In this document: positions 1 to 54,372 of the stretch, piece by piece
How positions within the stretch are numbered: the first letter of the stretch is position 1
Layout: each line of letters begins with the position of its first letter
Assembly (NCBI GenBank): GCA_021404565.1
Contig: JAAWWF010000047.1
Coordinates: 1 to 54,372, forward strand
Reading direction: 5' to 3'
Length of the DNA: 54,372 bases
DNA from: Roseivirga sp.
GTDB taxonomy: Bacteria > Bacteroidota > Bacteroidia > Cytophagales > Cyclobacteriaceae
The notes under the pieces: model-generated
Told to the model about the DNA's origin: nothing
The model's database searches: none
What the model saw: only the letters and a program-made list of their open reading frames with translations
Made by a program: the position numbers and the translations under genes

Positions 1-294
1 CCAGTATCAGCGGGAGAAGAATTTACTGATCTGCCGAACCTGAGAAAGGCTGAGGAAATCAGTATCTATCCTAACCCTGCCAGCAAGGTATTGACCATTG
101 ATCTGTCAGAGCTGAGTGCAGAGGAGGTAGATATCTACATGTATGATGCCGCAGGAGCGCCAGTGTTTAACCGGGAAGCTTACAAGGAGAAAACCCTCCG
201 AGTAGACGTTTCAAACTACACCAGTGGCCTGTATATCGTTCAATTCTATGATGGCACCAATGTGATCAGAAAGAAAGTGATGGTGAAGAAGTAG
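1..294 (+). CDS. C-terminal end of a T9SS-secreted protein (5' truncated)
   Basis: The frame is open from base 1 to the TAG at 292-294, so only the last 97 residues of a larger protein are present. They hold the motif ISIYPNPASKVLTID, then DIYMYDAAG, then SGLYIVQFYDG and a basic end, KKVMVKK. This is the usual layout of the type A T9SS C-terminal sorting domain (about 75 residues, 'YPNP' start, GLY-hydrophobic strand, Lys-rich end). In known systems this domain takes the cargo across the outer membrane and is then cleaved. The functional part of the protein lies outside the window, so its activity cannot be stated. A strong hairpin follows the stop. Confidence 0.9.
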   Translation, partial: PVSAGEEFTDLPNLRKAEEISIYPNPASKVLTIDLSELSAEEVDIYMYDAAGAPVFNREAYKEKTLRVDVSNYTSGLYIVQFYDGTNVIRKKVMVKK

Positions 295-315
295 TAGTCC
301 GGAGATATACAGAAT

Positions 316-353
316 AACACAAATGCCAGCCCAAAAGGGCTGGCATTTGTGTT
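316..353. terminator. Bidirectional rho-independent terminator
   Basis: A perfect 17-bp inverted repeat (316-332 with 337-353) encloses an AAAA loop. The stem core is GCCAGCCC/GGGCTGGC with A/T-rich flanks on both sides. It lies between the convergent T9SS cargo gene and the glycosylase-like gene, so it can end transcripts from both. Confidence 0.9.
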
Positions 354-363
354 TATAGACTGC

Positions 364-972
364 TTACTGGTTGGAAGAAAGTTGTTCTTTATGAATAACT
401 TCTCCGACCACTGCCTGGAGTTCCGGCACGATCTCATCTTCAAACCACTCATTCTTCCTCATCCAGATTCCATTTCTGGGTGAGGGGTGTACCAGGGGTA
501 AGAATTCAGGCAGGTACTCCTGAAAATTCCGAACGGTCTCAGTAAGTGTCTTCTTCTTGCGATTTCCCAGGTAATAACCCTGGGCATATTGCCCTATCAA
601 TAGGGTGAGCCGTACTTCGGGCATGTGGTTTAGAAGGCTGTCGTGCCATTTTGGTGCACACTCAGGTCTGGGGGGCAGATCTCCCGATTTGCCTTTTCCC
701 GGATAGCAGAAGCCCATGGGTACTATGCCAAAGAGGTCGGGATTGTAAAATTGTTCATTGCTTACGCCCAACCACTTTCGCAGGTTCTTACCAGAGGCAT
801 CATCCCAGGGAATACCTGAGGCATGCACCTTGGTGCCTGGTGCCTGACCAATGACCAGTATTTTTGATTTTTCGCTGGCAGACACAACAGGATTGGGACC
901 AAGGTCCAGAAATTCTTCGCAAATGCGGCACTGTTTAATGTCTGATAGTAAATCTTGAAAATCGGTAGTCAT
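364..972 (-). CDS. Uracil-DNA glycosylase family protein
   Basis: 202 aa, matching the UDG-like alpha/beta fold. The N-terminus carries CRICEEF. It is followed by the water-activating / uracil-pocket motif GQAPGTKVH (about residues 42-50), a GIPWDDASGKNLRKWLG segment, a central TLLIGQYAQ strand, and the C-terminal HPSPRNG motif (DNA minor-groove loop with the catalytic-motif His). The family removes uracil or related damaged bases from DNA. The first cysteine pair resembles Fe-S family 4/5 enzymes, but the complete four-Cys set is not visible, so an Fe-S cluster is doubtful. Its ATG overlaps the stop of the upstream MFS gene (ATGA, 969-972), so the two are translationally coupled. Confidence 0.8.
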   Translation of the reverse strand: MTTDFQDLLSDIKQCRICEEFLDLGPNPVVSASEKSKILVIGQAPGTKVHASGIPWDDASGKNLRKWLGVSNEQFYNPDLFGIVPMGFCYPGKGKSGDLPPRPECAPKWHDSLLNHMPEVRLTLLIGQYAQGYYLGNRKKKTLTETVRNFQEYLPEFLPLVHPSPRNGIWMRKNEWFEDEIVPELQAVVGEVIHKEQLSSNQ

Positions 973-2273
973 GTGGAGGAATTTCTCTTTTTCATACCAA
1001 ATAAGCGAAACGACAACAAGAAAATCACAAAAAGTAAAGTGGCAGCGGTATAAAATGTCACGTTGCCGATGTTTCCGTACAACCAGCCGCCCAGAATAAG
1101 GCCTATAATGCTCGCCAGGCTGCCAGCGCTGTTGGCTACTCCTTGTACAGCTCCTTGTTGCTCATCTCCAGCATATCGTGATAGAATGGATAGAAATGAA
1201 GGCCACATTAAGCCATTGCCCAAAGCAAAAAATGCCAGAGCTCCATAAGACAACACTATATTGGTAGAACCTATCAGGAGGAAATTGAAAACAAGAAGCA
1301 GACTCCCCACACAAACCAGGGCCTCGTCAGATACCGTTTTCGACAATTTGGAAAGCAATGGACCCTGCACCAGAATCATCATACCACTGAGTACAGAAAA
1401 GAAGATTCCCAACTCAAAAGCGTTCCATTCCAGTACCCTGAGGGCATGCATGGGGAAAGAAACGTAAAAGAAGCTGAAACCAAGAAAAGTGAGGAAATAG
1501 ATCACTACCAGGAAAGAAATAAATCTGATCTTAAACACTCCTGAAACACCCTTACTCTTTTTTTCTTTGGTCTCATAGCAGTCTTTGGCTTCTGTGGCAA
1601 AGAGCTTTCTGATTTTAAATTTGGCCAGGTCGGGGGCGACTAAGTCAGTCTTCGATTCAGGCAATTTGAACCAAATGACGATCAACGCAACCGCGGAAAT
1701 CAGAATAGCCACACCGACAGGAATGATCTCCTCAAAAACCGTAGCTCCCAGAAGTCCGGCAATGGCAGGCCCCAGTATAAACCCCATGCTGGAAGACATG
1801 GCCATCTTTCCAAAATTGGCCTTTCTGTTTTCCTCAGTCGAAATATCGGACAAGTAGGCATTGGCCACTGACACATTTCCTCCTGTAATACCGTCCAGTG
1901 CCCTGGCTGCAAAGAGAATAAGCAGAGGGATGGTTAAGGTAAATGAACCCAGAACGGATTGATCCACCTCGAGGAAAGAGGTTTTGGGTACCAGCAGTGC
2001 CACCATAAAGATGATCCAGGCCAGTAATGTTCCTGCCTGGCTGAGAAAGAGAATGCGTCTTCGACCGTATTTATCAGACCATCTGCCCAATACAGGCGCC
2101 CCAAAGAATTGAAAAGCAGGGTATACCGACCCCATAATGCCATAGATAAATTCATTGCCACCAAACTTATCAACCAGAAAAACCAGGAAGGGAATGATGA
2201 TGCTATAACCCAGAGTCCCGATGAAGTTGACCATCAAAACAGGAGAGAGGCTGGGCTTGGATGAAGAGGGCAT
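969..2273 (-). CDS. MFS transporter, TetA-like
   Basis: 434 aa with about 12 hydrophobic segments. The cytoplasmic loop 2-3 has the MFS signature GRWSDKYGRRRILFLSQ, and a second half-signature (GPLLSKLSKTVSDE) occurs after the central loop. A long polar loop (about residues 215-245) separates the two six-helix halves. The layout and sequence flavour (ARALDGITGGNVSVANAYLSDIS) fit the DHA1/TetA drug:H+ antiporter group, which exports small hydrophobic compounds across the inner membrane. The actual substrate cannot be read from the sequence. It forms a two-gene unit with the glycosylase-like gene through a 4-bp overlap. Confidence 0.85.
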   Translation of the reverse strand: MPSSSKPSLSPVLMVNFIGTLGYSIIIPFLVFLVDKFGGNEFIYGIMGSVYPAFQFFGAPVLGRWSDKYGRRRILFLSQAGTLLAWIIFMVALLVPKTSFLEVDQSVLGSFTLTIPLLILFAARALDGITGGNVSVANAYLSDISTEENRKANFGKMAMSSSMGFILGPAIAGLLGATVFEEIIPVGVAILISAVALIVIWFKLPESKTDLVAPDLAKFKIRKLFATEAKDCYETKEKKSKGVSGVFKIRFISFLVVIYFLTFLGFSFFYVSFPMHALRVLEWNAFELGIFFSVLSGMMILVQGPLLSKLSKTVSDEALVCVGSLLLVFNFLLIGSTNIVLSYGALAFFALGNGLMWPSFLSILSRYAGDEQQGAVQGVANSAGSLASIIGLILGGWLYGNIGNVTFYTAATLLFVIFLLSFRLFGMKKRNSST

Positions 2274-2360
2274 TGACTAATTAACCGAATAAACCGGAAT
2301 TTGATTCGACTTCAGTCATAATTCTCTGAAAAGTCATGGCTAACTTTTTATAAAAGCGAA

Positions 2361-2966
2361 CTAGGGGAAGTAACGAGCTTCCTTTCCACGTTTGATTCTG
2401 AGTGTATTGACAATCGTGAAAACAATGTTATAGGCATTGAAAACTCCATAGATCAGTAGTTGTAGCATAAATGCTGAAGTGATGGAGTCTGCGGTTGTTT
2501 CAGCACCGCTCATGGCTGTTGCCTGCATATCGTCAAAGGCTTTGAGAAGCATGAAAATTGTGGATATGCTGCCCAATAAGTAAAGTACGGTGAGGGTTAT
2601 TTGAAAATTCAGAATCGACCTGCCCAACTGTTTGGCTCCATGTACCTTGTCTTTTTTAGACAACCACATCATGAGCGTAACCAAAATGCCGAGAATAGGA
2701 AACAGCACGGCAATGAGGCCGGAGAGATTAAGGCTCATCAGAAACCCCCGATCTTCTTTGATGGTCCAGTCTATGATCTCATCTGCGGGAATGTCAAAGG
2801 CTCGGGAAAGCCTCTTTAATGAATCACTTCGTGGTTCTGTCTCACCATTCTCAATTCTCTGAATAGTTCTGAGGCTGAGGCCGGTTTTTTCGGCCAGCTC
2901 TTCCTGAGAGAATCCCTTTCGTTTTCTGAGTTCTTTAAGGCGCCTGGTAAGTTCTTTATTGTTCAT
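2361..2966 (-). CDS. HTH (XRE) domain fused to a membrane domain
   Basis: 201 aa. Residues 5-60 are a canonical Cro/C1-type helix-turn-helix (LRKRKGFSQEELAEKTGLS, then RTIQRIENGETEPRSDSLKRL). The remainder holds four hydrophobic segments (around residues 75-100, 118-140, 160-180 and further) and resembles DUF4870-like small membrane proteins. The protein is therefore predicted to be a DNA-binding regulator tethered to the inner membrane, with the HTH in the cytoplasm. The gene stands alone between MFS and GNAT genes. A 10-bp palindrome lies about 43 bp upstream of its start and could be an autoregulatory operator. Confidence 0.8.
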   Translation of the reverse strand: MNNKELTRRLKELRKRKGFSQEELAEKTGLSLRTIQRIENGETEPRSDSLKRLSRAFDIPADEIIDWTIKEDRGFLMSLNLSGLIAVLFPILGILVTLMMWLSKKDKVHGAKQLGRSILNFQITLTVLYLLGSISTIFMLLKAFDDMQATAMSGAETTADSITSAFMLQLLIYGVFNAYNIVFTIVNTLRIKRGKEARYFP

Positions 2967-3008
2967 CTGTTATCGATTTTGTCAGGCCTCCAATGTAGTT
3001 GAGACCAT

Positions 3009-3018
3009 CACCATGGTG
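3009..3018. promoter_or_regulatory. Palindrome CACCATGGTG upstream of the HTH gene
   Basis: A perfect 10-bp palindrome, 43 bp upstream of the ATG of the HTH-membrane gene. The position suits an operator for that regulator. There is no second copy or other support, so it may be chance. Confidence 0.2.
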
Positions 3019-3095
3019 TTGCGCCAGGACTATGACATTGTTGCGTCATTTGTGTCAAAGTACCTCAGAGGGTCGATCAGGGCTGTTTTTTGGTT

Positions 3096-3671
3096 TTATT
3101 TTGTGTCAGAGAAGAACCCATTGTTTTCAATGTAGCTCAGGGGTTTAAGTTTACCCGGAATAAAACCCTCATCCTGAAGGTCTTTATCCCACCAACTGGT
3201 GTTATGCCATCGATTAAACTTAAAGCCAATATTGTTCATCTCGCCAATATTTTTGAAACCAAGACTTTGATGAAAGCCAATACTCGGATCATTGGGTAAA
3301 GTGATAACCGCAAGGGCTTTGGTATAGCCCAATTCCGTCAGCAGGTGCAGGAGTTTTTCATAGAGGGCTCTGGCAATGCCTTTCTTTCGATGATCGGGAT
3401 GCACGTATACGGTAGTTTCCTGGTTCCAGCGATAGGCTCCGCGGCTTCGATGTGCCGTGGCATAGGCATAGCCGAGAATGGTGTCTCCCGAACGGGCCAC
3501 CAGCCAGGGAGCCAGGCGGGCATATTGTAACACGCGCTTTGTAAAGACATCAAGCGCAGGTACCTCCGTTTCAAAGGAGGTGGCCGTAGTCAGTACAAAT
3601 GGCTTGTAGATATCCAGTATTTGAGGGATATCTCTTTCTTCTACCAGCCCGATTGTGAAGGAAGTACTCAT
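3096..3671 (-). CDS. GNAT family N-acetyltransferase (phosphinothricin acetyltransferase-like)
   Basis: 191 aa. The acetyl-CoA binding motif A reads VYVHPDHRKKGIARALYEKL (around residues 89-108). Motif B is in the PSIGFHQSLGFKNIG segment, and the IGFKFNRWHNTSWWDKDL tail is typical of the PAT/YncA-like subgroup (COG1247). These enzymes transfer an acetyl group from acetyl-CoA to a free amino group of a small molecule such as phosphinothricin or methionine sulfoximine. The natural substrate here is unknown. A candidate promoter ends only a few bases before the ATG, which suggests a leaderless or near-leaderless mRNA. Confidence 0.85.
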   Translation of the reverse strand: MSTSFTIGLVEERDIPQILDIYKPFVLTTATSFETEVPALDVFTKRVLQYARLAPWLVARSGDTILGYAYATAHRSRGAYRWNQETTVYVHPDHRKKGIARALYEKLLHLLTELGYTKALAVITLPNDPSIGFHQSLGFKNIGEMNNIGFKFNRWHNTSWWDKDLQDEGFIPGKLKPLSYIENNGFFSDTK

Positions 3672-3676
3672 ATCCC

Positions 3677-3706
3677 TGAAGATAGCTAAAACACCATTTC
3701 TTCAAA
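3677..3706 (-). promoter_or_regulatory. Candidate Bacteroidota promoter for the acetyltransferase gene
   Basis: On the minus strand TTTG (3706-3703) is followed after 18 nt by TATCTTCA (3684-3677), which matches TAnnTTTG at 6 of 8 positions. The ATG starts at 3671, so the transcript would have almost no leader. Confidence 0.35.
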
Positions 3707-3752
3707 AGGAGAGTGTGCCCGACTTTCAAATGATCACGGCTGGTGAATATAC

Positions 3753-3777
3753 CCCGGGATGAGAAAGGCATCCCGGG
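3753..3777. terminator. Hairpin downstream of the S41 peptidase gene
   Basis: A 9-bp perfect stem (CCCGGGATG / CATCCCGGG; 3753-3761 with 3769-3777) with a 7-nt loop. It lies 168 bp beyond the peptidase stop and has no T tract on either side, so it is a possible terminator or processing stem only. Confidence 0.35.
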
Positions 3778-3944
3778 ATGGGTCAGGATGAATTTGGTTT
3801 AAATATTGCTTATTCGCTGGGTCATAGTCTGAACAAGAAAGTTCTCTGGCAAGGCTTGTGCAGTTCAAAAAAGCACAGCTTACTTGCGTAACCGAGCATT
3901 TTTTGAACAAGTGTAACGCGGCCAGGGGACTTTATGGACAGACT

Positions 3945-5306
3945 CTAATTGTCTCTTGTGTTAAGGGTTCTATTACTACCCTGAATCAGATAGAAAGCGG
4001 TTACTTTCCCATCCGTTCTTTCGAATTCAATTTTCGGCTGTGGGGTAAGCTGTATATCCAGTACAAACTTATCCTTACCAACTGGTGCCAGTGGAAGCTT
4101 GGGGCCACCATCGCGCTGAATCATCAGCGTACCGCCTTCTTCACTGATGGTTCTGATACCGTATCTTCCTGTGTATATGCTATAATCAGAAGCTCCGGTA
4201 TTCTCATTGCTCATCTCAAACTCTATCTTATTCATGATACTCGCCAGATTGCTTGCCGCCTCGGGAGACTGACTGGTACTTTTAAGCTGTTTGATGGCCT
4301 CAAGGTGAGCTTGCTGCAATGCCTTGCTTGTACCGACAGGAATGTCAGGGATAACTCCAACAGCCTCAAAATTAGTTTGTGTGTTGGGGTCAATCATTCT
4401 TGAATCAGGAAGTCCTACGATCAGATTGCCATGCCCTTCGAAGCTGAGGTTCATGGTAGAAAAACCATGAGCTCCTCCAATGGTCTTTTCTCCGATGATG
4501 GTGCCCCTTTTGGCCGACTGGATGGCATAGGCGATTACTTCAGCCCCGGAGCCTGTACCGCCACTGGTAAGTACATATAATGGCTTCTCAAGATATTTGT
4601 CCCTGTTCAAGCCCGGCAGACTGTAGAAATGTTGTGTGCTGTCAGGTCCGCGGTTATATTTCATCGCCAGGAGCTGGCCTTCCTTAAAGAAGTAACTCTG
4701 GATCAGGTTCACATATGCAGGTTGACCACCTCCATTATCTCTTACATCCAGGATAAAGGCATCTGTATTTTCCAGAAACTGCATGGCCGAAGCCACGGTC
4801 TGTTCCACAAAGTGAACAGGAGAGTTGAAACTGGCCATCTTTAAATAGCCCACATTGCCATCCAGAATTTCAAGCTTGGGCAGTCCATGATTTTTCAGTT
4901 CTGAGGCAATCCTCATTTGGTTTTCGGCATCCTGCTTTTTTTCATCACTGTCTCCCGGGTCTATCCAGTTAAATCCGGCACTGGAAGGGAAATAGAAAAG
5001 GTTGAAGTGTACATCATTAATAATGGATTGAACATCTTGCTGTAGTATACCCACCAGGGACTTAAAACTCTTAATGTCAGCGTACTTTTTGCTTTTGAAA
5101 TTAGCCTTGAGGTGATCGGCAACCGCCTTGCCCTTTTCCTGAAAAATGTAGCCATCAATCATTACCTGCCCCAGGCTATTGACCACTTCTTTGACGAGGC
5201 TTTTTTTCAAAGGAGCAGCAGGAGTAGTTTTGGATGTAGTGATCTGACCCTGAAGGGCCCCAAAGCAGGTACAAAGGAAGAAACTCAGTATTAATCGTGT
5301 TTTCAT
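3945..5306 (-). CDS. S41 family peptidase (IRBP/tail-specific-like), secreted
   Basis: 453 aa with a Sec signal peptide (MKTRLILSFFLCTCFGALQG, cleavage near GQ). After an N-terminal helical domain (about 35-95) comes NDVHFNL (His100), the SFN strand, then ILDVRDNGGGQP. The catalytic region is LTSGGTGSGAE, with Ser253 as the likely nucleophile, followed by GEKTIGGAHGF (Glu273/Lys274). The His/Ser/Glu placement fits the S41B/IRBP-like group rather than the PDZ-containing CtpA group, and no PDZ domain is evident. A C-terminal beta domain of about 100 residues follows. The protein probably acts in the periplasm. It is divergent from a two-component pair across a 154-bp region containing an inverted repeat. 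Confidence 0.85.
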   Translation of the reverse strand: MKTRLILSFFLCTCFGALQGQITTSKTTPAAPLKKSLVKEVVNSLGQVMIDGYIFQEKGKAVADHLKANFKSKKYADIKSFKSLVGILQQDVQSIINDVHFNLFYFPSSAGFNWIDPGDSDEKKQDAENQMRIASELKNHGLPKLEILDGNVGYLKMASFNSPVHFVEQTVASAMQFLENTDAFILDVRDNGGGQPAYVNLIQSYFFKEGQLLAMKYNRGPDSTQHFYSLPGLNRDKYLEKPLYVLTSGGTGSGAEVIAYAIQSAKRGTIIGEKTIGGAHGFSTMNLSFEGHGNLIVGLPDSRMIDPNTQTNFEAVGVIPDIPVGTSKALQQAHLEAIKQLKSTSQSPEAASNLASIMNKIEFEMSNENTGASDYSIYTGRYGIRTISEEGGTLMIQRDGGPKLPLAPVGKDKFVLDIQLTPQPKIEFERTDGKVTAFYLIQGSNRTLNTRDN

Positions 5307-5348
5307 AGCGTGATTTTTTTTGACCGTTCAGGACAAATCAAACCCGCT

Positions 5349-5365
5349 ACACTGTTAACAAGTGT
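5349..5365. promoter_or_regulatory. Inverted repeat ACACT-N7-AGTGT between divergent genes
   Basis: Half-sites ACACT (5349-5353) and AGTGT (5361-5365) flank the palindromic core GTTAAC. The element lies between the divergent S41 peptidase and histidine kinase genes, where an operator would act on both. It is not a clear LytTR direct repeat, so the binding protein is unknown. Confidence 0.35.
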
Positions 5366-5460
5366 TATCGTGGGACAAAGGCAGAGGATGATGTTTTGAA
5401 TTGGTTAAATTTTGGGATGTATCACCCGGAGATGTTCGGCCGGCAGGCTACCTTGCTATC

Positions 5461-6594
5461 ATGAATACTGCTTTCAGAGTGGATTTACAACAATACAAAA
5501 GACTGCTGTTACTCATTGCATTGATCTGGACGATTGCCTCAGGGTTTATTGTACTCAAAACCACCATCTTCGGACCCCAGTCTGATCTTGGTCTGGTTTC
5601 AGTAAAAGATGAACTCATCGCCTGGGCTTTCAGCCTTAGCTTTATTCCCTTGGCCTGCTGGGTGGCCATACAGCGTTTGTTCAAAAACTATTGGCTCTAT
5701 TCGGTACTTATGGGCCTGGTGTTGGCACTGATATATGCCTTTGTCTGGGACAAAATCAACTTTGAAGAAGTTGTCATCCCTCTGAATAGTTCTGGCAGCA
5801 TGGGCTTTATCACTGAGGGAGCTGAGTGGACAGGCACGGAGGGGAGGTTCTTTCCATCCACAGCCTTTGATATGTTTTCCAGCTGCCTACTGATACTTGG
5901 TATTGCTTTTACCACCAACAGTCTCCGTGTGCTCAAGTCACGTGAACTCAATGAACTCAGGTTAAAGGCCTCTCTGGCCAAATCGAAAATGAGCCTCCTC
6001 AAAGCCCAGGTGCATCCCCATTTTATGTTCAATACCCTCAATACGGTGTCGGGCCTGATGGAAGAGGACGTGGACAAGGCCCAATCAGTATTGGAAGATT
6101 TCAGCCATTTACTCAGAACATCGTTAAGGCAAAGCGACCAGCAGTACGTGTCGTTAAGAGAAGAACTTGAGTTTATCAGACGCTATTTGTCCATTGAAAA
6201 GATTCGCTTCGGAGATAAAATAAGCGTGAAATGGTCAATTGATGAAAGCTGTCTGGACGCGGCAACCCCTCATATGCTTTTGCAGCCTCTTATCGAAAAT
6301 GTGATCAATCATTCCTTCCCGATATACAAAGGTGGTGAGCTATTGATCATTAGGGCTGAAAAACAGGAAGAAGAACTAAGGCTTAGTGTCGAGGACAATG
6401 GGCGTGGAATAAAACCGGGTAGAAAGGAGGGAGTAGGCCTCCAAACTGTGAGAGAAAGGGTGAACATGCTTTTTGGAAGTGAGGGTTCCTTTACCATCGG
6501 AGGGAGAGAGGAAGGAGGCACCAGGGTACAGATCACCTTACCCTTCAGAAAGTACGAAAATCAGGAAATAACACTTGAAAATGCCGATGAATAG
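5461..6594 (+). CDS. Sensor histidine kinase, LytS/AlgZ type
   Basis: 377 aa from the ATG at 5461. A TTG at 5401 is in frame, but its extra residues (MVKFWDVSPGDVRPAG) do not resemble the family, and a TAAATTTTG box overlaps that stretch. Four hydrophobic segments occupy residues 13-155. The His_kinase box is VHPHFMFNTLNT, with His187 the likely phosphorylation site, followed by a HATPase_c domain with LLQPLIENVINHS (N box) and EDNGRGI plus EGVGLQTVRERV (G boxes). It autophosphorylates and passes phosphate to a partner regulator. The gene overlaps or abuts the regulator gene directly downstream. The signal sensed is unknown. Confidence 0.9.
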   Translation: MNTAFRVDLQQYKRLLLLIALIWTIASGFIVLKTTIFGPQSDLGLVSVKDELIAWAFSLSFIPLACWVAIQRLFKNYWLYSVLMGLVLALIYAFVWDKINFEEVVIPLNSSGSMGFITEGAEWTGTEGRFFPSTAFDMFSSCLLILGIAFTTNSLRVLKSRELNELRLKASLAKSKMSLLKAQVHPHFMFNTLNTVSGLMEEDVDKAQSVLEDFSHLLRTSLRQSDQQYVSLREELEFIRRYLSIEKIRFGDKISVKWSIDESCLDAATPHMLLQPLIENVINHSFPIYKGGELLIIRAEKQEEELRLSVEDNGRGIKPGRKEGVGLQTVRERVNMLFGSEGSFTIGGREEGGTRVQITLPFRKYENQEITLENADE

Positions 6595-6598
6595 GAGG

Positions 6599-7357
6599 AT
6601 GAAAGCCTTGATCGTGGATGATGAAAAGGTGGCAAGGTCGCGTGTGGCTTCTCTTTTAAATGCCATGGATGATATTCAGGTAGTAGCACAGTTTGAGAAT
6701 GGGCAAGAGGCTCTTGACTTTCTGAACAGTCAGAGGGTGGACCTGCTACTGGTGGATGTACAAATGCCGATCCTGGATGGTGTATCCCTGGTCAGGGCCA
6801 TCCCACCTGCAGAAAGACCCTTTGTGATTTTTGTCACCGCCTATGATCAGTTTGCAGTGGATGCCTTCGAGCTTTTTGCGCTCGACTATTTGTTAAAGCC
6901 CTACAGCAAGCAACGTTTTCAGCAAGCTATAGACCGTTTTCGATTGATGAAATCTGGAGAGAACCCTTTCAATCAAACCAAGCAGCTCGAAGGCCTGCTT
7001 GCTGCTTACAGACAGTCTCAGGTCGTACCTCAACTGTCGAGAATCTCCATCAAGCTTGGTAATCGCACCTATTTTATTGCCATGCAGGGGGTAGAGTATA
7101 TCCTGTCTTCAGGCAATTATCTGGAGGTTTTTGCCGAACAGAAGGTGCATATCATCCGTGAGACAATGACCCGTTTTATTCAAAAGCTTCCGGGCAATTT
7201 TCTTAGAGTTCACAAATCCAGCATCGTAAACACAGATTTCGTAGCAGAGCTGATCGCCATCGGTTATGGCGACTATGAGTTGAAAATGCAGAACGATAAA
7301 ATACTGCGAGTCAGCGAAAGTTATAAGCAGGATTTGTTACGGGCCTTAAATGTCTAA
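6599..7357 (+). CDS. LytTR family response regulator
   Basis: 252 aa from ATG 6599, which gives the family-typical start MKALIVDDEK. In-frame starts at 6575 (TTG), 6581 and 6587 would overlap the kinase; ATGAATAG at 6587-6594 is a credible coupled start. The receiver domain has Asp7/Asp8 and phospho-acceptor Asp53 (LLVDVQMP), Thr in FVTAYDQ and Lys in LLKPYSK. A LytTR DNA-binding domain fills the C-terminal 100 residues (SIKLGNRTYFI, SGNYLEVF, RETMTRF, FLRVHKSSIVN). It is the partner of the kinase just upstream. Its targets are unknown; the divergent S41 peptidase is the nearest candidate. Confidence 0.93.
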   Translation: MKALIVDDEKVARSRVASLLNAMDDIQVVAQFENGQEALDFLNSQRVDLLLVDVQMPILDGVSLVRAIPPAERPFVIFVTAYDQFAVDAFELFALDYLLKPYSKQRFQQAIDRFRLMKSGENPFNQTKQLEGLLAAYRQSQVVPQLSRISIKLGNRTYFIAMQGVEYILSSGNYLEVFAEQKVHIIRETMTRFIQKLPGNFLRVHKSSIVNTDFVAELIAIGYGDYELKMQNDKILRVSESYKQDLLRALNV

Positions 7358-7366
7358 TTCGGGCCT

Positions 7367-8668
7367 TTATCTTCTTATTTCAGCGGCCGCGGCCTCCAGA
7401 GCAGTCAATGCGGCATTTTCCTGAGCATTCAGGTTACCACTCAGTAAGTCGGTGTTTTCGTAAGGATCGTTGATCAGGTTAAAGAGTTCCTTATCTCCGT
7501 TTTCAAAGGCAATCAGCTTATAGGTTTCATTTCTGATGGCATAACCGGCCACGTTATTCTCATTTACTTCACTATAGGCAAAGTCACGAATCTTTTGGTT
7601 TTCGATAGTGAATAAAGGTTTGAAACTACGGCTGTCATGAATATCACTACTTCCTGATCCCGTCAGGTCGGCAATGGTAGCAAAAAGATCTGTTGAGTTG
7701 ATCAGGGCTGCTTCACGACTCCCGGCCCGGCTTACTCCATGGCCTGCCGCCACAAGGAGTACATTGATACCACCCTGATAGAGGCTTCCTTTGGCTTTTT
7801 GACGAGAATAGGGAAACTGAGCCACCTGATTGGGCGTGCCATTGTCTCCGACAAAGAGAATGACCGTATTGGCTCTTTCTTCAGCACTCATTGACTTGAG
7901 CAGCCGGCCGATTTCACTGTCCATGGCCTCAATAGCTGCCAGGTAATAGGGAGTTGGATTGGCATCAATGGAAGCAGCATCTACTGGTAAATTACCTTGA
8001 GAATGAAGGTTGGCAGGGGGGAGGTGAAAAGGAGTATGTGGTGCGTTGTAGGCCAGCCAGAGAAACCAGGGACTGTTCTGTTGTGACACCCAGTCAATCG
8101 CCAGGTCTGTGAATTTGCTGGTAATGTATTCTGTTGATTGAGAACTATTCCCGTTTTCCGTAAGGGTCCAGTTGCTATAAGAGGCAACCCCTCCGCCCAA
8201 AAGCCCTGCGTAGTAATTAATCCCCATATTATTGGGGTTACTACTGTTATTGGATAGGTGCCATTTGCCTATTACCGCTTGGCTATAACTTTCAGAGCTG
8301 TTATTGTCCATATAGGACTGCAAGGAAGTCTCGCTGGTGGTAATGTTATCGCCAACTCCTAAAATACCCGTATGGATACCATAGCGACCCGTTAAAATGG
8401 TAGCTCGGGTGGGGGTACATACCGGTGCCGACCAGAAGTTCTCGAAAGTGAGACCTGAAGCCATCAGGGCTTCCAGGTTAGGCATATTAGGCTTGATACT
8501 ACCTTCAGTAAATCCGGGAGTAGCATCTAATCCCATATCATCTGCTATAATAAGTAGTACATTGGGGGAATCCGATGTTGGCTCCGGCAATTCCACACTT
8601 TCATCTGAGCTGCATGAAATGAAGCTGCTGAGTGAAACAAGCAGGAGTAGAATACTGAATCGGTTCAT
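7367..8668 (-). CDS. Sulfatase lipoprotein
   Basis: 433 aa. A lipoprotein signal ends at FISC (Cys19). The alkaline-phosphatase-superfamily metal site starts with IIADDMG (Asp43/Asp44). The sulfatase signature CTPTRATILTGRYG has Cys84 as the residue converted to formylglycine. HLSNNS follows GKW, and a later FVGDNGTPN completes the metal ligands. The family hydrolyses sulfate esters, often on polysaccharides. It lies 64 bp downstream of a DUF1080 hydrolase gene on the same strand, which suggests joint work on a sulfated glycan or glycoside. A formylglycine-generating enzyme is needed but is not in the window. It ends 9 bp from the convergent LytTR gene. Confidence 0.92.
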   Translation of the reverse strand: MNRFSILLLLVSLSSFISCSSDESVELPEPTSDSPNVLLIIADDMGLDATPGFTEGSIKPNMPNLEALMASGLTFENFWSAPVCTPTRATILTGRYGIHTGILGVGDNITTSETSLQSYMDNNSSESYSQAVIGKWHLSNNSSNPNNMGINYYAGLLGGGVASYSNWTLTENGNSSQSTEYITSKFTDLAIDWVSQQNSPWFLWLAYNAPHTPFHLPPANLHSQGNLPVDAASIDANPTPYYLAAIEAMDSEIGRLLKSMSAEERANTVILFVGDNGTPNQVAQFPYSRQKAKGSLYQGGINVLLVAAGHGVSRAGSREAALINSTDLFATIADLTGSGSSDIHDSRSFKPLFTIENQKIRDFAYSEVNENNVAGYAIRNETYKLIAFENGDKELFNLINDPYENTDLLSGNLNAQENAALTALEAAAAEIRR

Positions 8669-8732
8669 TAAGGGTTTTTGACCTCAATGAGCTTCAAGGG
8701 TTTAGTTTCGAGTGAAAATTATTGAAAAGGAA

Positions 8733-9323
8733 CTATAGCTCCTTCAGTACAATCTTTCTCCATTTTACCCTGATACCACCACCATCATGAATCTGAAGGC
8801 AGATACCGCCTTCACCCTTACCGATTTTGGCATCATTAATCTCGATCATTTTTTTACCATTCAACCAGGTGGTTACATCATCTCCCTTCACCCTGATCTT
8901 CATCTTATTCCATTTACCTTCCTTCAGGTACTTTTCTTTTTCAGGATCAGGCTTGATAAGCCAGCCTCTTCCATAAGATTCATAAATACCACCAGAGTGC
9001 TTGTTAGGAGGGGCCACCTCTACCTGCCAGCCACTGACCTTTGTACCATCGACTGTACTTCTGAAGAAAACCCCACTGTTGCCATCAGCTTCTTGCAGAA
9101 ACTCAAGCGTCAGTTCAAAATCTTTGTAAGATGCTGTGGTACCCAGATAGCCGTATTGCTTGTCAGGACCACTTTCAGATATGAGCAAACCATCTTCCAC
9201 ATACCATTTTTCGGTACCGTAAATGATCCAGCCATCCAGATTTTCTCCATTGAACAGGGAGGTTTTCTGTGCATTCAGACTAAGGCTTGCAATTGTTAAT
9301 AAAAAAATGAAGTAATTTCTCAT
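8733..9323 (-). CDS. DUF1080 (3-keto-disaccharide hydrolase-like) protein
   Basis: 196 aa with a signal peptide MRNYFIFLLTIASLSLNAQ. The mature protein is a single concanavalin-like beta-sandwich typical of DUF1080: SLFNGENLDGWIIYG, then WYVEDGLLIS, a FELTLEFLQEADGNSGVFFR strand region, and a C-terminal GGICLQIHDGGGIRVKWR. Some members hydrolyse 3-keto-glycosides, but most are uncharacterised. It is probably periplasmic and co-transcribed with the sulfatase downstream. No oxidoreductase that would make the 3-keto substrate is adjacent. Confidence 0.88.
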   Translation of the reverse strand: MRNYFIFLLTIASLSLNAQKTSLFNGENLDGWIIYGTEKWYVEDGLLISESGPDKQYGYLGTTASYKDFELTLEFLQEADGNSGVFFRSTVDGTKVSGWQVEVAPPNKHSGGIYESYGRGWLIKPDPEKEKYLKEGKWNKMKIRVKGDDVTTWLNGKKMIEINDAKIGKGEGGICLQIHDGGGIRVKWRKIVLKEL

Positions 9324-9629
9324 AACTACCTGATTTCTATGTTTTTAAGTTGAGTAATTTTACTCGGTATTTTACCGTTTGGGATAAAGTGATGAGCGAA
9401 CTTTTCCGCCCGTAAATATCCAAGCCAATATAATGAAGTTCAGTGAACATGTATTTGCCGTTTGCACAAACTTGGTCATACAGTCAATTCAGTGATAGCA
9501 TAGGCAAACAGGCGATATGAAAGAGAAGGGTTCATAGCCGAAGAGCGAAGCTTATTCGTTGATATAAAACAAATGAGCCACACCTGGATAGGGTTTGGCT
9601 CATTTGTAAATCTCTGATAGTGTCGTGTC
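9324..9629. other. Intergenic stretch between the DUF1080 gene and the beta-barrel-like gene
   Basis: 306 bp with no convincing ORF. It carries the terminator hairpin described at 9569-9607. The part near 9324 is the presumed promoter region of the DUF1080/sulfatase unit, but no good TAnnTTTG box is visible there. Confidence 0.6.
9569..9607 (-). terminator. Terminator hairpin of the beta-barrel-like gene
   Basis: A 12-bp perfect stem (ACAAATGAGCCA / TGGCTCATTTGT; 9569-9580 with 9596-9607) with a 15-nt loop, 23 bp after the stop at 9630. Its A/T-rich outer stem would serve as the U-rich end on the minus strand. Confidence 0.7.
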
Positions 9630-10301
9630 TTAAATACCGAAGATCACCCCAACCCTATAACCGAAGTAGTGGGTGAGTGATTCATGCTTTCCATCGGCCA
9701 GGCTAAAGGTACCCTGTCCCTCAGGATGCATGCGGTAGTTGGCATTACTTCCCGAATGGCCGTTAATGGCGAAATCGAGCCATACACCGGATGCTTCTCT
9801 TTCCTTGTCAAACAGAGCTGCCGGGTTGACCATTAAACCTACACCAGCTCCCATATTAAAGGCGGTACCATGAAATTTAAATTCTCCATTAAAGCCGGTG
9901 TTTTCCCGTAAAGCATCAGTAGTACTGAAGAAGGTAGTGACACCCACTCTGGCCTCAGAATAGAGCGAAAAACTTCTTTTCTTCACCATATCGTAGCGCA
10001 CAAAACCATGAAGGGTAAAGAAGCAGTCTTCTTCTGCTATGCCTATGGTCTGACCACGAAATTGTATGTCATATTCATCGGAACTGTACATGGCTACTCC
10101 AAATTCACCACCATAAGTAAAGCGAGAAGCTTCCGGCCTGTGAAAATAGCTGGTAGATATACCAAAGGCCATTTTGTCAACATTTTCGTTGAACTGGGCT
10201 TTGGGGTCGTAAGCCTTAAGGCTGATACCAAAGCCTGAGGTCTGAGCCTGAATGGCCGTAGCCATTAATGCAAGGGTTAAAATGAGTATTGATCTTTTCA
10301 T
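9630..10301 (-). CDS. Predicted outer-membrane beta-barrel protein, unknown role
   Basis: 223 aa with a signal peptide MKRSILILTLALMATAIQAQ. The mature part shows alternating amphipathic strands with Gly/aromatic turns (SGFGISLKAYD, FTYGGEFGVAMYSS, FTLHGFVRYDM, SLYSEARVGVTTFF, GAGVGLMVNP) and ends in HYFGYRVGVIFGI. This looks like a small 8-stranded porin-type barrel, but no named family is recognised. It is divergent from the TRIC-family gene. Confidence 0.7.
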   Translation of the reverse strand: MKRSILILTLALMATAIQAQTSGFGISLKAYDPKAQFNENVDKMAFGISTSYFHRPEASRFTYGGEFGVAMYSSDEYDIQFRGQTIGIAEEDCFFTLHGFVRYDMVKKRSFSLYSEARVGVTTFFSTTDALRENTGFNGEFKFHGTAFNMGAGVGLMVNPAALFDKEREASGVWLDFAINGHSGSNANYRMHPEGQGTFSLADGKHESLTHYFGYRVGVIFGI

Positions 10302-10382
10302 GATTGGATGAGTTTGACTTTTCTAAAATAATGATTTAGAAGCAGTTATTGTGCCAGAATGACGAATTATCAGAACAGGTGT

Positions 10383-10412
10383 TTTGCAATCAATGCTAAA
10401 AATGTACCTTCG
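10383..10412 (+). promoter_or_regulatory. Candidate promoter of the TRIC-family gene
   Basis: TTTG (10383-10386) and TACCTTCG (10405-10412) are separated by 18 nt. This fits the Bacteroidota -33 TTTG / -7 TAnnTTTG consensus with one mismatch in the -7 box. It supports the ATG at 10420 over the upstream starts at 10384, 10393 and 10402. Confidence 0.5.
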
Positions 10413-10419
10413 CGGCCAA

Positions 10420-11040
10420 ATGGAATTCGTCAATAGTACCGATTTGATTTATGGAGTAGACCTGGCCGGAACCTTCGTTTTTGCGGTAAGTGGATGGCTG
10501 TTGGCTTCCAACAAGAAACTCGACATTTTCGGAGCTTCAGTCATTGCCTTTGTCACGGCAGTCGGGGGAGGTACCCTCAGAGATTTGCTCATCGGCAGTC
10601 AGCCTGTTGGCTGGACTCAGGATCTCAACTACCTGCTGATGATTGGCCTGGGTGTTCTCTGCGGATTGTTTTTCAAAAAGGTATTTGAAAAACTCCGAAA
10701 AACGATGTTCCTCTTCGACTCCGTTGGTATCGGACTGTTCACCATCCTGGGCATTCAAAAAACCCTCGAATTTGGGCTTTCTCCTGTTATAGCCGTGATG
10801 ATGGGCACCATTTCAGCAGTATTTGGAGGAGTGTTGCGAGATACGCTGGTCAATGAAATTCCGCTGATTTTCAGAAAGGAAATCTACGCCACGGTTTGCC
10901 TGACAGGGGGAGTGTTTTACCTGCTCTTGCAGCGATTTATTCCCAATGACGACTGGGCCGTCATCCTCACCATTATCTATATCATATCGGTACGTATCCT
11001 GGCTGTAAAGCGCAAGTGGTCTTTCCCCACACTTGGCTAA
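10420..11040 (+). CDS. TRIC (trimeric intracellular cation channel) family membrane protein
   Basis: 206 aa from ATG 10420 (MEFVNSTDLIYGVDLAGT), the usual family start. It has seven hydrophobic helices in two homologous halves, each with a glycine-rich stretch followed by R-D: AVGGGTLRDLLIG in the first and AVFGGVLRDTLVNEIPLIF in the second. This is the UPF0126/YicG pattern. Bacterial and archaeal TRIC homologues form trimeric K+/Na+-permeable channels in the inner membrane. The gene stands alone and converges with lgt. Confidence 0.9.
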   Translation: MEFVNSTDLIYGVDLAGTFVFAVSGWLLASNKKLDIFGASVIAFVTAVGGGTLRDLLIGSQPVGWTQDLNYLLMIGLGVLCGLFFKKVFEKLRKTMFLFDSVGIGLFTILGIQKTLEFGLSPVIAVMMGTISAVFGGVLRDTLVNEIPLIFRKEIYATVCLTGGVFYLLLQRFIPNDDWAVILTIIYIISVRILAVKRKWSFPTLG

Positions 11041-11218
11041 CGTGGTTATTGGTTAATTAGTGATTGGTTGGTGTATATTGATAATCAAGTAATCACTAGA
11101 TGAAAAATGTCTATTACTGCACAACAAGGTTTTATCGGTACTGATGGGATAACGAGTAACGATCAACTGATAACCGGTTCCCTAATTCCTGATTTTCTGA
11201 CCATTGACCAACCTCTAA

Positions 11219-12028
11219 CTAAGCCAGGGGAGATCGCTTTGCATAAGCCAGAATCGCCAGACCAATCAGAATCATTGGAATGCTCAGCCATTGACCCATA
11301 TTCAGGGCAAGCTGGTCTTCAAAACCTACTTGATTCTCTTTCAGAAACTCTATCAGAAAACGCTGTAGGAAAATCATGATCATTCCGAGCCCAAATACAT
11401 AGCCCCGCTGATTGGTGTAAGATTTCTTCCAGAGCCTGAAGAGCAGAAAACCGGTAATAAGATAAAACAGCGCTTCGTAGAGCTGTGCCGGATGCCTCGG
11501 TATCTGATCTACGCTGGTAAAGACAAAAGCCCAGGGAAGATTGGTGGCTTTTCCAATAATTTCTGAATTGATAAGATTACCAAGCCTTATAAAGCAGCTG
11601 AGAAAGGCTGCACCGATCATCAAACGGTCGAGCAGATAGAGGTAGGGCAGCTTACGCTTTCGGTTAAACCAGGCCAGGGCCAGCAGCGCTCCGATAACTC
11701 CGCCATGGCTGGCCAGACCGCTAAGGCCGGTAAAGGCAAAAGAAGGTTCCAACCGTATTGGGAGAATCTCGATCAGGTGCTGACTGTAATAAGCCCAGTC
11801 GTAAAAGAAAACATGCCCCAGCCGTGCCCCGATTACGGAGCCTACCATAATATTAATAGCAAGGCTCTGAAGTTCCTCCTCGGCACGCTCTTCCTTTTTA
11901 TAAATATGTTTAAGAACCTGGTACCCAATGATGATTCCAGTTACCCACATTACGCCATACCAGCGGGGAAAGCCCAAAGAGGGGAATATAAATGGATCGA
12001 TGTTCCAGTAGATAATGGATAAACTCAT
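11219..12028 (-). CDS. lgt: Prolipoprotein diacylglyceryl transferase
   Basis: 269 aa, normal for Lgt. It transfers the diacylglyceryl group from phosphatidylglycerol to the lipobox cysteine of prolipoproteins at the inner membrane. Seven hydrophobic segments and the family motifs are visible: FPRWYGVMW near the N-terminus, SHGGVIGALLA (His108), FIRLGNLINSEIIG (Arg148) and RHPAQLYEALFY. Lipoproteins are numerous in this window, so an active copy is expected. It sits 7 bp behind a 58-aa membrane protein gene and an ECF sigma gene, an unusual company for lgt. Confidence 0.97.
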   Translation of the reverse strand: MSLSIIYWNIDPFIFPSLGFPRWYGVMWVTGIIIGYQVLKHIYKKEERAEEELQSLAINIMVGSVIGARLGHVFFYDWAYYSQHLIEILPIRLEPSFAFTGLSGLASHGGVIGALLALAWFNRKRKLPYLYLLDRLMIGAAFLSCFIRLGNLINSEIIGKATNLPWAFVFTSVDQIPRHPAQLYEALFYLITGFLLFRLWKKSYTNQRGYVFGLGMIMIFLQRFLIEFLKENQVGFEDQLALNMGQWLSIPMILIGLAILAYAKRSPLA

Positions 12029-12035
12029 ATCAGAA

Positions 12036-12212
12036 CTAGTAACAAACCATCAGAAAAGTCAATAGCATCATCAGGTTGACCATCAGGCTGCGGTATTTGC
12101 CAGTGGTTGCAGGCTGAGCAATAACGGCCAGAACCTCTTCATGAGATATGGATTCAAAGGAGTGGTTCAGCTTCAGCTGTTGCCAGGCAGGTTTAAATCT
12201 ATCGAGTGACAT
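12036..12212 (-). CDS. 58-aa membrane protein, possible minimal anti-sigma partner
   Basis: A 58-codon ORF starts at ATG 12212, inside the last 14 bp of the sigma gene, and ends at TAG 12036-12038. The product begins MSLDRFKPAWQQLKL, has a polar helical stretch (SHEEVLAVIAQ), and ends in a hydrophobic segment (LMVNLMMLLTFLMVCY). Many Bacteroidota ECF genes are followed by a protein with a similar Leu-Asp-x-x-K-x-x-W start, a cytoplasmic helix and one or more membrane helices, usually about 150-220 aa. Here only that beginning is present and ends cleanly. Overlap with the sigma gene and a 7-bp gap to lgt support real translation. The anti-sigma role is inferred from position. Confidence 0.6.
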   Translation of the reverse strand: MSLDRFKPAWQQLKLNHSFESISHEEVLAVIAQPATTGKYRSLMVNLMMLLTFLMVCY

Positions 12213-12705
12213 AGGGTTGACTCTTAAAAGTTTCTTTCAGGCGCGTTTTAATGCGATGCATGCGCGTGCTTATGTTTGAAGCACTGAGGTTCAACATCTG
12301 TGCGATTTCTTTATTCTGGTATCCTTCCAGATGCAGTACCATGATCGCCTTTTCCAGATCGGGTAGCTGTGCTATAACCTGCTTTAGCAATTGCAGGTCA
12401 TCATCTGTTTGTGTAACAGCACTGAAGCTTAATTGCTCTATAACAGTCAGTGAATCATGGCCCGGTCTGCGTGCCTCCTGCTTTTTCTTATTGAGAATGG
12501 TATTCAGGGCCACCCTGTATAGCCAGGTGCCCGATTGTGCCTCTGCCCGAAAAGAAGGAAAGGCTTTCCAAAGTTGCAGGATGATATCTTGTCTTACATC
12601 TTTCTGATCTTCCATCGACTGATAATATAGGCTGCAAAGGCTATGGATGATGCCCTTGTGCATATCAATCATTTTCAGAAACTCAGTTTTAGAAGGAGAC
12701 TTCAT
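12199..12705 (-). CDS. ECF-type RNA polymerase sigma factor
   Basis: 168 aa. Region 2 (about 10-75) includes DVRQDIILQLWKAFPSF and SGTWLYRVALNTILN, the -10 recognition / core-binding part. Region 4 (about 105-160) includes LPDLEKAIMVLHLEGYQNKEIAQ and the HTH around LNLSASNISTRMHRIKTRLK. No region 3 or extra domain is present, as expected for ECF sigma factors. It is co-directional and overlapping with a 58-aa membrane protein that may control it, and with lgt behind. The regulon is unknown. Confidence 0.92.
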   Translation of the reverse strand: MKSPSKTEFLKMIDMHKGIIHSLCSLYYQSMEDQKDVRQDIILQLWKAFPSFRAEAQSGTWLYRVALNTILNKKKQEARRPGHDSLTVIEQLSFSAVTQTDDDLQLLKQVIAQLPDLEKAIMVLHLEGYQNKEIAQMLNLSASNISTRMHRIKTRLKETFKSQPYVTR

Positions 12706-12809
12706 TTAAAGGGTTAGACAACATTTCTGCTGAAATGTCACAGCGGATCTTATCTTTTTACGAGAAAAAATAAATGAAGTAGCAAAATAAGCTGAAATCC
12801 CTCTTTTTG

Positions 12810-13835
12810 CTAGAATACCCAGCCTATTCTGAAGTTAAGGTCCCAGTTGCTGCCCACTTCCCTGCCGGGTCTGTTTGAGTCTGTTTCGATATCAAACCAA
12901 ATCCAATCGTCTGAGGTATAGCGAACGTTAGGGGAGATATTCCTGTGTTTCACGTTCCTGTGGCGCAGGCCAATTCCAAAAAAGCCTTCGGCTACCAACC
13001 TCGGGCTGATGTAGGTCTGAAAACCAATGCGGGGGGTATAGGAAAAAAAGCGTTTTTCTACGGTCGTGCGCTGGGTAAATGTGCCGGTCTCCCAAATAGG
13101 GTTTCCGCTACTGTTGAGCGTAACAAACCTCAGATCAGCATCATGTGCTTTGTTATGATGTTCAAAGGTGAAACCGACATAGAAGCGGGTTTTGTTCTGA
13201 CTTCGAAAGAAATATTTCTCCTCGATTGAAACTTTGACACCTTTGCTATTGCGGGCAAAGTTATTATCCCAGCTTCTGAATACCCCCAGGCTGACTTGCG
13301 TTGCAAAATTATTCTTATGTAGCCTTTCATAACCAAATTCATAAGCCGGGTGATACTCATGAACGATGGATAGAGGAGCGAAGGTGATTTTGTTTTTACG
13401 TTCGAGCAGCGTGCTGTCCATGGGAAAGTAGGGCAGGTAGCTGTTATTAATGCCATCCACATCGATATAGACGTTTCTCGGATATCTACGCTTCAAACCC
13501 GTAATTTCATCTACCAGAAAACCTGCGAAAAATACCGGAGCCGTAAATCCATTGAGCCAATAGGTGCCCGAAGTTTTGGAGCGGATATACAGCGGATTGG
13601 AACCGAGACTATCGAAAGTAGTGACCCGAAGCGGATTCCTGTCATTTTCTACCCTGAGATAAACGGTCTGGTTTGAGTCACGAAGCAGGGTATCACCTTC
13701 AACCACCAGATTGGTCGCCCTGCTGGTCCTGATATTTACATTACTGCGATTACCGTTGATGATGGAAGCACAGGAGCTGCTGAGAAAGACCAGTGCCAGG
13801 AAGAGAAAGCTTTGTTTCATTAATTTTTGGTGCAT
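12810..13835 (-). CDS. Lipoprotein with predicted beta-barrel C-terminus, unknown role
   Basis: 341 aa, or 336 from Met6 (MKQSFLFLALVFLSSSCASI), where the lipobox is SSSC. The first part, about 110 residues, resembles small Bacteroidota lipoproteins starting CASIINGNRSNVNI. It is followed by VDEITGLKRRYPRNVYIDVDG. From about residue 150 on, alternating strands (AYEFGYERLHKNNFATQVSLG, RFYVGFTFEHHNK, FSYTPRIGFQTYIS, LVAEGFFGIGLRHR) end in NWDLNFRIGWVF, an outer-membrane barrel-like terminus with a final Phe. No named family is recognised. Confidence 0.65.
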   Translation of the reverse strand: MHQKLMKQSFLFLALVFLSSSCASIINGNRSNVNIRTSRATNLVVEGDTLLRDSNQTVYLRVENDRNPLRVTTFDSLGSNPLYIRSKTSGTYWLNGFTAPVFFAGFLVDEITGLKRRYPRNVYIDVDGINNSYLPYFPMDSTLLERKNKITFAPLSIVHEYHPAYEFGYERLHKNNFATQVSLGVFRSWDNNFARNSKGVKVSIEEKYFFRSQNKTRFYVGFTFEHHNKAHDADLRFVTLNSSGNPIWETGTFTQRTTVEKRFFSYTPRIGFQTYISPRLVAEGFFGIGLRHRNVKHRNISPNVRYTSDDWIWFDIETDSNRPGREVGSNWDLNFRIGWVF

Positions 13836-14006
13836 GCGCTGCTATAGTATTGATACAGATTTAACACCACAAAGACCCCTGAACCCACAAAGTAGTGGAT
13901 TACTTTCTTAATTGCAACGGTGTTGCATAAATGAATATTGTAATGTATACCCAGAATCAGTTTTTATAAGGATGCCGGGTTTATCCTAATCGTTACAATA
14001 TATAAG

Positions 14007-14942
14007 CTAAACTGTTGTGCTCCTGAAAATACTTGCTTCATATGACTCCACCTGGTTGATCCAGGCCAGGGGAATGGTTGAGTCATCGGCTGACATTATG
14101 GTTATGCCTCCGACCATTGCACAAATGGTGTCGCGATCACCAAGAACAGAAACGGCTCTCCAAAGTGCCTCTTCGAAATGTCTGGAGTAATGCGCTGCAC
14201 ACCAGACTGCGAAAGGTACTGTATCCTGGGCGAGCATTTTCGATCCGTTACCAAGTATTGTGATTAGAAAGTCGGGGTGGGAGCCTCTGGAAACTGTAAG
14301 ACCTTTAGCAATTTTCGTTTTGGTATCAGACTCAGGTAGGTGACGCACTACTTCTTCAATGAAATCCTGACTTTTGATAGTGACAGATTTAAGCCTGCTT
14401 CGGGTGCTAAGTGCTGTGGCGATTGCTATCGCTATCGCACCCGCAATTGCTTCTTTGTTGGTGTGACTCACTACTGCTGATAAGGTGGTCAGCTCCTTTA
14501 CTTTTTCCAGATGGTCAAACCAGTAGGCACCTATAGTGCTGACCCGCATGGCTGCGCCATTGCCCATAGACCCCATACCATCAAATACCTTTGCAGCCAA
14601 GACCCGCCAGTTGCCTCCTTCTTGTACTTCCCGTAGCAGGCGTCTTAATGTAGCTCCATAGCCTCTGTTTGGGTCAGTTTTTTGATTTTTTATGAATTGC
14701 TTTACCAACTCATCCTGATCTATACCGCCATGTTTTTCAATTTGTTCAAATACTGCAATCGACATTACTGTATCATCCGTAAACTTCCAACCGCTTTCAG
14801 GAATGGTCCTTTGCTCAATGTGCCTGAGTATTGCAGTGGTTTCACCAAAAAAGCTGTCGCCAAAGGCATCACCAATAGCGGTACCCAGCAATGATCTTTT
14901 GGCAAGTCCGATTCTGTCTGATATAGTAATGGGGGAGTTCAA
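14007..14942 (-). CDS. ADP-ribosylglycohydrolase family protein
   Basis: 311 aa, an all-helical DraG-like protein. Signature parts in order: LLGTAIGDAFGDSFFG (residues 19-33), KFTDDTVMS (Thr55, Asp56, Asp57, metal ligands), GNGAAMRVSTIG, SHTNKEAIAGAIAIA, and the late LGDRDTICAMVGGI with the second metal-ligand Asp-x-Asp-Thr. Members remove ADP-ribose from proteins or act on related ADP-ribosyl compounds, using Mg2+. All metal ligands appear intact, so it should be active. It is a single gene with no adjacent ADP-ribosyltransferase, so the target is unknown. Confidence 0.9.
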   Translation of the reverse strand: MNSPITISDRIGLAKRSLLGTAIGDAFGDSFFGETTAILRHIEQRTIPESGWKFTDDTVMSIAVFEQIEKHGGIDQDELVKQFIKNQKTDPNRGYGATLRRLLREVQEGGNWRVLAAKVFDGMGSMGNGAAMRVSTIGAYWFDHLEKVKELTTLSAVVSHTNKEAIAGAIAIAIATALSTRSRLKSVTIKSQDFIEEVVRHLPESDTKTKIAKGLTVSRGSHPDFLITILGNGSKMLAQDTVPFAVWCAAHYSRHFEEALWRAVSVLGDRDTICAMVGGITIMSADDSTIPLAWINQVESYEASIFRSTTV

Positions 14943-15112
14943 TGGTATCTCCGGCTTAATCTAATAAGAATATCATAGAGTAGTAGCGGTTCTAATCCTG
15001 AATTGTGAAAGCATGCCCATGCCAATCACCAAATCTTATTTCTATGGTGAGCAACAAGCATAAAAATGTTCTAACTTCCCGCTCAATTTTAAACCAAAGA
15101 CTAACGCTTAAT

Positions 15113-16417
15113 ATGAAGAAGCAACTTACCGTTCTTTTTGCTCTTGCTCTTTTTTCATTTTCCAACTTCACCAGTTGCCAGCAGGCCCCTGTGATTGATG
15201 AGGCCGAGGTAACCCGTATTATCTCAACCCTGGCTGCAGATGATATGGAGGGAAGACGCACCTTTACTCCCGGCATTGATAAGGCTGCGAAATTTATTGC
15301 AGGAGAGTTTCAGAAGACAGGCCTCGAATACCTGGATGGTCTCAATAGCTATCAGCAGAAATTTAATATGTACTCTCTGACTCCTGAAAGTGCCTCGGTA
15401 ACCATCAACGGGAAGACCATTGCGGAAGAAGATATTCTGGCCAGCGTAAGTGCTCAAAGCTTTGAATTAAAGGATGTGACCAATGCACAGGTATTCACTA
15501 TTCCTGCCGGTACCGATTTTCAAGCTACTTTTAACGAGGCAAGAAGGGCAGAAGGAAAGCGAGTTGTGTTGGTTGACCCAAGTCATAAAAACCTGTTCAC
15601 CCGTTATAAGGGCTTTTTCACCAGAGCCAACCGCGTAATGGAATTAGATGCTGCCAATGGGATGGTCATGGCGATTACAAAAGCTACTTCTTTGAAGTCC
15701 GTAGATATCAAGGTCACCAATACGATGGAGGAGAATGCATTGGGTAATGTGGCTGCCAAAATCACGGGTAATCGGACGAACGAGATCGTGGTTTTCAGTG
15801 GCCACTACGATCACCTGGGCATCAGAGGAGTAGAAGGAGATACCATTTATAACGGAGCCAATGACGATGCTTCGGGAACTACAGCCGTACTTACCCTGGC
15901 CAAATACTTTAAAGACATGGGCACAAAACCTGAGCGAACCATCATTTTTGTAGCCTTTACCGCTGAAGAAATGGGTGGTTTTGGTTCAAGATACTTCTCT
16001 CAGCAGCTCAATCCCGATGAGATTGTAGCCATGTTTAATATCGAAATGATCGGTAAGCCAGCCGTAAGCGGGCCTAACACTGCCTGGATCACTGGTTTTG
16101 ATAAATCTGATTTTGGTACACTGCTGCAGAAAGCTGTAGAAGGCACAGAATACGAATTTTATGCTGACCCTTATCCGACTCAAAATCTGTTCTACCGCTC
16201 TGACAATGCTACACTGGCCCGTTTGGGTGTGCCTGCTCATACCATCAGTACTACACCCATTGATGTAGACCCGGATTACCATAAATCATCAGATGAGGTG
16301 AGCACTTTGGATATGGCACATATGACCAATACCATTAAAGCCATTTCATCTGCAGCTGAGCGCATTATCTCCGGTACCGATACACCCACCAGGGTTGATC
16401 CTGCCGGATTGAACTAA
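15113..16417 (+). CDS. M28 family zinc peptidase lipoprotein
   Basis: 434 aa from ATG 15113; an in-frame start at 15005 adds residues with no family likeness. The signal is MKKQLTVLFALALFSFSNFT followed by Cys22 (lipobox). The zinc ligands of the M28 clan are visible: FSGHYDHLG, NGANDDASGT, FVAFTAEEMGGFGS (Glu pair), FNIEMIGKP and the final His in DPDYHKSSDE. The family consists of aminopeptidases and carboxypeptidases with two co-catalytic zinc ions. It is probably anchored in the periplasm or on the cell surface. A strong terminator follows. Confidence 0.9.
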   Translation: MKKQLTVLFALALFSFSNFTSCQQAPVIDEAEVTRIISTLAADDMEGRRTFTPGIDKAAKFIAGEFQKTGLEYLDGLNSYQQKFNMYSLTPESASVTINGKTIAEEDILASVSAQSFELKDVTNAQVFTIPAGTDFQATFNEARRAEGKRVVLVDPSHKNLFTRYKGFFTRANRVMELDAANGMVMAITKATSLKSVDIKVTNTMEENALGNVAAKITGNRTNEIVVFSGHYDHLGIRGVEGDTIYNGANDDASGTTAVLTLAKYFKDMGTKPERTIIFVAFTAEEMGGFGSRYFSQQLNPDEIVAMFNIEMIGKPAVSGPNTAWITGFDKSDFGTLLQKAVEGTEYEFYADPYPTQNLFYRSDNATLARLGVPAHTISTTPIDVDPDYHKSSDEVSTLDMAHMTNTIKAISSAAERIISGTDTPTRVDPAGLN

Positions 16418-16441
16418 GAAGCAGTAAATACATTCTAAACA

Positions 16442-16473
16442 ACAAAGGCCCGGAGGTAACTCTGGGCCTTTGT
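16442..16473. terminator. Rho-independent terminator after the M28 peptidase gene
   Basis: A 14-bp stem (16442-16455 with 16460-16473, one G-U pair) with a GTAA loop and the core AAAGGCCC/GGGCCTTT. It lies 25 bp after the stop and can also serve the opposing DUF1330 gene. Confidence 0.85.
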
Positions 16474-16558
16474 CCATTATACATTTAAGTAAGAGAGTCA
16501 TTCTGAACTTGTTTCAGAATCTTTTCATCAGCGTCCTTAGCCAATCTCGCACTTAGGG

Positions 16559-16960
16559 TTACTTCAATTCCTCAGCAAACAGAATATCCACCTTGCTGAA
16601 GCCCTTGTTCCTCAAAGGAATTACCGCCTGATAAGCCTCGCTATCAAACATGGCTTGTAGAGCCTCTTTTGATGGGAAATCCATCACCAGCAGCAATTCT
16701 GCAGGTTTCTCTCCAAAGTATACATCCGTGATTTTGGTCCGCTTAATTACCTTGCCACCGAGCTCCAGCAGCATAGGCATTACTTTTTGTACATAAGCCT
16801 GTAGCGACTCCATCTCGGCCGGGTTGATGGTAGAAGTTACAATAAGGGTCGTTTTTGTGTTTTGTTCCATGGTTTTGTTGTCATTAATCATTTGCGCACT
16901 GCTTACCACAGCGATAAGCGCGGTACAGATGGCAATCATGAATTTGGTTATGTTGTTCAT
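16559..16960 (-). CDS. DUF1330 domain protein with signal peptide
   Basis: 133 aa with a signal peptide MNNITKFMIAICTALIAVVS (cleavage near SSAQ). The mature part is a ferredoxin-like dimeric alpha/beta barrel of the DUF1330 type: LIVTSTINPAEMESLQAYV, GGKVIKRTKITDVYFGEKPA, LLLVMDFPSKEALQAMFDS, and AYQAVIPLR. Most DUF1330 proteins are cytoplasmic, so the signal peptide is notable. Function is unknown. Confidence 0.85.
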   Translation of the reverse strand: MNNITKFMIAICTALIAVVSSAQMINDNKTMEQNTKTTLIVTSTINPAEMESLQAYVQKVMPMLLELGGKVIKRTKITDVYFGEKPAELLLVMDFPSKEALQAMFDSEAYQAVIPLRNKGFSKVDILFAEELK

Positions 16961-17167
16961 TGACTTTTATTGAAAAGTAATGACACAAAACTCGGGTTTG
17001 CCCGGGGAGAATCCTTGCCAGATCGGACCAATTGCTTTTCAATTCAGCTCAGCCATAACTCTAAAAAACTCACCTGGAATCAGTGCGGGATATTCCACAG
17101 AGATAAGCGGAATTTATAGCAAGAGTTTTTTGATTACGGGCTTGTAAACGCTTTCGGACAGCTCAAC

Positions 17168-18700
17168 TCAGCTTCCACGCTCTATATTCAGTAGCTTGGT
17201 TATCAGAAGGTCTGTAGCTTCCTGACTCAGTTCTTTGTCGAATTGTACCTGTAGCTCTTCCACAAAACTCCTGGCATAAGCCTCTTTGCTTGCTCCTGCC
17301 TGCAGGTCTTTTATTTGTTTTTGAAAATCGGCCACCTCTTGAGGTAGCTCAGTGTTTTCCAGACTCTGAGTTGCGACCTGCGTTGGCGGTGTTGCTCCCA
17401 GCCATACAACGGAGCCCTCAACGTGAAAAAAAGTGGCCAATAAGTGGAAGTTTGTACCAGCGCTGACGGGGATGGTTTGGTACCTGGTTTGACCAGTAGC
17501 GCAAAAACTGTTAAAAATAACCGGAGTATTACTGCCCGGGTAAAACACCTGGGCATATAACTGACTGCTGCTGCCAACTGGTTGTCCCACATTACTCATT
17601 TGAAATAAGAAAAAACCATCGCTACTCACCGTAAAGTTGGTGGCTACTGGTTTTCCCAATGCACCTGAGTTCAGCAGGTACACAATCCTGGGATTCAGCA
17701 CTGTTGAAACTATTCCGGTTGCTTTCAGCGAGCCTTTAAAGCTGGTCGCGCCAGACACAGTAAGGTCTGTGAGTGCCGTACTGGCAAGAGTAGTGGCACC
17801 CACCACATTCAAAGCGCCCTGAAAATCAGCAGGAGCGTTTACTGTGAACTGGTTTCCGGTGATACTGGTCGTTCCCCCCTTAACAGACAAGGCGGATTGA
17901 GTAGCACCGGCCACACCAATAGTGCTACTGGTAGGAGTAAGCACCGGATTACTCACCTGAAGAGTAATGGACTGCAATAAAGTCTCATTTCCTGAGGTGG
18001 CTTTGAGTACAAAAGTTGTGTCAGTCTGAACACCGGAGGCCACAGAAAAATGGCTGCATACACCACTGTAAACAGGCTTAGGTTCATTGCCTTGGTATAA
18101 GGTATAGATGGCACCATTAGCATCCCAGGAAAGCTCAATTGGTTCTGCCAACTCGAAGGTTGTTTTAGGAATATTGGGATCTTTACTGCTATAAGCCATA
18201 AAATTGTTCAAAAAGAATGGGCGAGGTCCCTGTTTTACAATGTCATGTGAGTACTTCCGAAAGACATACTGGTTGGCCTGATTCCCTGAATGCTCAGAAA
18301 TGATCAGGCTGGCCGTCCCGACAGAGTCGTTGGTGGTTCCTGTTACCTTAAAGGTGAGGTCCTGTGAAATCTGATCAGTGCCCTGACTTTTGGGTAACAG
18401 CTTAAACTCCTGAAGAGAGACAGAGGTCTTCGAAGACTTTATCGGCTTCAGCGCTTGAATCTCCCAGCCCGAATTGGCAGACAAACTATTGGATAGGGGA
18501 GGAGAGGTGAGGAAAACAGTATCAACAGAAGAAGTGGCACCGGCCGGGATAGCTATGATGATCTCGTCCAGGTAAACCGCGGGATTTGCTTTTATCACCA
18601 CTGAGATACTTGCTCCGGAGGTGGAGGTGGTTAACGGGCCTGGACTGGTGCTAATCTCATAGGTGAGAAGCGAGGGCGGTAAAGTCTGATTATTCTTCAT
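17168..18700 (-). CDS. Cassette paralogue 5 (510 aa), divergent last copy
   Basis: The last gene of the leftward cassette. It shares with the other copies an N-terminal beta domain (LPPSLLTYEISTSPGPL, VYLDEIIIAIPAG), a second beta domain (FFLNNFMAYSSKDPNIPKT, IELSWDANGAIYTLY), the landmark NPVLTPTSS and a repetitive stalk (GALNVVGATTLASTALTDL, VSGATSFKGSLKATG). The stalk is shorter, and the distal domain ends VVWLGATPP instead of the W-[MLV]-P-M-G motif of the other four. The helical C-terminus (VADFQKQIKDL to the end) also diverges. There is no signal peptide and no T9SS domain. It is probably a homologue with a different partner. The function is unknown. Confidence 0.8.
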   Translation of the reverse strand: MKNNQTLPPSLLTYEISTSPGPLTTSTSGASISVVIKANPAVYLDEIIIAIPAGATSSVDTVFLTSPPLSNSLSANSGWEIQALKPIKSSKTSVSLQEFKLLPKSQGTDQISQDLTFKVTGTTNDSVGTASLIISEHSGNQANQYVFRKYSHDIVKQGPRPFFLNNFMAYSSKDPNIPKTTFELAEPIELSWDANGAIYTLYQGNEPKPVYSGVCSHFSVASGVQTDTTFVLKATSGNETLLQSITLQVSNPVLTPTSSTIGVAGATQSALSVKGGTTSITGNQFTVNAPADFQGALNVVGATTLASTALTDLTVSGATSFKGSLKATGIVSTVLNPRIVYLLNSGALGKPVATNFTVSSDGFFLFQMSNVGQPVGSSSQLYAQVFYPGSNTPVIFNSFCATGQTRYQTIPVSAGTNFHLLATFFHVEGSVVWLGATPPTQVATQSLENTELPQEVADFQKQIKDLQAGASKEAYARSFVEELQVQFDKELSQEATDLLITKLLNIERGS

Positions 18701-18730
18701 TATGTCGTGGCATTTTCATTGAACGAATGG

Positions 18731-19942
18731 CTACAGCAATTCTTCCAGTTTTTTGGTAAGCGCGGCATGTTTGTCCGGGTTCAGGGTTTTACCAAAGGCC
18801 TCTTGCAGGTTGGTGATAAAGGAGTTCGCCTTCTCAGGCCGCTTTAATCGTGCCTCAACCCGTGCCACATGCTCCTGGTGTATCCTTTCACCTTCAATGG
18901 CTTCTGCACTACCAGTTGGAGGGGTAAGAAAATCAAAACCGGCAGGATTTGTCGGCCCACCGCCACCCATAGGCATCCAATAAAGATAATATTGAATGAC
19001 GGTGCCTGTAGGACTGAAAGTAAATGTGGCACTGGCACCCTTGGTGAGGGGAATCACCATACCCGCAAAGAATGGGGTAGCGTAGTTATCGAAGAATTGA
19101 TATTTGGCGAAGTACTTTACTGTATCGGGGCTTCCGGGGTAGGTTACATTGGCGGTCACCTCAAAACCAGTCAAATCTGAATCGTTTTGGAATTGAGGTA
19201 TGATCGCGTAGCCTTCTGTGAATACTTTGAGTATTCTGGTTAAAGTCCCTTGTTTACCAAGGATAAGCTGGAACGGGTGTTGAGACAAGCTCACTGGGTT
19301 GATTGCGGGAACCTGAATTCCACCATTGGCATTGATGGCACCTACTGTTGTTAAGCTTGAATCAATGAATACCGGTAAATCAGACCTGAATTCCTGCGTT
19401 GACGCATCGCCATACATGCGAAAAGCGCCATGGGTATGTGTGGTGCCTGTTACATGTGCCTCCGCTGCCTTTAATATATCTACTTTAGTGGTGCTTGTGC
19501 CAGCGGCCGGGGCTTGTACCGTGAGGTCTCCTGTAATGGTTGTGGGTGTATTCACTGTGAGAGAATCTCCGACAATAGAGGACGTCCCGTCACCCACACA
19601 AAAGCTGGGCTTCCCACTCCCCGCACCACTGATAATGCTGCTGGTGGGTGTCAATTCAGGGTTTTCAATACAAATGGTCACGGATTGGTAGATGGTTTCG
19701 TCACCGCTGACTCCTTTAATCAGCAGGGTTTGGTCTTTTAGGATCTTACCGGCTGGAATAGTGAAATGGTTATCGGTGGTAGTACTGCCAGTCTCACCCA
19801 GAATTGAATTGGGGTACAAGGTGAAGCTCCCTCCGCTGGTTCGCCAGGTCAGGTAGACGGTATCTGTGGTTTTGAAAGAAAGTTTTGGGTGACCAGTGCT
19901 AATTGAGTCTACCGGAATGAGGTTATCGAAATAAAAAGACAT
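18731..19942 (-). CDS. Cassette paralogue 4 (403 aa), lacking the first N-terminal domain
   Basis: It starts MSFYFDNLIPVDSISTG, which aligns with about residue 155 of the longer copies, so the first beta domain is missing. From there it is collinear: LSFKTTDTVYLTWRTSGGSF, the landmark NPELTPTSS, a stalk (TITGDLTVQAPAAGTSTTKV and TTHTHGAFRMYGDASTQEF), NANGGIQVPAINPVSLSQ, and a distal beta domain ending YYLYWMPMGGGG. The C-terminus is helical (EGERIHQEHVARVEARL, then the FGKTLNPDKH segment). Stalk DNA is nearly identical to that of the 572-aa copy in stretches, so the two share a recent duplication or conversion. There is no signal peptide. Whether the domain loss is functional is unknown; no remnant of it is seen in the 127-bp upstream gap. 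Confidence 0.85.
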   Translation of the reverse strand: MSFYFDNLIPVDSISTGHPKLSFKTTDTVYLTWRTSGGSFTLYPNSILGETGSTTTDNHFTIPAGKILKDQTLLIKGVSGDETIYQSVTICIENPELTPTSSIISGAGSGKPSFCVGDGTSSIVGDSLTVNTPTTITGDLTVQAPAAGTSTTKVDILKAAEAHVTGTTHTHGAFRMYGDASTQEFRSDLPVFIDSSLTTVGAINANGGIQVPAINPVSLSQHPFQLILGKQGTLTRILKVFTEGYAIIPQFQNDSDLTGFEVTANVTYPGSPDTVKYFAKYQFFDNYATPFFAGMVIPLTKGASATFTFSPTGTVIQYYLYWMPMGGGGPTNPAGFDFLTPPTGSAEAIEGERIHQEHVARVEARLKRPEKANSFITNLQEAFGKTLNPDKHAALTKKLEELL

Positions 19943-20070
19943 GGTTTCTGATTTTAAATGGGTAGTTATGATGAATAGGTTGGCTAAGTGAAAAGGGCTT
20001 TGGATCTGGTGTCAAACCTTTTATGAGACCTGTCCTGGCTTCACATTCAGCCGTTATTTCACCTTATGAT

Positions 20071-21789
20071 CTATAGTAGCTCCTCCAGGTTTTGTGTGAG
20101 TAACTCATGAGCCTCCGGAGTTAATGACTCTTCAAAGGCTTCTTCCAAATCCCCGATAAAGCTTTTAACATCTTCTGTTCGCCTTAAAAGTTTTTCTGCT
20201 TGTAACATATGTTCCTCGTGAAATTTTTCACCTTCCAGGGCCTGAGAAGTCTTAGGGCGAAAGTAGGTCAACTCATAACTGGGCGAAGCATTGGGGCCAG
20301 CGCCCATAGGCAGCCAAAAGAGGTCAAAATTCAGGTATTGGCCCGGGATACTAACCAGGAACTTAGGGCTTATTGTGAGCGTAACAGAGGTTCCTTGAGT
20401 GATAGGGATCATCCGCGTGGTCCCGTGCCATTTGCCAAATGGATTCTCTGTATAAAAATATTCATAGGACACGGATTCAGTACTGCCCGGATACCAGACC
20501 TGTGCCCTGATTTTAAAGCTGAACAAAGCATAATGAGCTCCGATGTCAGGGATCACCAAGTGGCCTTGCGTGAACATTTTAAGTTCCGCGACAATGGAGA
20601 AATCATACGTCAATTTGGTGGAGATGGGCTTTATGGGAGGTTGAGAAAGGCTGACCGGATTTAGGGCAGGAACATTAATCCCACCGTTGGCATTGATGAC
20701 ACCGACTGTTGTTAAACCCGAATTAAACCATACTGGTAAATCAGATGCGAATTCTTGTGTTGCGGCATCGCCATACATGCGAAAATTGCCATGGGTATGT
20801 GTAGTACCTGCTACATCTGCATTGGTTGCCGATAATGTGTCTACATGGGTAGTGCTTGTACCAGCGGTTGGTGCTTGTACCGCCAGATCTCCGTTAATCA
20901 CAGTGGGTGCGTCTATGCTAAATTGATCTCCGTTAATGGTGGCTTGGCCATTGATGATGGACTGGCCATTGGCTACACTAAAGCTGGTCTTTCCTGTACC
21001 CGCCCCACCGATCAAGCTACTGGTGGGAGTCAAATCGGGGTCCTCAATGTTAATGAGCAATGAACGATAAAATGTATCAGTTCCTTTAGTAGCCTTGATC
21101 AGGATGGTTTGATCTTTTGTGATCTTTCCGGCCGGAATTGTGATATGCGTATTGGTCGTAGGGTTTCCGGTAGTGAGAAGATCTTTCGGAAAGAGCTCAT
21201 AAGAAGTTCCGTTGCTATCCCAGCTCAGGTAAATTTCATCGCTCGTTTTAAAGGAAACCTTGGGGGTGTCCGGGTCATTTGAATCAAAGGCAACCAGATT
21301 GTTAAGGTAAAAGGGTATGGGTTCCGATTTGGTCACGGAGAACTCTGATTGTCGGGGGGTATAACTTCCTGCCTGGCGGCCTGATTCTTCACTGATCAAT
21401 ATTTGAACAGTGCCTTTGTCGGTATTGGTGGTGCCGGTGATGGTTAGGTGCAGGTCTTCGGTGATTTGGTTGATGTTGCTGTTTTTGGGTTTGATGATGA
21501 ATACTTTATACGGCAGGTCGTCAAATCTTCTGTCCTCTCCCGGACTGACCACCCACTTCGTGTCGGGCGTCAAATGCTGAGTCAGTGCCGGGTCAGTCAA
21601 AAAGAGCGTATCAGCCGCACTGCTTGAAGAAGCCGGAACCTGTATATAGATCTCATCGAGGTACACATCTGTGTTTTTCTTGATGGTAATCAGGAGTTTA
21701 CTGTCCTTTGCATTGGTATACAAGGGATCCGGATCCGTACTGACCTCATAGGTCAATAAGTCTGGCGGGAAGGATTCATTTTTAGACAT
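20071..21789 (-). CDS. Cassette paralogue 3 (572 aa)
   Basis: Full architecture. Domain 1 (about 1-155) starts SFPPDLLTYEVSTDPDPLY and includes VYLDEIYIQVPASS. Domain 2 (about 155-255) includes PFYLNNLVAFDSNDPDTPK and IYLSWDSNGTSYELFPKDLL. The stalk after DPDLTPTSS contains short hydrophobic turns such as SIINGQATINGDQFSI and TVINGDLAVQAPTAG. The distal beta domain ends FDLFWLPMGAGPN. The helical tail is EGEKFHEEHMLQAEKLL, followed by ESLTPEAHELLTQNLEELL. No signal peptide, no T9SS domain. The modular build of head, repetitive shaft and helical foot suggests a fibre or oligomerising subunit. This is an inference from pattern; no named family is recognised. Confidence 0.85.
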   Translation of the reverse strand: MSKNESFPPDLLTYEVSTDPDPLYTNAKDSKLLITIKKNTDVYLDEIYIQVPASSSSAADTLFLTDPALTQHLTPDTKWVVSPGEDRRFDDLPYKVFIIKPKNSNINQITEDLHLTITGTTNTDKGTVQILISEESGRQAGSYTPRQSEFSVTKSEPIPFYLNNLVAFDSNDPDTPKVSFKTSDEIYLSWDSNGTSYELFPKDLLTTGNPTTNTHITIPAGKITKDQTILIKATKGTDTFYRSLLINIEDPDLTPTSSLIGGAGTGKTSFSVANGQSIINGQATINGDQFSIDAPTVINGDLAVQAPTAGTSTTHVDTLSATNADVAGTTHTHGNFRMYGDAATQEFASDLPVWFNSGLTTVGVINANGGINVPALNPVSLSQPPIKPISTKLTYDFSIVAELKMFTQGHLVIPDIGAHYALFSFKIRAQVWYPGSTESVSYEYFYTENPFGKWHGTTRMIPITQGTSVTLTISPKFLVSIPGQYLNFDLFWLPMGAGPNASPSYELTYFRPKTSQALEGEKFHEEHMLQAEKLLRRTEDVKSFIGDLEEAFEESLTPEAHELLTQNLEELL

Positions 21790-21810
21790 GTCTGTTTTGG
21801 TTGAAGAGGT

Positions 21811-23634
21811 TTACAATAGGGATTCCAGGTCTTTGACCAACTCGCTTCGCATTTCTTCATCGAGTGATTGACCAAAGGCCTTTTCCAGCTTCCGGATGTA
21901 TGACCTCACCTTTTCGGGTTTTTGACGGAGTTTCTCTATTTGTGCATCATGTTTTCTCCGTACCTTAAGAAACTCCTCTGGTAGGGACTCAGTATCTGCG
22001 TTCGGGAACCATTGGTAGCTTTGCCCACCATCGCCACCAGCGCCCATCGGCACCCAATAAACGTAATACTTAGAAGTAGCTGGAACCGAAAAAAAGGTTT
22101 CTACCGAAAAGGTCAGTTGGGTTTGGGCACTTTGGGGTAATGGAATAATCAATGAATTGGTCTGGAGCCAGTCACCGTTATCATTTGGAAAAAGAGACTG
22201 CCCGTACTCGATGTTGTAACCAAGCCCGGGGTATGCCACCAATACTGTGGAGAACAGCGCAGAAAAAACGCCACGATCAAAAATGTTTGGTAAAATCAGG
22301 TATCCGTCAGTAAGGGCATTAAAATGGCCTGAAATGGTCGTATTACTGGCAATAAACTGGACAGGCGTCTTTATCAAACCCACAGGCCTGTTCCCTGCTA
22401 CAATTCCGCCATTGGCCTGTATGGAGCCATTAACAGTGAGTTGCTCGCTTACCTGCAAATTTTTCTTAAAATCTGCATCTAGATCGGCCTCAATCTTATC
22501 GCCATCCGAACCTCTGGTTTTCATGGTAATTGGGCCAGACATGCCAACAGGGCCATTCATGGTTGTCTCGCCAACTATGAGGGTGTCGCCCAGTTGGCTG
22601 TCTTTATTGACAAATAACTTGTCCACGTGGGTTGTGCTTTCTCCCGATTCATCGGCTTTTACCCAAAGGTCTCCGGTAATGGCCGTTCCATGCGTTACTT
22701 CGAGCTTAGCTGTATTGGAATCATTCATTGATACTACCCCGAATCCGGTTGTGTCAAAAACCACGGCAGGGGCCTCAACGAATAGCGAGTCCCCGGCAAT
22801 GACAGCGTTGCCATTATTCACCTGTAAGCTATTCTCACCTGGTATTCCACTGATCAGGCTTTTTGTGGGCGTAAGTATCGGGTTCTCAATGCAAATGTTC
22901 AAAGATTGGTAGAGGGTTTTATCTCCATCAGTAGCTCTGATCACGATCGGTTGGTCTTTGAAAATGACTCCGGCAGGAATGGTAATATGGGTTTCTGTGG
23001 TAGTGCCATTTTCTAGTGAAACCAGGTTTTTCGGAAAGAGCTCGTAAGAAGCCCCGTTGCTATCCCAATTCAGGTAAATTTCATCGCTGGTTTTAAAAGA
23101 GAGCTTAGGGGTATCGGGATCCTTTGGATCAAAGGAAATGAGGTTATTGAGGTAGAAGGGCATGGCTGCTGATTTGGTTACTGGAAATTTAGTTTCGTGA
23201 TATTCATATTGGTCTGGCGATTTTCCTGAATGCTCTCCAATCACCACCTCGACCGTGCCTTTGTCGGCATTGGAGGTTCCGGTGATGGTCAGGTGCAGGT
23301 CTTCCGTGATTTGGTTGGTGCTATCTTTAGGCTTGACAGAGAACTGTATCACCGGCACGTTGCCGGATTTGTTGGTGCTTACTTCAAGGAGCTGCCAGTC
23401 TGTATCAGGCGTCATATGGTAAGTCAGTGCCGGATCAGTCAAAAAAAGTGTATCTGCCGAACTGACAGAGTCGGCCGGAACCTCGATAAAGATCTCATTG
23501 AGGTACACCTCTGTGTTTTTCCCGATCGTGATCAGGAGCTTACTGTCCGGGTCATTGATGTACAAAGGGTCCGGGTCGGTACTCACCTTATAGGTCAGCA
23601 GGTTGTGGGGTAAAGTCTGTTTATTTTGTGTCAT
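21811..23634 (-). CDS. Cassette paralogue 2 (607 aa)
   Basis: Full architecture with the longest stalk. Domains 1 and 2 are close to those of the 602-aa copy (LLTYKVSTDPDPLYINDPDS, IYLNWDSNGASYELFPKNLV). The landmark is NPILTPTKSLISG. The stalk has an extra part around DTTGFGVVSMNDSNTAKLEV and GDTLIVGETTMNGPVGMSG, then EQLTVNGSIQANGG. The distal beta domain ends YYVYWVPMGAGGD. The C-terminal helix set carries RRKHDAQIEKL and AFGQSLDEEMRSELVKDLE. No signal peptide. It lies 21 bp upstream of the 572-aa gene and 27 bp downstream of the 602-aa gene, so it is probably co-transcribed with both. Confidence 0.85.
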   Translation of the reverse strand: MTQNKQTLPHNLLTYKVSTDPDPLYINDPDSKLLITIGKNTEVYLNEIFIEVPADSVSSADTLFLTDPALTYHMTPDTDWQLLEVSTNKSGNVPVIQFSVKPKDSTNQITEDLHLTITGTSNADKGTVEVVIGEHSGKSPDQYEYHETKFPVTKSAAMPFYLNNLISFDPKDPDTPKLSFKTSDEIYLNWDSNGASYELFPKNLVSLENGTTTETHITIPAGVIFKDQPIVIRATDGDKTLYQSLNICIENPILTPTKSLISGIPGENSLQVNNGNAVIAGDSLFVEAPAVVFDTTGFGVVSMNDSNTAKLEVTHGTAITGDLWVKADESGESTTHVDKLFVNKDSQLGDTLIVGETTMNGPVGMSGPITMKTRGSDGDKIEADLDADFKKNLQVSEQLTVNGSIQANGGIVAGNRPVGLIKTPVQFIASNTTISGHFNALTDGYLILPNIFDRGVFSALFSTVLVAYPGLGYNIEYGQSLFPNDNGDWLQTNSLIIPLPQSAQTQLTFSVETFFSVPATSKYYVYWVPMGAGGDGGQSYQWFPNADTESLPEEFLKVRRKHDAQIEKLRQKPEKVRSYIRKLEKAFGQSLDEEMRSELVKDLESLL

Positions 23635-23661
23635 TGAATAGGGTTTACGTGGAAGATCGGG

Positions 23662-25470
23662 CTAAAGTAGTGCTTCCAGGCTTTTGGCAAGGGCGGCATG
23701 CTGGTCCGGGCTGAGGGTTTGGCCAAATGCCTCTTGCAGGTCATTGATAAAGGATAGAGCTTTTTCAGGACGTTTGTTGCGTTCTTCAACCCTTGCCAGA
23801 TGTTCTTGGTGATACTTGTCTCCTTCACGATTCTCGGCCGTTTTTTTAGTGTGAGGTTCGGTAAAACTGTAGCCTGATTCGTTACCGGTTCCACCTCCTC
23901 CCATGGGCATCCAGAATACGTGATAGTTCAGGTATCGTCCTGGCAGAGCGGTGAAAGTAATACTAAAAGTAAAATCAACGGTAGCTCCGGGGTTCAGCGG
24001 GATGATCAGGTTGGGGTTGGGCGGGAGCTGAGTTGGTGCATCGTTCAAACCCCATTGGTAGGTGTATTGTTGGGGATCATGTTGGCCTTTGTATAGTACT
24101 GACGTTTTTAACTCAAAGCCACTCAAGCCTTGATTGTCAGTTATTTCGGGTATCATCAGGTAACCTGAGGTTTGTACAGTGAGCTTAGCCACGTAGGTAC
24201 CGCTTTCTTTTTTTAATTCCGTAATAAGCTGAACAGGTGATTTACAAAGCGTGACGGGTGACGTACCCGCAATATTGAACTGGCCATTAGCGGTGAGTGT
24301 ATCGGCTACCTCCAGGGTTTTTTCTGCTAATACAGGGACATTGGCTTTAAATGTATCAGTGCTGCCAGAGCTGTAATTGTTAATTTCGACCGGGCCGAGT
24401 ATTGTTGCTTTACCGTTAATGGAGGTTGCTGCAAGATCACATTTTCCGAAGGTAGTCAGCTCATTCAAGATGGTCTTACTATTGCCGGATTCGTCTTTCC
24501 CTACATAGAGGTTTCCGGTAATTCTGACTTGATCAGTTAATTCAAACTTAGCGGTCCTTTTATCATTCCTTGAGACTATGCCAAACTCATTGGTATCAAA
24601 CACTGTATTGGAAGTAACGAAGAGCGCATCTCCATCAATCACAGCGTTGCCGTTATTCACTTGTAAGCTATTCTCACCTGGTTTTCCACTGATCAGGCTT
24701 TTGGTGGGGGTAAGCACCGGGTTTTCAATGCAGATATTCAAAGTTTGGTAGAGCGTTTTGTCCCCGTCTGTCGCCTTGATCACAACGGTTTGGTCTCTGG
24801 GGACATTGCCAGCCGGAATGGTGATATGCGTATTGGTCGTAGGGTTTCCTTTAGTGACCAGGTCTTTCGGAAAGAGCTCGTATGAAGTTCCATTACTATC
24901 CCAGCTGAGGTGGATTTCATCTGTGGTTTTAAAAGAGAGCTTAGGGGTGTCAGGGTCATGCGGGTCGAAGGAAAGGAAACTATGTAAATGGAAAGGCATG
25001 GGTTCGGATTTTTTTACTGAAAATTTTGATTCGCGAAATGCATAATGGCCCGAAGAGGTACCTGAATGCTCTCCAATCACAATCTGAACCGTGCCTTTGT
25101 CGGTATTGGTGGTACCGGTGATAGTTACATGCAGGTCTTCGGTGATTTGATTGGCTTCCCCTTTAGGACTGATGGTAAAAGTCTGGGTTGGCGGTGTTTC
25201 CGGTTTTATAATGATGTTCGGGCCCTTAATTTCCCAGTGGTTTTCAGGTGTCATCTGGTAAGTCAGTGGCGGGTCAGTCAAAAAAAGGGTATCGGCCGAA
25301 CTGCCAGAGTCGGCCGGAACCTCGATAAAGATCTTATCGAGGTACACCGCTGTGTTTTTCTCGATCTTGATCAGGAGCTTACTGTCCGGATCATTGATAT
25401 ACAAAGGGTCCGGGTCGGTACTGACCTTATAGGTCAATAAGCCAGGCGGTAAGGGTTCATTTTTGGACAT
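23662..25470 (-). CDS. Cassette paralogue 1 (602 aa)
   Basis: First of the five tandem copies. Domain 1 (about 1-155) has LLTYKVSTDPDPLYINDPDS, VYLDKIFIEVPADSGSSAD and ITEDLHVTITGTTNTDKGTV. Domain 2 (about 155-255) has PFHLHSFLSFDPHDPDTPK and IHLSWDSNGTSYELF. The landmark is NPVLTPTKSLISG. The stalk spans about 265-420 (TSINGKATILGPVEINN). The distal beta domain ends YHVFWMPMGGGG, and the helical tail is EGDKYHQEHLARVEERNK with AFGQTLSPDQHAALAKSLE. No signal peptide or T9SS domain. A 124-bp gap separates it from the 1296-aa gene and contains a hairpin, so a separate promoter for the paralogue block is possible. Confidence 0.85.
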   Translation of the reverse strand: MSKNEPLPPGLLTYKVSTDPDPLYINDPDSKLLIKIEKNTAVYLDKIFIEVPADSGSSADTLFLTDPPLTYQMTPENHWEIKGPNIIIKPETPPTQTFTISPKGEANQITEDLHVTITGTTNTDKGTVQIVIGEHSGTSSGHYAFRESKFSVKKSEPMPFHLHSFLSFDPHDPDTPKLSFKTTDEIHLSWDSNGTSYELFPKDLVTKGNPTTNTHITIPAGNVPRDQTVVIKATDGDKTLYQTLNICIENPVLTPTKSLISGKPGENSLQVNNGNAVIDGDALFVTSNTVFDTNEFGIVSRNDKRTAKFELTDQVRITGNLYVGKDESGNSKTILNELTTFGKCDLAATSINGKATILGPVEINNYSSGSTDTFKANVPVLAEKTLEVADTLTANGQFNIAGTSPVTLCKSPVQLITELKKESGTYVAKLTVQTSGYLMIPEITDNQGLSGFELKTSVLYKGQHDPQQYTYQWGLNDAPTQLPPNPNLIIPLNPGATVDFTFSITFTALPGRYLNYHVFWMPMGGGGTGNESGYSFTEPHTKKTAENREGDKYHQEHLARVEERNKRPEKALSFINDLQEAFGQTLSPDQHAALAKSLEALL

Positions 25471-25579
25471 ATTTCTAGTGTTTTGAATGCATAAAAAGCC
25501 AGGCCAGTCATAAATGTAAAAGCCGCACTGCCATGTAAACAGGATATTGAATCCTTATTGACACGGCATAAAATGTTAG

Positions 25580-25598
25580 ATAGGCTTTATGAGCCTAT
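25580..25598 (-). terminator. Small hairpin over the stop codon of the 1296-aa gene
   Basis: ATAGGC (25580-25585) pairs with GCCTAT (25593-25598) around a 7-nt loop. The stop TAG lies inside the stem. Only 6 bp and no clear T tract, so it is at best an attenuating or mRNA-end stem between the large genes and the paralogue block. Confidence 0.3.
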
Positions 25599-28500
25599 GA
25601 ATCCAGATCCGTTTTGAACTTCAGGTAACCCTCCCTTAAGGTGGCCGGGGCATCGGGTAGTTCAGCCTGAGTGCCCGGGTTCAACAAGTCATAGCCTGTC
25701 CAGGTAGGATCTGCTCCCACACTGGCCACCGCGCTTTCCCACCAGCTCCACTTACCATGCTTTTCAGCTAAAGGCAGAAAATTGATCCCGTCCGTGTATG
25801 TGGGGCTTTGCTTATCACTGGTAGGAGCTTTGGAAACCCTCGTCAGTAGCGGCCCTGTTTTGAATGTAATCTCGATCTGTTCAAGGGCTGCGGAAATAAA
25901 CTGATCTGGAATTTTGATATCTGTAACCGGTAAAATACCGGTGGTCGCATGAATGCCGGCCCTGGGGTCTACTAACAAAGTAACCATCTCAGTAGTGGTG
26001 CCATCGAAAGGCAGCTGTATGTAGTTCGCATCTGCTCCTCCGATCTGCTTTACATAAGCCTGTGTTACCGATGGATCAGGAGCCGCTACGCTATTGAAAA
26101 CCGAGTAATCGGTAGTGCCTCCCACACTGGATGAAGCAAAATAGCCCATCACGCCATCCTCCCTTGTCGCCATATCGCCTAGCCGAATGCTGAAATTATT
26201 GGTTGTGAAATCAGGAATTTTTGAATCAGCTTCTCCGGCCACCTTTGGCGCCCAGTCGCAATTCGCAATAGGGTTACCGTCCAAAACAAACTGCAGCTGC
26301 ACACGAAGCAGGGCCAGTGGCCGACCAATCAATACTGTCATGTCTTTATCACTTCGGGTGCCCAGGGGTTGCGTGGTCCAAAGGGTACTGTCGATGGTGA
26401 AAAGCAATTGCTCAAATTCAGCCGTTGACATGCTGACAATGCTGGTGAGGAAGGCCCCAAGCTCAGGATCATTTGGTGTGATGTCTGTAGCGATGGAAGT
26501 CACGGTATTATTGTCAATAGGAGGCAACCATGTAACAGTGGCTCCGGAAGCCGCTGAAGGGTCAGTAAGCTGCAGTTCTCCCAGGTTGGTGCCGGTTGGT
26601 CCAAAGATCAGTAATGATTTGTCGATGTGATTCGGGATGACCCAGCCACAGACCGGGTTTACATCGGCATCGAGTCCTAATACCTTGCTATTGTCTTTTT
26701 GGTCAACCATTTCCAAGTTCAGCCGGGCTGGTTGCAGAAGCCTGGGAGGCAGCAGAAAGGGAGAAGCAATGTTCGGAGTGAAAGTGGACTTGGTTCCCGA
26801 CATCGCCTTGTCAATCTGGGCGAGGTAGGAGGTGTCACTGGATAGCCCATCACCACCGATCAGCTTCAATAAGCGGCCAAATTTATCGTAAAACACCACT
26901 TTTGTAAAATAGGCCTGTCCTGAACGGATGGCATGAAAGGGAATTGAACTGTTTACCTGTGTGCTGGTCATGCTCACATCAGGAACAGAGCCAACCAGCC
27001 CCTGTGCATACTCGGGAGTAATGTAGGAAGCTGCAGGGGTCGTGCCGACATAGCCAATAAGCTCCGCATAGCTTACTCCTGAGGGTGAGGAAGGGGCTTC
27101 ATTGACAGGCCTTCTGAACAGCAATGGGCTTCGACCGGTAAGCAGGTCATTAAAGCCAATCAATTCCTGCGACAGGTACTTCCAATTGTCTATACTCTTG
27201 ATTTCATCGTATAAGGCTTCCAATATAGCGTCATCAGGTGCATCACCGCCAAATTCATTGAGGAAGGTATTGAGCCGTGTTCCGAAGGTAGCCGCCAAAT
27301 GTGGGCTCAACAGGGAGCGACCTGAAGTGCTCGAGGGGGGGATCTTTGCATCGGTCTTGATATCACTGATCATCCCTGAGGTCATGTTGCCTGAAAGCTC
27401 ATAGTCAGTGCCGTTGAATTGCCAGTTGTAAGTGCCGTTGTACTGGTAGGGTATGGGTTGATAGGACACTTCCCATTCCAGGTACAGAGGCTTCCAACCC
27501 TGCGACCAGAGCGACATTGAGTTGATAGGCAATGTACCCGTATAGGAGCCGGGGGTAGGGGTGGTCATCTGTCCATTCATAAAAGCAGACAGGGTCGTTT
27601 CATCGGCTCCTGTGGCGGTGGCAATCTGTCCGGCATTCGCAGGATCCAGCAAGGTGAATTCAGCAAACATAGATGCTACTCCGGCAGGAAATGCACCGCT
27701 GTTGGTCAACAACCCGGTCAAACTGGTCAAAGCACTCGCATCTATGTTGGTGGTGCCATCTGTAAAAGCGGTGAGCACCTGGCTGTCGATCCTGACAGTC
27801 AGGTTGCTATTGGGATTAGAAATGGAGGCCGGTTCAATACCCGAGACTACAATATTAGGGTTATTGCTCATCCAGTACCTCGGTTGTGTGATGGCCTTCA
27901 GAGCAAGTCCTGAGCCAATACTATTGCTGGTAGCAAAGGCTTCTACTCCGGCCTGGTAATTCTCCTGGGCTGTTTTCGTGGTGTCTGCCATCGGGGTGGG
28001 TACCAGCGCCAGGTACTTGGCTACCTTGGCCAGCTGTGCGACCACATTGGAAGTGGCAGTTGCCAGATTGGCTTTTAATGTGGTGTTATCAGAATAGCCG
28101 GTATCATTCCCAAAGGGGTTGAGGTTGGTGTTGAAGAATCCGAGCTTCCACCAGGCGGCATTCAGGTCCCATTGCAGGCTGTACAAGTTACTGAGGGCAG
28201 CATCCAGCTTTGCCTGGTTTTCATTCAGCGTCACCAGCCAGGCAGGGTGTGGTACATCAGAGTATTTAAGCGTACCCCCCTGATCGGCCTGGGCATTGAC
28301 TACGACCCAGCGCGTGCCCCCATATTTAGAAGAAAACCATTGTGAAACATTCTTTTCAGCCAGCAGGGCCTCTCCATTGGGCTGATTCAGTTTATCCAGA
28401 AAGTCGTATTGAAATGCCCTGAACAAGCTGATGATGGTATCTGAGCTGATGTTGTTGGTTTTGGCATATCCAGCTGTATTCGTAAGCTGGTCCGCCACCA

Positions 28501-29485
28501 GTGAGGTAAAGGCATCGATACTCGTATTGGCAATTGACAACTTGATGTCCGCGGCATTGTTAACGGCATCCAACTGGTCAGGGCTGTTGGGTGAAGTATC
28601 GTCCTTGTTCCAGGCCAGATTGAAGGCCATGCCCGTGTACAAGGATAACCCAGGTGCTCCGGAGGGCTGGTTACCAGCAACCTTCCAATTCAAGGCACTC
28701 AGCACATCAGCAATGGCCTTGCCTGAGACCGTAAGGATATCTTCGTTGTTATTGGCATACCAGCCCGTCACAAAATAGCTGAGAGAAGCTTCGGTGGGTG
28801 CATCAGAGAGGTCATCGTAAAAAGAAAATATATTCTCATTATGCGGGTAATAAGCGCTGAAGGCTACATTGCCCGGAGATACAGCGGTCAGAAATCCAGA
28901 CAGGTCAGCGGCATTCTCTGTCCAGGAGTTGGCCTCAAAAGCTACCCCAACCTGCTGAAGGTAGCCCTTGGTGGTGTCTACCTCTGTGGGGGTAGCCGCT
29001 TTACGGTTGCTTTCAGGGGACCCGCTCCAGGCTGTGACTACGCTGCCATCGACCACAAAATCCGAACCGGCTCCCGAGTTATTAGGGCAATCTCCTTCTA
29101 CCACCCAGGCCTTCAATACATTGGAGCCGCTGATTGAATTAATGGTGGACACTGTCAATGAAGCCGTGCGTGAAACCCGAACCACCAACCAGCGATTGGG
29201 TACCAGGGGAGCATCATGCACATTGCCTGTACTGGAAGTGCGCAGTGAACGTGGGAGCTCCCAGTGCAGGTAGGCGCCCATATCCACACCCGCTTCGGCC
29301 ACAGTACCCCCTTTGGGTTCAGGACTTGAGAAGCTGCCATTGCCGGAACTACCAGCCAGGTTCTGGTATTGAAATTTCCATTGGAGAAAGTTGGTATTCG
29401 TTCCTCCGGATTTCGGAGCAGCGGAAAGTGCATTGTTGACCAAAAGCACGTCTAATTCTACCGGGACATAAAGTGAAGAGGACAT
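25595..29485 (-). CDS. 1296-aa cassette protein with VPNRWLVVR motif
   Basis: Very large protein without signal peptide, starting MSSSLYVPVELDVLLVN. Recognisable points: YLHWELPRSLR, LVPNRWLVVRVSR (about residues 90-102), a long helical part (about 380-560) with LNENQAKLDAALSNLYSLQW and WWKLGFFN, QPRYWMSNNPNIVVSGIEP, and MSLWSQGWKPLYLEWEVSY. A region follows with FTKVVFYDKFGRLLKLIGGD and PFLLPPRLLQPARLNLEM. The VPNRW and RYW...NP.VVVSG-type motifs recall large uncharacterised proteins of actinobacteria and myxobacteria that, from memory, occur near DUF6603 proteins. No enzymatic motif is seen. It is 9 bp behind the 783-aa gene and is surely in the same transcript. Function unknown. Confidence 0.8.
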   Translation of the reverse strand: MSSSLYVPVELDVLLVNNALSAAPKSGGTNTNFLQWKFQYQNLAGSSGNGSFSSPEPKGGTVAEAGVDMGAYLHWELPRSLRTSSTGNVHDAPLVPNRWLVVRVSRTASLTVSTINSISGSNVLKAWVVEGDCPNNSGAGSDFVVDGSVVTAWSGSPESNRKAATPTEVDTTKGYLQQVGVAFEANSWTENAADLSGFLTAVSPGNVAFSAYYPHNENIFSFYDDLSDAPTEASLSYFVTGWYANNNEDILTVSGKAIADVLSALNWKVAGNQPSGAPGLSLYTGMAFNLAWNKDDTSPNSPDQLDAVNNAADIKLSIANTSIDAFTSLVADQLTNTAGYAKTNNISSDTIISLFRAFQYDFLDKLNQPNGEALLAEKNVSQWFSSKYGGTRWVVVNAQADQGGTLKYSDVPHPAWLVTLNENQAKLDAALSNLYSLQWDLNAAWWKLGFFNTNLNPFGNDTGYSDNTTLKANLATATSNVVAQLAKVAKYLALVPTPMADTTKTAQENYQAGVEAFATSNSIGSGLALKAITQPRYWMSNNPNIVVSGIEPASISNPNSNLTVRIDSQVLTAFTDGTTNIDASALTSLTGLLTNSGAFPAGVASMFAEFTLLDPANAGQIATATGADETTLSAFMNGQMTTPTPGSYTGTLPINSMSLWSQGWKPLYLEWEVSYQPIPYQYNGTYNWQFNGTDYELSGNMTSGMISDIKTDAKIPPSSTSGRSLLSPHLAATFGTRLNTFLNEFGGDAPDDAILEALYDEIKSIDNWKYLSQELIGFNDLLTGRSPLLFRRPVNEAPSSPSGVSYAELIGYVGTTPAASYITPEYAQGLVGSVPDVSMTSTQVNSSIPFHAIRSGQAYFTKVVFYDKFGRLLKLIGGDGLSSDTSYLAQIDKAMSGTKSTFTPNIASPFLLPPRLLQPARLNLEMVDQKDNSKVLGLDADVNPVCGWVIPNHIDKSLLIFGPTGTNLGELQLTDPSAASGATVTWLPPIDNNTVTSIATDITPNDPELGAFLTSIVSMSTAEFEQLLFTIDSTLWTTQPLGTRSDKDMTVLIGRPLALLRVQLQFVLDGNPIANCDWAPKVAGEADSKIPDFTTNNFSIRLGDMATREDGVMGYFASSSVGGTTDYSVFNSVAAPDPSVTQAYVKQIGGADANYIQLPFDGTTTEMVTLLVDPRAGIHATTGILPVTDIKIPDQFISAALEQIEITFKTGPLLTRVSKAPTSDKQSPTYTDGINFLPLAEKHGKWSWWESAVASVGADPTWTGYDLLNPGTQAELPDAPATLREGYLKFKTDLDS

Positions 29486-29494
29486 TTTTTTACT

Positions 29495-31846
29495 TTAAGA
29501 GGTTTGTGAGGTGAAGACCAGGCCTTCAGCCGCCTTGATCATTTGTATAGAAAAAGTGGAAGGGCTCAGGTCGCTGTTGGCCGGTGTATTGCCCAGGGCG
29601 GTTAAACCCGATACCAGGGTTTGGACCAATCCGCTTGAATCGGCAGGGTCAATATTTAAAGTCAGGCTGGTGGCCGAGCGCATACACATGGCACTCTGTT
29701 GGGTCAGGTCCCTGATTTGTTTAAGGCCGCTGTTGCCAGCACCCAACTGATCTCCCAGAGAGCCGGCAGTGATGGTATCACGTAAGACTACATTGCCATT
29801 GTCATCCACACCAAATCCCAGACTTTCTGAGGGTTGACTGATCTCGATATTATCAGGTACTCCGTCAAAAATGCAAAGCAACACGCTGGGCGACAGGCAC
29901 TCCATTCTGAGTATTTTCAATGTAGTGTCAGCGGGAGTAGCTGCCTTTGGTTTAATAACCAGGTTGGGCCAGCCTGTGACCAGTGCAGAGCGTATTAAAA
30001 CTCCACTCATGATGGCGGGTGGTGTATGGGTGGCACCTGGAGTAACGCCTTCAGAAGCATCGGTTGAAATGGCCAGGGACTGTAAAGCTGCCTCCTGCAA
30101 CATCCCCCTGGTCAGTTCTGTAAAGAGTGCCGTTTTGCTCGATTCCTGCCCCAGGCTGACGGCACCGTCCACCGCAGCATTCAACCAGTTTTGGTCTATA
30201 TAGAAGAAACGGATCGACTCTGGTGGTAGCATGCGGGAATCGGGCACCAGGCACTCAAAAGGCAGAGGTTTCAGAAGCATGAGGTCCGACAGCCATTCTG
30301 CAATAACCGCAAATTCTGCGACTATCAGTTTATGCAGCGCCTCAATGGTACCGGGTGAGGTCATAAAGGATTTGGCATCATCCACTACGTTAGAAGAGGA
30401 TGGAGTAGTTTGTGCAGGGTCGTATGGCGTAGGAGTCGGATTGATCTTGAAATCTTTGATGAGTTGCGGGGTGAGCATCTTCAGAAACTCAGACTGTATG
30501 GTGGGCAGGTTGCCCGAAGTCGTGAGTGTCTCAATATCTGTGGCACTGAAACTATCTGACGCCAGGTATTCCTCCATTTTATCGAGCAGGGTCAGGGCCT
30601 TGTCGCGATAGGCCAGGATATTTTTGCCAAAGCTTTTATCAGCCAGGGCGGCTTCCCGGCCTGCCTGCCAGGCGGCAGCCAGCGACATGTCGAACACTCC
30701 ATTCGTTTTATCATAGATAATGGCCGCATCGGAGGTGAAATAGGGGCTTGAAATACCGCTGTTCTCCGTCAGGATGGGAGCAAGTGGCCCCCGGTACCAG
30801 GCAAAAGTATCTTCCCCGCTACGCGTATGATAGGCCAGGGGGGCATAACCATCGGCAATTCTTTGTTGAACCGTGGAATACCCTGCTGAGCCCGTGTCCT
30901 GGGTGGGAGCAGGCAGGCGCAACCAAAGCTTGGAGGAGTCCACTGTAGTATTGTTACCGGGGGTGGTTTCTTCTTCGTTCACCAGATTGGTGGCCAGGGC
31001 TCTAAAGTCCTCAGACACATTAGGCAAAGACAGAAATGACCAGCTGGCCAGTGAAAGCAGAGACACCTGTGTCATGCTGCTGGGCCAGGTCGGTGAGCCT
31101 GTCAGATAATCTTCCATACCCTCCAGTGACACCAGGTGCACTATATTCTTAATGGATTTTGGTGAGGTTGTCCCATTGTTTAAAGGTGCATTGGCAAAGG
31201 TATTGGATGCGATCACCGAGAAAAGGCCTTGCTCATCAATGCCCAGTTCAGCACGTCCTCCGGTATTAACCTGTCTCACATGGGCGAGATAAGGTAGCTC
31301 GGTCACGTAAGGCACCTGTGCGGTAAAGGTGTCTGTGCTCATTACGATATACTCACAGGGAGTTGAGGTTTGAATATCGGCATCGGGAGTGATGGAGGGC
31401 ACCAGAGTGGGAGAGGCCTGAGTTTGAAAGTCGTTCAGGGTACCGGAGATGGACCCGGTCTTTTTATTCCCCCCAATCAATTGATCACCACTGAAAACCA
31501 TCAGAGCAAGCCATGGGGTCACCCTGGTGGCAGGAGCAGCCAGGGCCCGCTCCCAGGGCAACATGGGCTCTTTTAATACAATATGGGGCAGTACCTCCCC
31601 ATAAATGCCGGTGCTGCCATCAGGAGGGTATTGATTAATGATCGACTCCTTATTCATGGCTATCTGCGGAGCGGCCACTGTAAAGCGCTGGTGGGTGTTA
31701 AAGCTTTGTGAGGTGCCCCCTGATAAAGTCTGGGTCACATTGACTTTATAGTTTCCACCCTTCAGGTTGGGCACATAGTTGTCATACAGCTGAATGTCTC
31801 CCGCAGCTACACTGGCTTTTATACTCGTTGTGGTTGGCAGAGTCAT
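29495..31846 (-). CDS. 783-aa cassette protein, unknown function
   Basis: Start chosen at ATG 31846 (MTLPTTTSIKASVAAGDIQL), 10 bp after the DUF6603-like stop. A start at 31954 would overlap that gene by about 100 bp. The N-terminal beta domain reads DNYVPNLKGGNYKVNVTQTL, then RFTVAAPQIAM. Then PHIVLKEPMLPWERALAAP, TPWLALMVFSGDQL, YIVMSTDTFTAQVPYVTELP and YLAHVRQVNTGG. The middle has APLAYHTRSGEDTFAWYRGPL. A C-terminal part of about 250 residues starts near LVPDSRMLPPESIRFFYID. No signal peptide, no membrane segment and no known catalytic motif. The strict linkage with the 1296-aa and DUF6603-like proteins suggests that the three form one complex. Confidence 0.8.
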   Translation of the reverse strand: MTLPTTTSIKASVAAGDIQLYDNYVPNLKGGNYKVNVTQTLSGGTSQSFNTHQRFTVAAPQIAMNKESIINQYPPDGSTGIYGEVLPHIVLKEPMLPWERALAAPATRVTPWLALMVFSGDQLIGGNKKTGSISGTLNDFQTQASPTLVPSITPDADIQTSTPCEYIVMSTDTFTAQVPYVTELPYLAHVRQVNTGGRAELGIDEQGLFSVIASNTFANAPLNNGTTSPKSIKNIVHLVSLEGMEDYLTGSPTWPSSMTQVSLLSLASWSFLSLPNVSEDFRALATNLVNEEETTPGNNTTVDSSKLWLRLPAPTQDTGSAGYSTVQQRIADGYAPLAYHTRSGEDTFAWYRGPLAPILTENSGISSPYFTSDAAIIYDKTNGVFDMSLAAAWQAGREAALADKSFGKNILAYRDKALTLLDKMEEYLASDSFSATDIETLTTSGNLPTIQSEFLKMLTPQLIKDFKINPTPTPYDPAQTTPSSSNVVDDAKSFMTSPGTIEALHKLIVAEFAVIAEWLSDLMLLKPLPFECLVPDSRMLPPESIRFFYIDQNWLNAAVDGAVSLGQESSKTALFTELTRGMLQEAALQSLAISTDASEGVTPGATHTPPAIMSGVLIRSALVTGWPNLVIKPKAATPADTTLKILRMECLSPSVLLCIFDGVPDNIEISQPSESLGFGVDDNGNVVLRDTITAGSLGDQLGAGNSGLKQIRDLTQQSAMCMRSATSLTLNIDPADSSGLVQTLVSGLTALGNTPANSDLSPSTFSIQMIKAAEGLVFTSQTS

Positions 31847-31856
31847 GAATAGTCGA

Positions 31857-34800
31857 TTAAGAGATTTCCATTGGGTTTTCGGTAAAAAGGCTATCGGCAT
31901 TGGCCTGCATATTGCCCAGGGCACTGTAAGTGCCTGTGTACAGGCCATTGGCATTTAGAATGCTCACCAGGCTTTGCCGGTTCGAGGCCGGGGTTCCGGA
32001 AGCAATGCCTGAGCTGGTGCTGGCAATATCGGCAACGGTAGTGCTACTGGCCGTTCCCTGGAAGTCAGTGCTTGCACTGCCGGTAGTGATGCCGTATACC
32101 AGCGGGTTTTGGGCAACACCCTTTTCGATGTATTCCTCGCTGATGGCCGTCACTTTGATCGGACCCAGGTCGTCAGAGCAGGTGGGCGCAGGGGCCGCCA
32201 GTGACAGGCCCACATAATGCGTGTTCTGAACCGGGGGTTGTGGTTTGGATGGGTTCTGAACGTAACTATCGCTATTGTCTTTGAATGGGGCACCCCAGAG
32301 ATTTTCCGGTACACTGGTTTCGTTACTGCCAATGGCCCAGGTAGACAGGTCATGATCTTTACCCTCCGGGTGTGCTGTAGTATATTCCGTTACGCTCACA
32401 TTGTGTGTGGAGGTAACACCCTGGTTGGTGCCGTTGGAAACACCGCCATCCAGGAACATGGGCCGGATGCTCATATTAGATTTATCCGGTACGTTGGGTA
32501 CGGCTGTGTTGGCAGCGGTGGGGTTGACCTTATTGGCGGGGACCACACTTTGAGTGCTGAAGGAAAAGGTGCCGGCCCGGGTGATCCACAGGGGTTCAAT
32601 GTTGTCCGTGCTTTGCACGTCTTCTACAAAAGCATTGCCGTTTCCAGAGTCCTGGTTGTTATGAATAACAGAACCGGTCGTATTGTCCCAGTGCAGATTC
32701 TTGGTGATTCCATGGTTGGGTACCACTTTACATACCACCTTGTTACCTGGCAGTAGCTTTTGACTGAACTCGCTCCAGGAGAGGGCCGTGTTATTGTCTT
32801 CTATAATGCCCGCTATGATGTCTTCGGAAGACCCGAAGCCGATCGTCACGGTAACGATCACGATATGTACTCTCACTTTACCCCCCAAAGGCGAGCCCCA
32901 GATCTGGATGGCCGCACCCAGCGATACTGAGACCGTAGCATGGCAAAATAGCAGGTCCAGTCTTACCGATGCTCCAATGCTTACGCTGATATCCCCAATA
33001 AAAGAGAATGGATGCCAGGCTACCAGGAGATTGATCACTGCATCGAACCAGGCTTTGACAGGGCCTGCCTGATACAGTACATTCAGGCTGCCACCCGCCA
33101 TACCAAAAGAAGGTGTCATGGCAAAATAACAGTCCCCTGTAATGGAAATATTACTGGCCACCTGCCAATTAAAGCCTAACCTTGATACTTGAGGGTAGTA
33201 AGCCGGTGCCGGAAAGGCCGGGTGATACCCGCCCACGGTCAGTACAAACTCCCCGGAATGCGGATTGTCGCCAAACCAGACGTAGAAGGCAAATCCACCG
33301 GTAACATGACAATCCTTGGTGAGCACAAAGGAATTGGGCGTGAGGCTGGCCCCGGCTGTGAAATAACCGTCATGCGGTGCCAATACTGCCTCCAGGGTCA
33401 ATTCCAGGTAGACGAATGAATCTGCCGTATTTCCTCCCTCCGGTACGGGTAGGGTAATGGAAGCCATACCCAGGATATTAAATATCAGGTCTTTCCCGAA
33501 TTCGACTGTGAAGAGCAACTGCCCCTGAATAACTTCGAAACTGTTGAATTTAACCCCAGCGGCCAGCCAGTAATCTCCCTGTGTAGGAGCTACCCAGGTC
33601 ACCGTCTCTCCGCTAACCGGTCCGGGCGCCTGTCCTTGCAATACGGCCAGGGTATCAGAGGCCTTACCATCAGAACTGCTGCTTGTAGCGGCACCAATGG
33701 CTAAAAGTGGGAAATCGGCCACCTCTCCAAGGGTAGGGGTGGTGAGTGACATGTTGTAGCCTAAGCCACCCATCAGGCCTTCTACAATAAACCAGGGCGG
33801 TCCGCCCAGTATCTCATCTACCTCTACAAATAGGAAGAAAGAGGGCAAGTCACCATTTGATAATTCTGCATAAGAAGCAATGGCCGATAAGCCAAACTCT
33901 TCGGCCTGTACACTCAGGTCACCTGCATACTCGAATTTCGTACCGGAAGGCGGATTGGGTACGTGGTCAATGCCTCCTTCAATTCTCAGAGGAGGCTTGT
34001 TATAATCGAAGCTTAGTCCGGAAAGGCTAAATTCCGGGGTGAATGCGGTGAGTTCAGAACCAAAGGAGAGACCGATCAATGTGGCAGTCAGAGGCCCAAT
34101 GGTGAATCCTCCTGTCAGGGTAATGTCGAGTACTTTGTTGGTGTAAGAAGCCGAGATACTGTCTAAAAATACAGAACCAAGTTTCTTCTGTACTGGTGTA
34201 GACCCTTTGGCTGCTTTGTCAGGACTGTCGGCAGGGTTTTGTTCAGCACCATTGCCTTTTCCTCCACTTACAGGGTATTCCTGTACCGGCAAGACCAGGT
34301 TGTTACTCTCCTCCATGATGGTGAAGTCAAGCACAAACATGATCCCTGGTGTAATGGTATCCGGTTTGCTGCTTGCACTGGAAGTAATGCCCGAAGGATC
34401 TTTGGAGGTGATGGTCAGGAATAACTCGTTGAACCCAAGTAAGCCGCCCAGTTCGCTACCGACTACGGGTAAGCTGGAAAAAAGGTCCCAGCTGTCGGTA
34501 CTTTGCAGTTCGCCTACCATCACAAATTCCCATTTACTCGTGGTGGAAGAATAGGCAGCATCAATGGTTATGGTGACCGTATAATTACTGCCCAGGTCTA
34601 CTGTGGCTGAAACAGAAAAGGTTTTGGCATCGGAATCATAAGTGACTGTTGGGCTTTCCAGTGTAATATCAGGCAATATGCTCAGGTCCAGGCCAAAGTC
34701 TGAAAAGAACCCCTTGATCAGGTCGGACAAGGAAATGCTGGTCGCGGAAGCTGTCAGGTTAAGTCCGGTATCACCGGCCGTTTCAGACAAGGTAAGGTCA

Positions 34801-36338
34801 AAGGTAAAAGTGACTCCCTCTACCGGAAAGCTACCACTGATCTTCTGTGAGTAAGTTGAACCGGTTTTGCCAAAGGTGAGTGTGAAGCTGACCTGGAATG
34901 TTGTGCCTGCTATCTCAAGACTTAGACTACCATCTGTGGTACAGGTGTACTTATCACTGACCGGCTCTACGTCTATACTGGTATTGGAAAAGCTAAGGTC
35001 CTGGAGCGGACTGGGCACCACAAGAGTTTCTCCATTGGCTGTGGCAATGTCATTAATAATCGTGGTCAGGTCAAAGCTTTGTGCATCGCTCCCTGTAATA
35101 GATTCGATGGCCCAACCCTTAGCACCCTTGGTGATAGACATGGTAAAATCCACAGGGGCGGTAAAGATACTGGTTGGGTCCACATTGGCCTGTGCTGTAA
35201 CGTTTATAGTAGCCGTATCGGTGGCCGCACCGGGCGTAGGGCTTGCCCAATCGGCCTTCAGGCTGAACTGGGTAAAGGTCAATGGCCCCAGTGGGATCGA
35301 TGAGTTTGGTACTTGTCCAATTGAAAAACTGACAGAGGTAACCTTGTTGGTGGCACTTGGGGTCAAAGTAACATCAATGCTATTGAGTGTGAGATTGCCG
35401 GTGTCAGATTTAAATGCATTCAGAATGTCAGAGGGTACAAAGTCAGAAAAGTTGGTGCCGGAAGGTAAGAGACTACCTACTGAGACAGAGGCCAGGTTGT
35501 TCAGCGTGGGAACAAAGTTGGAAGACGGCCCGGCTGATAACGCGATCGTATTATCTGAGTTGCTCACATCGATGGTGAAGACCAGGTCGGCTGTGGTGAT
35601 GATGATATCAAGCGATATGGGCTGTTCTTGGGTAGTCGGATCAGGTGCGCCAATGCTGAGGCTCAGGTCTATTTCTTTGATAGTAAGCGTGAGTCCACCA
35701 GGTAGTGTCAGGGAACTGATCGAAAGATCAGCAGTGAGGTCCATCACCGGATAGGGGTTAGATACACTGCTGACATCACCTGAAAGTGTGAGTGAACCAG
35801 AAGGGGCCTGGTTTCCCAAAATATAACTCAATGGGTTAGGATCACCTGGGGTAATGGTACTGCCATAATTCAGCCCTTCCACCAGCTTAATGGAGGGGTC
35901 GTTGGTACCTAAAGAGTAACTGTCTTGGGCGTTGTTGGTATATACAAAATAGGTGCCCGTAAAGGTGAATGCATTAAAAGGAAAGGCATTTGGTAGTGAA
36001 AAACCGGTGGAGAATGACCAGGCAGCGGGCATGCTGAATTCCAGGGTGTAATCCAGTCCATTTTGTGCTGCATTTAAACCAAATACCATTTTTACTGTAG
36101 CCGGGGTGGCCGAACTAAACAAGGTGAGTGAGGCGGCTGTAATGGTCAATGTATCTCCATTTGGACCTAAGGCTACATTCCCGGTTTGAATATCACTGAT
36201 GGTTAACGTTCCGGCCAGGCCCAGGGCGGTCTGTATGGCGGTCACCTCTGCCTGACTTAGGCCCATGGCGGTACTAAAGCTGAGCTGACTGTTGGAAATT
36301 TGACTTTGTACTTTGGCAATGAGTGAGTTCGTAGCCAT
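31857..36338 (-). CDS. 1493-aa DUF6603-like giant protein
   Basis: First gene of the cassette. The N-terminal 680 residues are beta-rich repeats about 150-200 aa long, each with strands of alternating hydrophobic residues (for example LTLSGDVSSVSNPYPVMDLT and SLTLPGGLTLTIKEIDLSL). A low-complexity linker (GGKGNGAEQNPADSPDKAAK) follows at about 690-720. The next part has the DUF6603 hallmarks: PPWFIVEGLMGGLGYNMSL, VTWVAPTQGDYWLAAGVKF, GGFAFYVWFGDNPHSGEFVL, VGGYHPAFPAPAYYPQVSRL and HVTGGFA. A Ser/Thr/Asn-rich C-terminal tail follows, with SIRPMFLDGGVSN and VPENLWGAPF. DUF6603 occurs in bacteria and some fungi with unknown function; the assignment is from memory of the motif pattern. No signal peptide or T9SS domain. 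Confidence 0.75.
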   Translation of the reverse strand: MATNSLIAKVQSQISNSQLSFSTAMGLSQAEVTAIQTALGLAGTLTISDIQTGNVALGPNGDTLTITAASLTLFSSATPATVKMVFGLNAAQNGLDYTLEFSMPAAWSFSTGFSLPNAFPFNAFTFTGTYFVYTNNAQDSYSLGTNDPSIKLVEGLNYGSTITPGDPNPLSYILGNQAPSGSLTLSGDVSSVSNPYPVMDLTADLSISSLTLPGGLTLTIKEIDLSLSIGAPDPTTQEQPISLDIIITTADLVFTIDVSNSDNTIALSAGPSSNFVPTLNNLASVSVGSLLPSGTNFSDFVPSDILNAFKSDTGNLTLNSIDVTLTPSATNKVTSVSFSIGQVPNSSIPLGPLTFTQFSLKADWASPTPGAATDTATINVTAQANVDPTSIFTAPVDFTMSITKGAKGWAIESITGSDAQSFDLTTIINDIATANGETLVVPSPLQDLSFSNTSIDVEPVSDKYTCTTDGSLSLEIAGTTFQVSFTLTFGKTGSTYSQKISGSFPVEGVTFTFDLTLSETAGDTGLNLTASATSISLSDLIKGFFSDFGLDLSILPDITLESPTVTYDSDAKTFSVSATVDLGSNYTVTITIDAAYSSTTSKWEFVMVGELQSTDSWDLFSSLPVVGSELGGLLGFNELFLTITSKDPSGITSSASSKPDTITPGIMFVLDFTIMEESNNLVLPVQEYPVSGGKGNGAEQNPADSPDKAAKGSTPVQKKLGSVFLDSISASYTNKVLDITLTGGFTIGPLTATLIGLSFGSELTAFTPEFSLSGLSFDYNKPPLRIEGGIDHVPNPPSGTKFEYAGDLSVQAEEFGLSAIASYAELSNGDLPSFFLFVEVDEILGGPPWFIVEGLMGGLGYNMSLTTPTLGEVADFPLLAIGAATSSSSDGKASDTLAVLQGQAPGPVSGETVTWVAPTQGDYWLAAGVKFNSFEVIQGQLLFTVEFGKDLIFNILGMASITLPVPEGGNTADSFVYLELTLEAVLAPHDGYFTAGASLTPNSFVLTKDCHVTGGFAFYVWFGDNPHSGEFVLTVGGYHPAFPAPAYYPQVSRLGFNWQVASNISITGDCYFAMTPSFGMAGGSLNVLYQAGPVKAWFDAVINLLVAWHPFSFIGDISVSIGASVRLDLLFCHATVSVSLGAAIQIWGSPLGGKVRVHIVIVTVTIGFGSSEDIIAGIIEDNNTALSWSEFSQKLLPGNKVVCKVVPNHGITKNLHWDNTTGSVIHNNQDSGNGNAFVEDVQSTDNIEPLWITRAGTFSFSTQSVVPANKVNPTAANTAVPNVPDKSNMSIRPMFLDGGVSNGTNQGVTSTHNVSVTEYTTAHPEGKDHDLSTWAIGSNETSVPENLWGAPFKDNSDSYVQNPSKPQPPVQNTHYVGLSLAAPAPTCSDDLGPIKVTAISEEYIEKGVAQNPLVYGITTGSASTDFQGTASSTTVADIASTSSGIASGTPASNRQSLVSILNANGLYTGTYSALGNMQANADSLFTENPMEIS

Positions 36339-37010
36339 ATGCTTTAAAGAGTTTTGGTCAAATGAGTAAGGTATGAAATGGGAGCAGGTTCTTGTTTATA
36401 GAAACCGGTAAGAGGAAATGGACAGACAGGGGTAATTGTCATCGATAGCGAACGCGCTAATGAACCGGAGAAAAGTATCCCGGACAGCCCCGTCAGGCGA
36501 CTGTCAAAAAATGATTCCATGGAAGAGGTGTTAATGATTATAAGAAAAATAGAGGGAAAAATATGAAAATACAAGCCCTATGATTTTATATCTGCCTGAT
36601 TTAAGAAGTCCATTTGCCTATGGTTTGATAAATGCTTGATTAATAGATTATTGGTGTTAAATGTAAATGCATTAACAAATAATATTTGATATGATTGGTT
36701 GATAATAATTGATATAAGCTGAGCTAATTGAATGAGGTTTTGTGATTGGAGGACTGATAGTCAAACAGGACACGGTTTAGGTAGAAGAAACCATGCGTTT
36801 AATTGCTGACACAGGCTCTTTGATTCCCTCCATACTTCGCCCAATCGGCTACGTGAAGGCAAGAAAGGAAAGCTCACGAGTGACTTGATTTCGGGCTGGT
36901 TGCCCGCTACAGCGCCTTAATAGGGTAGGGAGGTCTCTGGCATGGCTATGGACCTTCTATACCAACCTAGGTTGTAACTAAAGGATTAAACCATTAACTA
37001 ATAAACGAGC
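36339..37010. other. 672-bp intergenic region at the head of the cassette
   Basis: No convincing ORF; a 76-codon minus-strand frame has no family likeness. 36540-36760 is strongly AT-rich and holds the likely cassette promoter. On the minus strand there, TTG near 36570 is followed by TATTTTTC about 20 nt later, a weak match to the Bacteroidota consensus. 36770-36960 is more GC-rich and unexplained. A perfect 12-bp palindrome, CAACCTAGGTTG, lies at 36963-36974, just beyond the M16 stop. Confidence 0.5.
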
Positions 37011-39842
37011 CTACCTTTCGGGTGCAGTCATATCATTGATCAAAACCGGCTCACCAAAGCCAAGTTCTTTCATTCTGCGGAGCTGCGTTTTAGCATCACC
37101 CACTACCAACCAGATCATTTTGTTGGCGTCCAGATACTCTTGCGAAAGGGCTTTGATCTTGTCTATGGTCATTCCATTTACAATGGCCTCCCTATCTTTT
37201 ACATAGTCGGAAGCCCAGCCATAGCGGCTCATGTTTTCCAACATATTCAGCTTGGCACCTGCGGTTTCAAAGGCCCTTGCATTACTTTTGATCAGAAAGC
37301 CCTTGGTAGTTTCCAGGTCCTTTTCCGTGTAGTCAGCACCGTATTTGTTCAGGATTTCTTTTACCAGTTCAGTAGACTCCAGGGTCACATTGGTTCTTAC
37401 TCCACTGGAAATAGTGAAGGCTCCGGCAGCAGTAGTACCTGAGAACCGGGATCCGATTCCATAGGTATAGCCCTTGCCTTCGCGAAGCTGCTGGGTAAGC
37501 TGAGAAGCAAATCCACCACCACCCAAAATGTAATTCATCACGGTAGCAGGGTAAAAGTCTGCATCTGTCTGTGCCAGGGCGGGGTAGCCTATGCGCAATA
37601 CACTTTGTTTCGCACCAGGTACATCGTAGAAGTATACCTGCGACTTGTCCGGGCCAGCAGGTGTGTCATAACTTGGTACGTCTACTGCTTTGCTTTCCCA
37701 TCGTTGAGCAATATTGCTCAAAGAAGTCATAATATCCGACTGTTTCATGGCACCTACTACATGCATTTTTGCTACGGAAGGTGAGAAGTTGCTGGCGTAA
37801 AAGGTTTTAAGATCTTCAATGGTAATGCTCTCCACTGAAGCAATAGTACCAAGGGTGTTCTGTGCCCGGATATTGTCTTTGCCATAAATCAGCAGGTTAT
37901 AGGCATTCTGAGCCACTGCATTAGGACTGGCGCCCTGCTGTCTGATCTGTGAAATGACGCGCTGTTTTATGAGTTCAAATTCTGCTACATCCCAGCGGGG
38001 TTCAAACATGATTTCTTCCAGTAATGAAAGGGTAGCCTGATAGTTACGCGACAGGGTATTGCCTGTAATACGGATGTTTTCCTTAGTAGCTGATACATTT
38101 AAGGATGCCCCCAATTGTTGAATGGCTGCTTCCAGCTCCGCAGGTGTTTTTTGCTTTGTTCCCTGGGTCATCAGAGCGGCCATCAGGTTAGCCACTCCGG
38201 TTTTGTTGATGTCTTCCAGCAGTTGGCCACCATCTATTACAATATTGAATTGTACCAGGGGTACCTCATTGTTCTCAATGCCATATACCTTGAGCCCATT
38301 GGTGAGGGCATCTTCCCAAACGACCGGCACTTTCAGCTCGGGAGCTTCGCCATAAGGCGGTTCTACGGTTCTGTCAAAAGAGGAGGGAGTACGCTCGTAG
38401 CTGGCCTGAATGCTGGCATCAAAACTTTCTTCGGCTCCTTGTTTGATTTCTTCCTCAACCACCTCAGCCTTTACCGAGCCTGTAAGCACCTGGCTGACGG
38501 CCCCTTTGGGTACAAAGCTGGTGGCCACGAAATTCTTGTCCTTGATGTATTGTTCATATACTCTTTTTACATCCGCTGCAGTAACCGCCAGAATGCTCTC
38601 AATGTCTTGTTTGATAAAGCCGGGATCGTTGGCAAAGATGTTGTACTGAGCCAGTTGAAAGCCTTTCCCCAAAACGCTGGAGAGGCCGTTGTAAAAACGG
38701 GTTTCCTGTCCTGCTTTAATTCTGTTCAGGTCACTTTCAGGAATGCCCGTAGCTTCGAATCTGCTGAAGGCCTCATTAATGGCCGCCTCTACATCATTCA
38801 GGTTTTTGTCAGCAAAAGCCCGTACCGATATTTGTAATTGACCTGCCAGCTCAGAAGCCCGATTGAACATGCCAACCCGGGAGGTAAGCTTTTGATCTTC
38901 GACCAGTACCTGATAAAAGGGAGCCTTTTTCCCTCGTGACAGGTATTGTGTTAATACGGTAAGCGGGTAGGCATCGGGGTGATATTGCTCTACAGTGGGC
39001 CAGGTCATGGTAAGCTGTGGTGCACGGGCAAAGTTATCTTCATGATATAGCTTAACCGTTTGAGCTACACTCCCGGCTCTTTTGGGTAAGGCTTCAACAG
39101 GCTCTCCGGCAGGGATCTCATCAAAGTACTTATGTACCCAGCTTTTTGCCTGGGCCACCTCAAAATCACCGGAGATCACCAATGTCACATTGTTTGGTAC
39201 GTACCAGCGTCTGAAAAATTCTTTTACATCAGCCAGAGTAGCATTTTGCAGGTCTTCCAGAGAGCCAATTACCTGCCAGTTATAGGGATGATCCTCAGGG
39301 TAGAGCTGCTTGTCTATTACATAGCCGGCATGTCCGTAAGGCCGATTGTCAACGCTCTGACGTTTTTCGTTTTTTACAACTTGTTTTTCCTTGGCCAGCA
39401 CTGGATCCGTCACCGTATTGATGAAATAACCCAGCTTATCTGCCTCGGCCCAGATCATCTTTTCCAGTGCATCTTTCGGTACGGTTTGAAAGTAATTGGT
39501 ACGGTCGCGGGAAGTAGAACCATTGGCTCCGGAACCTCCGATACGAGCACTCATTTTGTCCAGCCCACCTTTGCCCAGGTTTTCAGACTCGAGAAAGAGC
39601 AAATGCTCAAATAAATGGGCAAAACCTGTTCTCCCCGTTTTTTCCCTTGCCGAACCTACATGGGCAGTCAGGGCTACTGCTACTACAGGGTCCGATCGGT
39701 CTATGTGTAAAACGACTTCGAGTCCATTGTCTAATTCGAATTTTTCGAAGTCAACATTCAGGTCGACTGTGCCTTCTTCTTTGACTGGCTGGCAGGCAAA
39801 AAGGCAGAGTGTGAGCAGGGCGGTAAAGAGTTTCTTGATCAT
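37011..39842 (-). CDS. M16 family zinc metallopeptidase lipoprotein
   Basis: 943 aa, a full two-module M16 protein like other Bacteroidota insulinase/pitrilysin relatives. The lipobox is LFAC (Cys17). The inverted zinc motif HxxEH is AHLFEHLLF (His76, Glu79, His80). The third ligand lies in MIWAEADKLGYF. The second half (from about 500) repeats the fold (VYGIENNEVPLVQFNIVIDGG, then GVANLMAALMTQGT) with a degenerate zinc site and ends with FGEPVLI. The RERxY-like loop appears in REGKGYTYGIGSRF. These peptidases degrade peptides in the periplasm. It is a single gene with a promoter candidate close upstream. Confidence 0.93.
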   Translation of the reverse strand: MIKKLFTALLTLCLFACQPVKEEGTVDLNVDFEKFELDNGLEVVLHIDRSDPVVAVALTAHVGSAREKTGRTGFAHLFEHLLFLESENLGKGGLDKMSARIGGSGANGSTSRDRTNYFQTVPKDALEKMIWAEADKLGYFINTVTDPVLAKEKQVVKNEKRQSVDNRPYGHAGYVIDKQLYPEDHPYNWQVIGSLEDLQNATLADVKEFFRRWYVPNNVTLVISGDFEVAQAKSWVHKYFDEIPAGEPVEALPKRAGSVAQTVKLYHEDNFARAPQLTMTWPTVEQYHPDAYPLTVLTQYLSRGKKAPFYQVLVEDQKLTSRVGMFNRASELAGQLQISVRAFADKNLNDVEAAINEAFSRFEATGIPESDLNRIKAGQETRFYNGLSSVLGKGFQLAQYNIFANDPGFIKQDIESILAVTAADVKRVYEQYIKDKNFVATSFVPKGAVSQVLTGSVKAEVVEEEIKQGAEESFDASIQASYERTPSSFDRTVEPPYGEAPELKVPVVWEDALTNGLKVYGIENNEVPLVQFNIVIDGGQLLEDINKTGVANLMAALMTQGTKQKTPAELEAAIQQLGASLNVSATKENIRITGNTLSRNYQATLSLLEEIMFEPRWDVAEFELIKQRVISQIRQQGASPNAVAQNAYNLLIYGKDNIRAQNTLGTIASVESITIEDLKTFYASNFSPSVAKMHVVGAMKQSDIMTSLSNIAQRWESKAVDVPSYDTPAGPDKSQVYFYDVPGAKQSVLRIGYPALAQTDADFYPATVMNYILGGGGFASQLTQQLREGKGYTYGIGSRFSGTTAAGAFTISSGVRTNVTLESTELVKEILNKYGADYTEKDLETTKGFLIKSNARAFETAGAKLNMLENMSRYGWASDYVKDREAIVNGMTIDKIKALSQEYLDANKMIWLVVGDAKTQLRRMKELGFGEPVLINDMTAPER

Positions 39843-39860
39843 CTGGCATTAAGTTGAGCC

Positions 39861-39892
39861 CGATGGTACGCAATTATGCTGATTTTTTCAAA
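39861..39892 (-). promoter_or_regulatory. Candidate promoter of the M16 peptidase gene
   Basis: On the minus strand TTTG (39892-39889) and TACCATCG (39868-39861) are 20 nt apart. This fits the Bacteroidota consensus with two mismatches in the -7 box. The ATG is at 39842, giving a leader of about 12 nt. Confidence 0.4.
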
Positions 39893-39929
39893 GAATGAAG
39901 GATAGAAAGCAAGTTTTGACTGGCAGCGG

Positions 39930-40586
39930 TTAGGGCTGGTAATTGGGAATGTTTTTACCCAGCGTAATATCTCTTTGAGCAAGCAAGTGCCCGTTTTGAC
40001 CTTTACTCAGTGCAATAATACCCGAACCACCACGCTTTCTTTTTTGGTTTCTCTTATTAGTGGTGAGTAACGGATCATCCTCAAACTCTATCGAATCGAT
40101 CCAGTATTCATTTTTATCCGGCTCTTTCACGATCAGGTGCACATGAGCCGGTTCGGTTCTTGATGGGTAGGAGGCAGGCTTGAAAGTGTAAAAGGAATAC
40201 CGGCCCTGACTATCGGTTTTTACCCAGCCTCTGAGATAGCCATGCCTGCGTGCCCAGCCTCTTTCATCTCCTTTGGTAGGGTAGATGCCTTTCTTATTGG
40301 TGTGGTAAGCATAAATGATAACACCCTCAGCTGGAGTGCGGCCATCCTTCTGAAAGACGGTGCCGCTGATCAGCATTTTGTCCTGATGAGCTGCAAATTC
40401 CGGAAGGGTGTCTGTAGCTGTGAGTTTACGGTCTCCATACTCCAAAATGGCCTCGCATCCCTCACAACGTCCACCAACGACTTGCCCTACAAGGGGTGTC
40501 TTCAAATGGGTGAGCAGGAAAATACCGAGCAATACGCCAAGTATTAGCTGTATATGCCTCCCTGAAAGTTTTCGCTCGCGCATCAT
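39930..40586 (-). CDS. Intradiol ring-cleavage dioxygenase-like protein
   Basis: 218 aa from the double ATG at 40586; a start at 40670 adds a non-family stretch. After a membrane anchor or signal (HIQLILGVLLGIFLLTHL) comes CEGCEAILEYGDRKL. The catalytic fold follows: ISGTVFQKDGRTPAEGVII, KGIYPTKGD (first Tyr), LRGWVKTDSQGRYSFYTFKP, ASYPSRTEPAHVHLIV (second Tyr, and His in HVH). This places both Tyr and both His iron ligands of catechol / protocatechuate dioxygenases. Family members split catechol rings with Fe(III), but this secreted, short type is of unknown substrate. Confidence 0.85.
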   Translation of the reverse strand: MMRERKLSGRHIQLILGVLLGIFLLTHLKTPLVGQVVGGRCEGCEAILEYGDRKLTATDTLPEFAAHQDKMLISGTVFQKDGRTPAEGVIIYAYHTNKKGIYPTKGDERGWARRHGYLRGWVKTDSQGRYSFYTFKPASYPSRTEPAHVHLIVKEPDKNEYWIDSIEFEDDPLLTTNKRNQKRKRGGSGIIALSKGQNGHLLAQRDITLGKNIPNYQP

Positions 40587-40721
40587 GATGTGAATATAGC
40601 TGACTGAAACCGGGGGTATTAGTACCATCGACTGAGAGGGAAGCAACAGGGACGGAAGCAGTGCAGACATATACCAAAGCTACCGGTAGAGACCGATTAT
40701 CCGTTGAGGGGAAAAAGAGGG

Positions 40722-41267
40722 CTATTCACCGAAAATGCCCGTGGGCCTGCCATCTATGCTGGTGATATTTTTTTCCTGCCAGTAATCCTGTATGTCCTGA
40801 TCACTCTTATTATCCACCCATTTTTGCAATATGTCTCTGTCCTCCTGGTAATCCATAAGAGGCACGGCAAAACCGCAGGAGGTTTGTACTGAATCGATGG
40901 TGACATCATAAATCTGGCGGGCTGATCGGGATTCAGGGAAATGTTGATAAAGCTCCTCCCAATCCGGATCTGAAGGGTGCACGGTGCCGGCTGAACCATA
41001 CAGTCTCAAAATCAGGGGTTTGCCCTCAAAGGCACAGAACATGATCGTCATTCTGTTCACATCCAGCAGGTGGGCTGCTGTTTCGTTACCACTTCCGGTC
41101 AGGTTAAGCCAAATCACACGATTTGGGCCTAGTATACGAAGCGAGTCCATTCCTTTGGGTGAAACATTGACTCTGCCATCTGTGGCGGCAGTACCGGTAA
41201 AGAAGATTCTCTGATGCTTAATAAAGGTCTCCAGCTCAGGGCTGATTTCATCGTAAAACTTGGCCAT
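40722..41267 (-). CDS. Pyridoxamine 5'-phosphate oxidase family protein
   Basis: 181 aa. A split-barrel flavin-binding fold: MAKFYDEISPELETFIKHQ, FFTGTAATDGRVNVSPKGMD, IWLNLTGSGNETAAHLLDVN, and MTIMFCAFEGKPLILRLYGS. The pattern matches the PPOX family of predicted FMN- or F420-binding oxidoreductases rather than PdxH itself, so no PLP role is claimed. It is 5 bp from the arylsulfotransferase-like gene on the same strand, so the two are probably co-transcribed. Confidence 0.85.
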   Translation of the reverse strand: MAKFYDEISPELETFIKHQRIFFTGTAATDGRVNVSPKGMDSLRILGPNRVIWLNLTGSGNETAAHLLDVNRMTIMFCAFEGKPLILRLYGSAGTVHPSDPDWEELYQHFPESRSARQIYDVTIDSVQTSCGFAVPLMDYQEDRDILQKWVDNKSDQDIQDYWQEKNITSIDGRPTGIFGE

Positions 41268-41272
41268 ACCTC

Positions 41273-42841
41273 TTAATCAGGATAGAGTGATAATCGTTCC
41301 GTGCGATGGAAAGTAATATCGAAAGGTGCTACAGGTGCAATAATAGATGCCTCAAATAAGACGGTATTGCTGGTGTAGTCTACTTCTACAACTTTACCAT
41401 AGATGGAATTATTTGCAATGGCCCCGGGTGAGAAAAAGACATGATTGCTGGTTTCATGGTAATCAACATCAGATACAATCCTCGAATAGGTTTCGCTACC
41501 ACGTGCTTTGCCATAAGACCATTCCTGGCGAATGGTCATGTTGGTAGCGTCTATTTCGTATTCTACAGCACGACTGTAACTGCCGCTTTGATAGTTGCGG
41601 TTATCTCCATTGTCAAAAAGTAAGATATTACCGTTGGGCATCACTTGAGGGGCATGCTGGTACCAGGCCCATTCAAAGCTACCTGAGTTACTTGCACCAT
41701 CCAGTACGTTGGCAACTGTAATTGGTTGACCACCGGCATCCAGGGGCTGTAAGAGTTTGGTGGTAAGGTCGGTGCCATCACCTGCTGTACCCCAGCCGCG
41801 ATGTGGAGCCAGAATCCAGACCACTTCATTGTCGTTTGTAACTTTTACAACTCCCTGCGTCCTTCCTGAAATGATAATTGTATCGTCATTCTCGTCATAA
41901 GTAACCGCATTCACATGAATCCAGTCACTTTGGTCAGTAGTCCAGGCCGTTCGATCTCTTTGCAATGATTCGCGCAGGTCCCATTCATTAACAATGTTAC
42001 CGGTATTGCGATCTATCTCAATGATATGATCCTCAACAGTAACGGTACTGTTCTGACTATTAACAGTTACCAGAAAGTTGCCGTTGGGCTTCTCAAATAC
42101 TTCATGATGGAAAGTATAGCCTGGCATTTCCCAGGTATTGATAACTCTTCCGATAATGTCCACTTCATAAATGCGACTGGTAGAGCGGTCACCGAAATAA
42201 AAGTTGCCATTCTGCAGCCTTTCCATTCCATCGTCATAAAAGAGGTTGGCGAGTACCGGGTTGGAACTGAAGTTGAGATACCATCGAATGTCACCAAATT
42301 CATCAAACATAAAGGGTTTCTGACCGCTGGAGGAGCCATTGTTACCGAAGTAGCTTACCAGGGTCATTCCGGGCTCTTTTTGCACCTCATTGGTTTGTAT
42401 AGAGATAGAGGGCAAATCACTGATCAGCGGGCCGATCTGAATGTTGAAGCTTGAGGTACCCAGGGAATTGCCTGTGGCATCAAAAAGTGTTACTTCCACT
42501 TCATTGTTATGATCGGCATAAAGACCCAGAATGGGCAGGCCGTGTAACAAGGATGCCTCCGAAAAATCTTTGATCACATCAGACAGAGGACCGTTTTTTC
42601 CAAGAACTCTCACCCTGGAACTTACAGGTTCTGAGGTGCTAAAGGCCAATACAGCGGTGAGGGGGGCTGTTCCTGAAAGGTTGGTGGTCAATGACTGCGA
42701 TTCGACTACTGCTTGTTGTAAGACAATGGTCGGGTCGGGGTCGGGACCAGGCCCGGGAAGATCGTCCTCGTTACCACAGCCCACAAAGAGAAAAATGGAG
42801 ACCAGGCTGAGTATACCGGTGAGTTGAAGTGGTTTGAGCAT
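41273..42841 (-). CDS. Arylsulfotransferase (ASST)-like lipoprotein
   Basis: 522 aa from ATG 42841. The lipobox is LFVGC, followed by an acidic Pro-rich linker (PGPGPDPDP). The protein resembles the ASST beta-propeller family: GMTLVSYFGNNGSSSGQKPF, DEFGDIRWYLNFSS, YTFHHEVFEKPNGNFLVTVN, HVNAVTYDENDDTIIISGR and AWYQHAPQVMPNGNILLFDN. The motif HAP and the GNILLFDNGDNR repeat are typical. ASST transfers sulfate between phenols without PAPS, using a transient sulfohistidine. The activity of this lipoprotein is inferred from homology only. Confidence 0.8.
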   Translation of the reverse strand: MLKPLQLTGILSLVSIFLFVGCGNEDDLPGPGPDPDPTIVLQQAVVESQSLTTNLSGTAPLTAVLAFSTSEPVSSRVRVLGKNGPLSDVIKDFSEASLLHGLPILGLYADHNNEVEVTLFDATGNSLGTSSFNIQIGPLISDLPSISIQTNEVQKEPGMTLVSYFGNNGSSSGQKPFMFDEFGDIRWYLNFSSNPVLANLFYDDGMERLQNGNFYFGDRSTSRIYEVDIIGRVINTWEMPGYTFHHEVFEKPNGNFLVTVNSQNSTVTVEDHIIEIDRNTGNIVNEWDLRESLQRDRTAWTTDQSDWIHVNAVTYDENDDTIIISGRTQGVVKVTNDNEVVWILAPHRGWGTAGDGTDLTTKLLQPLDAGGQPITVANVLDGASNSGSFEWAWYQHAPQVMPNGNILLFDNGDNRNYQSGSYSRAVEYEIDATNMTIRQEWSYGKARGSETYSRIVSDVDYHETSNHVFFSPGAIANNSIYGKVVEVDYTSNTVLFEASIIAPVAPFDITFHRTERLSLYPD

Positions 42842-42961
42842 TGTTGTTGTTTTTGAGTTCAGTGCAAAAATCCAGCCATAGCTGTTGGTTTGCATCTCAT
42901 TTTTAACAACGCAGCTTTTATTCAACTGGTATTCCGGAATGGGTTATCCATGGGAGAGGGA

Positions 42962-43186
42962 CTATCTGGGCACAGCCTCCAGTTTCAGATGATTACAGAC
43001 ATAGTCGAGTACTTCACATGGATCGGCCTCAATGGCCAGGGCAATAAGGTAAAGCTCATCTGCCCTTAGCTTGGTACCGTGATTGTTAGACAGTTCGCTA
43101 AGCCTGGTTTTACTGATGCCGGTTCTTCTTGAAACAGCCGCTCTGTTGATGGCTCTTTTGGCTAGATAATCTCCTAATCTGGTCAT
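42962..43186 (-). CDS. Small HTH (XRE-type) regulator, 74 aa
   Basis: A stand-alone Cro/C1-type domain: LGDYLAKRAINRAAVSRRTG, ISKTRLSELSNNHGTKLRAD, then ELYLIALAIEADPCEVLDYV. This size suits a minimal transcription regulator. It is divergent from the 80-aa ORF at 43308 across 121 bp of AT-rich DNA, where it may act. Confidence 0.85.
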   Translation of the reverse strand: MTRLGDYLAKRAINRAAVSRRTGISKTRLSELSNNHGTKLRADELYLIALAIEADPCEVLDYVCNHLKLEAVPR

Positions 43187-43307
43187 GTCAATGAGTTATG
43201 TGTTCATAAATCTATAAAAACAGATATAAAATCCAGAAAATAGGAATATACGTTTTGCAAATAATCTGATTATAAGTATAATTGTTCCGAAAATTTAAAT
43301 TAATATT

Positions 43308-43550
43308 TTGGTTCAGTTCGATTTAAGCGATGATAGCATCACAATAAAGATTCCCGTGAAGGATGTTCCGGAACTACGTTCTTATCAGCGTAGTCTTATA
43401 CTGTTGTTAAAGAAGGTGGACATAAGTGAGGAAGATGAGGTGATGGTAGAGGCAGTGAAAAGGGTTTATTCACTGCTTCAACACCTGACCCCGGAACAGA
43501 GCACTTCTCAAAGTCTTGAAAGTCTGAGATTCCTGTCCGACAATGGCTAA
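43308..43550 (+). CDS. Small conserved-looking protein, 80 aa, unknown
   Basis: The only in-frame start is TTG 43308; a TAA lies 12 bp upstream. The product is acidic and helical (VQFDLSDDSITIKIPVKDVP, RSYQRSLILLLKKVDISEED, EVMVEAVKRVYSLLQHLTPE), which looks like a real soluble protein. A terminator-like hairpin follows the stop, which supports a separate transcript. Function is not recognised. Confidence 0.5.
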   Translation: MVQFDLSDDSITIKIPVKDVPELRSYQRSLILLLKKVDISEEDEVMVEAVKRVYSLLQHLTPEQSTSQSLESLRFLSDNG

Positions 43551-43578
43551 TCTAGTGTTTTGGTGAGAAGTGGTTCTC

Positions 43579-43611
43579 GAGAGGTCGTTTGCGATGCGTA
43601 TACGGCCTTTC
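43579..43611 (+). terminator. Terminator after the 80-aa gene
   Basis: A 10-bp stem (43579-43588 with 43602-43611) with two G-U type pairs and a 13-nt loop, followed by a TTTTTT run, 28 bp after the stop. Confidence 0.6.
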
Positions 43612-43650
43612 TTTTTTGCATTTATTTCAATTCTAAATGGCTTCTTTCTT

Positions 43651-43658
43651 TAGTTTTG
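43651..43658 (+). promoter_or_regulatory. Candidate -7 box of tex
   Basis: TAGTTTTG is an exact TAnnTTTG match 22 bp before the ATG at 43681. No TTTG is found at the ideal upstream distance, so only the -7 element is supported. Confidence 0.4.
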
Positions 43659-43680
43659 TTGCCTTGAAATTTTGACCAGA

Positions 43681-45918
43681 ATGCAACAACACGCCCAGCT
43701 GATCGCAACGGAGTTATCCGTTGGCACCAAACAAGTACAAGCCACCATTCAATTACTGGATGAGGGAGGAACCGTCCCATTTATTTCGCGCTATCGCAAA
43801 GAACTTACCGGAAGCCTTGACGAGGTAGCTGTGGCGGGTGTACGGGACAGACTTAAACAGCTGAGAGACCTTGACAAACGCAGAGAGGCCATCCTGAAAT
43901 CACTGAAAGAGCAGGAGAAGCTGACATCTGAGCTGGAAAAGCAGGTGAATGAGGCAGAAAACATGGCGCGGCTGGAAGATATCTATCTACCCTATAAGCC
44001 TAAAAGAAAAACCAAGGCTAGTATCGCCAGAGAAAAGGGATTAGAACCTTTGGCCAAAAGACTTTTTGAACAAGACTCCTTTGATGTAGAAGCTGCTGCC
44101 GGCAGTTTTATAAATGAAGAAAAAGGAGTGAGCGACAGAGAGGAAGCCCTGAGCGGAGCACGCAATATCATTGCAGAGTGGATAAATGAAGATGCCGAAA
44201 TGAGAACCAGGATGAGGGTGCTCTTTCAACAAAAAGGCGTTTTCAAAGCCAGAGTGTTTCCAGGCAAAGAAGAGGAAGCACAAAAATACAGAGATTACTT
44301 CGAGTGGGAAGAGGCCGTATCCAAGGCACCTTCACATAGGGTATTGGCTATGAGAAGGGGAGAGAGCGAGATGTTTCTGATGCTGGATGCCTATCCGCCA
44401 CAAGAGGATGCACTGTTTTTACTGGATAAAACTTTTGTGAATGGACATAATGCGGCTACGGAGCAGGTAAAGCTGGCTATCCGCGACTGTTATAAGCGTT
44501 TGCTGGCCCCTTCTATGGAAACTGAGCTACGGATGAACAGTAAAAAGAAGGCTGATGTGGAGGCTATCGAAGTTTTTGCCAAAAACCTGAAAGAGCTGCT
44601 GATGGCCGCACCCCTCGGTAGTAAAACCGTTATGGCGATTGACCCGGGTTTCAGAACCGGCTGTAAGATGGTATGTCTGGACAGACAGGGTAAGTTGCTT
44701 CATCATGAGGCTATTTTCCCCAATGAACCACAGAAGCAGACTATGAAGGCTGGTGCTACCATTAAACACCTTTGTGAAAAGCATAATATCGAAGCCATTG
44801 CCATAGGAAATGGTACGGCTGGCAGGGAAACGGAAACCTTTGTAAGAGGTCTGGGGCTATCGGCTGGTATTACAGTGGTGATGGTAAATGAGAGTGGAGC
44901 ATCGATCTACTCAGCTTCGGAGATTGCCAGAAATGAATTTCCCGATCATGATCTGACGGTAAGAGGATCTGTTTCAATCGGTCGCAGGTTGATGGACCCG
45001 CTGGCTGAGCTGGTAAAACTGGATCCCAAATCCATCGGAGTGGGGCAGTACCAGCATGATGTGGATCAGAATGCGCTCAAACATTCGCTGGACGATGTAG
45101 TGATGAGCTGTGTGAATGCTGTAGGAGTAGAAGTAAATACGGCCAGTGAGCAGCTGCTAACCTATGTCGCAGGACTTGGTCCACAACTCGCGAAAAACAT
45201 TGTGGAGTATCGCAATGCTAATGGCCCCTTTAAGGATCGTGCTTCCATAAAAAACGTAACCCGCCTGGGGGATAAGGCCTTTGAGCAGGCGGCAGGTTTT
45301 CTGCGTATCCGCGGGGCTAAAAACCCGCTGGACGAGAGTGCCGTGCACCCGGAAGCTTATAAGATTGTAGCGCAAATGGCGAAAGACCAGGGATGTACAG
45401 TGACGGACCTGATCAGGAATACAGAAACGCGAAAGCGGATTGACCTGAAGCGCTATATCACTGATGCTGTAGGCCTCCCTACGCTCAAAGATATTTTAGA
45501 TGAGCTTGCAAAGCCGGGCCGTGACCCTCGCGAGCAGTTCGAAAGCTTCAGTTTTGCCGAAGGTGTTAACAGCATGGAAGACTTGAAGACAGGTATGAAG
45601 CTGCCTGGTATCGTAACCAATGTGACCAACTTTGGGGCTTTTGTAGATATCGGGGTGCATCAGGATGGTCTGGTGCATATCAGTCATCTGTCGGATGGTT
45701 ATGTGTCCAATCCGGCCAATATCGTATCAGTGCAGCAAAAGGTGCAGGTAACGGTATTGGAGGTAGATATCAATCGAAAGCGTATTTCACTTTCTATGAA
45801 AGGTCAGCAGAAACCGCAGACCAAAAAGAAGCAGAAACCGAGACCCAGGCGCAGAGAAGACAATGGAGGGGATATGGCCAGCAAGCTGGCCGCTCTGAAG
45901 GGCAAGTTTGGGAACTGA
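43681..45918 (+). CDS. tex: Tex family transcription accessory / RNA-binding protein
   Basis: 745 aa from ATG 43681, normal length. The start TTG 43672 is possible. Order of domains: Tex N-terminal helical part (LLDEGGTVPFISRYRKELTG, LEDIYLPYKPKRKTKASIAR), YqgF/RuvX-like domain (VMAIDPGFRTGCKMV, near residue 320), helix-hairpin-helix (YVAGLGPQLAKNIVEYRNAN), and S1 domain (GIVTNVTNFGAFVDIGVHQD, then GLVHISHLSD). The tail is basic (KKKQKPRPRR). Tex binds nucleic acids and affects transcription and stress phenotypes in several bacteria. Confidence 0.96.
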   Translation: MQQHAQLIATELSVGTKQVQATIQLLDEGGTVPFISRYRKELTGSLDEVAVAGVRDRLKQLRDLDKRREAILKSLKEQEKLTSELEKQVNEAENMARLEDIYLPYKPKRKTKASIAREKGLEPLAKRLFEQDSFDVEAAAGSFINEEKGVSDREEALSGARNIIAEWINEDAEMRTRMRVLFQQKGVFKARVFPGKEEEAQKYRDYFEWEEAVSKAPSHRVLAMRRGESEMFLMLDAYPPQEDALFLLDKTFVNGHNAATEQVKLAIRDCYKRLLAPSMETELRMNSKKKADVEAIEVFAKNLKELLMAAPLGSKTVMAIDPGFRTGCKMVCLDRQGKLLHHEAIFPNEPQKQTMKAGATIKHLCEKHNIEAIAIGNGTAGRETETFVRGLGLSAGITVVMVNESGASIYSASEIARNEFPDHDLTVRGSVSIGRRLMDPLAELVKLDPKSIGVGQYQHDVDQNALKHSLDDVVMSCVNAVGVEVNTASEQLLTYVAGLGPQLAKNIVEYRNANGPFKDRASIKNVTRLGDKAFEQAAGFLRIRGAKNPLDESAVHPEAYKIVAQMAKDQGCTVTDLIRNTETRKRIDLKRYITDAVGLPTLKDILDELAKPGRDPREQFESFSFAEGVNSMEDLKTGMKLPGIVTNVTNFGAFVDIGVHQDGLVHISHLSDGYVSNPANIVSVQQKVQVTVLEVDINRKRISLSMKGQQKPQTKKKQKPRPRRREDNGGDMASKLAALKGKFGN

Positions 45919-45967
45919 ATAGCCTCCATCTTCAGTGGTAAGTTATTGACCGGACCTCCGTTAGTGA

Positions 45968-47134
45968 CTATTCTTCCAGGCAAAACCTGGCAAACTCCTT
46001 TTCGAAAATCGGAAAAGGTGCCCCGGTGGACTGGTCAGAAGAGTTAGCCATGTCGCTGATGATGTCGCTGACTTCGCCATTGTTCATCAGTGATACTGCA
46101 TGCATGAGCATGGCACCTGAAAGGTAAAAGGGTTCGTTTTGAATGGCTCTGTAACGTCTTAAAAGAGCTTCACGGCTGGAAAGGTCTATGTCGTAGAGCA
46201 TGGTCCAGCTGGCGTAGTCTGCCAGCCCTTCTTCCAGTTCCATGATGTTTTCAGCTTCCGAACAGTTACACTGCGTTTCATCCTGTCGGTTTACCTTTAC
46301 GTATTTAAGCAGGTCATAGCGTATGGCCCTTTGGCCAAGAAATTCATTGCCCGCCAGACATGCAGCAGCTTTGTCCTCGTCCAGCAAGGCCTCAATCAAG
46401 TTGCTCAGTTTGGCCCTCTCTTCTTGTAAGGCCTGTTTTACTGCTTCATTGCTGTTATAGCAGTTTTGTAGGCCTTGTCGGTCAGGTTGCTCATCCCAGG
46501 CAGGCCAGGCACCTTTACCCGTATACCAATAACGAATCATCACCTCTACATGGAAAGCTTCGTGGATAGCAATCTGCATTTTCATGAGGGCCGGTATTTT
46601 GAAAGGGAAATTAGGGAAGTCCACGGGCATTAATACTGCGCTTCTCACATTATACTCTTCCAGCCATTGACTTATGTCAACAGGCTGTTGAGAAAGCTCT
46701 GTGAGTGGATTTTCATAAGCTTCTTTTGGGTTCTGAAAGTTCAGATGATAACCATAAAGTGGGGTTGATAGCTTAGGCCCCTCGCTGGCCTCTACATAGC
46801 TGATGACTTTACCACCTTTCCAGAGACCGAGACATTCGGTGCTGTCAGCCGATTTGCCCGCATGAAGCACCACGGCACCGTCACCCAACTTATAACCATT
46901 CCATACAGTATGACGCGTTTTTGTAGCGAGTTCCAGTTGGTTTACAAAATCCATGGCAGTAGAGTCAGCCCAGGCGGCAGTGCAGCTTCCTGAGGGCAAG
47001 ACAAGGACTTCACTTTGCTGTTCTCCCGACTGGTTTTGGCAGGAGAGACTTGAAAAAATAGACAAAAAGCAAAAACATACCCATATGGAGGTGGATTTGA
47101 GAGAGCGGCTGGTTAAAGGTTTGAAGGTCTTCAT
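45968..47134 (-). CDS. HExxH lipoprotein, unknown role
   Basis: 388 aa from ATG 47134 (MKTFKPLTSRS); an in-frame start at 47278 would overlap the HTH gene. The lipobox is SSLSC (Cys32). In the middle lies ALMKMQIAIHEAFHVEVMIR, with His-Glu-Ala-Phe-His matching the zincin HExxH motif. A further ligand candidate is NIMELEEGLADYASWTM (Glu-Glu/Asp about 130 residues later). No known peptidase family is recognised. It may be a periplasmic or surface metalloprotease, or use the His/Glu for something else. Confidence 0.6.
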   Translation of the reverse strand: MKTFKPLTSRSLKSTSIWVCFCFLSIFSSLSCQNQSGEQQSEVLVLPSGSCTAAWADSTAMDFVNQLELATKTRHTVWNGYKLGDGAVVLHAGKSADSTECLGLWKGGKVISYVEASEGPKLSTPLYGYHLNFQNPKEAYENPLTELSQQPVDISQWLEEYNVRSAVLMPVDFPNFPFKIPALMKMQIAIHEAFHVEVMIRYWYTGKGAWPAWDEQPDRQGLQNCYNSNEAVKQALQEERAKLSNLIEALLDEDKAAACLAGNEFLGQRAIRYDLLKYVKVNRQDETQCNCSEAENIMELEEGLADYASWTMLYDIDLSSREALLRRYRAIQNEPFYLSGAMLMHAVSLMNNGEVSDIISDMANSSDQSTGAPFPIFEKEFARFCLEE

Positions 47135-47201
47135 ATTAGTTTTTTTAAGAGCATTGAAAAAACATGAAAGGCGAAAGGGGGAGGCTGAAAGAGTGACTTG
47201 C

Positions 47202-47423
47202 TTATTCGGGAGGTGGGTCAATTCCGGTTTCCTCCAGGATATCACCCGGCTGGCAGTCCAGTGCCTTGCAGATAGCACTGAGTGTATTGAAACGAATACC
47301 CCGAGCCTTGCCCGTTTTGAGCAGCGACAGATTGGTCATTGAAATACCTACTGTTTCGGAGAGTTCCTTGAGCTTCATTTTTCGTCTGGCCAGCATCACA
47401 TCCAGGTTGATTCTGATACTCAT
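47202..47423 (-). CDS. HTH (XRE/YozG-type) regulator, 73 aa
   Basis: A complete small HTH domain: INLDVMLARRKMKLKELSET, VGISMTNLSLLKTGKARGIR, FNTLSAICKALDCQPGDILE. YozG-like regulators of this type are typically paired with DUF2975 membrane proteins. Here the upstream DUF2975 gene overlaps it by 4 bp (ATGA, 47420-47423), so the two are coupled. Confidence 0.9.
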   Translation of the reverse strand: MSIRINLDVMLARRKMKLKELSETVGISMTNLSLLKTGKARGIRFNTLSAICKALDCQPGDILEETGIDPPPE

Positions 47424-47971
47424 ATGATACTATTTGAATCTTCGTTTAAGCGGGTGCCTTCCTGAAAAATCCCAGCCAGTACCAGACAGGCGGTGGCAAA
47501 TAGCAAGGGTTCGAAAGGGAGTTTGAAATGAAAATGAGTTTGCCCATTAACCACACCGAAGTTAAAAGCGTAAATCAGCGCGTAAATCATACCTATCATT
47601 GCCAGATGCCTGAATTGTCGAATGCTCTCCTGTTGAAAGGCCCCTTGGTCTTTTACAGAAATCAAGACCCGGAGCACTTTTTGAAGGGCCAGAAACACCA
47701 GCAAAAAGAAAAACGAAGTACGCAGGAATAGCCAATAGATCATGGGAGACCCGATGTCATTCAGGTTCATGGCCTGACCTACCGGGCTTTTGTGTACCGT
47801 GAAGTTGGCTGAGCCGGCATAAAAAGGAGTGGCTATGTACCAGTTTTCAAAATAGGAGGGATCAACATGCCAATAAATGATCATGGCCAGGAGCAGGGTG
47901 TAAGTCACAGCAGCTAAGAGCAGGGAAATACGAGTAACGACAATTGAAGTCGGTATGATTCGATTCGACAT
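47420..47971 (-). CDS. DUF2975 family membrane protein
   Basis: 183 aa from ATG 47971 (MSNRIIPTSIVVT); the frame extends to 48037 but the extra residues look non-coding. Four hydrophobic helices: LLLAAVTYTLLLAMIIYW, MIYWLFLRTSFFFLLVFLAL, HLAMIGMIYALIYAFNFGVV, and LLFATACLVLAGIFQ. It probably sits in the inner membrane and may control the HTH protein with which it overlaps. Function of the family is unknown. Confidence 0.85.
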   Translation of the reverse strand: MSNRIIPTSIVVTRISLLLAAVTYTLLLAMIIYWHVDPSYFENWYIATPFYAGSANFTVHKSPVGQAMNLNDIGSPMIYWLFLRTSFFFLLVFLALQKVLRVLISVKDQGAFQQESIRQFRHLAMIGMIYALIYAFNFGVVNGQTHFHFKLPFEPLLFATACLVLAGIFQEGTRLNEDSNSII

Positions 47972-48297
47972 AGATTGATTATAATTTATGTAAAAGGTAA
48001 TTAATTTTATGTAAAACATAAAATTTGCTAAACACAAAAATGAGTTGACAGACAGAATTGGTCAGCTGATTCATTGGGATTGGCCCGTAATAGGTTGAAG
48101 TAGGTTAGGAGATTGGTGAAGGAGTCGTATTATTAATTCGGTTCTGCTTCTCTGATGAATCCTGGGATTTTATTGCTGAATTCTTCCTAACAGGGGCTAA
48201 GTAATGGTTGGGGAGACTCATATGAGTTGTGCAGCAAGGTTAGAGACGATCGTGCCTGGTTTTGGAAAGAAAGGATATGAATCTGCTAATTGAGCGA
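47972..48297. other. Gene-free AT-rich stretch
   Basis: 326 bp upstream of the DUF2975/HTH unit. No ORF, RNA or clear hairpin is visible. The first 80 bp (ATTATAATTTATG-like) probably hold the promoter of the DUF2975/HTH unit. Confidence 0.5.
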
Positions 48298-49437
48298 TTA
48301 CTCAATTTCTTCCTGATCCGTATCTTCCTCCGTGTCGATTGATCCTGTAGTGAGCATCCTGAAAACCTCTTTGCCCAAGCCGTAAATTTCTTTTCCCGCT
48401 TCTAATCCTCTCTTTAAGTTTTTGATTTGCTTGAGTCGGGCAGTATGGTCGGCCTTGGCTTTGGCTTTTTCCTTTTTGTTTTCTTCGGTTTCTTCAGCAT
48501 TTAATATTTCGGGCTCGGCAATTTCAGGTGGGTTGATTTCGATGACAAGCCCGTTGTCAATGCATTTCGCGAAGTAGTTGGTATGTCCCTTGATAGAGAT
48601 TTTAAGCTCATTCAATCTGCCCGCTTCGATATTCTTGTCAACAAATTTCTTTACCACATCGGTTACAATGGAGTCAATTTCCTTATTGTAGGTATCCTGT
48701 TCATGTTTTTTAATAGCTCTTTCCTGTGCTTTGGGCAGGCCTGTATTTCTTAATTGATCCCAGGCACCTCGTATATCGAGCAGGTTTTTATAAAGCTTGA
48801 AAAGCCTTTCCAGAGTAAATGAAATGCACAAGGCCACTTGTTCAGGGTTTTCAGTAAAAAACTCTAATGATCCGTTATTGACGAGGGTCAATTTGGTATC
48901 ATCAGGTCCCAGGCCAACCAGTTCCCTGTAGGCCTTTATCGCCTTGTCCCATTTATTGAGTTCTTTGGTAACTATCTTGATATCATCGTAGTTACTGCCT
49001 GAAGGGAGTAGCAGACCAAACTCATAATCGTTTTCAGATATGTGGTGAGAAAAGCCTAACTGATCAAATCCTGATTTGAGGTTCTTGATAATTCTGATAA
49101 ACTCGTTTCTCTTTTTTACATAATTCTTAAGGTCAGAAACAGTCTTCGCGGTATTAAAGGAGCTGTCCTCCAGGATAACTTCCAGACTATCCAGGGCTCC
49201 GAGGCCAAAGTAATCGTTGGCTCCTATTTCTTCAAGAATCTTATGATTGGATATAGACATATCATTAAAGACACTGTTCCTGAGTTCCGCAATAATTGAA
49301 TCCACGACTGTCTCTATTTTCTTAGACTGGGCCTGTTCTATTGAAATAATGAGTTGACCAAGTTGCTCTCTGAAATCAGATGAGCCATCTTCCTCGATAG
49401 CTCCGAGTAAAATACTATTGAGCTTTTTTATTTCCAT
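48298..49437 (-). CDS. 379-aa cytoplasmic protein, unknown
   Basis: No family recognised and no signal peptide. It is mostly helical and charged (SIEQAQSKKIETVVDSIIAE, YVKKRNEFIRIIKNLKSGFD, KNLLDIRGAWDQLRNTGLPK), with a likely coiled coil near residue 310-345 (EETEENKKEKAKAKADHTAR) and an acidic end (DTEEDTDQEEIE). A segment before this, ISIKGHTNYFAKCIDNGLVI, looks beta-rich. The gene and its flanks are clearly more AT-rich than neighbours. A signs-of-transfer reading is possible but weak, as no mobile element is near. Confidence 0.7.
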   Translation of the reverse strand: MEIKKLNSILLGAIEEDGSSDFREQLGQLIISIEQAQSKKIETVVDSIIAELRNSVFNDMSISNHKILEEIGANDYFGLGALDSLEVILEDSSFNTAKTVSDLKNYVKKRNEFIRIIKNLKSGFDQLGFSHHISENDYEFGLLLPSGSNYDDIKIVTKELNKWDKAIKAYRELVGLGPDDTKLTLVNNGSLEFFTENPEQVALCISFTLERLFKLYKNLLDIRGAWDQLRNTGLPKAQERAIKKHEQDTYNKEIDSIVTDVVKKFVDKNIEAGRLNELKISIKGHTNYFAKCIDNGLVIEINPPEIAEPEILNAEETEENKKEKAKAKADHTARLKQIKNLKRGLEAGKEIYGLGKEVFRMLTTGSIDTEEDTDQEEIE

Positions 49438-49613
49438 AGTTATAGAATTAGTAATAAAATGTATATATAAGAAAATTGAATTTTTTTTCCTTATAGATTA
49501 ATGTCTGTAGTAAATAAATGGTATTGATGGGGGATTTGAGGTTTGGAAATCAGCGTAAATAGTTACTGGCTTTGTCTGAGTTGTTTGGATGCGTAGCTGA
49601 CTAAAGGAAAGAG

Positions 49614-50096
49614 CTAATCATTGTCCATTTCTGCAGAGTCCAGTATGATTACCTTATCTCCGCTGTGGACTAAAAGAAACCGGAAGCTCTCACCAGTTAG
49701 TGTTGCCTTTTCCCAGTCTCTGGCTTTAGAATCTACCAGTTCGGCCATAAAGGTGCCTTTATCGATGGGCGTAAAGAATAGCTTAAGTCCGGAGTGGGTG
49801 GCATCAGAAAGAGCCGGTAGCTTGCGGTTTCTGCGAATGGAGCCCCAGTTTTTGTCCAGGTTGTAATCCGTACCGGTCTCCCGAAGCAACTCCTTATAAA
49901 AGGGTTCTCCCATATGGCTAAGAGGAATTACCTGGGGCATCACCTGTATTCCCTTAGACTCATCTGTGGTGTATTTTTCAAAGGCATAAGTCTTTTTGAT
50001 TTCGTAAACGGCAAGTCGGTAGAGGTCCAGATCAGCACTCTGTGCCGAAGACAAGTAGGGAAGGGTAATCAGCAAAATAGCTATCAACTTTTTCAT
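49614..50096 (-). CDS. Secreted protein of 160 aa, unknown
   Basis: ATG 50096 gives a clear signal peptide, MKKLIAILLITLPYLSSAQ; the upstream ATG 50159 gives residues before it that do not look like a signal. The mature protein contains ADLDLYRLAVYEIKKTY, GIQVMPQVIPLSHMGEPFYK and a C-terminal SGLKLFFTPIDKGTFMAELV / FRFLLVHSGDKVIILDSAE strand set. It is probably periplasmic. No family recognised. Confidence 0.65.
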   Translation of the reverse strand: MKKLIAILLITLPYLSSAQSADLDLYRLAVYEIKKTYAFEKYTTDESKGIQVMPQVIPLSHMGEPFYKELLRETGTDYNLDKNWGSIRRNRKLPALSDATHSGLKLFFTPIDKGTFMAELVDSKARDWEKATLTGESFRFLLVHSGDKVIILDSAEMDND

Positions 50097-50189
50097 GTTC
50101 GAGGTGAAATAGAACCCAGTTGCGCTCGGAATATGTAGAAAAAATGGGGTAAATACCAATCTATGAGATGCTTATGATCTGGATTAGAG

Positions 50190-50852
50190 TCAAATCGCAT
50201 CAGGATTTTCGTGAATGGAAAGAGAGATATGTAAATGATCCGCAGTTCCTACATGGCGTAGGGTATGAAAACCCATGATGTCGAAATAAGCCTTCAGTAG
50301 GAAATTTCTAAATCCTGAACGTCCATTGGTTCTAAGGTCCATGGCATGGACATGACCATCGCTTTGTGGGTAGTGTAAGGAGTTATTCAAAGTCTTTAAA
50401 CCCATCGTTTTGTAATCCTCTTTGGTTCTGGACATATCAGTAATCAGCATACCCCGATCAATCAACAGGATAGTACCTACACTGACTCTGATGATAGGAT
50501 GTAATGAGGTGAATTCTTCTTGTATCGTAGCTGTTTTGGCGTTGCCATCAGAAAGGTAAAACAAGGTATATCCTGCGTAGCAAAACAAGAGCACTGAAAC
50601 AACAATAGCTTTGACCATAATGCTTTTACGCGTCAATTGCTGCTGCTTGAATAGTCTTTTGTACAGGACCGTCAGGTAGATCAATAGGATGATAATGGTG
50701 ATAAAGCCTCCTAATGTCAGGGAGAAATAAGCCCCTAACCGGAAATATTCATGAAAAAATACAGAGCCTCTGATCAGCACGATAAATGGTACAACCACCA
50801 GGACGATGAGTTTTCCTATGAAACCTGCGGTTTGGGAAAGGACTTTTTTCAT
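50190..50852 (-). CDS. Membrane-anchored M15/LAS-type peptidase-like protein
   Basis: 220 aa. Three hydrophobic helices (around 11-27, 41-63 and 81-100) precede a C-terminal domain that resembles the M15 / LAS peptidase fold: GMLITDMSRTKEDYKTMGLK, then SDGHVHAMDLRTNG (His167/His169, Asp172) and HVGTADHLHISL (His206, His208). The last matches the 'HLH' zinc motif of related D,D-peptidases. In this fold the two His, one Asp and a distal Glu or His bind zinc and process peptidoglycan stems. The first ligand spacing is not the classic HxxxxxxD, so activity is uncertain. Confidence 0.55.
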   Translation of the reverse strand: MKKVLSQTAGFIGKLIVLVVVPFIVLIRGSVFFHEYFRLGAYFSLTLGGFITIIILLIYLTVLYKRLFKQQQLTRKSIMVKAIVVSVLLFCYAGYTLFYLSDGNAKTATIQEEFTSLHPIIRVSVGTILLIDRGMLITDMSRTKEDYKTMGLKTLNNSLHYPQSDGHVHAMDLRTNGRSGFRNFLLKAYFDIMGFHTLRHVGTADHLHISLSIHENPDAI

Positions 50853-50988
50853 TGGAGGACCATCTGGGATTCTGTTAGACGCAGAAGATGCAGAAAAAAT
50901 GGAAAGTTGCCAACAAGAGTACTTTAACCTCCCTGATCTTGGCGGAAGCTAGGATTAGGTAAGAGGACACTGAGACCATTGCATTGTT

Positions 50989-51288
50989 TCAAGCCAATGC
51001 GCTGTAGGTCTCAAGCTCAAATTTGATTTTTCCCTGCTGAATAAATTCGGTCCATTTTGAGGTCACCTTATTAAAATCCTTGCTCTCCATGCAGTTCAGG
51101 TGCGACTTCTGGTCTTCCCATACCAGGTAGGTCGAAATATGGGTTTCGTTTTCTGCATACAGCGATCTCATATCGATCAGGCCAGGCTGCTGTTTGAAGA
51201 TTTCAGCGGAAGCCTTCGACATTTCAAGCACGGCATCCTTTGAGGCAGGATCTTCCAGATAGGTGCGGGTGATTACATAATAAGACAT
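50989..51288 (-). CDS. ABM-like (antibiotic biosynthesis monooxygenase fold) protein
   Basis: 99 aa from ATG 51288 (MSYYVITRTYLEDPASKDAV). Dimeric alpha/beta-barrel pattern: SAEIFKQQPGLIDMRSLYAE, ETHISTYLVWEDQKSHLNCM. Such small proteins act in oxidation of quinone-type or other small molecules. Here the substrate is unknown. It lies in a region of DoxX and AraC genes, which often accompany such proteins. Confidence 0.65.
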   Translation of the reverse strand: MSYYVITRTYLEDPASKDAVLEMSKASAEIFKQQPGLIDMRSLYAENETHISTYLVWEDQKSHLNCMESKDFNKVTSKWTEFIQQGKIKFELETYSALA

Positions 51289-51440
51289 GATTTGAGTTTT
51301 AGATTTAAGAGATTTAACGTTAAAAAAGTGACTAGTGGATTCCGGGTAGAAGATAACAGATGTCAGACCATAGATAAAAGACAAAAGAGGTGATCATGCA
51401 TCGGGTTTTGGTAATTGATCTAATGTCTGTCAGTGTCAAA

Positions 51441-51782
51441 TTATCCATTTGGCTTTTCCATATAAACCACCCCATAAGCCATGGCGATAAATAACAGGGA
51501 TACTATACCAAATACGACCATAGCATTGGCAAATACTGCTACTGAGGCCAGTATAAAGGTGGGAATCATGAGCCAGGCAGCTTTTACTCTTGTCTTTTTA
51601 GGAATGAGCAAGAGTCCACCTATGAGCTGGACAACGCCCAGCAGGCTGGTGGCGGTTGCATTCATCCCTATGGTCGCGAAAAGCTCAATGTCGGTTTCCT
51701 GTTGCAGTATTTTAAACAGGCCCGTGGAAATACTTAAAAGCAAGGTCAATACCCAGTTGATTTTTAGTGCTGTTTTCATCAT
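51441..51782 (-). CDS. DoxX-like membrane protein
   Basis: 113 aa with four hydrophobic segments (KINWVLTLLLSISTGLFKIL, SLLGVVQLIGGLLLI, AAWLMIPTFILASVAVFANA, VFGIVSLLFIAMAYGVVYME). This fits the DoxX/DoxD-like family of small quinone- or thiosulfate-linked membrane proteins. It lies 63 bp downstream of the AraC gene, likely as one unit. Confidence 0.75.
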   Translation of the reverse strand: MMKTALKINWVLTLLLSISTGLFKILQQETDIELFATIGMNATATSLLGVVQLIGGLLLIPKKTRVKAAWLMIPTFILASVAVFANAMVVFGIVSLLFIAMAYGVVYMEKPNG

Positions 51783-51845
51783 TTAGTCGCTGAATAGGAG
51801 CCACTAAAGTAGAGCTTGGGCACTTCATAGACTTATCGAAAATTG

Positions 51846-52196
51846 CTATTCTGAAGATTCGCTGATCAGCTCTTTTCTGTATTTGCCGGGAGACATACCT
51901 GTGGATCGTTTGAACAGGTGGGAAAAGGACTGAACACTCTCGAAACCTACCTCATGACATACCTGGGCGATGGTCAGCTCTGTGGAGAGTAGCACCTTTG
52001 CCTTGGTTATTCGTTTCTGCATGAGGTACTTATGAGGAGAGGTGCCATGAGCCTCCTTGAACAGTCTCAGAAAATGATACTTAGACAGATAGACCCTTTT
52101 GGCAATGTAGTCGAGGTCTATCGGCTCAGCATAATGCCGATCAATCAGAATTCTGGCATCCTTGATACGCTTATAGAGATAGACTTTCGGGTACAT
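51846..52196 (-). CDS. AraC family regulator, HTH domain only
   Basis: 116 aa: only the double-HTH AraC domain, no sensor part. First HTH: LDYIAKRVYLSKYHFLRLFK; link: GTSPHKYLMQKRITKAKVLL; second HTH: IAQVCHEVGFESVQSFSHLF, followed by KRSTGMSPGKYRKE. Short AraC proteins of this kind act as simple activators. The DoxX gene downstream is the nearest candidate target. A TATCTTCA box upstream (52224-52217, minus) may be its promoter -7 element. Confidence 0.9.
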   Translation of the reverse strand: MYPKVYLYKRIKDARILIDRHYAEPIDLDYIAKRVYLSKYHFLRLFKEAHGTSPHKYLMQKRITKAKVLLSTELTIAQVCHEVGFESVQSFSHLFKRSTGMSPGKYRKELISESSE

Positions 52197-52241
52197 GTCG
52201 ACAATATAAGCAGGAGTGAAGATATGAGCGTTGAATGTCAG

Positions 52242-52262
52242 GGCTGAGCAGGATGCTCAGCC
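52242..52262 (-). terminator. Hairpin after the 79-aa gene
   Basis: A 9-bp perfect stem (GGCTGAGCA / TGCTCAGCC; 52242-52250 with 52254-52262) with a 3-nt loop, 50 bp after the stop at 52312. It lacks a T tract, so it is only a likely terminator. Confidence 0.5.
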
Positions 52263-52311
52263 GTCTTGTCAGTGGTGAAAAGGATAGTAGGGAACGCTTT
52301 GCAGGTGATGC

Positions 52312-52551
52312 TTATCTCCAGTAGTTGTTTGCCCGGGCTATGGTGGCGAACTCCAGGGCTACTGTTTGTCCTATGGAGATGAGCATAGCGGCATCTTCAG
52401 CATAGACAGGCCTCATCCTTTCTCGGGCTGCTGCATCGGGTTGGGTAAGTTTGATCGAAAGCCTCGCCATTTTTACAGCCAGTTGTCTACCTTCTTCAGG
52501 TGTTTTGGTATTGAGGGAATTGCCGGGAATAAGTGTGATTTGATCAGACAT
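52312..52551 (-). CDS. 79-aa protein, unknown, possibly under Crp control
   Basis: The product (MSDQITLIPGNSLNTKTPEE, LAVKMARLSIKLTQPDAAAR, AEDAAMLISIGQTVALEFAT) looks like a real soluble helical protein, with no family recognised. It follows the Crp-type gene on the same strand after 69 bp, in which a Crp-like palindrome lies 54 bp before the ATG. Confidence 0.6.
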   Translation of the reverse strand: MSDQITLIPGNSLNTKTPEEGRQLAVKMARLSIKLTQPDAAARERMRPVYAEDAAMLISIGQTVALEFATIARANNYWR

Positions 52552-52605
52552 GGTCGTTTTTTACTTGCTACCATGCATAGTTCGGACATTGAAATCCTAA
52601 AAACA

Positions 52606-52619
52606 GTGACACTTGTCAC
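52606..52619. promoter_or_regulatory. Crp-like palindrome GTGA-N6-TCAC
   Basis: GTGACACTTGTCAC is a perfect 14-bp palindrome, GTGA (52606-52609) and TCAC (52616-52619) six bases apart, as in CRP sites. It lies between the Crp-type gene and the 79-aa gene, just after the former's stop. The two-base centre makes a hairpin terminator unlikely, so an operator for the 79-aa gene is favoured. Confidence 0.45.
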
Positions 52620-52620
52620 G

Positions 52621-53241
52621 TTAGCCCACTTTTATTTTTCTACCCGCCTGTATTGCATCCCCATTGGCTTCAAGCTTTTTCATCAGTCTTGATATTACCT
52701 CTCTTGAAGTACCCAGGTCGCTGGCAATTTCCTGGTGGGATATCTTCAACAGATTGGTTTTCTCCAGAGAAGCCCTGTCTCTGAGGTATTTGATCAATCT
52801 TTCTTCCAGGTTATAGCAGGTGATTTGCTTGACAGAATGGAGCAGATCATCATAATGTTTCTGATAGCCTTTCAAAATCATAGCACTGAAGGCAGGGTAT
52901 TTATGAAACCATTCTTTTACCTTATGGATGGGCAGCAGTGCCAGCTTGCTGTCTTGTTCTGCTATGGCATGAAACTCAGCCGGGCTATCACTGAACATAT
53001 GGGCATAGCTGAAAATGCATGATTCGCCAGAGTTGACATAGTAGAGCAGAAACTGAACGCCATCTTCATCGCAGCAGACTTTGACACTGCCTTCAATTAC
53101 TATGGGTAGAAACCTGATGGATTGTGCCTGATGAATGACATACTCTTTGGCCCTGAACTTCCTGATGGAAGAATGTTCAGTGATTTCCTGAAGTATTTCA
53201 TGGCTCAAACCCGGCAGACATGCTTTTAAAATTGTATCCAT
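52621..53241 (-). CDS. Crp/Fnr family transcription regulator
   Basis: 206 aa from ATG 53241 (MDTILKACLPGLSHE); ATG 53262 gives seven more residues. The cyclic-nucleotide-binding-type beta roll covers about 1-120 (KFRAKEYVIHQAQSIRFLPI, VIEGSVKVCCDEDGVQFLLY, GESCIFSYAHMF). A dimer helix and a winged HTH follow (LLKISHQEIASDLGTSREVI, SRLMKKLEANGDAIQ). There is no FNR-type Cys set, so an Fe-S cluster is not expected. The ligand is unknown. It may control the 79-aa gene downstream. Confidence 0.9.
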   Translation of the reverse strand: MDTILKACLPGLSHEILQEITEHSSIRKFRAKEYVIHQAQSIRFLPIVIEGSVKVCCDEDGVQFLLYYVNSGESCIFSYAHMFSDSPAEFHAIAEQDSKLALLPIHKVKEWFHKYPAFSAMILKGYQKHYDDLLHSVKQITCYNLEERLIKYLRDRASLEKTNLLKISHQEIASDLGTSREVISRLMKKLEANGDAIQAGRKIKVG

Positions 53242-53336
53242 ACGATGGGCTTTCAGCGACAATACTAATCAATAACCTAATAAGTACGATAGTAAGGAAA
53301 GAAAGGCTTCTTCTGATCATCCTAAAACGAATAAAG

Positions 53337-53930
53337 CTAGTTATTGACAAATTTGTAAGCCTTATGGCGATAATACTTGGGCCGTTGATCAATCCGTACA
53401 TGGAGCCAGCTGACCCCAAATCCTGCTGTACTGAGCCATTTGTTTTCAGGTCCGATTGATTTTTCAAATTCCTGACCTACCAATTGCCAAAAGGCTTTAA
53501 TCTGTTCGTCAGGTGCATTCCTGACAAAACCCGCTATATGGGCATACTGCCTGGGTTTGCCCGCTATGGCAGGTGCGACTAATTGGGCATTTTTGCCGAG
53601 GTTACCAAAAGCGGCCGCCCATTGCAAGCCTTCCAGATGCTCAAGAAATGGTCTCGGATCGGGGCGTTTTTGTGCGATACGATTGCTCTCCACCAGTACA
53701 AATTCAAGAGCTTCATTAAGGCTGTTTTCATTTACAGGCTTCAGTTCCCAGAAGTAGCCCTCATAAGGACTTGTTTTGAGCAACTCGTTGAAGAATTGAA
53801 TGAAACTGTCGGAGGAGGACAAAAGATCGATAAACTCCCGGTTGCTCAGTAACTGACCATTTTTCGAGACTCTGTATTGAGTGGTTCCTGACTCTGGTTC
53901 TGAAGATTGGATGGTATACGTTTCCGGCAC
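53337..53930 (-). CDS. DUF6940-like protein
   Basis: 197 aa, no signal peptide. Recognisable points: GYFWELKPVNENSLNEALEF, VLVESNRIAQKRPDPRPFLE, AAAFGNLGKNAQLVAPAIAG, YAHIAGFVRNAPDEQIKAFW and the C-terminal WLSTAGFGVSWLHVRIDQRP followed by KYYRH. This pattern resembles the DUF6940 family, recalled from memory, whose members are short proteins of unknown function. It is probably monocistronic. Confidence 0.6.
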   Translation of the reverse strand: MPETYTIQSSEPESGTTQYRVSKNGQLLSNREFIDLLSSSDSFIQFFNELLKTSPYEGYFWELKPVNENSLNEALEFVLVESNRIAQKRPDPRPFLEHLEGLQWAAAFGNLGKNAQLVAPAIAGKPRQYAHIAGFVRNAPDEQIKAFWQLVGQEFEKSIGPENKWLSTAGFGVSWLHVRIDQRPKYYRHKAYKFVNN

Positions 53931-54033
53931 TTTTTAAGGAATAGTTTTTTGCTGACTAAAGAGTCCGCAATATAGCTGCCTGATCTCTTCGATTGATCAG
54001 AAAGGAGCTCAAGAGTGACAGGAGGAGAGAAAG

Positions 54034-54063
54034 ATGGCTGGAAGATGAATCACCTCCAGCCAT
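54034..54063 (-). terminator. Terminator of the DUF2853 gene
   Basis: ATGGCTGGA / TCCAGCCAT (54034-54042 with 54055-54063), a 9-bp perfect stem with a 12-nt loop. It begins 8 bp after the DUF2853 stop and is followed on the minus strand by CTTTCTCTCC. Confidence 0.6.
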
Positions 54064-54071
54064 GAAATTTT

Positions 54072-54372
54072 CTAGTGTAGTGATATAAATACGGACTCTC
54101 TTTTCAGAATACCGGTTAACAGGTAATAGAAAGTCGCTCTGTGCTTGTTTCGGTTAGATTTGCCTAGTGCTTCGCATACCTGCTCAATTACTTCATCCAG
54201 TCTTGGGCTGTCAGGCATACCCAATTTACCCATCAGGAAACTTTCTTTAACAGTTTTAAGCTCTTCCGGGTCGGAGCATGCCACTAGAGAGGCATCACGG
54301 TCATGTATGGCTGGCCCCAGGTGGTCAACACTGGAATGAAATGGCCTTTCAGGGTGTGCAATTCCAAGGGAT
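54072..54372 (-). CDS. DUF2853 family protein, cut by the right edge
   Basis: The frame stays open from the window end to the TAG at 54072-54074, so about 100 C-terminal residues are here. The sequence IHDRDASLVACSDPEELKTV, KESFLMGKLGMPDSPRLDEV, then YGKSNRNKHRATFYY-like GKSNRNKHRATFYYLLTGIL matches DUF2853, a small helical protein family of unknown function. The GTG at 54284 is inside the gene and is not a start. The true N-terminus lies to the right of the window. Confidence 0.85.
   Translation of the reverse strand, partial: SLGIAHPERPFHSSVDHLGPAIHDRDASLVACSDPEELKTVKESFLMGKLGMPDSPRLDEVIEQVCEALGKSNRNKHRATFYYLLTGILKRESVFISLH

Follow-up and report, generated by a model that had tools for sequence, protein, structure and literature searches.

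A recurrent D-S-B-p gene cassette with a DUF6603 protein, fiber-like paralogs and variable neighboring enzymes, seen from its copy in Roseivirga

Among described systems, extracellular contractile injection systems and further particles derived from phage tails resemble the cassette analyzed here through its fiber-like proteins, the variable enzymes encoded beside its structural genes and the lack of signal peptides, and polymorphic and Tc-type toxin systems likewise share with it very large conserved proteins and an interchangeable enzyme. However, in the eight proteins encoded by its copy in a 54,372-nucleotide stretch of Roseivirga DNA (the window), Pfam, NCBIfam and PHROGs searches found no sheath, tube, spike or baseplate, which speaks against its being an extracellular contractile injection system itself. 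A Pfam scan found neither RHS/YD repeats nor SpvB or Tc-family domains, by which Tc-type or RHS toxins would be recognized, and the enzyme, where a cassette has one, unlike that of Tc-type toxins is a gene of its own in front of the first gene rather than a C-terminal tip. The best PADLOC match was without weight (p3, E 0.022, 10.5 bits), which argues against a known anti-phage defense system. The initial annotation had named no described system with this set, and our searches of Pfam, NCBIfam, PHROGs, PADLOC, PDB sequences and the literature likewise returned none.

All eight genes were found to be minus-strand open reading frames at 17168-36338, as annotated. The first, D (31857-36338, 1,493 aa), is the only one whose product has a named domain. 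It is followed by S (29495-31846), whose 783 aa are counted from an internal ATG, the longest frame being 819 aa and overlapping the end of D, and by B (25595-29485, 1,296 aa). No Pfam family scored over the cut-off for S, B or the remaining proteins (p). The close spacing reported earlier was borne out (10 bp between D and S, 9 bp between S and B), and it suggests that D, S and B may be on a single transcript; the gaps that follow are 124 bp (B-p1), 27 bp (p1-p2), 21 bp (p2-p3), 128 bp (p3-p4) and 30 bp (p4-p5). The last five genes encode fiber-like paralogs, of which p1 (23662-25470) consists of a base, a shaft, a head and a C-terminal tail, and p2 (21811-23634) and p3 (20071-21789) are 54% and 48% identical to it. 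The shorter p4 (18731-19942) is missing the N-terminal domain with which the other paralogs start, and p5 (17168-18700) is the most diverged; the aligned parts of these two are 38 to 46% identical to p1. The set is multicomponent, as first described, but it is made up of four families, D, S, B and p, the last of which is repeated in the final five genes.

The cassette lies in an insertion of about 20 kb (17045..37005) flanked by the genes for an M16 peptidase and a DUF1330 protein. In the nearest relative searched (G009), the alignment of locus L129 to the window ends at 17045 (L129:7939) on one side and resumes at 37005 (L129:7763) on the other; the two window edges are thus 176 bp apart there. 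G009 has no DUF6603 match, and the site is empty in this relative. Judged from this alignment, the cassette in the window is a clean insertion. Its 5′ part (36339..37005) contains no open reading frame of at least 100 aa, whereas a different gene occupies this place in 28 of the 72 relatives.

To follow the families across genomes, which the initial annotation had proposed as a check, we collected 80 loci reached through B and 19 seeded with DUF6603. S was present in all 80 B-seeded loci, and D, S and B occurred together in 75, on the same strand and in the order D-S-B in 75/75; a p gene followed B in all 72 loci with 1.5 kb remaining beyond B. An S-type gene also followed D in 19/19 DUF6603-seeded loci, with B recognized in 9 and p in 4, and D-S is thus the widest core. 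Co-occurrence accordingly holds for the four families, in fixed order, in B-bearing loci, but among the more remote DUF6603 loci the pair D and S alone was always recognized, and no p was found at E up to 10 in L094, L096 and L124, though B was present with at least 2 kb beyond it. Bacteroidota, Actinomycetota, Paenibacillus, SAR324 and Acidobacteria are among the hosts. Of 7,999 scored candidates, 2,251 proteins matched D in its DUF6603 part, and an archaeon has single-protein relatives of D. For B, compared with known proteins by sequence only, 117 proteins were listed at E up to 0.001, a count that takes in the window's own B and two proteins named from fungi. Because it recurs in other genomes, the cassette is more than chance, and D-S-B-p is, with near certainty, a conserved system; it is rare for a large, conserved and widespread gene set to have no described function.

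The DUF6603-like character of D was confirmed by PF20248 at residues 716-1263, with 462 bits against a gathering cut-off of 27; Pfam gives the family as of unknown function, and our literature search found no paper naming DUF6603. In an AlphaFold2 model of D (pLDDT 78.2, pTM 0.54), residues 300-1493 are mostly antiparallel β-strands, 29 of the 50 predicted strands being amphipathic, and residues ~750-1174 are predicted to form a long antiparallel, partly amphipathic β-meander that resembles the ApoB100 β-belt and outer-membrane porins. However, identity to these proteins is 6 to 11% in the rows shown, the fit to porins is loose (rmsd 12.6 Å over 266 residues), and Foldseek TM-scores for D are at most 0.14. 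D is hardly a resident outer-membrane barrel, since the window's D has no signal-like N-terminus and the family also occurs in Gram-positive bacteria.

The model of S is confident and of mixed α/β type. It had no convincing match among PDB and viral structures and none to any known shell, translocon or toxin component, which suggests an unexplored structure; no convincing tail-protein match was found for the D and S models. The base of the p proteins is nearly constant in size, while the shaft that comes after it varies in length and the head has diverged. Their best PDB profile match, weak at E 0.0081 and located in the shaft, was to β-helical phage spikes and fibers (T4 gp5, OBP gp146), whereas the base and the head had no named relative among the matches found. 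Of 29 p proteins, one matched a virion family in PHROGs (E 0.0013) and one matched bactofilin (E 0.0088), a tail-collar domain was found in L128, and hemopexin/YVTN genes lie between the p genes in six loci. The fiber-like character first ascribed to the whole set is supported for p only, D being a long amphipathic meander and S of mixed type.

No signal-like N-terminus was detected in the eight window proteins by a hydropathy rule, used in place of SignalP and TMHMM, that is passed by six window proteins presumed to be exported. The NCBIfam models, which we take to include the T9SS sorting domains, matched none of these eight proteins with E up to 1, and the combination of Sec signal and C-terminal sorting domain that marks T9SS-exported surface proteins was thus not found. 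The earlier statement that the proteins lack Sec signals, sorting domains and membrane helices agrees with these results except for S, in which a stretch from residue 507, within a predicted helical domain, has a mean Kyte-Doolittle value of 1.81 over 19 residues and exceeds the usual membrane threshold. Among relatives, for which S, B and p were scored, signal-like N-termini were found in 0/74 S and 0/104 p, Gram-positive hosts included, and 7/80 B genes were flagged when any start was allowed. The composition rich in Ser, Thr and Asn was also borne out, at 23 to 28% in the eight proteins against 11 to 27% in 21 other window open reading frames.

The variable gene in front of D, which is invisible in the window alone, is the best clue to function. 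An enzyme or propeller gene is found there in 28 of the 72 cassettes, one further gene per cassette and of seven unrelated kinds in all. With a conserved core and unrelated enzymes that share a single place next to it, these 28 loci follow the pattern of a polymorphic cargo system; the window copy and the other 44 do not, as they have no recognized extra gene, and such a cargo is therefore not essential. The extra genes include that of a TAGT-like enzyme in Chitinophaga and also a PLP decarboxylase and DUF4135, the last two not being typical toxins.

We tentatively favor a horizontally spread single protein machine built of D, S, B and p, acting as a fiber-guided, membrane-engaging complex with an optional, swappable cargo. 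S and B would form a body that keeps D soluble in the producer, and the p fibers would dock to this body through their constant base, with the heads choosing the target. On contact, the amphipathic sheet of D may engage or enter the target membrane, and the enzyme, where present, would be the cargo carried to or through it. The window copy, with five fibers and no enzyme gene, would rely on D by itself or on a cargo whose gene lies elsewhere, and since no window cassette protein has a signal-like N-terminus, release would need lysis or an undescribed route. If enzyme delivery is true, this would be a new kind of delivery machine; a bolder and doubtful proposition is that D-S-B-p represents a new class of modular delivery particles unrelated to phage tails or known toxin complexes, with target-selecting fibers, a D that opens or crosses the membrane as a giant β-sheet and one interchangeable enzyme that can be delivered. 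Horizontal transfer would have spread this class across many bacterial phyla, the archaeal relatives of D and the two fungal relatives of B being single proteins. The same lack of signal-like N-termini, in the window's eight proteins and in 74/74 S and 104/104 p, would also suit a cytoplasmic lattice or compartment that is built from all four families, stays in the cell and perhaps houses one enzyme, as would the DUF4135 and PLP decarboxylase partners, which would need cytosolic substrates. We consider such a scaffold possible but rather unlikely, because the divergence of the p heads, the multiplication of p and the tail-collar domain in L128 point to outside partners, and 44/72 loci are without a recognized enzyme. 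It is unlikely that D is instead an ApoB-like amphipathic belt wrapping or transporting lipid, which S and B would cap and p would serve for display; a scaffold or a lipid particle would each be a new kind of bacterial assembly.

The composition, the fiber-like p and the hemopexin/YVTN genes among the p genes of six loci would fit large adhesive surface fibers exported by an undescribed route, with the enzymes modifying the matrix. This appears quite improbable, as S and p of relatives lack export signals (S, B and p scored, 7/80 B flagged) and one D, S and B each with many p fits a defined complex better. A sheath-family gene does occur elsewhere in the window's genome, off the cassette locus, and by hand count sheath matches (PF04984, E up to 0.001) were more frequent in DUF6603-positive than in DUF6603-negative Bacteroidota genomes (9/17 versus 79/378; Fisher p 0.0046, kinship ignored), also when the genome of the window and a DUF6603 hit below the cut-off were set aside (7/15, p 0.026). 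A sheath was likewise found in 4/5 versus 18/54 of the relatives set and in 12/16 picked cassette-bearing genomes. That the cassette serves as payload or accessory to a contractile injection system from another part of the genome is nevertheless very unlikely, since these matches also take in prophages, no cassette profile matched in either sheath locus of the window's genome, and four genomes with a DUF6603 operon (G010, G091, G123 and G222) gave no sheath match. The cassette can be tested directly, because it occurs in soil genera such as Chitinophaga (intact in, for example, the sic0106 and DSM 29821 strains), Streptomyces, Frankia and Paenibacillus. In L022 the gene preceding D encodes an MBL protein that, unlike the eight window proteins with their weightless PADLOC matches, resembles the MBL effectors of defense systems, with PADLOC scores of 46.8 bits to Lamassu LmuA, 37.4 to DRT RTasMBL and 33.1 to Avs1a.

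We consider the cassette, with near certainty, to be one conserved, mobile, and undescribed system. Its eight minus-strand genes (17168 to 36338) encode, in order, a 1493-aa DUF6603 protein (D), a 783-aa protein (S), a 1296-aa protein (B), and five paralogous fibre-like proteins (p1 to p5), and the ORF coordinates agree with the lengths and the 9- to 10-bp gaps between D, S, and B described in the initial annotation. DUF6603 (PF20248) was recognized in D at 462 bits against a Pfam cut-off of 27, the single match to this domain in the window's genome (8.57 Mb, of which the window is contig 25). The other seven proteins had no Pfam match above the cut-off, no NCBIfam match at E up to 1, and nothing better than E 0.15 in PHROGs or E 0.022 in PADLOC, and p1 used as a query in the same genome returned just p1 to p5. 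The G+C content was 0.44 to 0.46 in the left flank, 0.46 to 0.47 in the p genes, 0.51 to 0.525 across S, B, and the greater part of D, and 0.45 to 0.48 on the right as far as 42 kb. No paper on DUF6603 (PF20248) or on two related names turned up in an open-licence library, outside of which most subscription journals lie.

As a protein query, B matched 117 proteins (the window's own counted), whose named sources include Chitinophaga, Myxococcota, Streptomyces, and Paenibacillus, as well as two fungi, Glonium stellatum and Magnaporthiopsis poae. Loci were retrieved with an alignment of 24 B relatives, and the best 80 of 293 stretches encoding a relative were kept. Profiles of D, S, B, and p were started from the window's proteins, iterated over these same loci, and run on stop-to-stop ORFs, so the counts of the four families are mutually dependent. 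S was present in all 80 loci and D in 75, the DNA of the five D-less loci starting inside S or just upstream of B. The initial annotation had proposed co-occurrence in other genomes as the test of the cassette, and the three genes kept the same strand and the order D-S-B in 75 of 75 loci having them all. Wherever at least 1.5 kb remained beyond B (72 loci), a p gene followed it, with a best score of at least 128 bits each time. The distance from B to p between profile envelopes had a median of 69 bp (15 to 715), and p was found in 76 of the 80 loci overall, the four p-less ones having no room for it.

An independent sample was built around DUF6603 matches and contained 19 loci from 18 genomes; 18 loci were new, L114 is apparently the same contig as the B-seeded locus L017, and a below-cut-off genome among the 17 Bacteroidota positives (G165) was left out. 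S adjoined D by profile in 11 of the 19 (best piece at least 184 bits) and at 18 to 24 bits in 4 more, and in the last 4 the D-adjacent gene aligned with these weakly scoring S genes at 32 to 39% identity. B came after S in 7 loci and lay elsewhere in 2 more; its profile did not find it in L097, L119, or eight loci of a second lineage, in which the diverged S (S-prime) is homologous to S, while homology between B and the third gene was not detectable. A p gene was recognized in just four loci (L114 to L117), and three with B and room behind it (L094, L096, and L124) gave no p at E up to 10, the p position in L096 being occupied by an unmatched 771-aa gene. Taken together, the two samples indicate that D-S is the widest core and that D-S-B-p is the form found in the window and in all B-seeded loci with room.

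Of the relatives searched, G009 is the nearest (87% identity to the window in the M16 peptidase), and it has no DUF6603 match. Its locus L129 aligns, at 74 to 76% DNA identity, with window positions above 37005 and with those below 17045. Because these two edges stand 176 bp apart in L129 and DUF6603 is absent, the cassette either entered as a single insertion (about 20 kb) or was cleanly lost from G009. The domain was found in five of the 59 relatives, among them the window's genome, in 17 of 395 Bacteroidota genomes (16 above the cut-off), and in none of 14 control genomes, and this patchy distribution favours transfer over loss. No integrase was seen among the scanned window ORFs, a subset of all, and no direct repeats were seen within the two end stretches of the insertion. 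Some genomes hold two cassettes, such as Streptomyces hiroshimensis (L047 and L054) and S. klenkii, which has a metallo-beta-lactamase (MBL) gene in L078 and a propeller gene in L091.

Of the 72 loci having 1.2 kb upstream of D, 28 had a recognized gene there on the strand of D. These genes were of seven kinds, representatives being called by Pfam and the remainder by profile. All but one end at most 60 bp before the D open frame or overlap its stop-to-stop frame; that of L057 ends 532 bp ahead of D. Ten loci encode an MBL fold (L022 passes PF00753 and L036 is slightly below), with HxDxDH and HHG in nine, the tenth (L040) being cut by the locus end. Six encode an EEP-like protein with the motifs WN[IL], GD[FY]N, and SDH in all, including L019 and L030, which had no Pfam match; a relative in L094 passes PF03372. 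A TAGT-like glycosyltransferase was called in six loci, that of L014 falling short of the Pfam cut-off of 27.5 with 20.9 bits (E 3.7e-4). Hemopexin/YVTN genes precede D in L039 (above the hemopexin cut-off), L051, and L073, and DUF4135, trypsin, and PLP decarboxylase occur in one locus each, above Pfam cut-offs. The CAP-like protein of L055 matched no Pfam family and was left out of the kinds. Among the DUF6603-seeded loci, the place before D held EEP (L094), PhoD (L095), DUF4135 (L097 and L114, as in L017), or MBL (L116 and L118), the remaining ones including subtilases (L121, L123, and L125) and unnamed proteins. The hemopexin/YVTN propeller was also found between two p genes in L042, L045, L050, L054, L058, and L091, and more weakly in L053; one accessory can occupy two positions, before D or between p genes. 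No such gene was recognized before D in 44 of the 72 loci, and in the window the stretch of insertion ahead of D (667 bp) holds no ORF of 100 aa; the enzyme is therefore an accessory to the core rather than a part of it. The L022 MBL protein (L022:1120-2703) matched PADLOC models belonging to Lamassu (LmuA, 46.8 bits), DRT (RTasMBL, 37.4 bits), and Avs1a (33.1 bits), all nuclease-type effectors, and defence systems may draw on the same accessory enzymes.

An alignment of 29 p proteins was split by hand into a base of 238 to 269 residues (median 248), a shaft of 13 to 162 residues, a head, and, in part of the proteins, a C-terminal tail, about 31 residues long and apparently helical as judged by eye. 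Identity among p1 to p3 was 62 to 68% in the base, 28 to 51% in the shaft, and 28 to 35% in the head, a pattern suggesting a docking base with changing tips. At E up to 1, the p profile had a single PDB match, an OBP gp146/T4 gp5 chimera; this match lies in the shaft (E 0.0081). Of the 29 proteins, one matched a virion structural family of PHROGs (E 0.0013) and another matched bactofilin (E 0.0088). In L128, a phage tail-collar protein stands between B and D (39.7 bits; cut-off 24). A similar tail of about 35 residues ends all five window p proteins (17168 to 25470) and is seen in Chitinophaga and some actinobacterial p proteins, being missing from many of Streptomyces; it is possibly a docking tag.

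We tentatively prefer to read the system as a fibre-guided, membrane-engaging complex with optional enzyme cargo. An intracellular scaffold is rather doubtful, a lipid particle unlikely, and a surface matrix slightly more so. None of 74 S and none of 104 p genes had a signal-like N-terminus under a hydropathy rule that was passed by six presumed exported proteins of the window; 7 of 80 B genes were flagged when any possible start was allowed, and these were provisionally taken as false positives because B's own N-terminus is rather hydrophobic. It is quite improbable that the cassette is an accessory of a contractile system. The window's genome has a sheath-family match above the cut-off (G000:C15:328208-328888, 40.8 bits) and another below it (G000:C81:468358-468642, 24.8 bits), with no cassette-profile match near either. 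Sheath matches occurred in 9 of 17 DUF6603-positive and 79 of 378 negative Bacteroidota genomes (395, counted by hand; Fisher p 0.0046, or 0.026 with 7 of 15 positives) and in 4 of 5 positive and 18 of 54 negative relatives, but this association is a lead only, since the counts ignore kinship and the family includes prophage sheaths.

The second DUF6603 operon lineage comprises L095, L120 to L123, and L125 to L127, with a D of about 1140 to 1200 aa (2207 aa in L126), an S-prime of about 940 to 1180 aa, and a third protein of about 1500 to 2000 aa, that of L122 having no Pfam match. A subtilase gene precedes the operon in three cases (recognized by Pfam in L121 and by eye in L123 and L125). The D open frames reach 3227 aa in L117 (L117:3238-12918) and 2207 aa in L126 (L126:9128-15748), the latter with an extra N-terminal part apparently made of beta repeats of about 90 residues, which by eye recall bridge-like lipid-transfer proteins. 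A protein search with D also named DUF6603 proteins from the archaeon Methanoculleus, Gimesia, Roseibium, and Herpetosiphonaceae, a broader range of hosts than that of the loci fetched for comparison.
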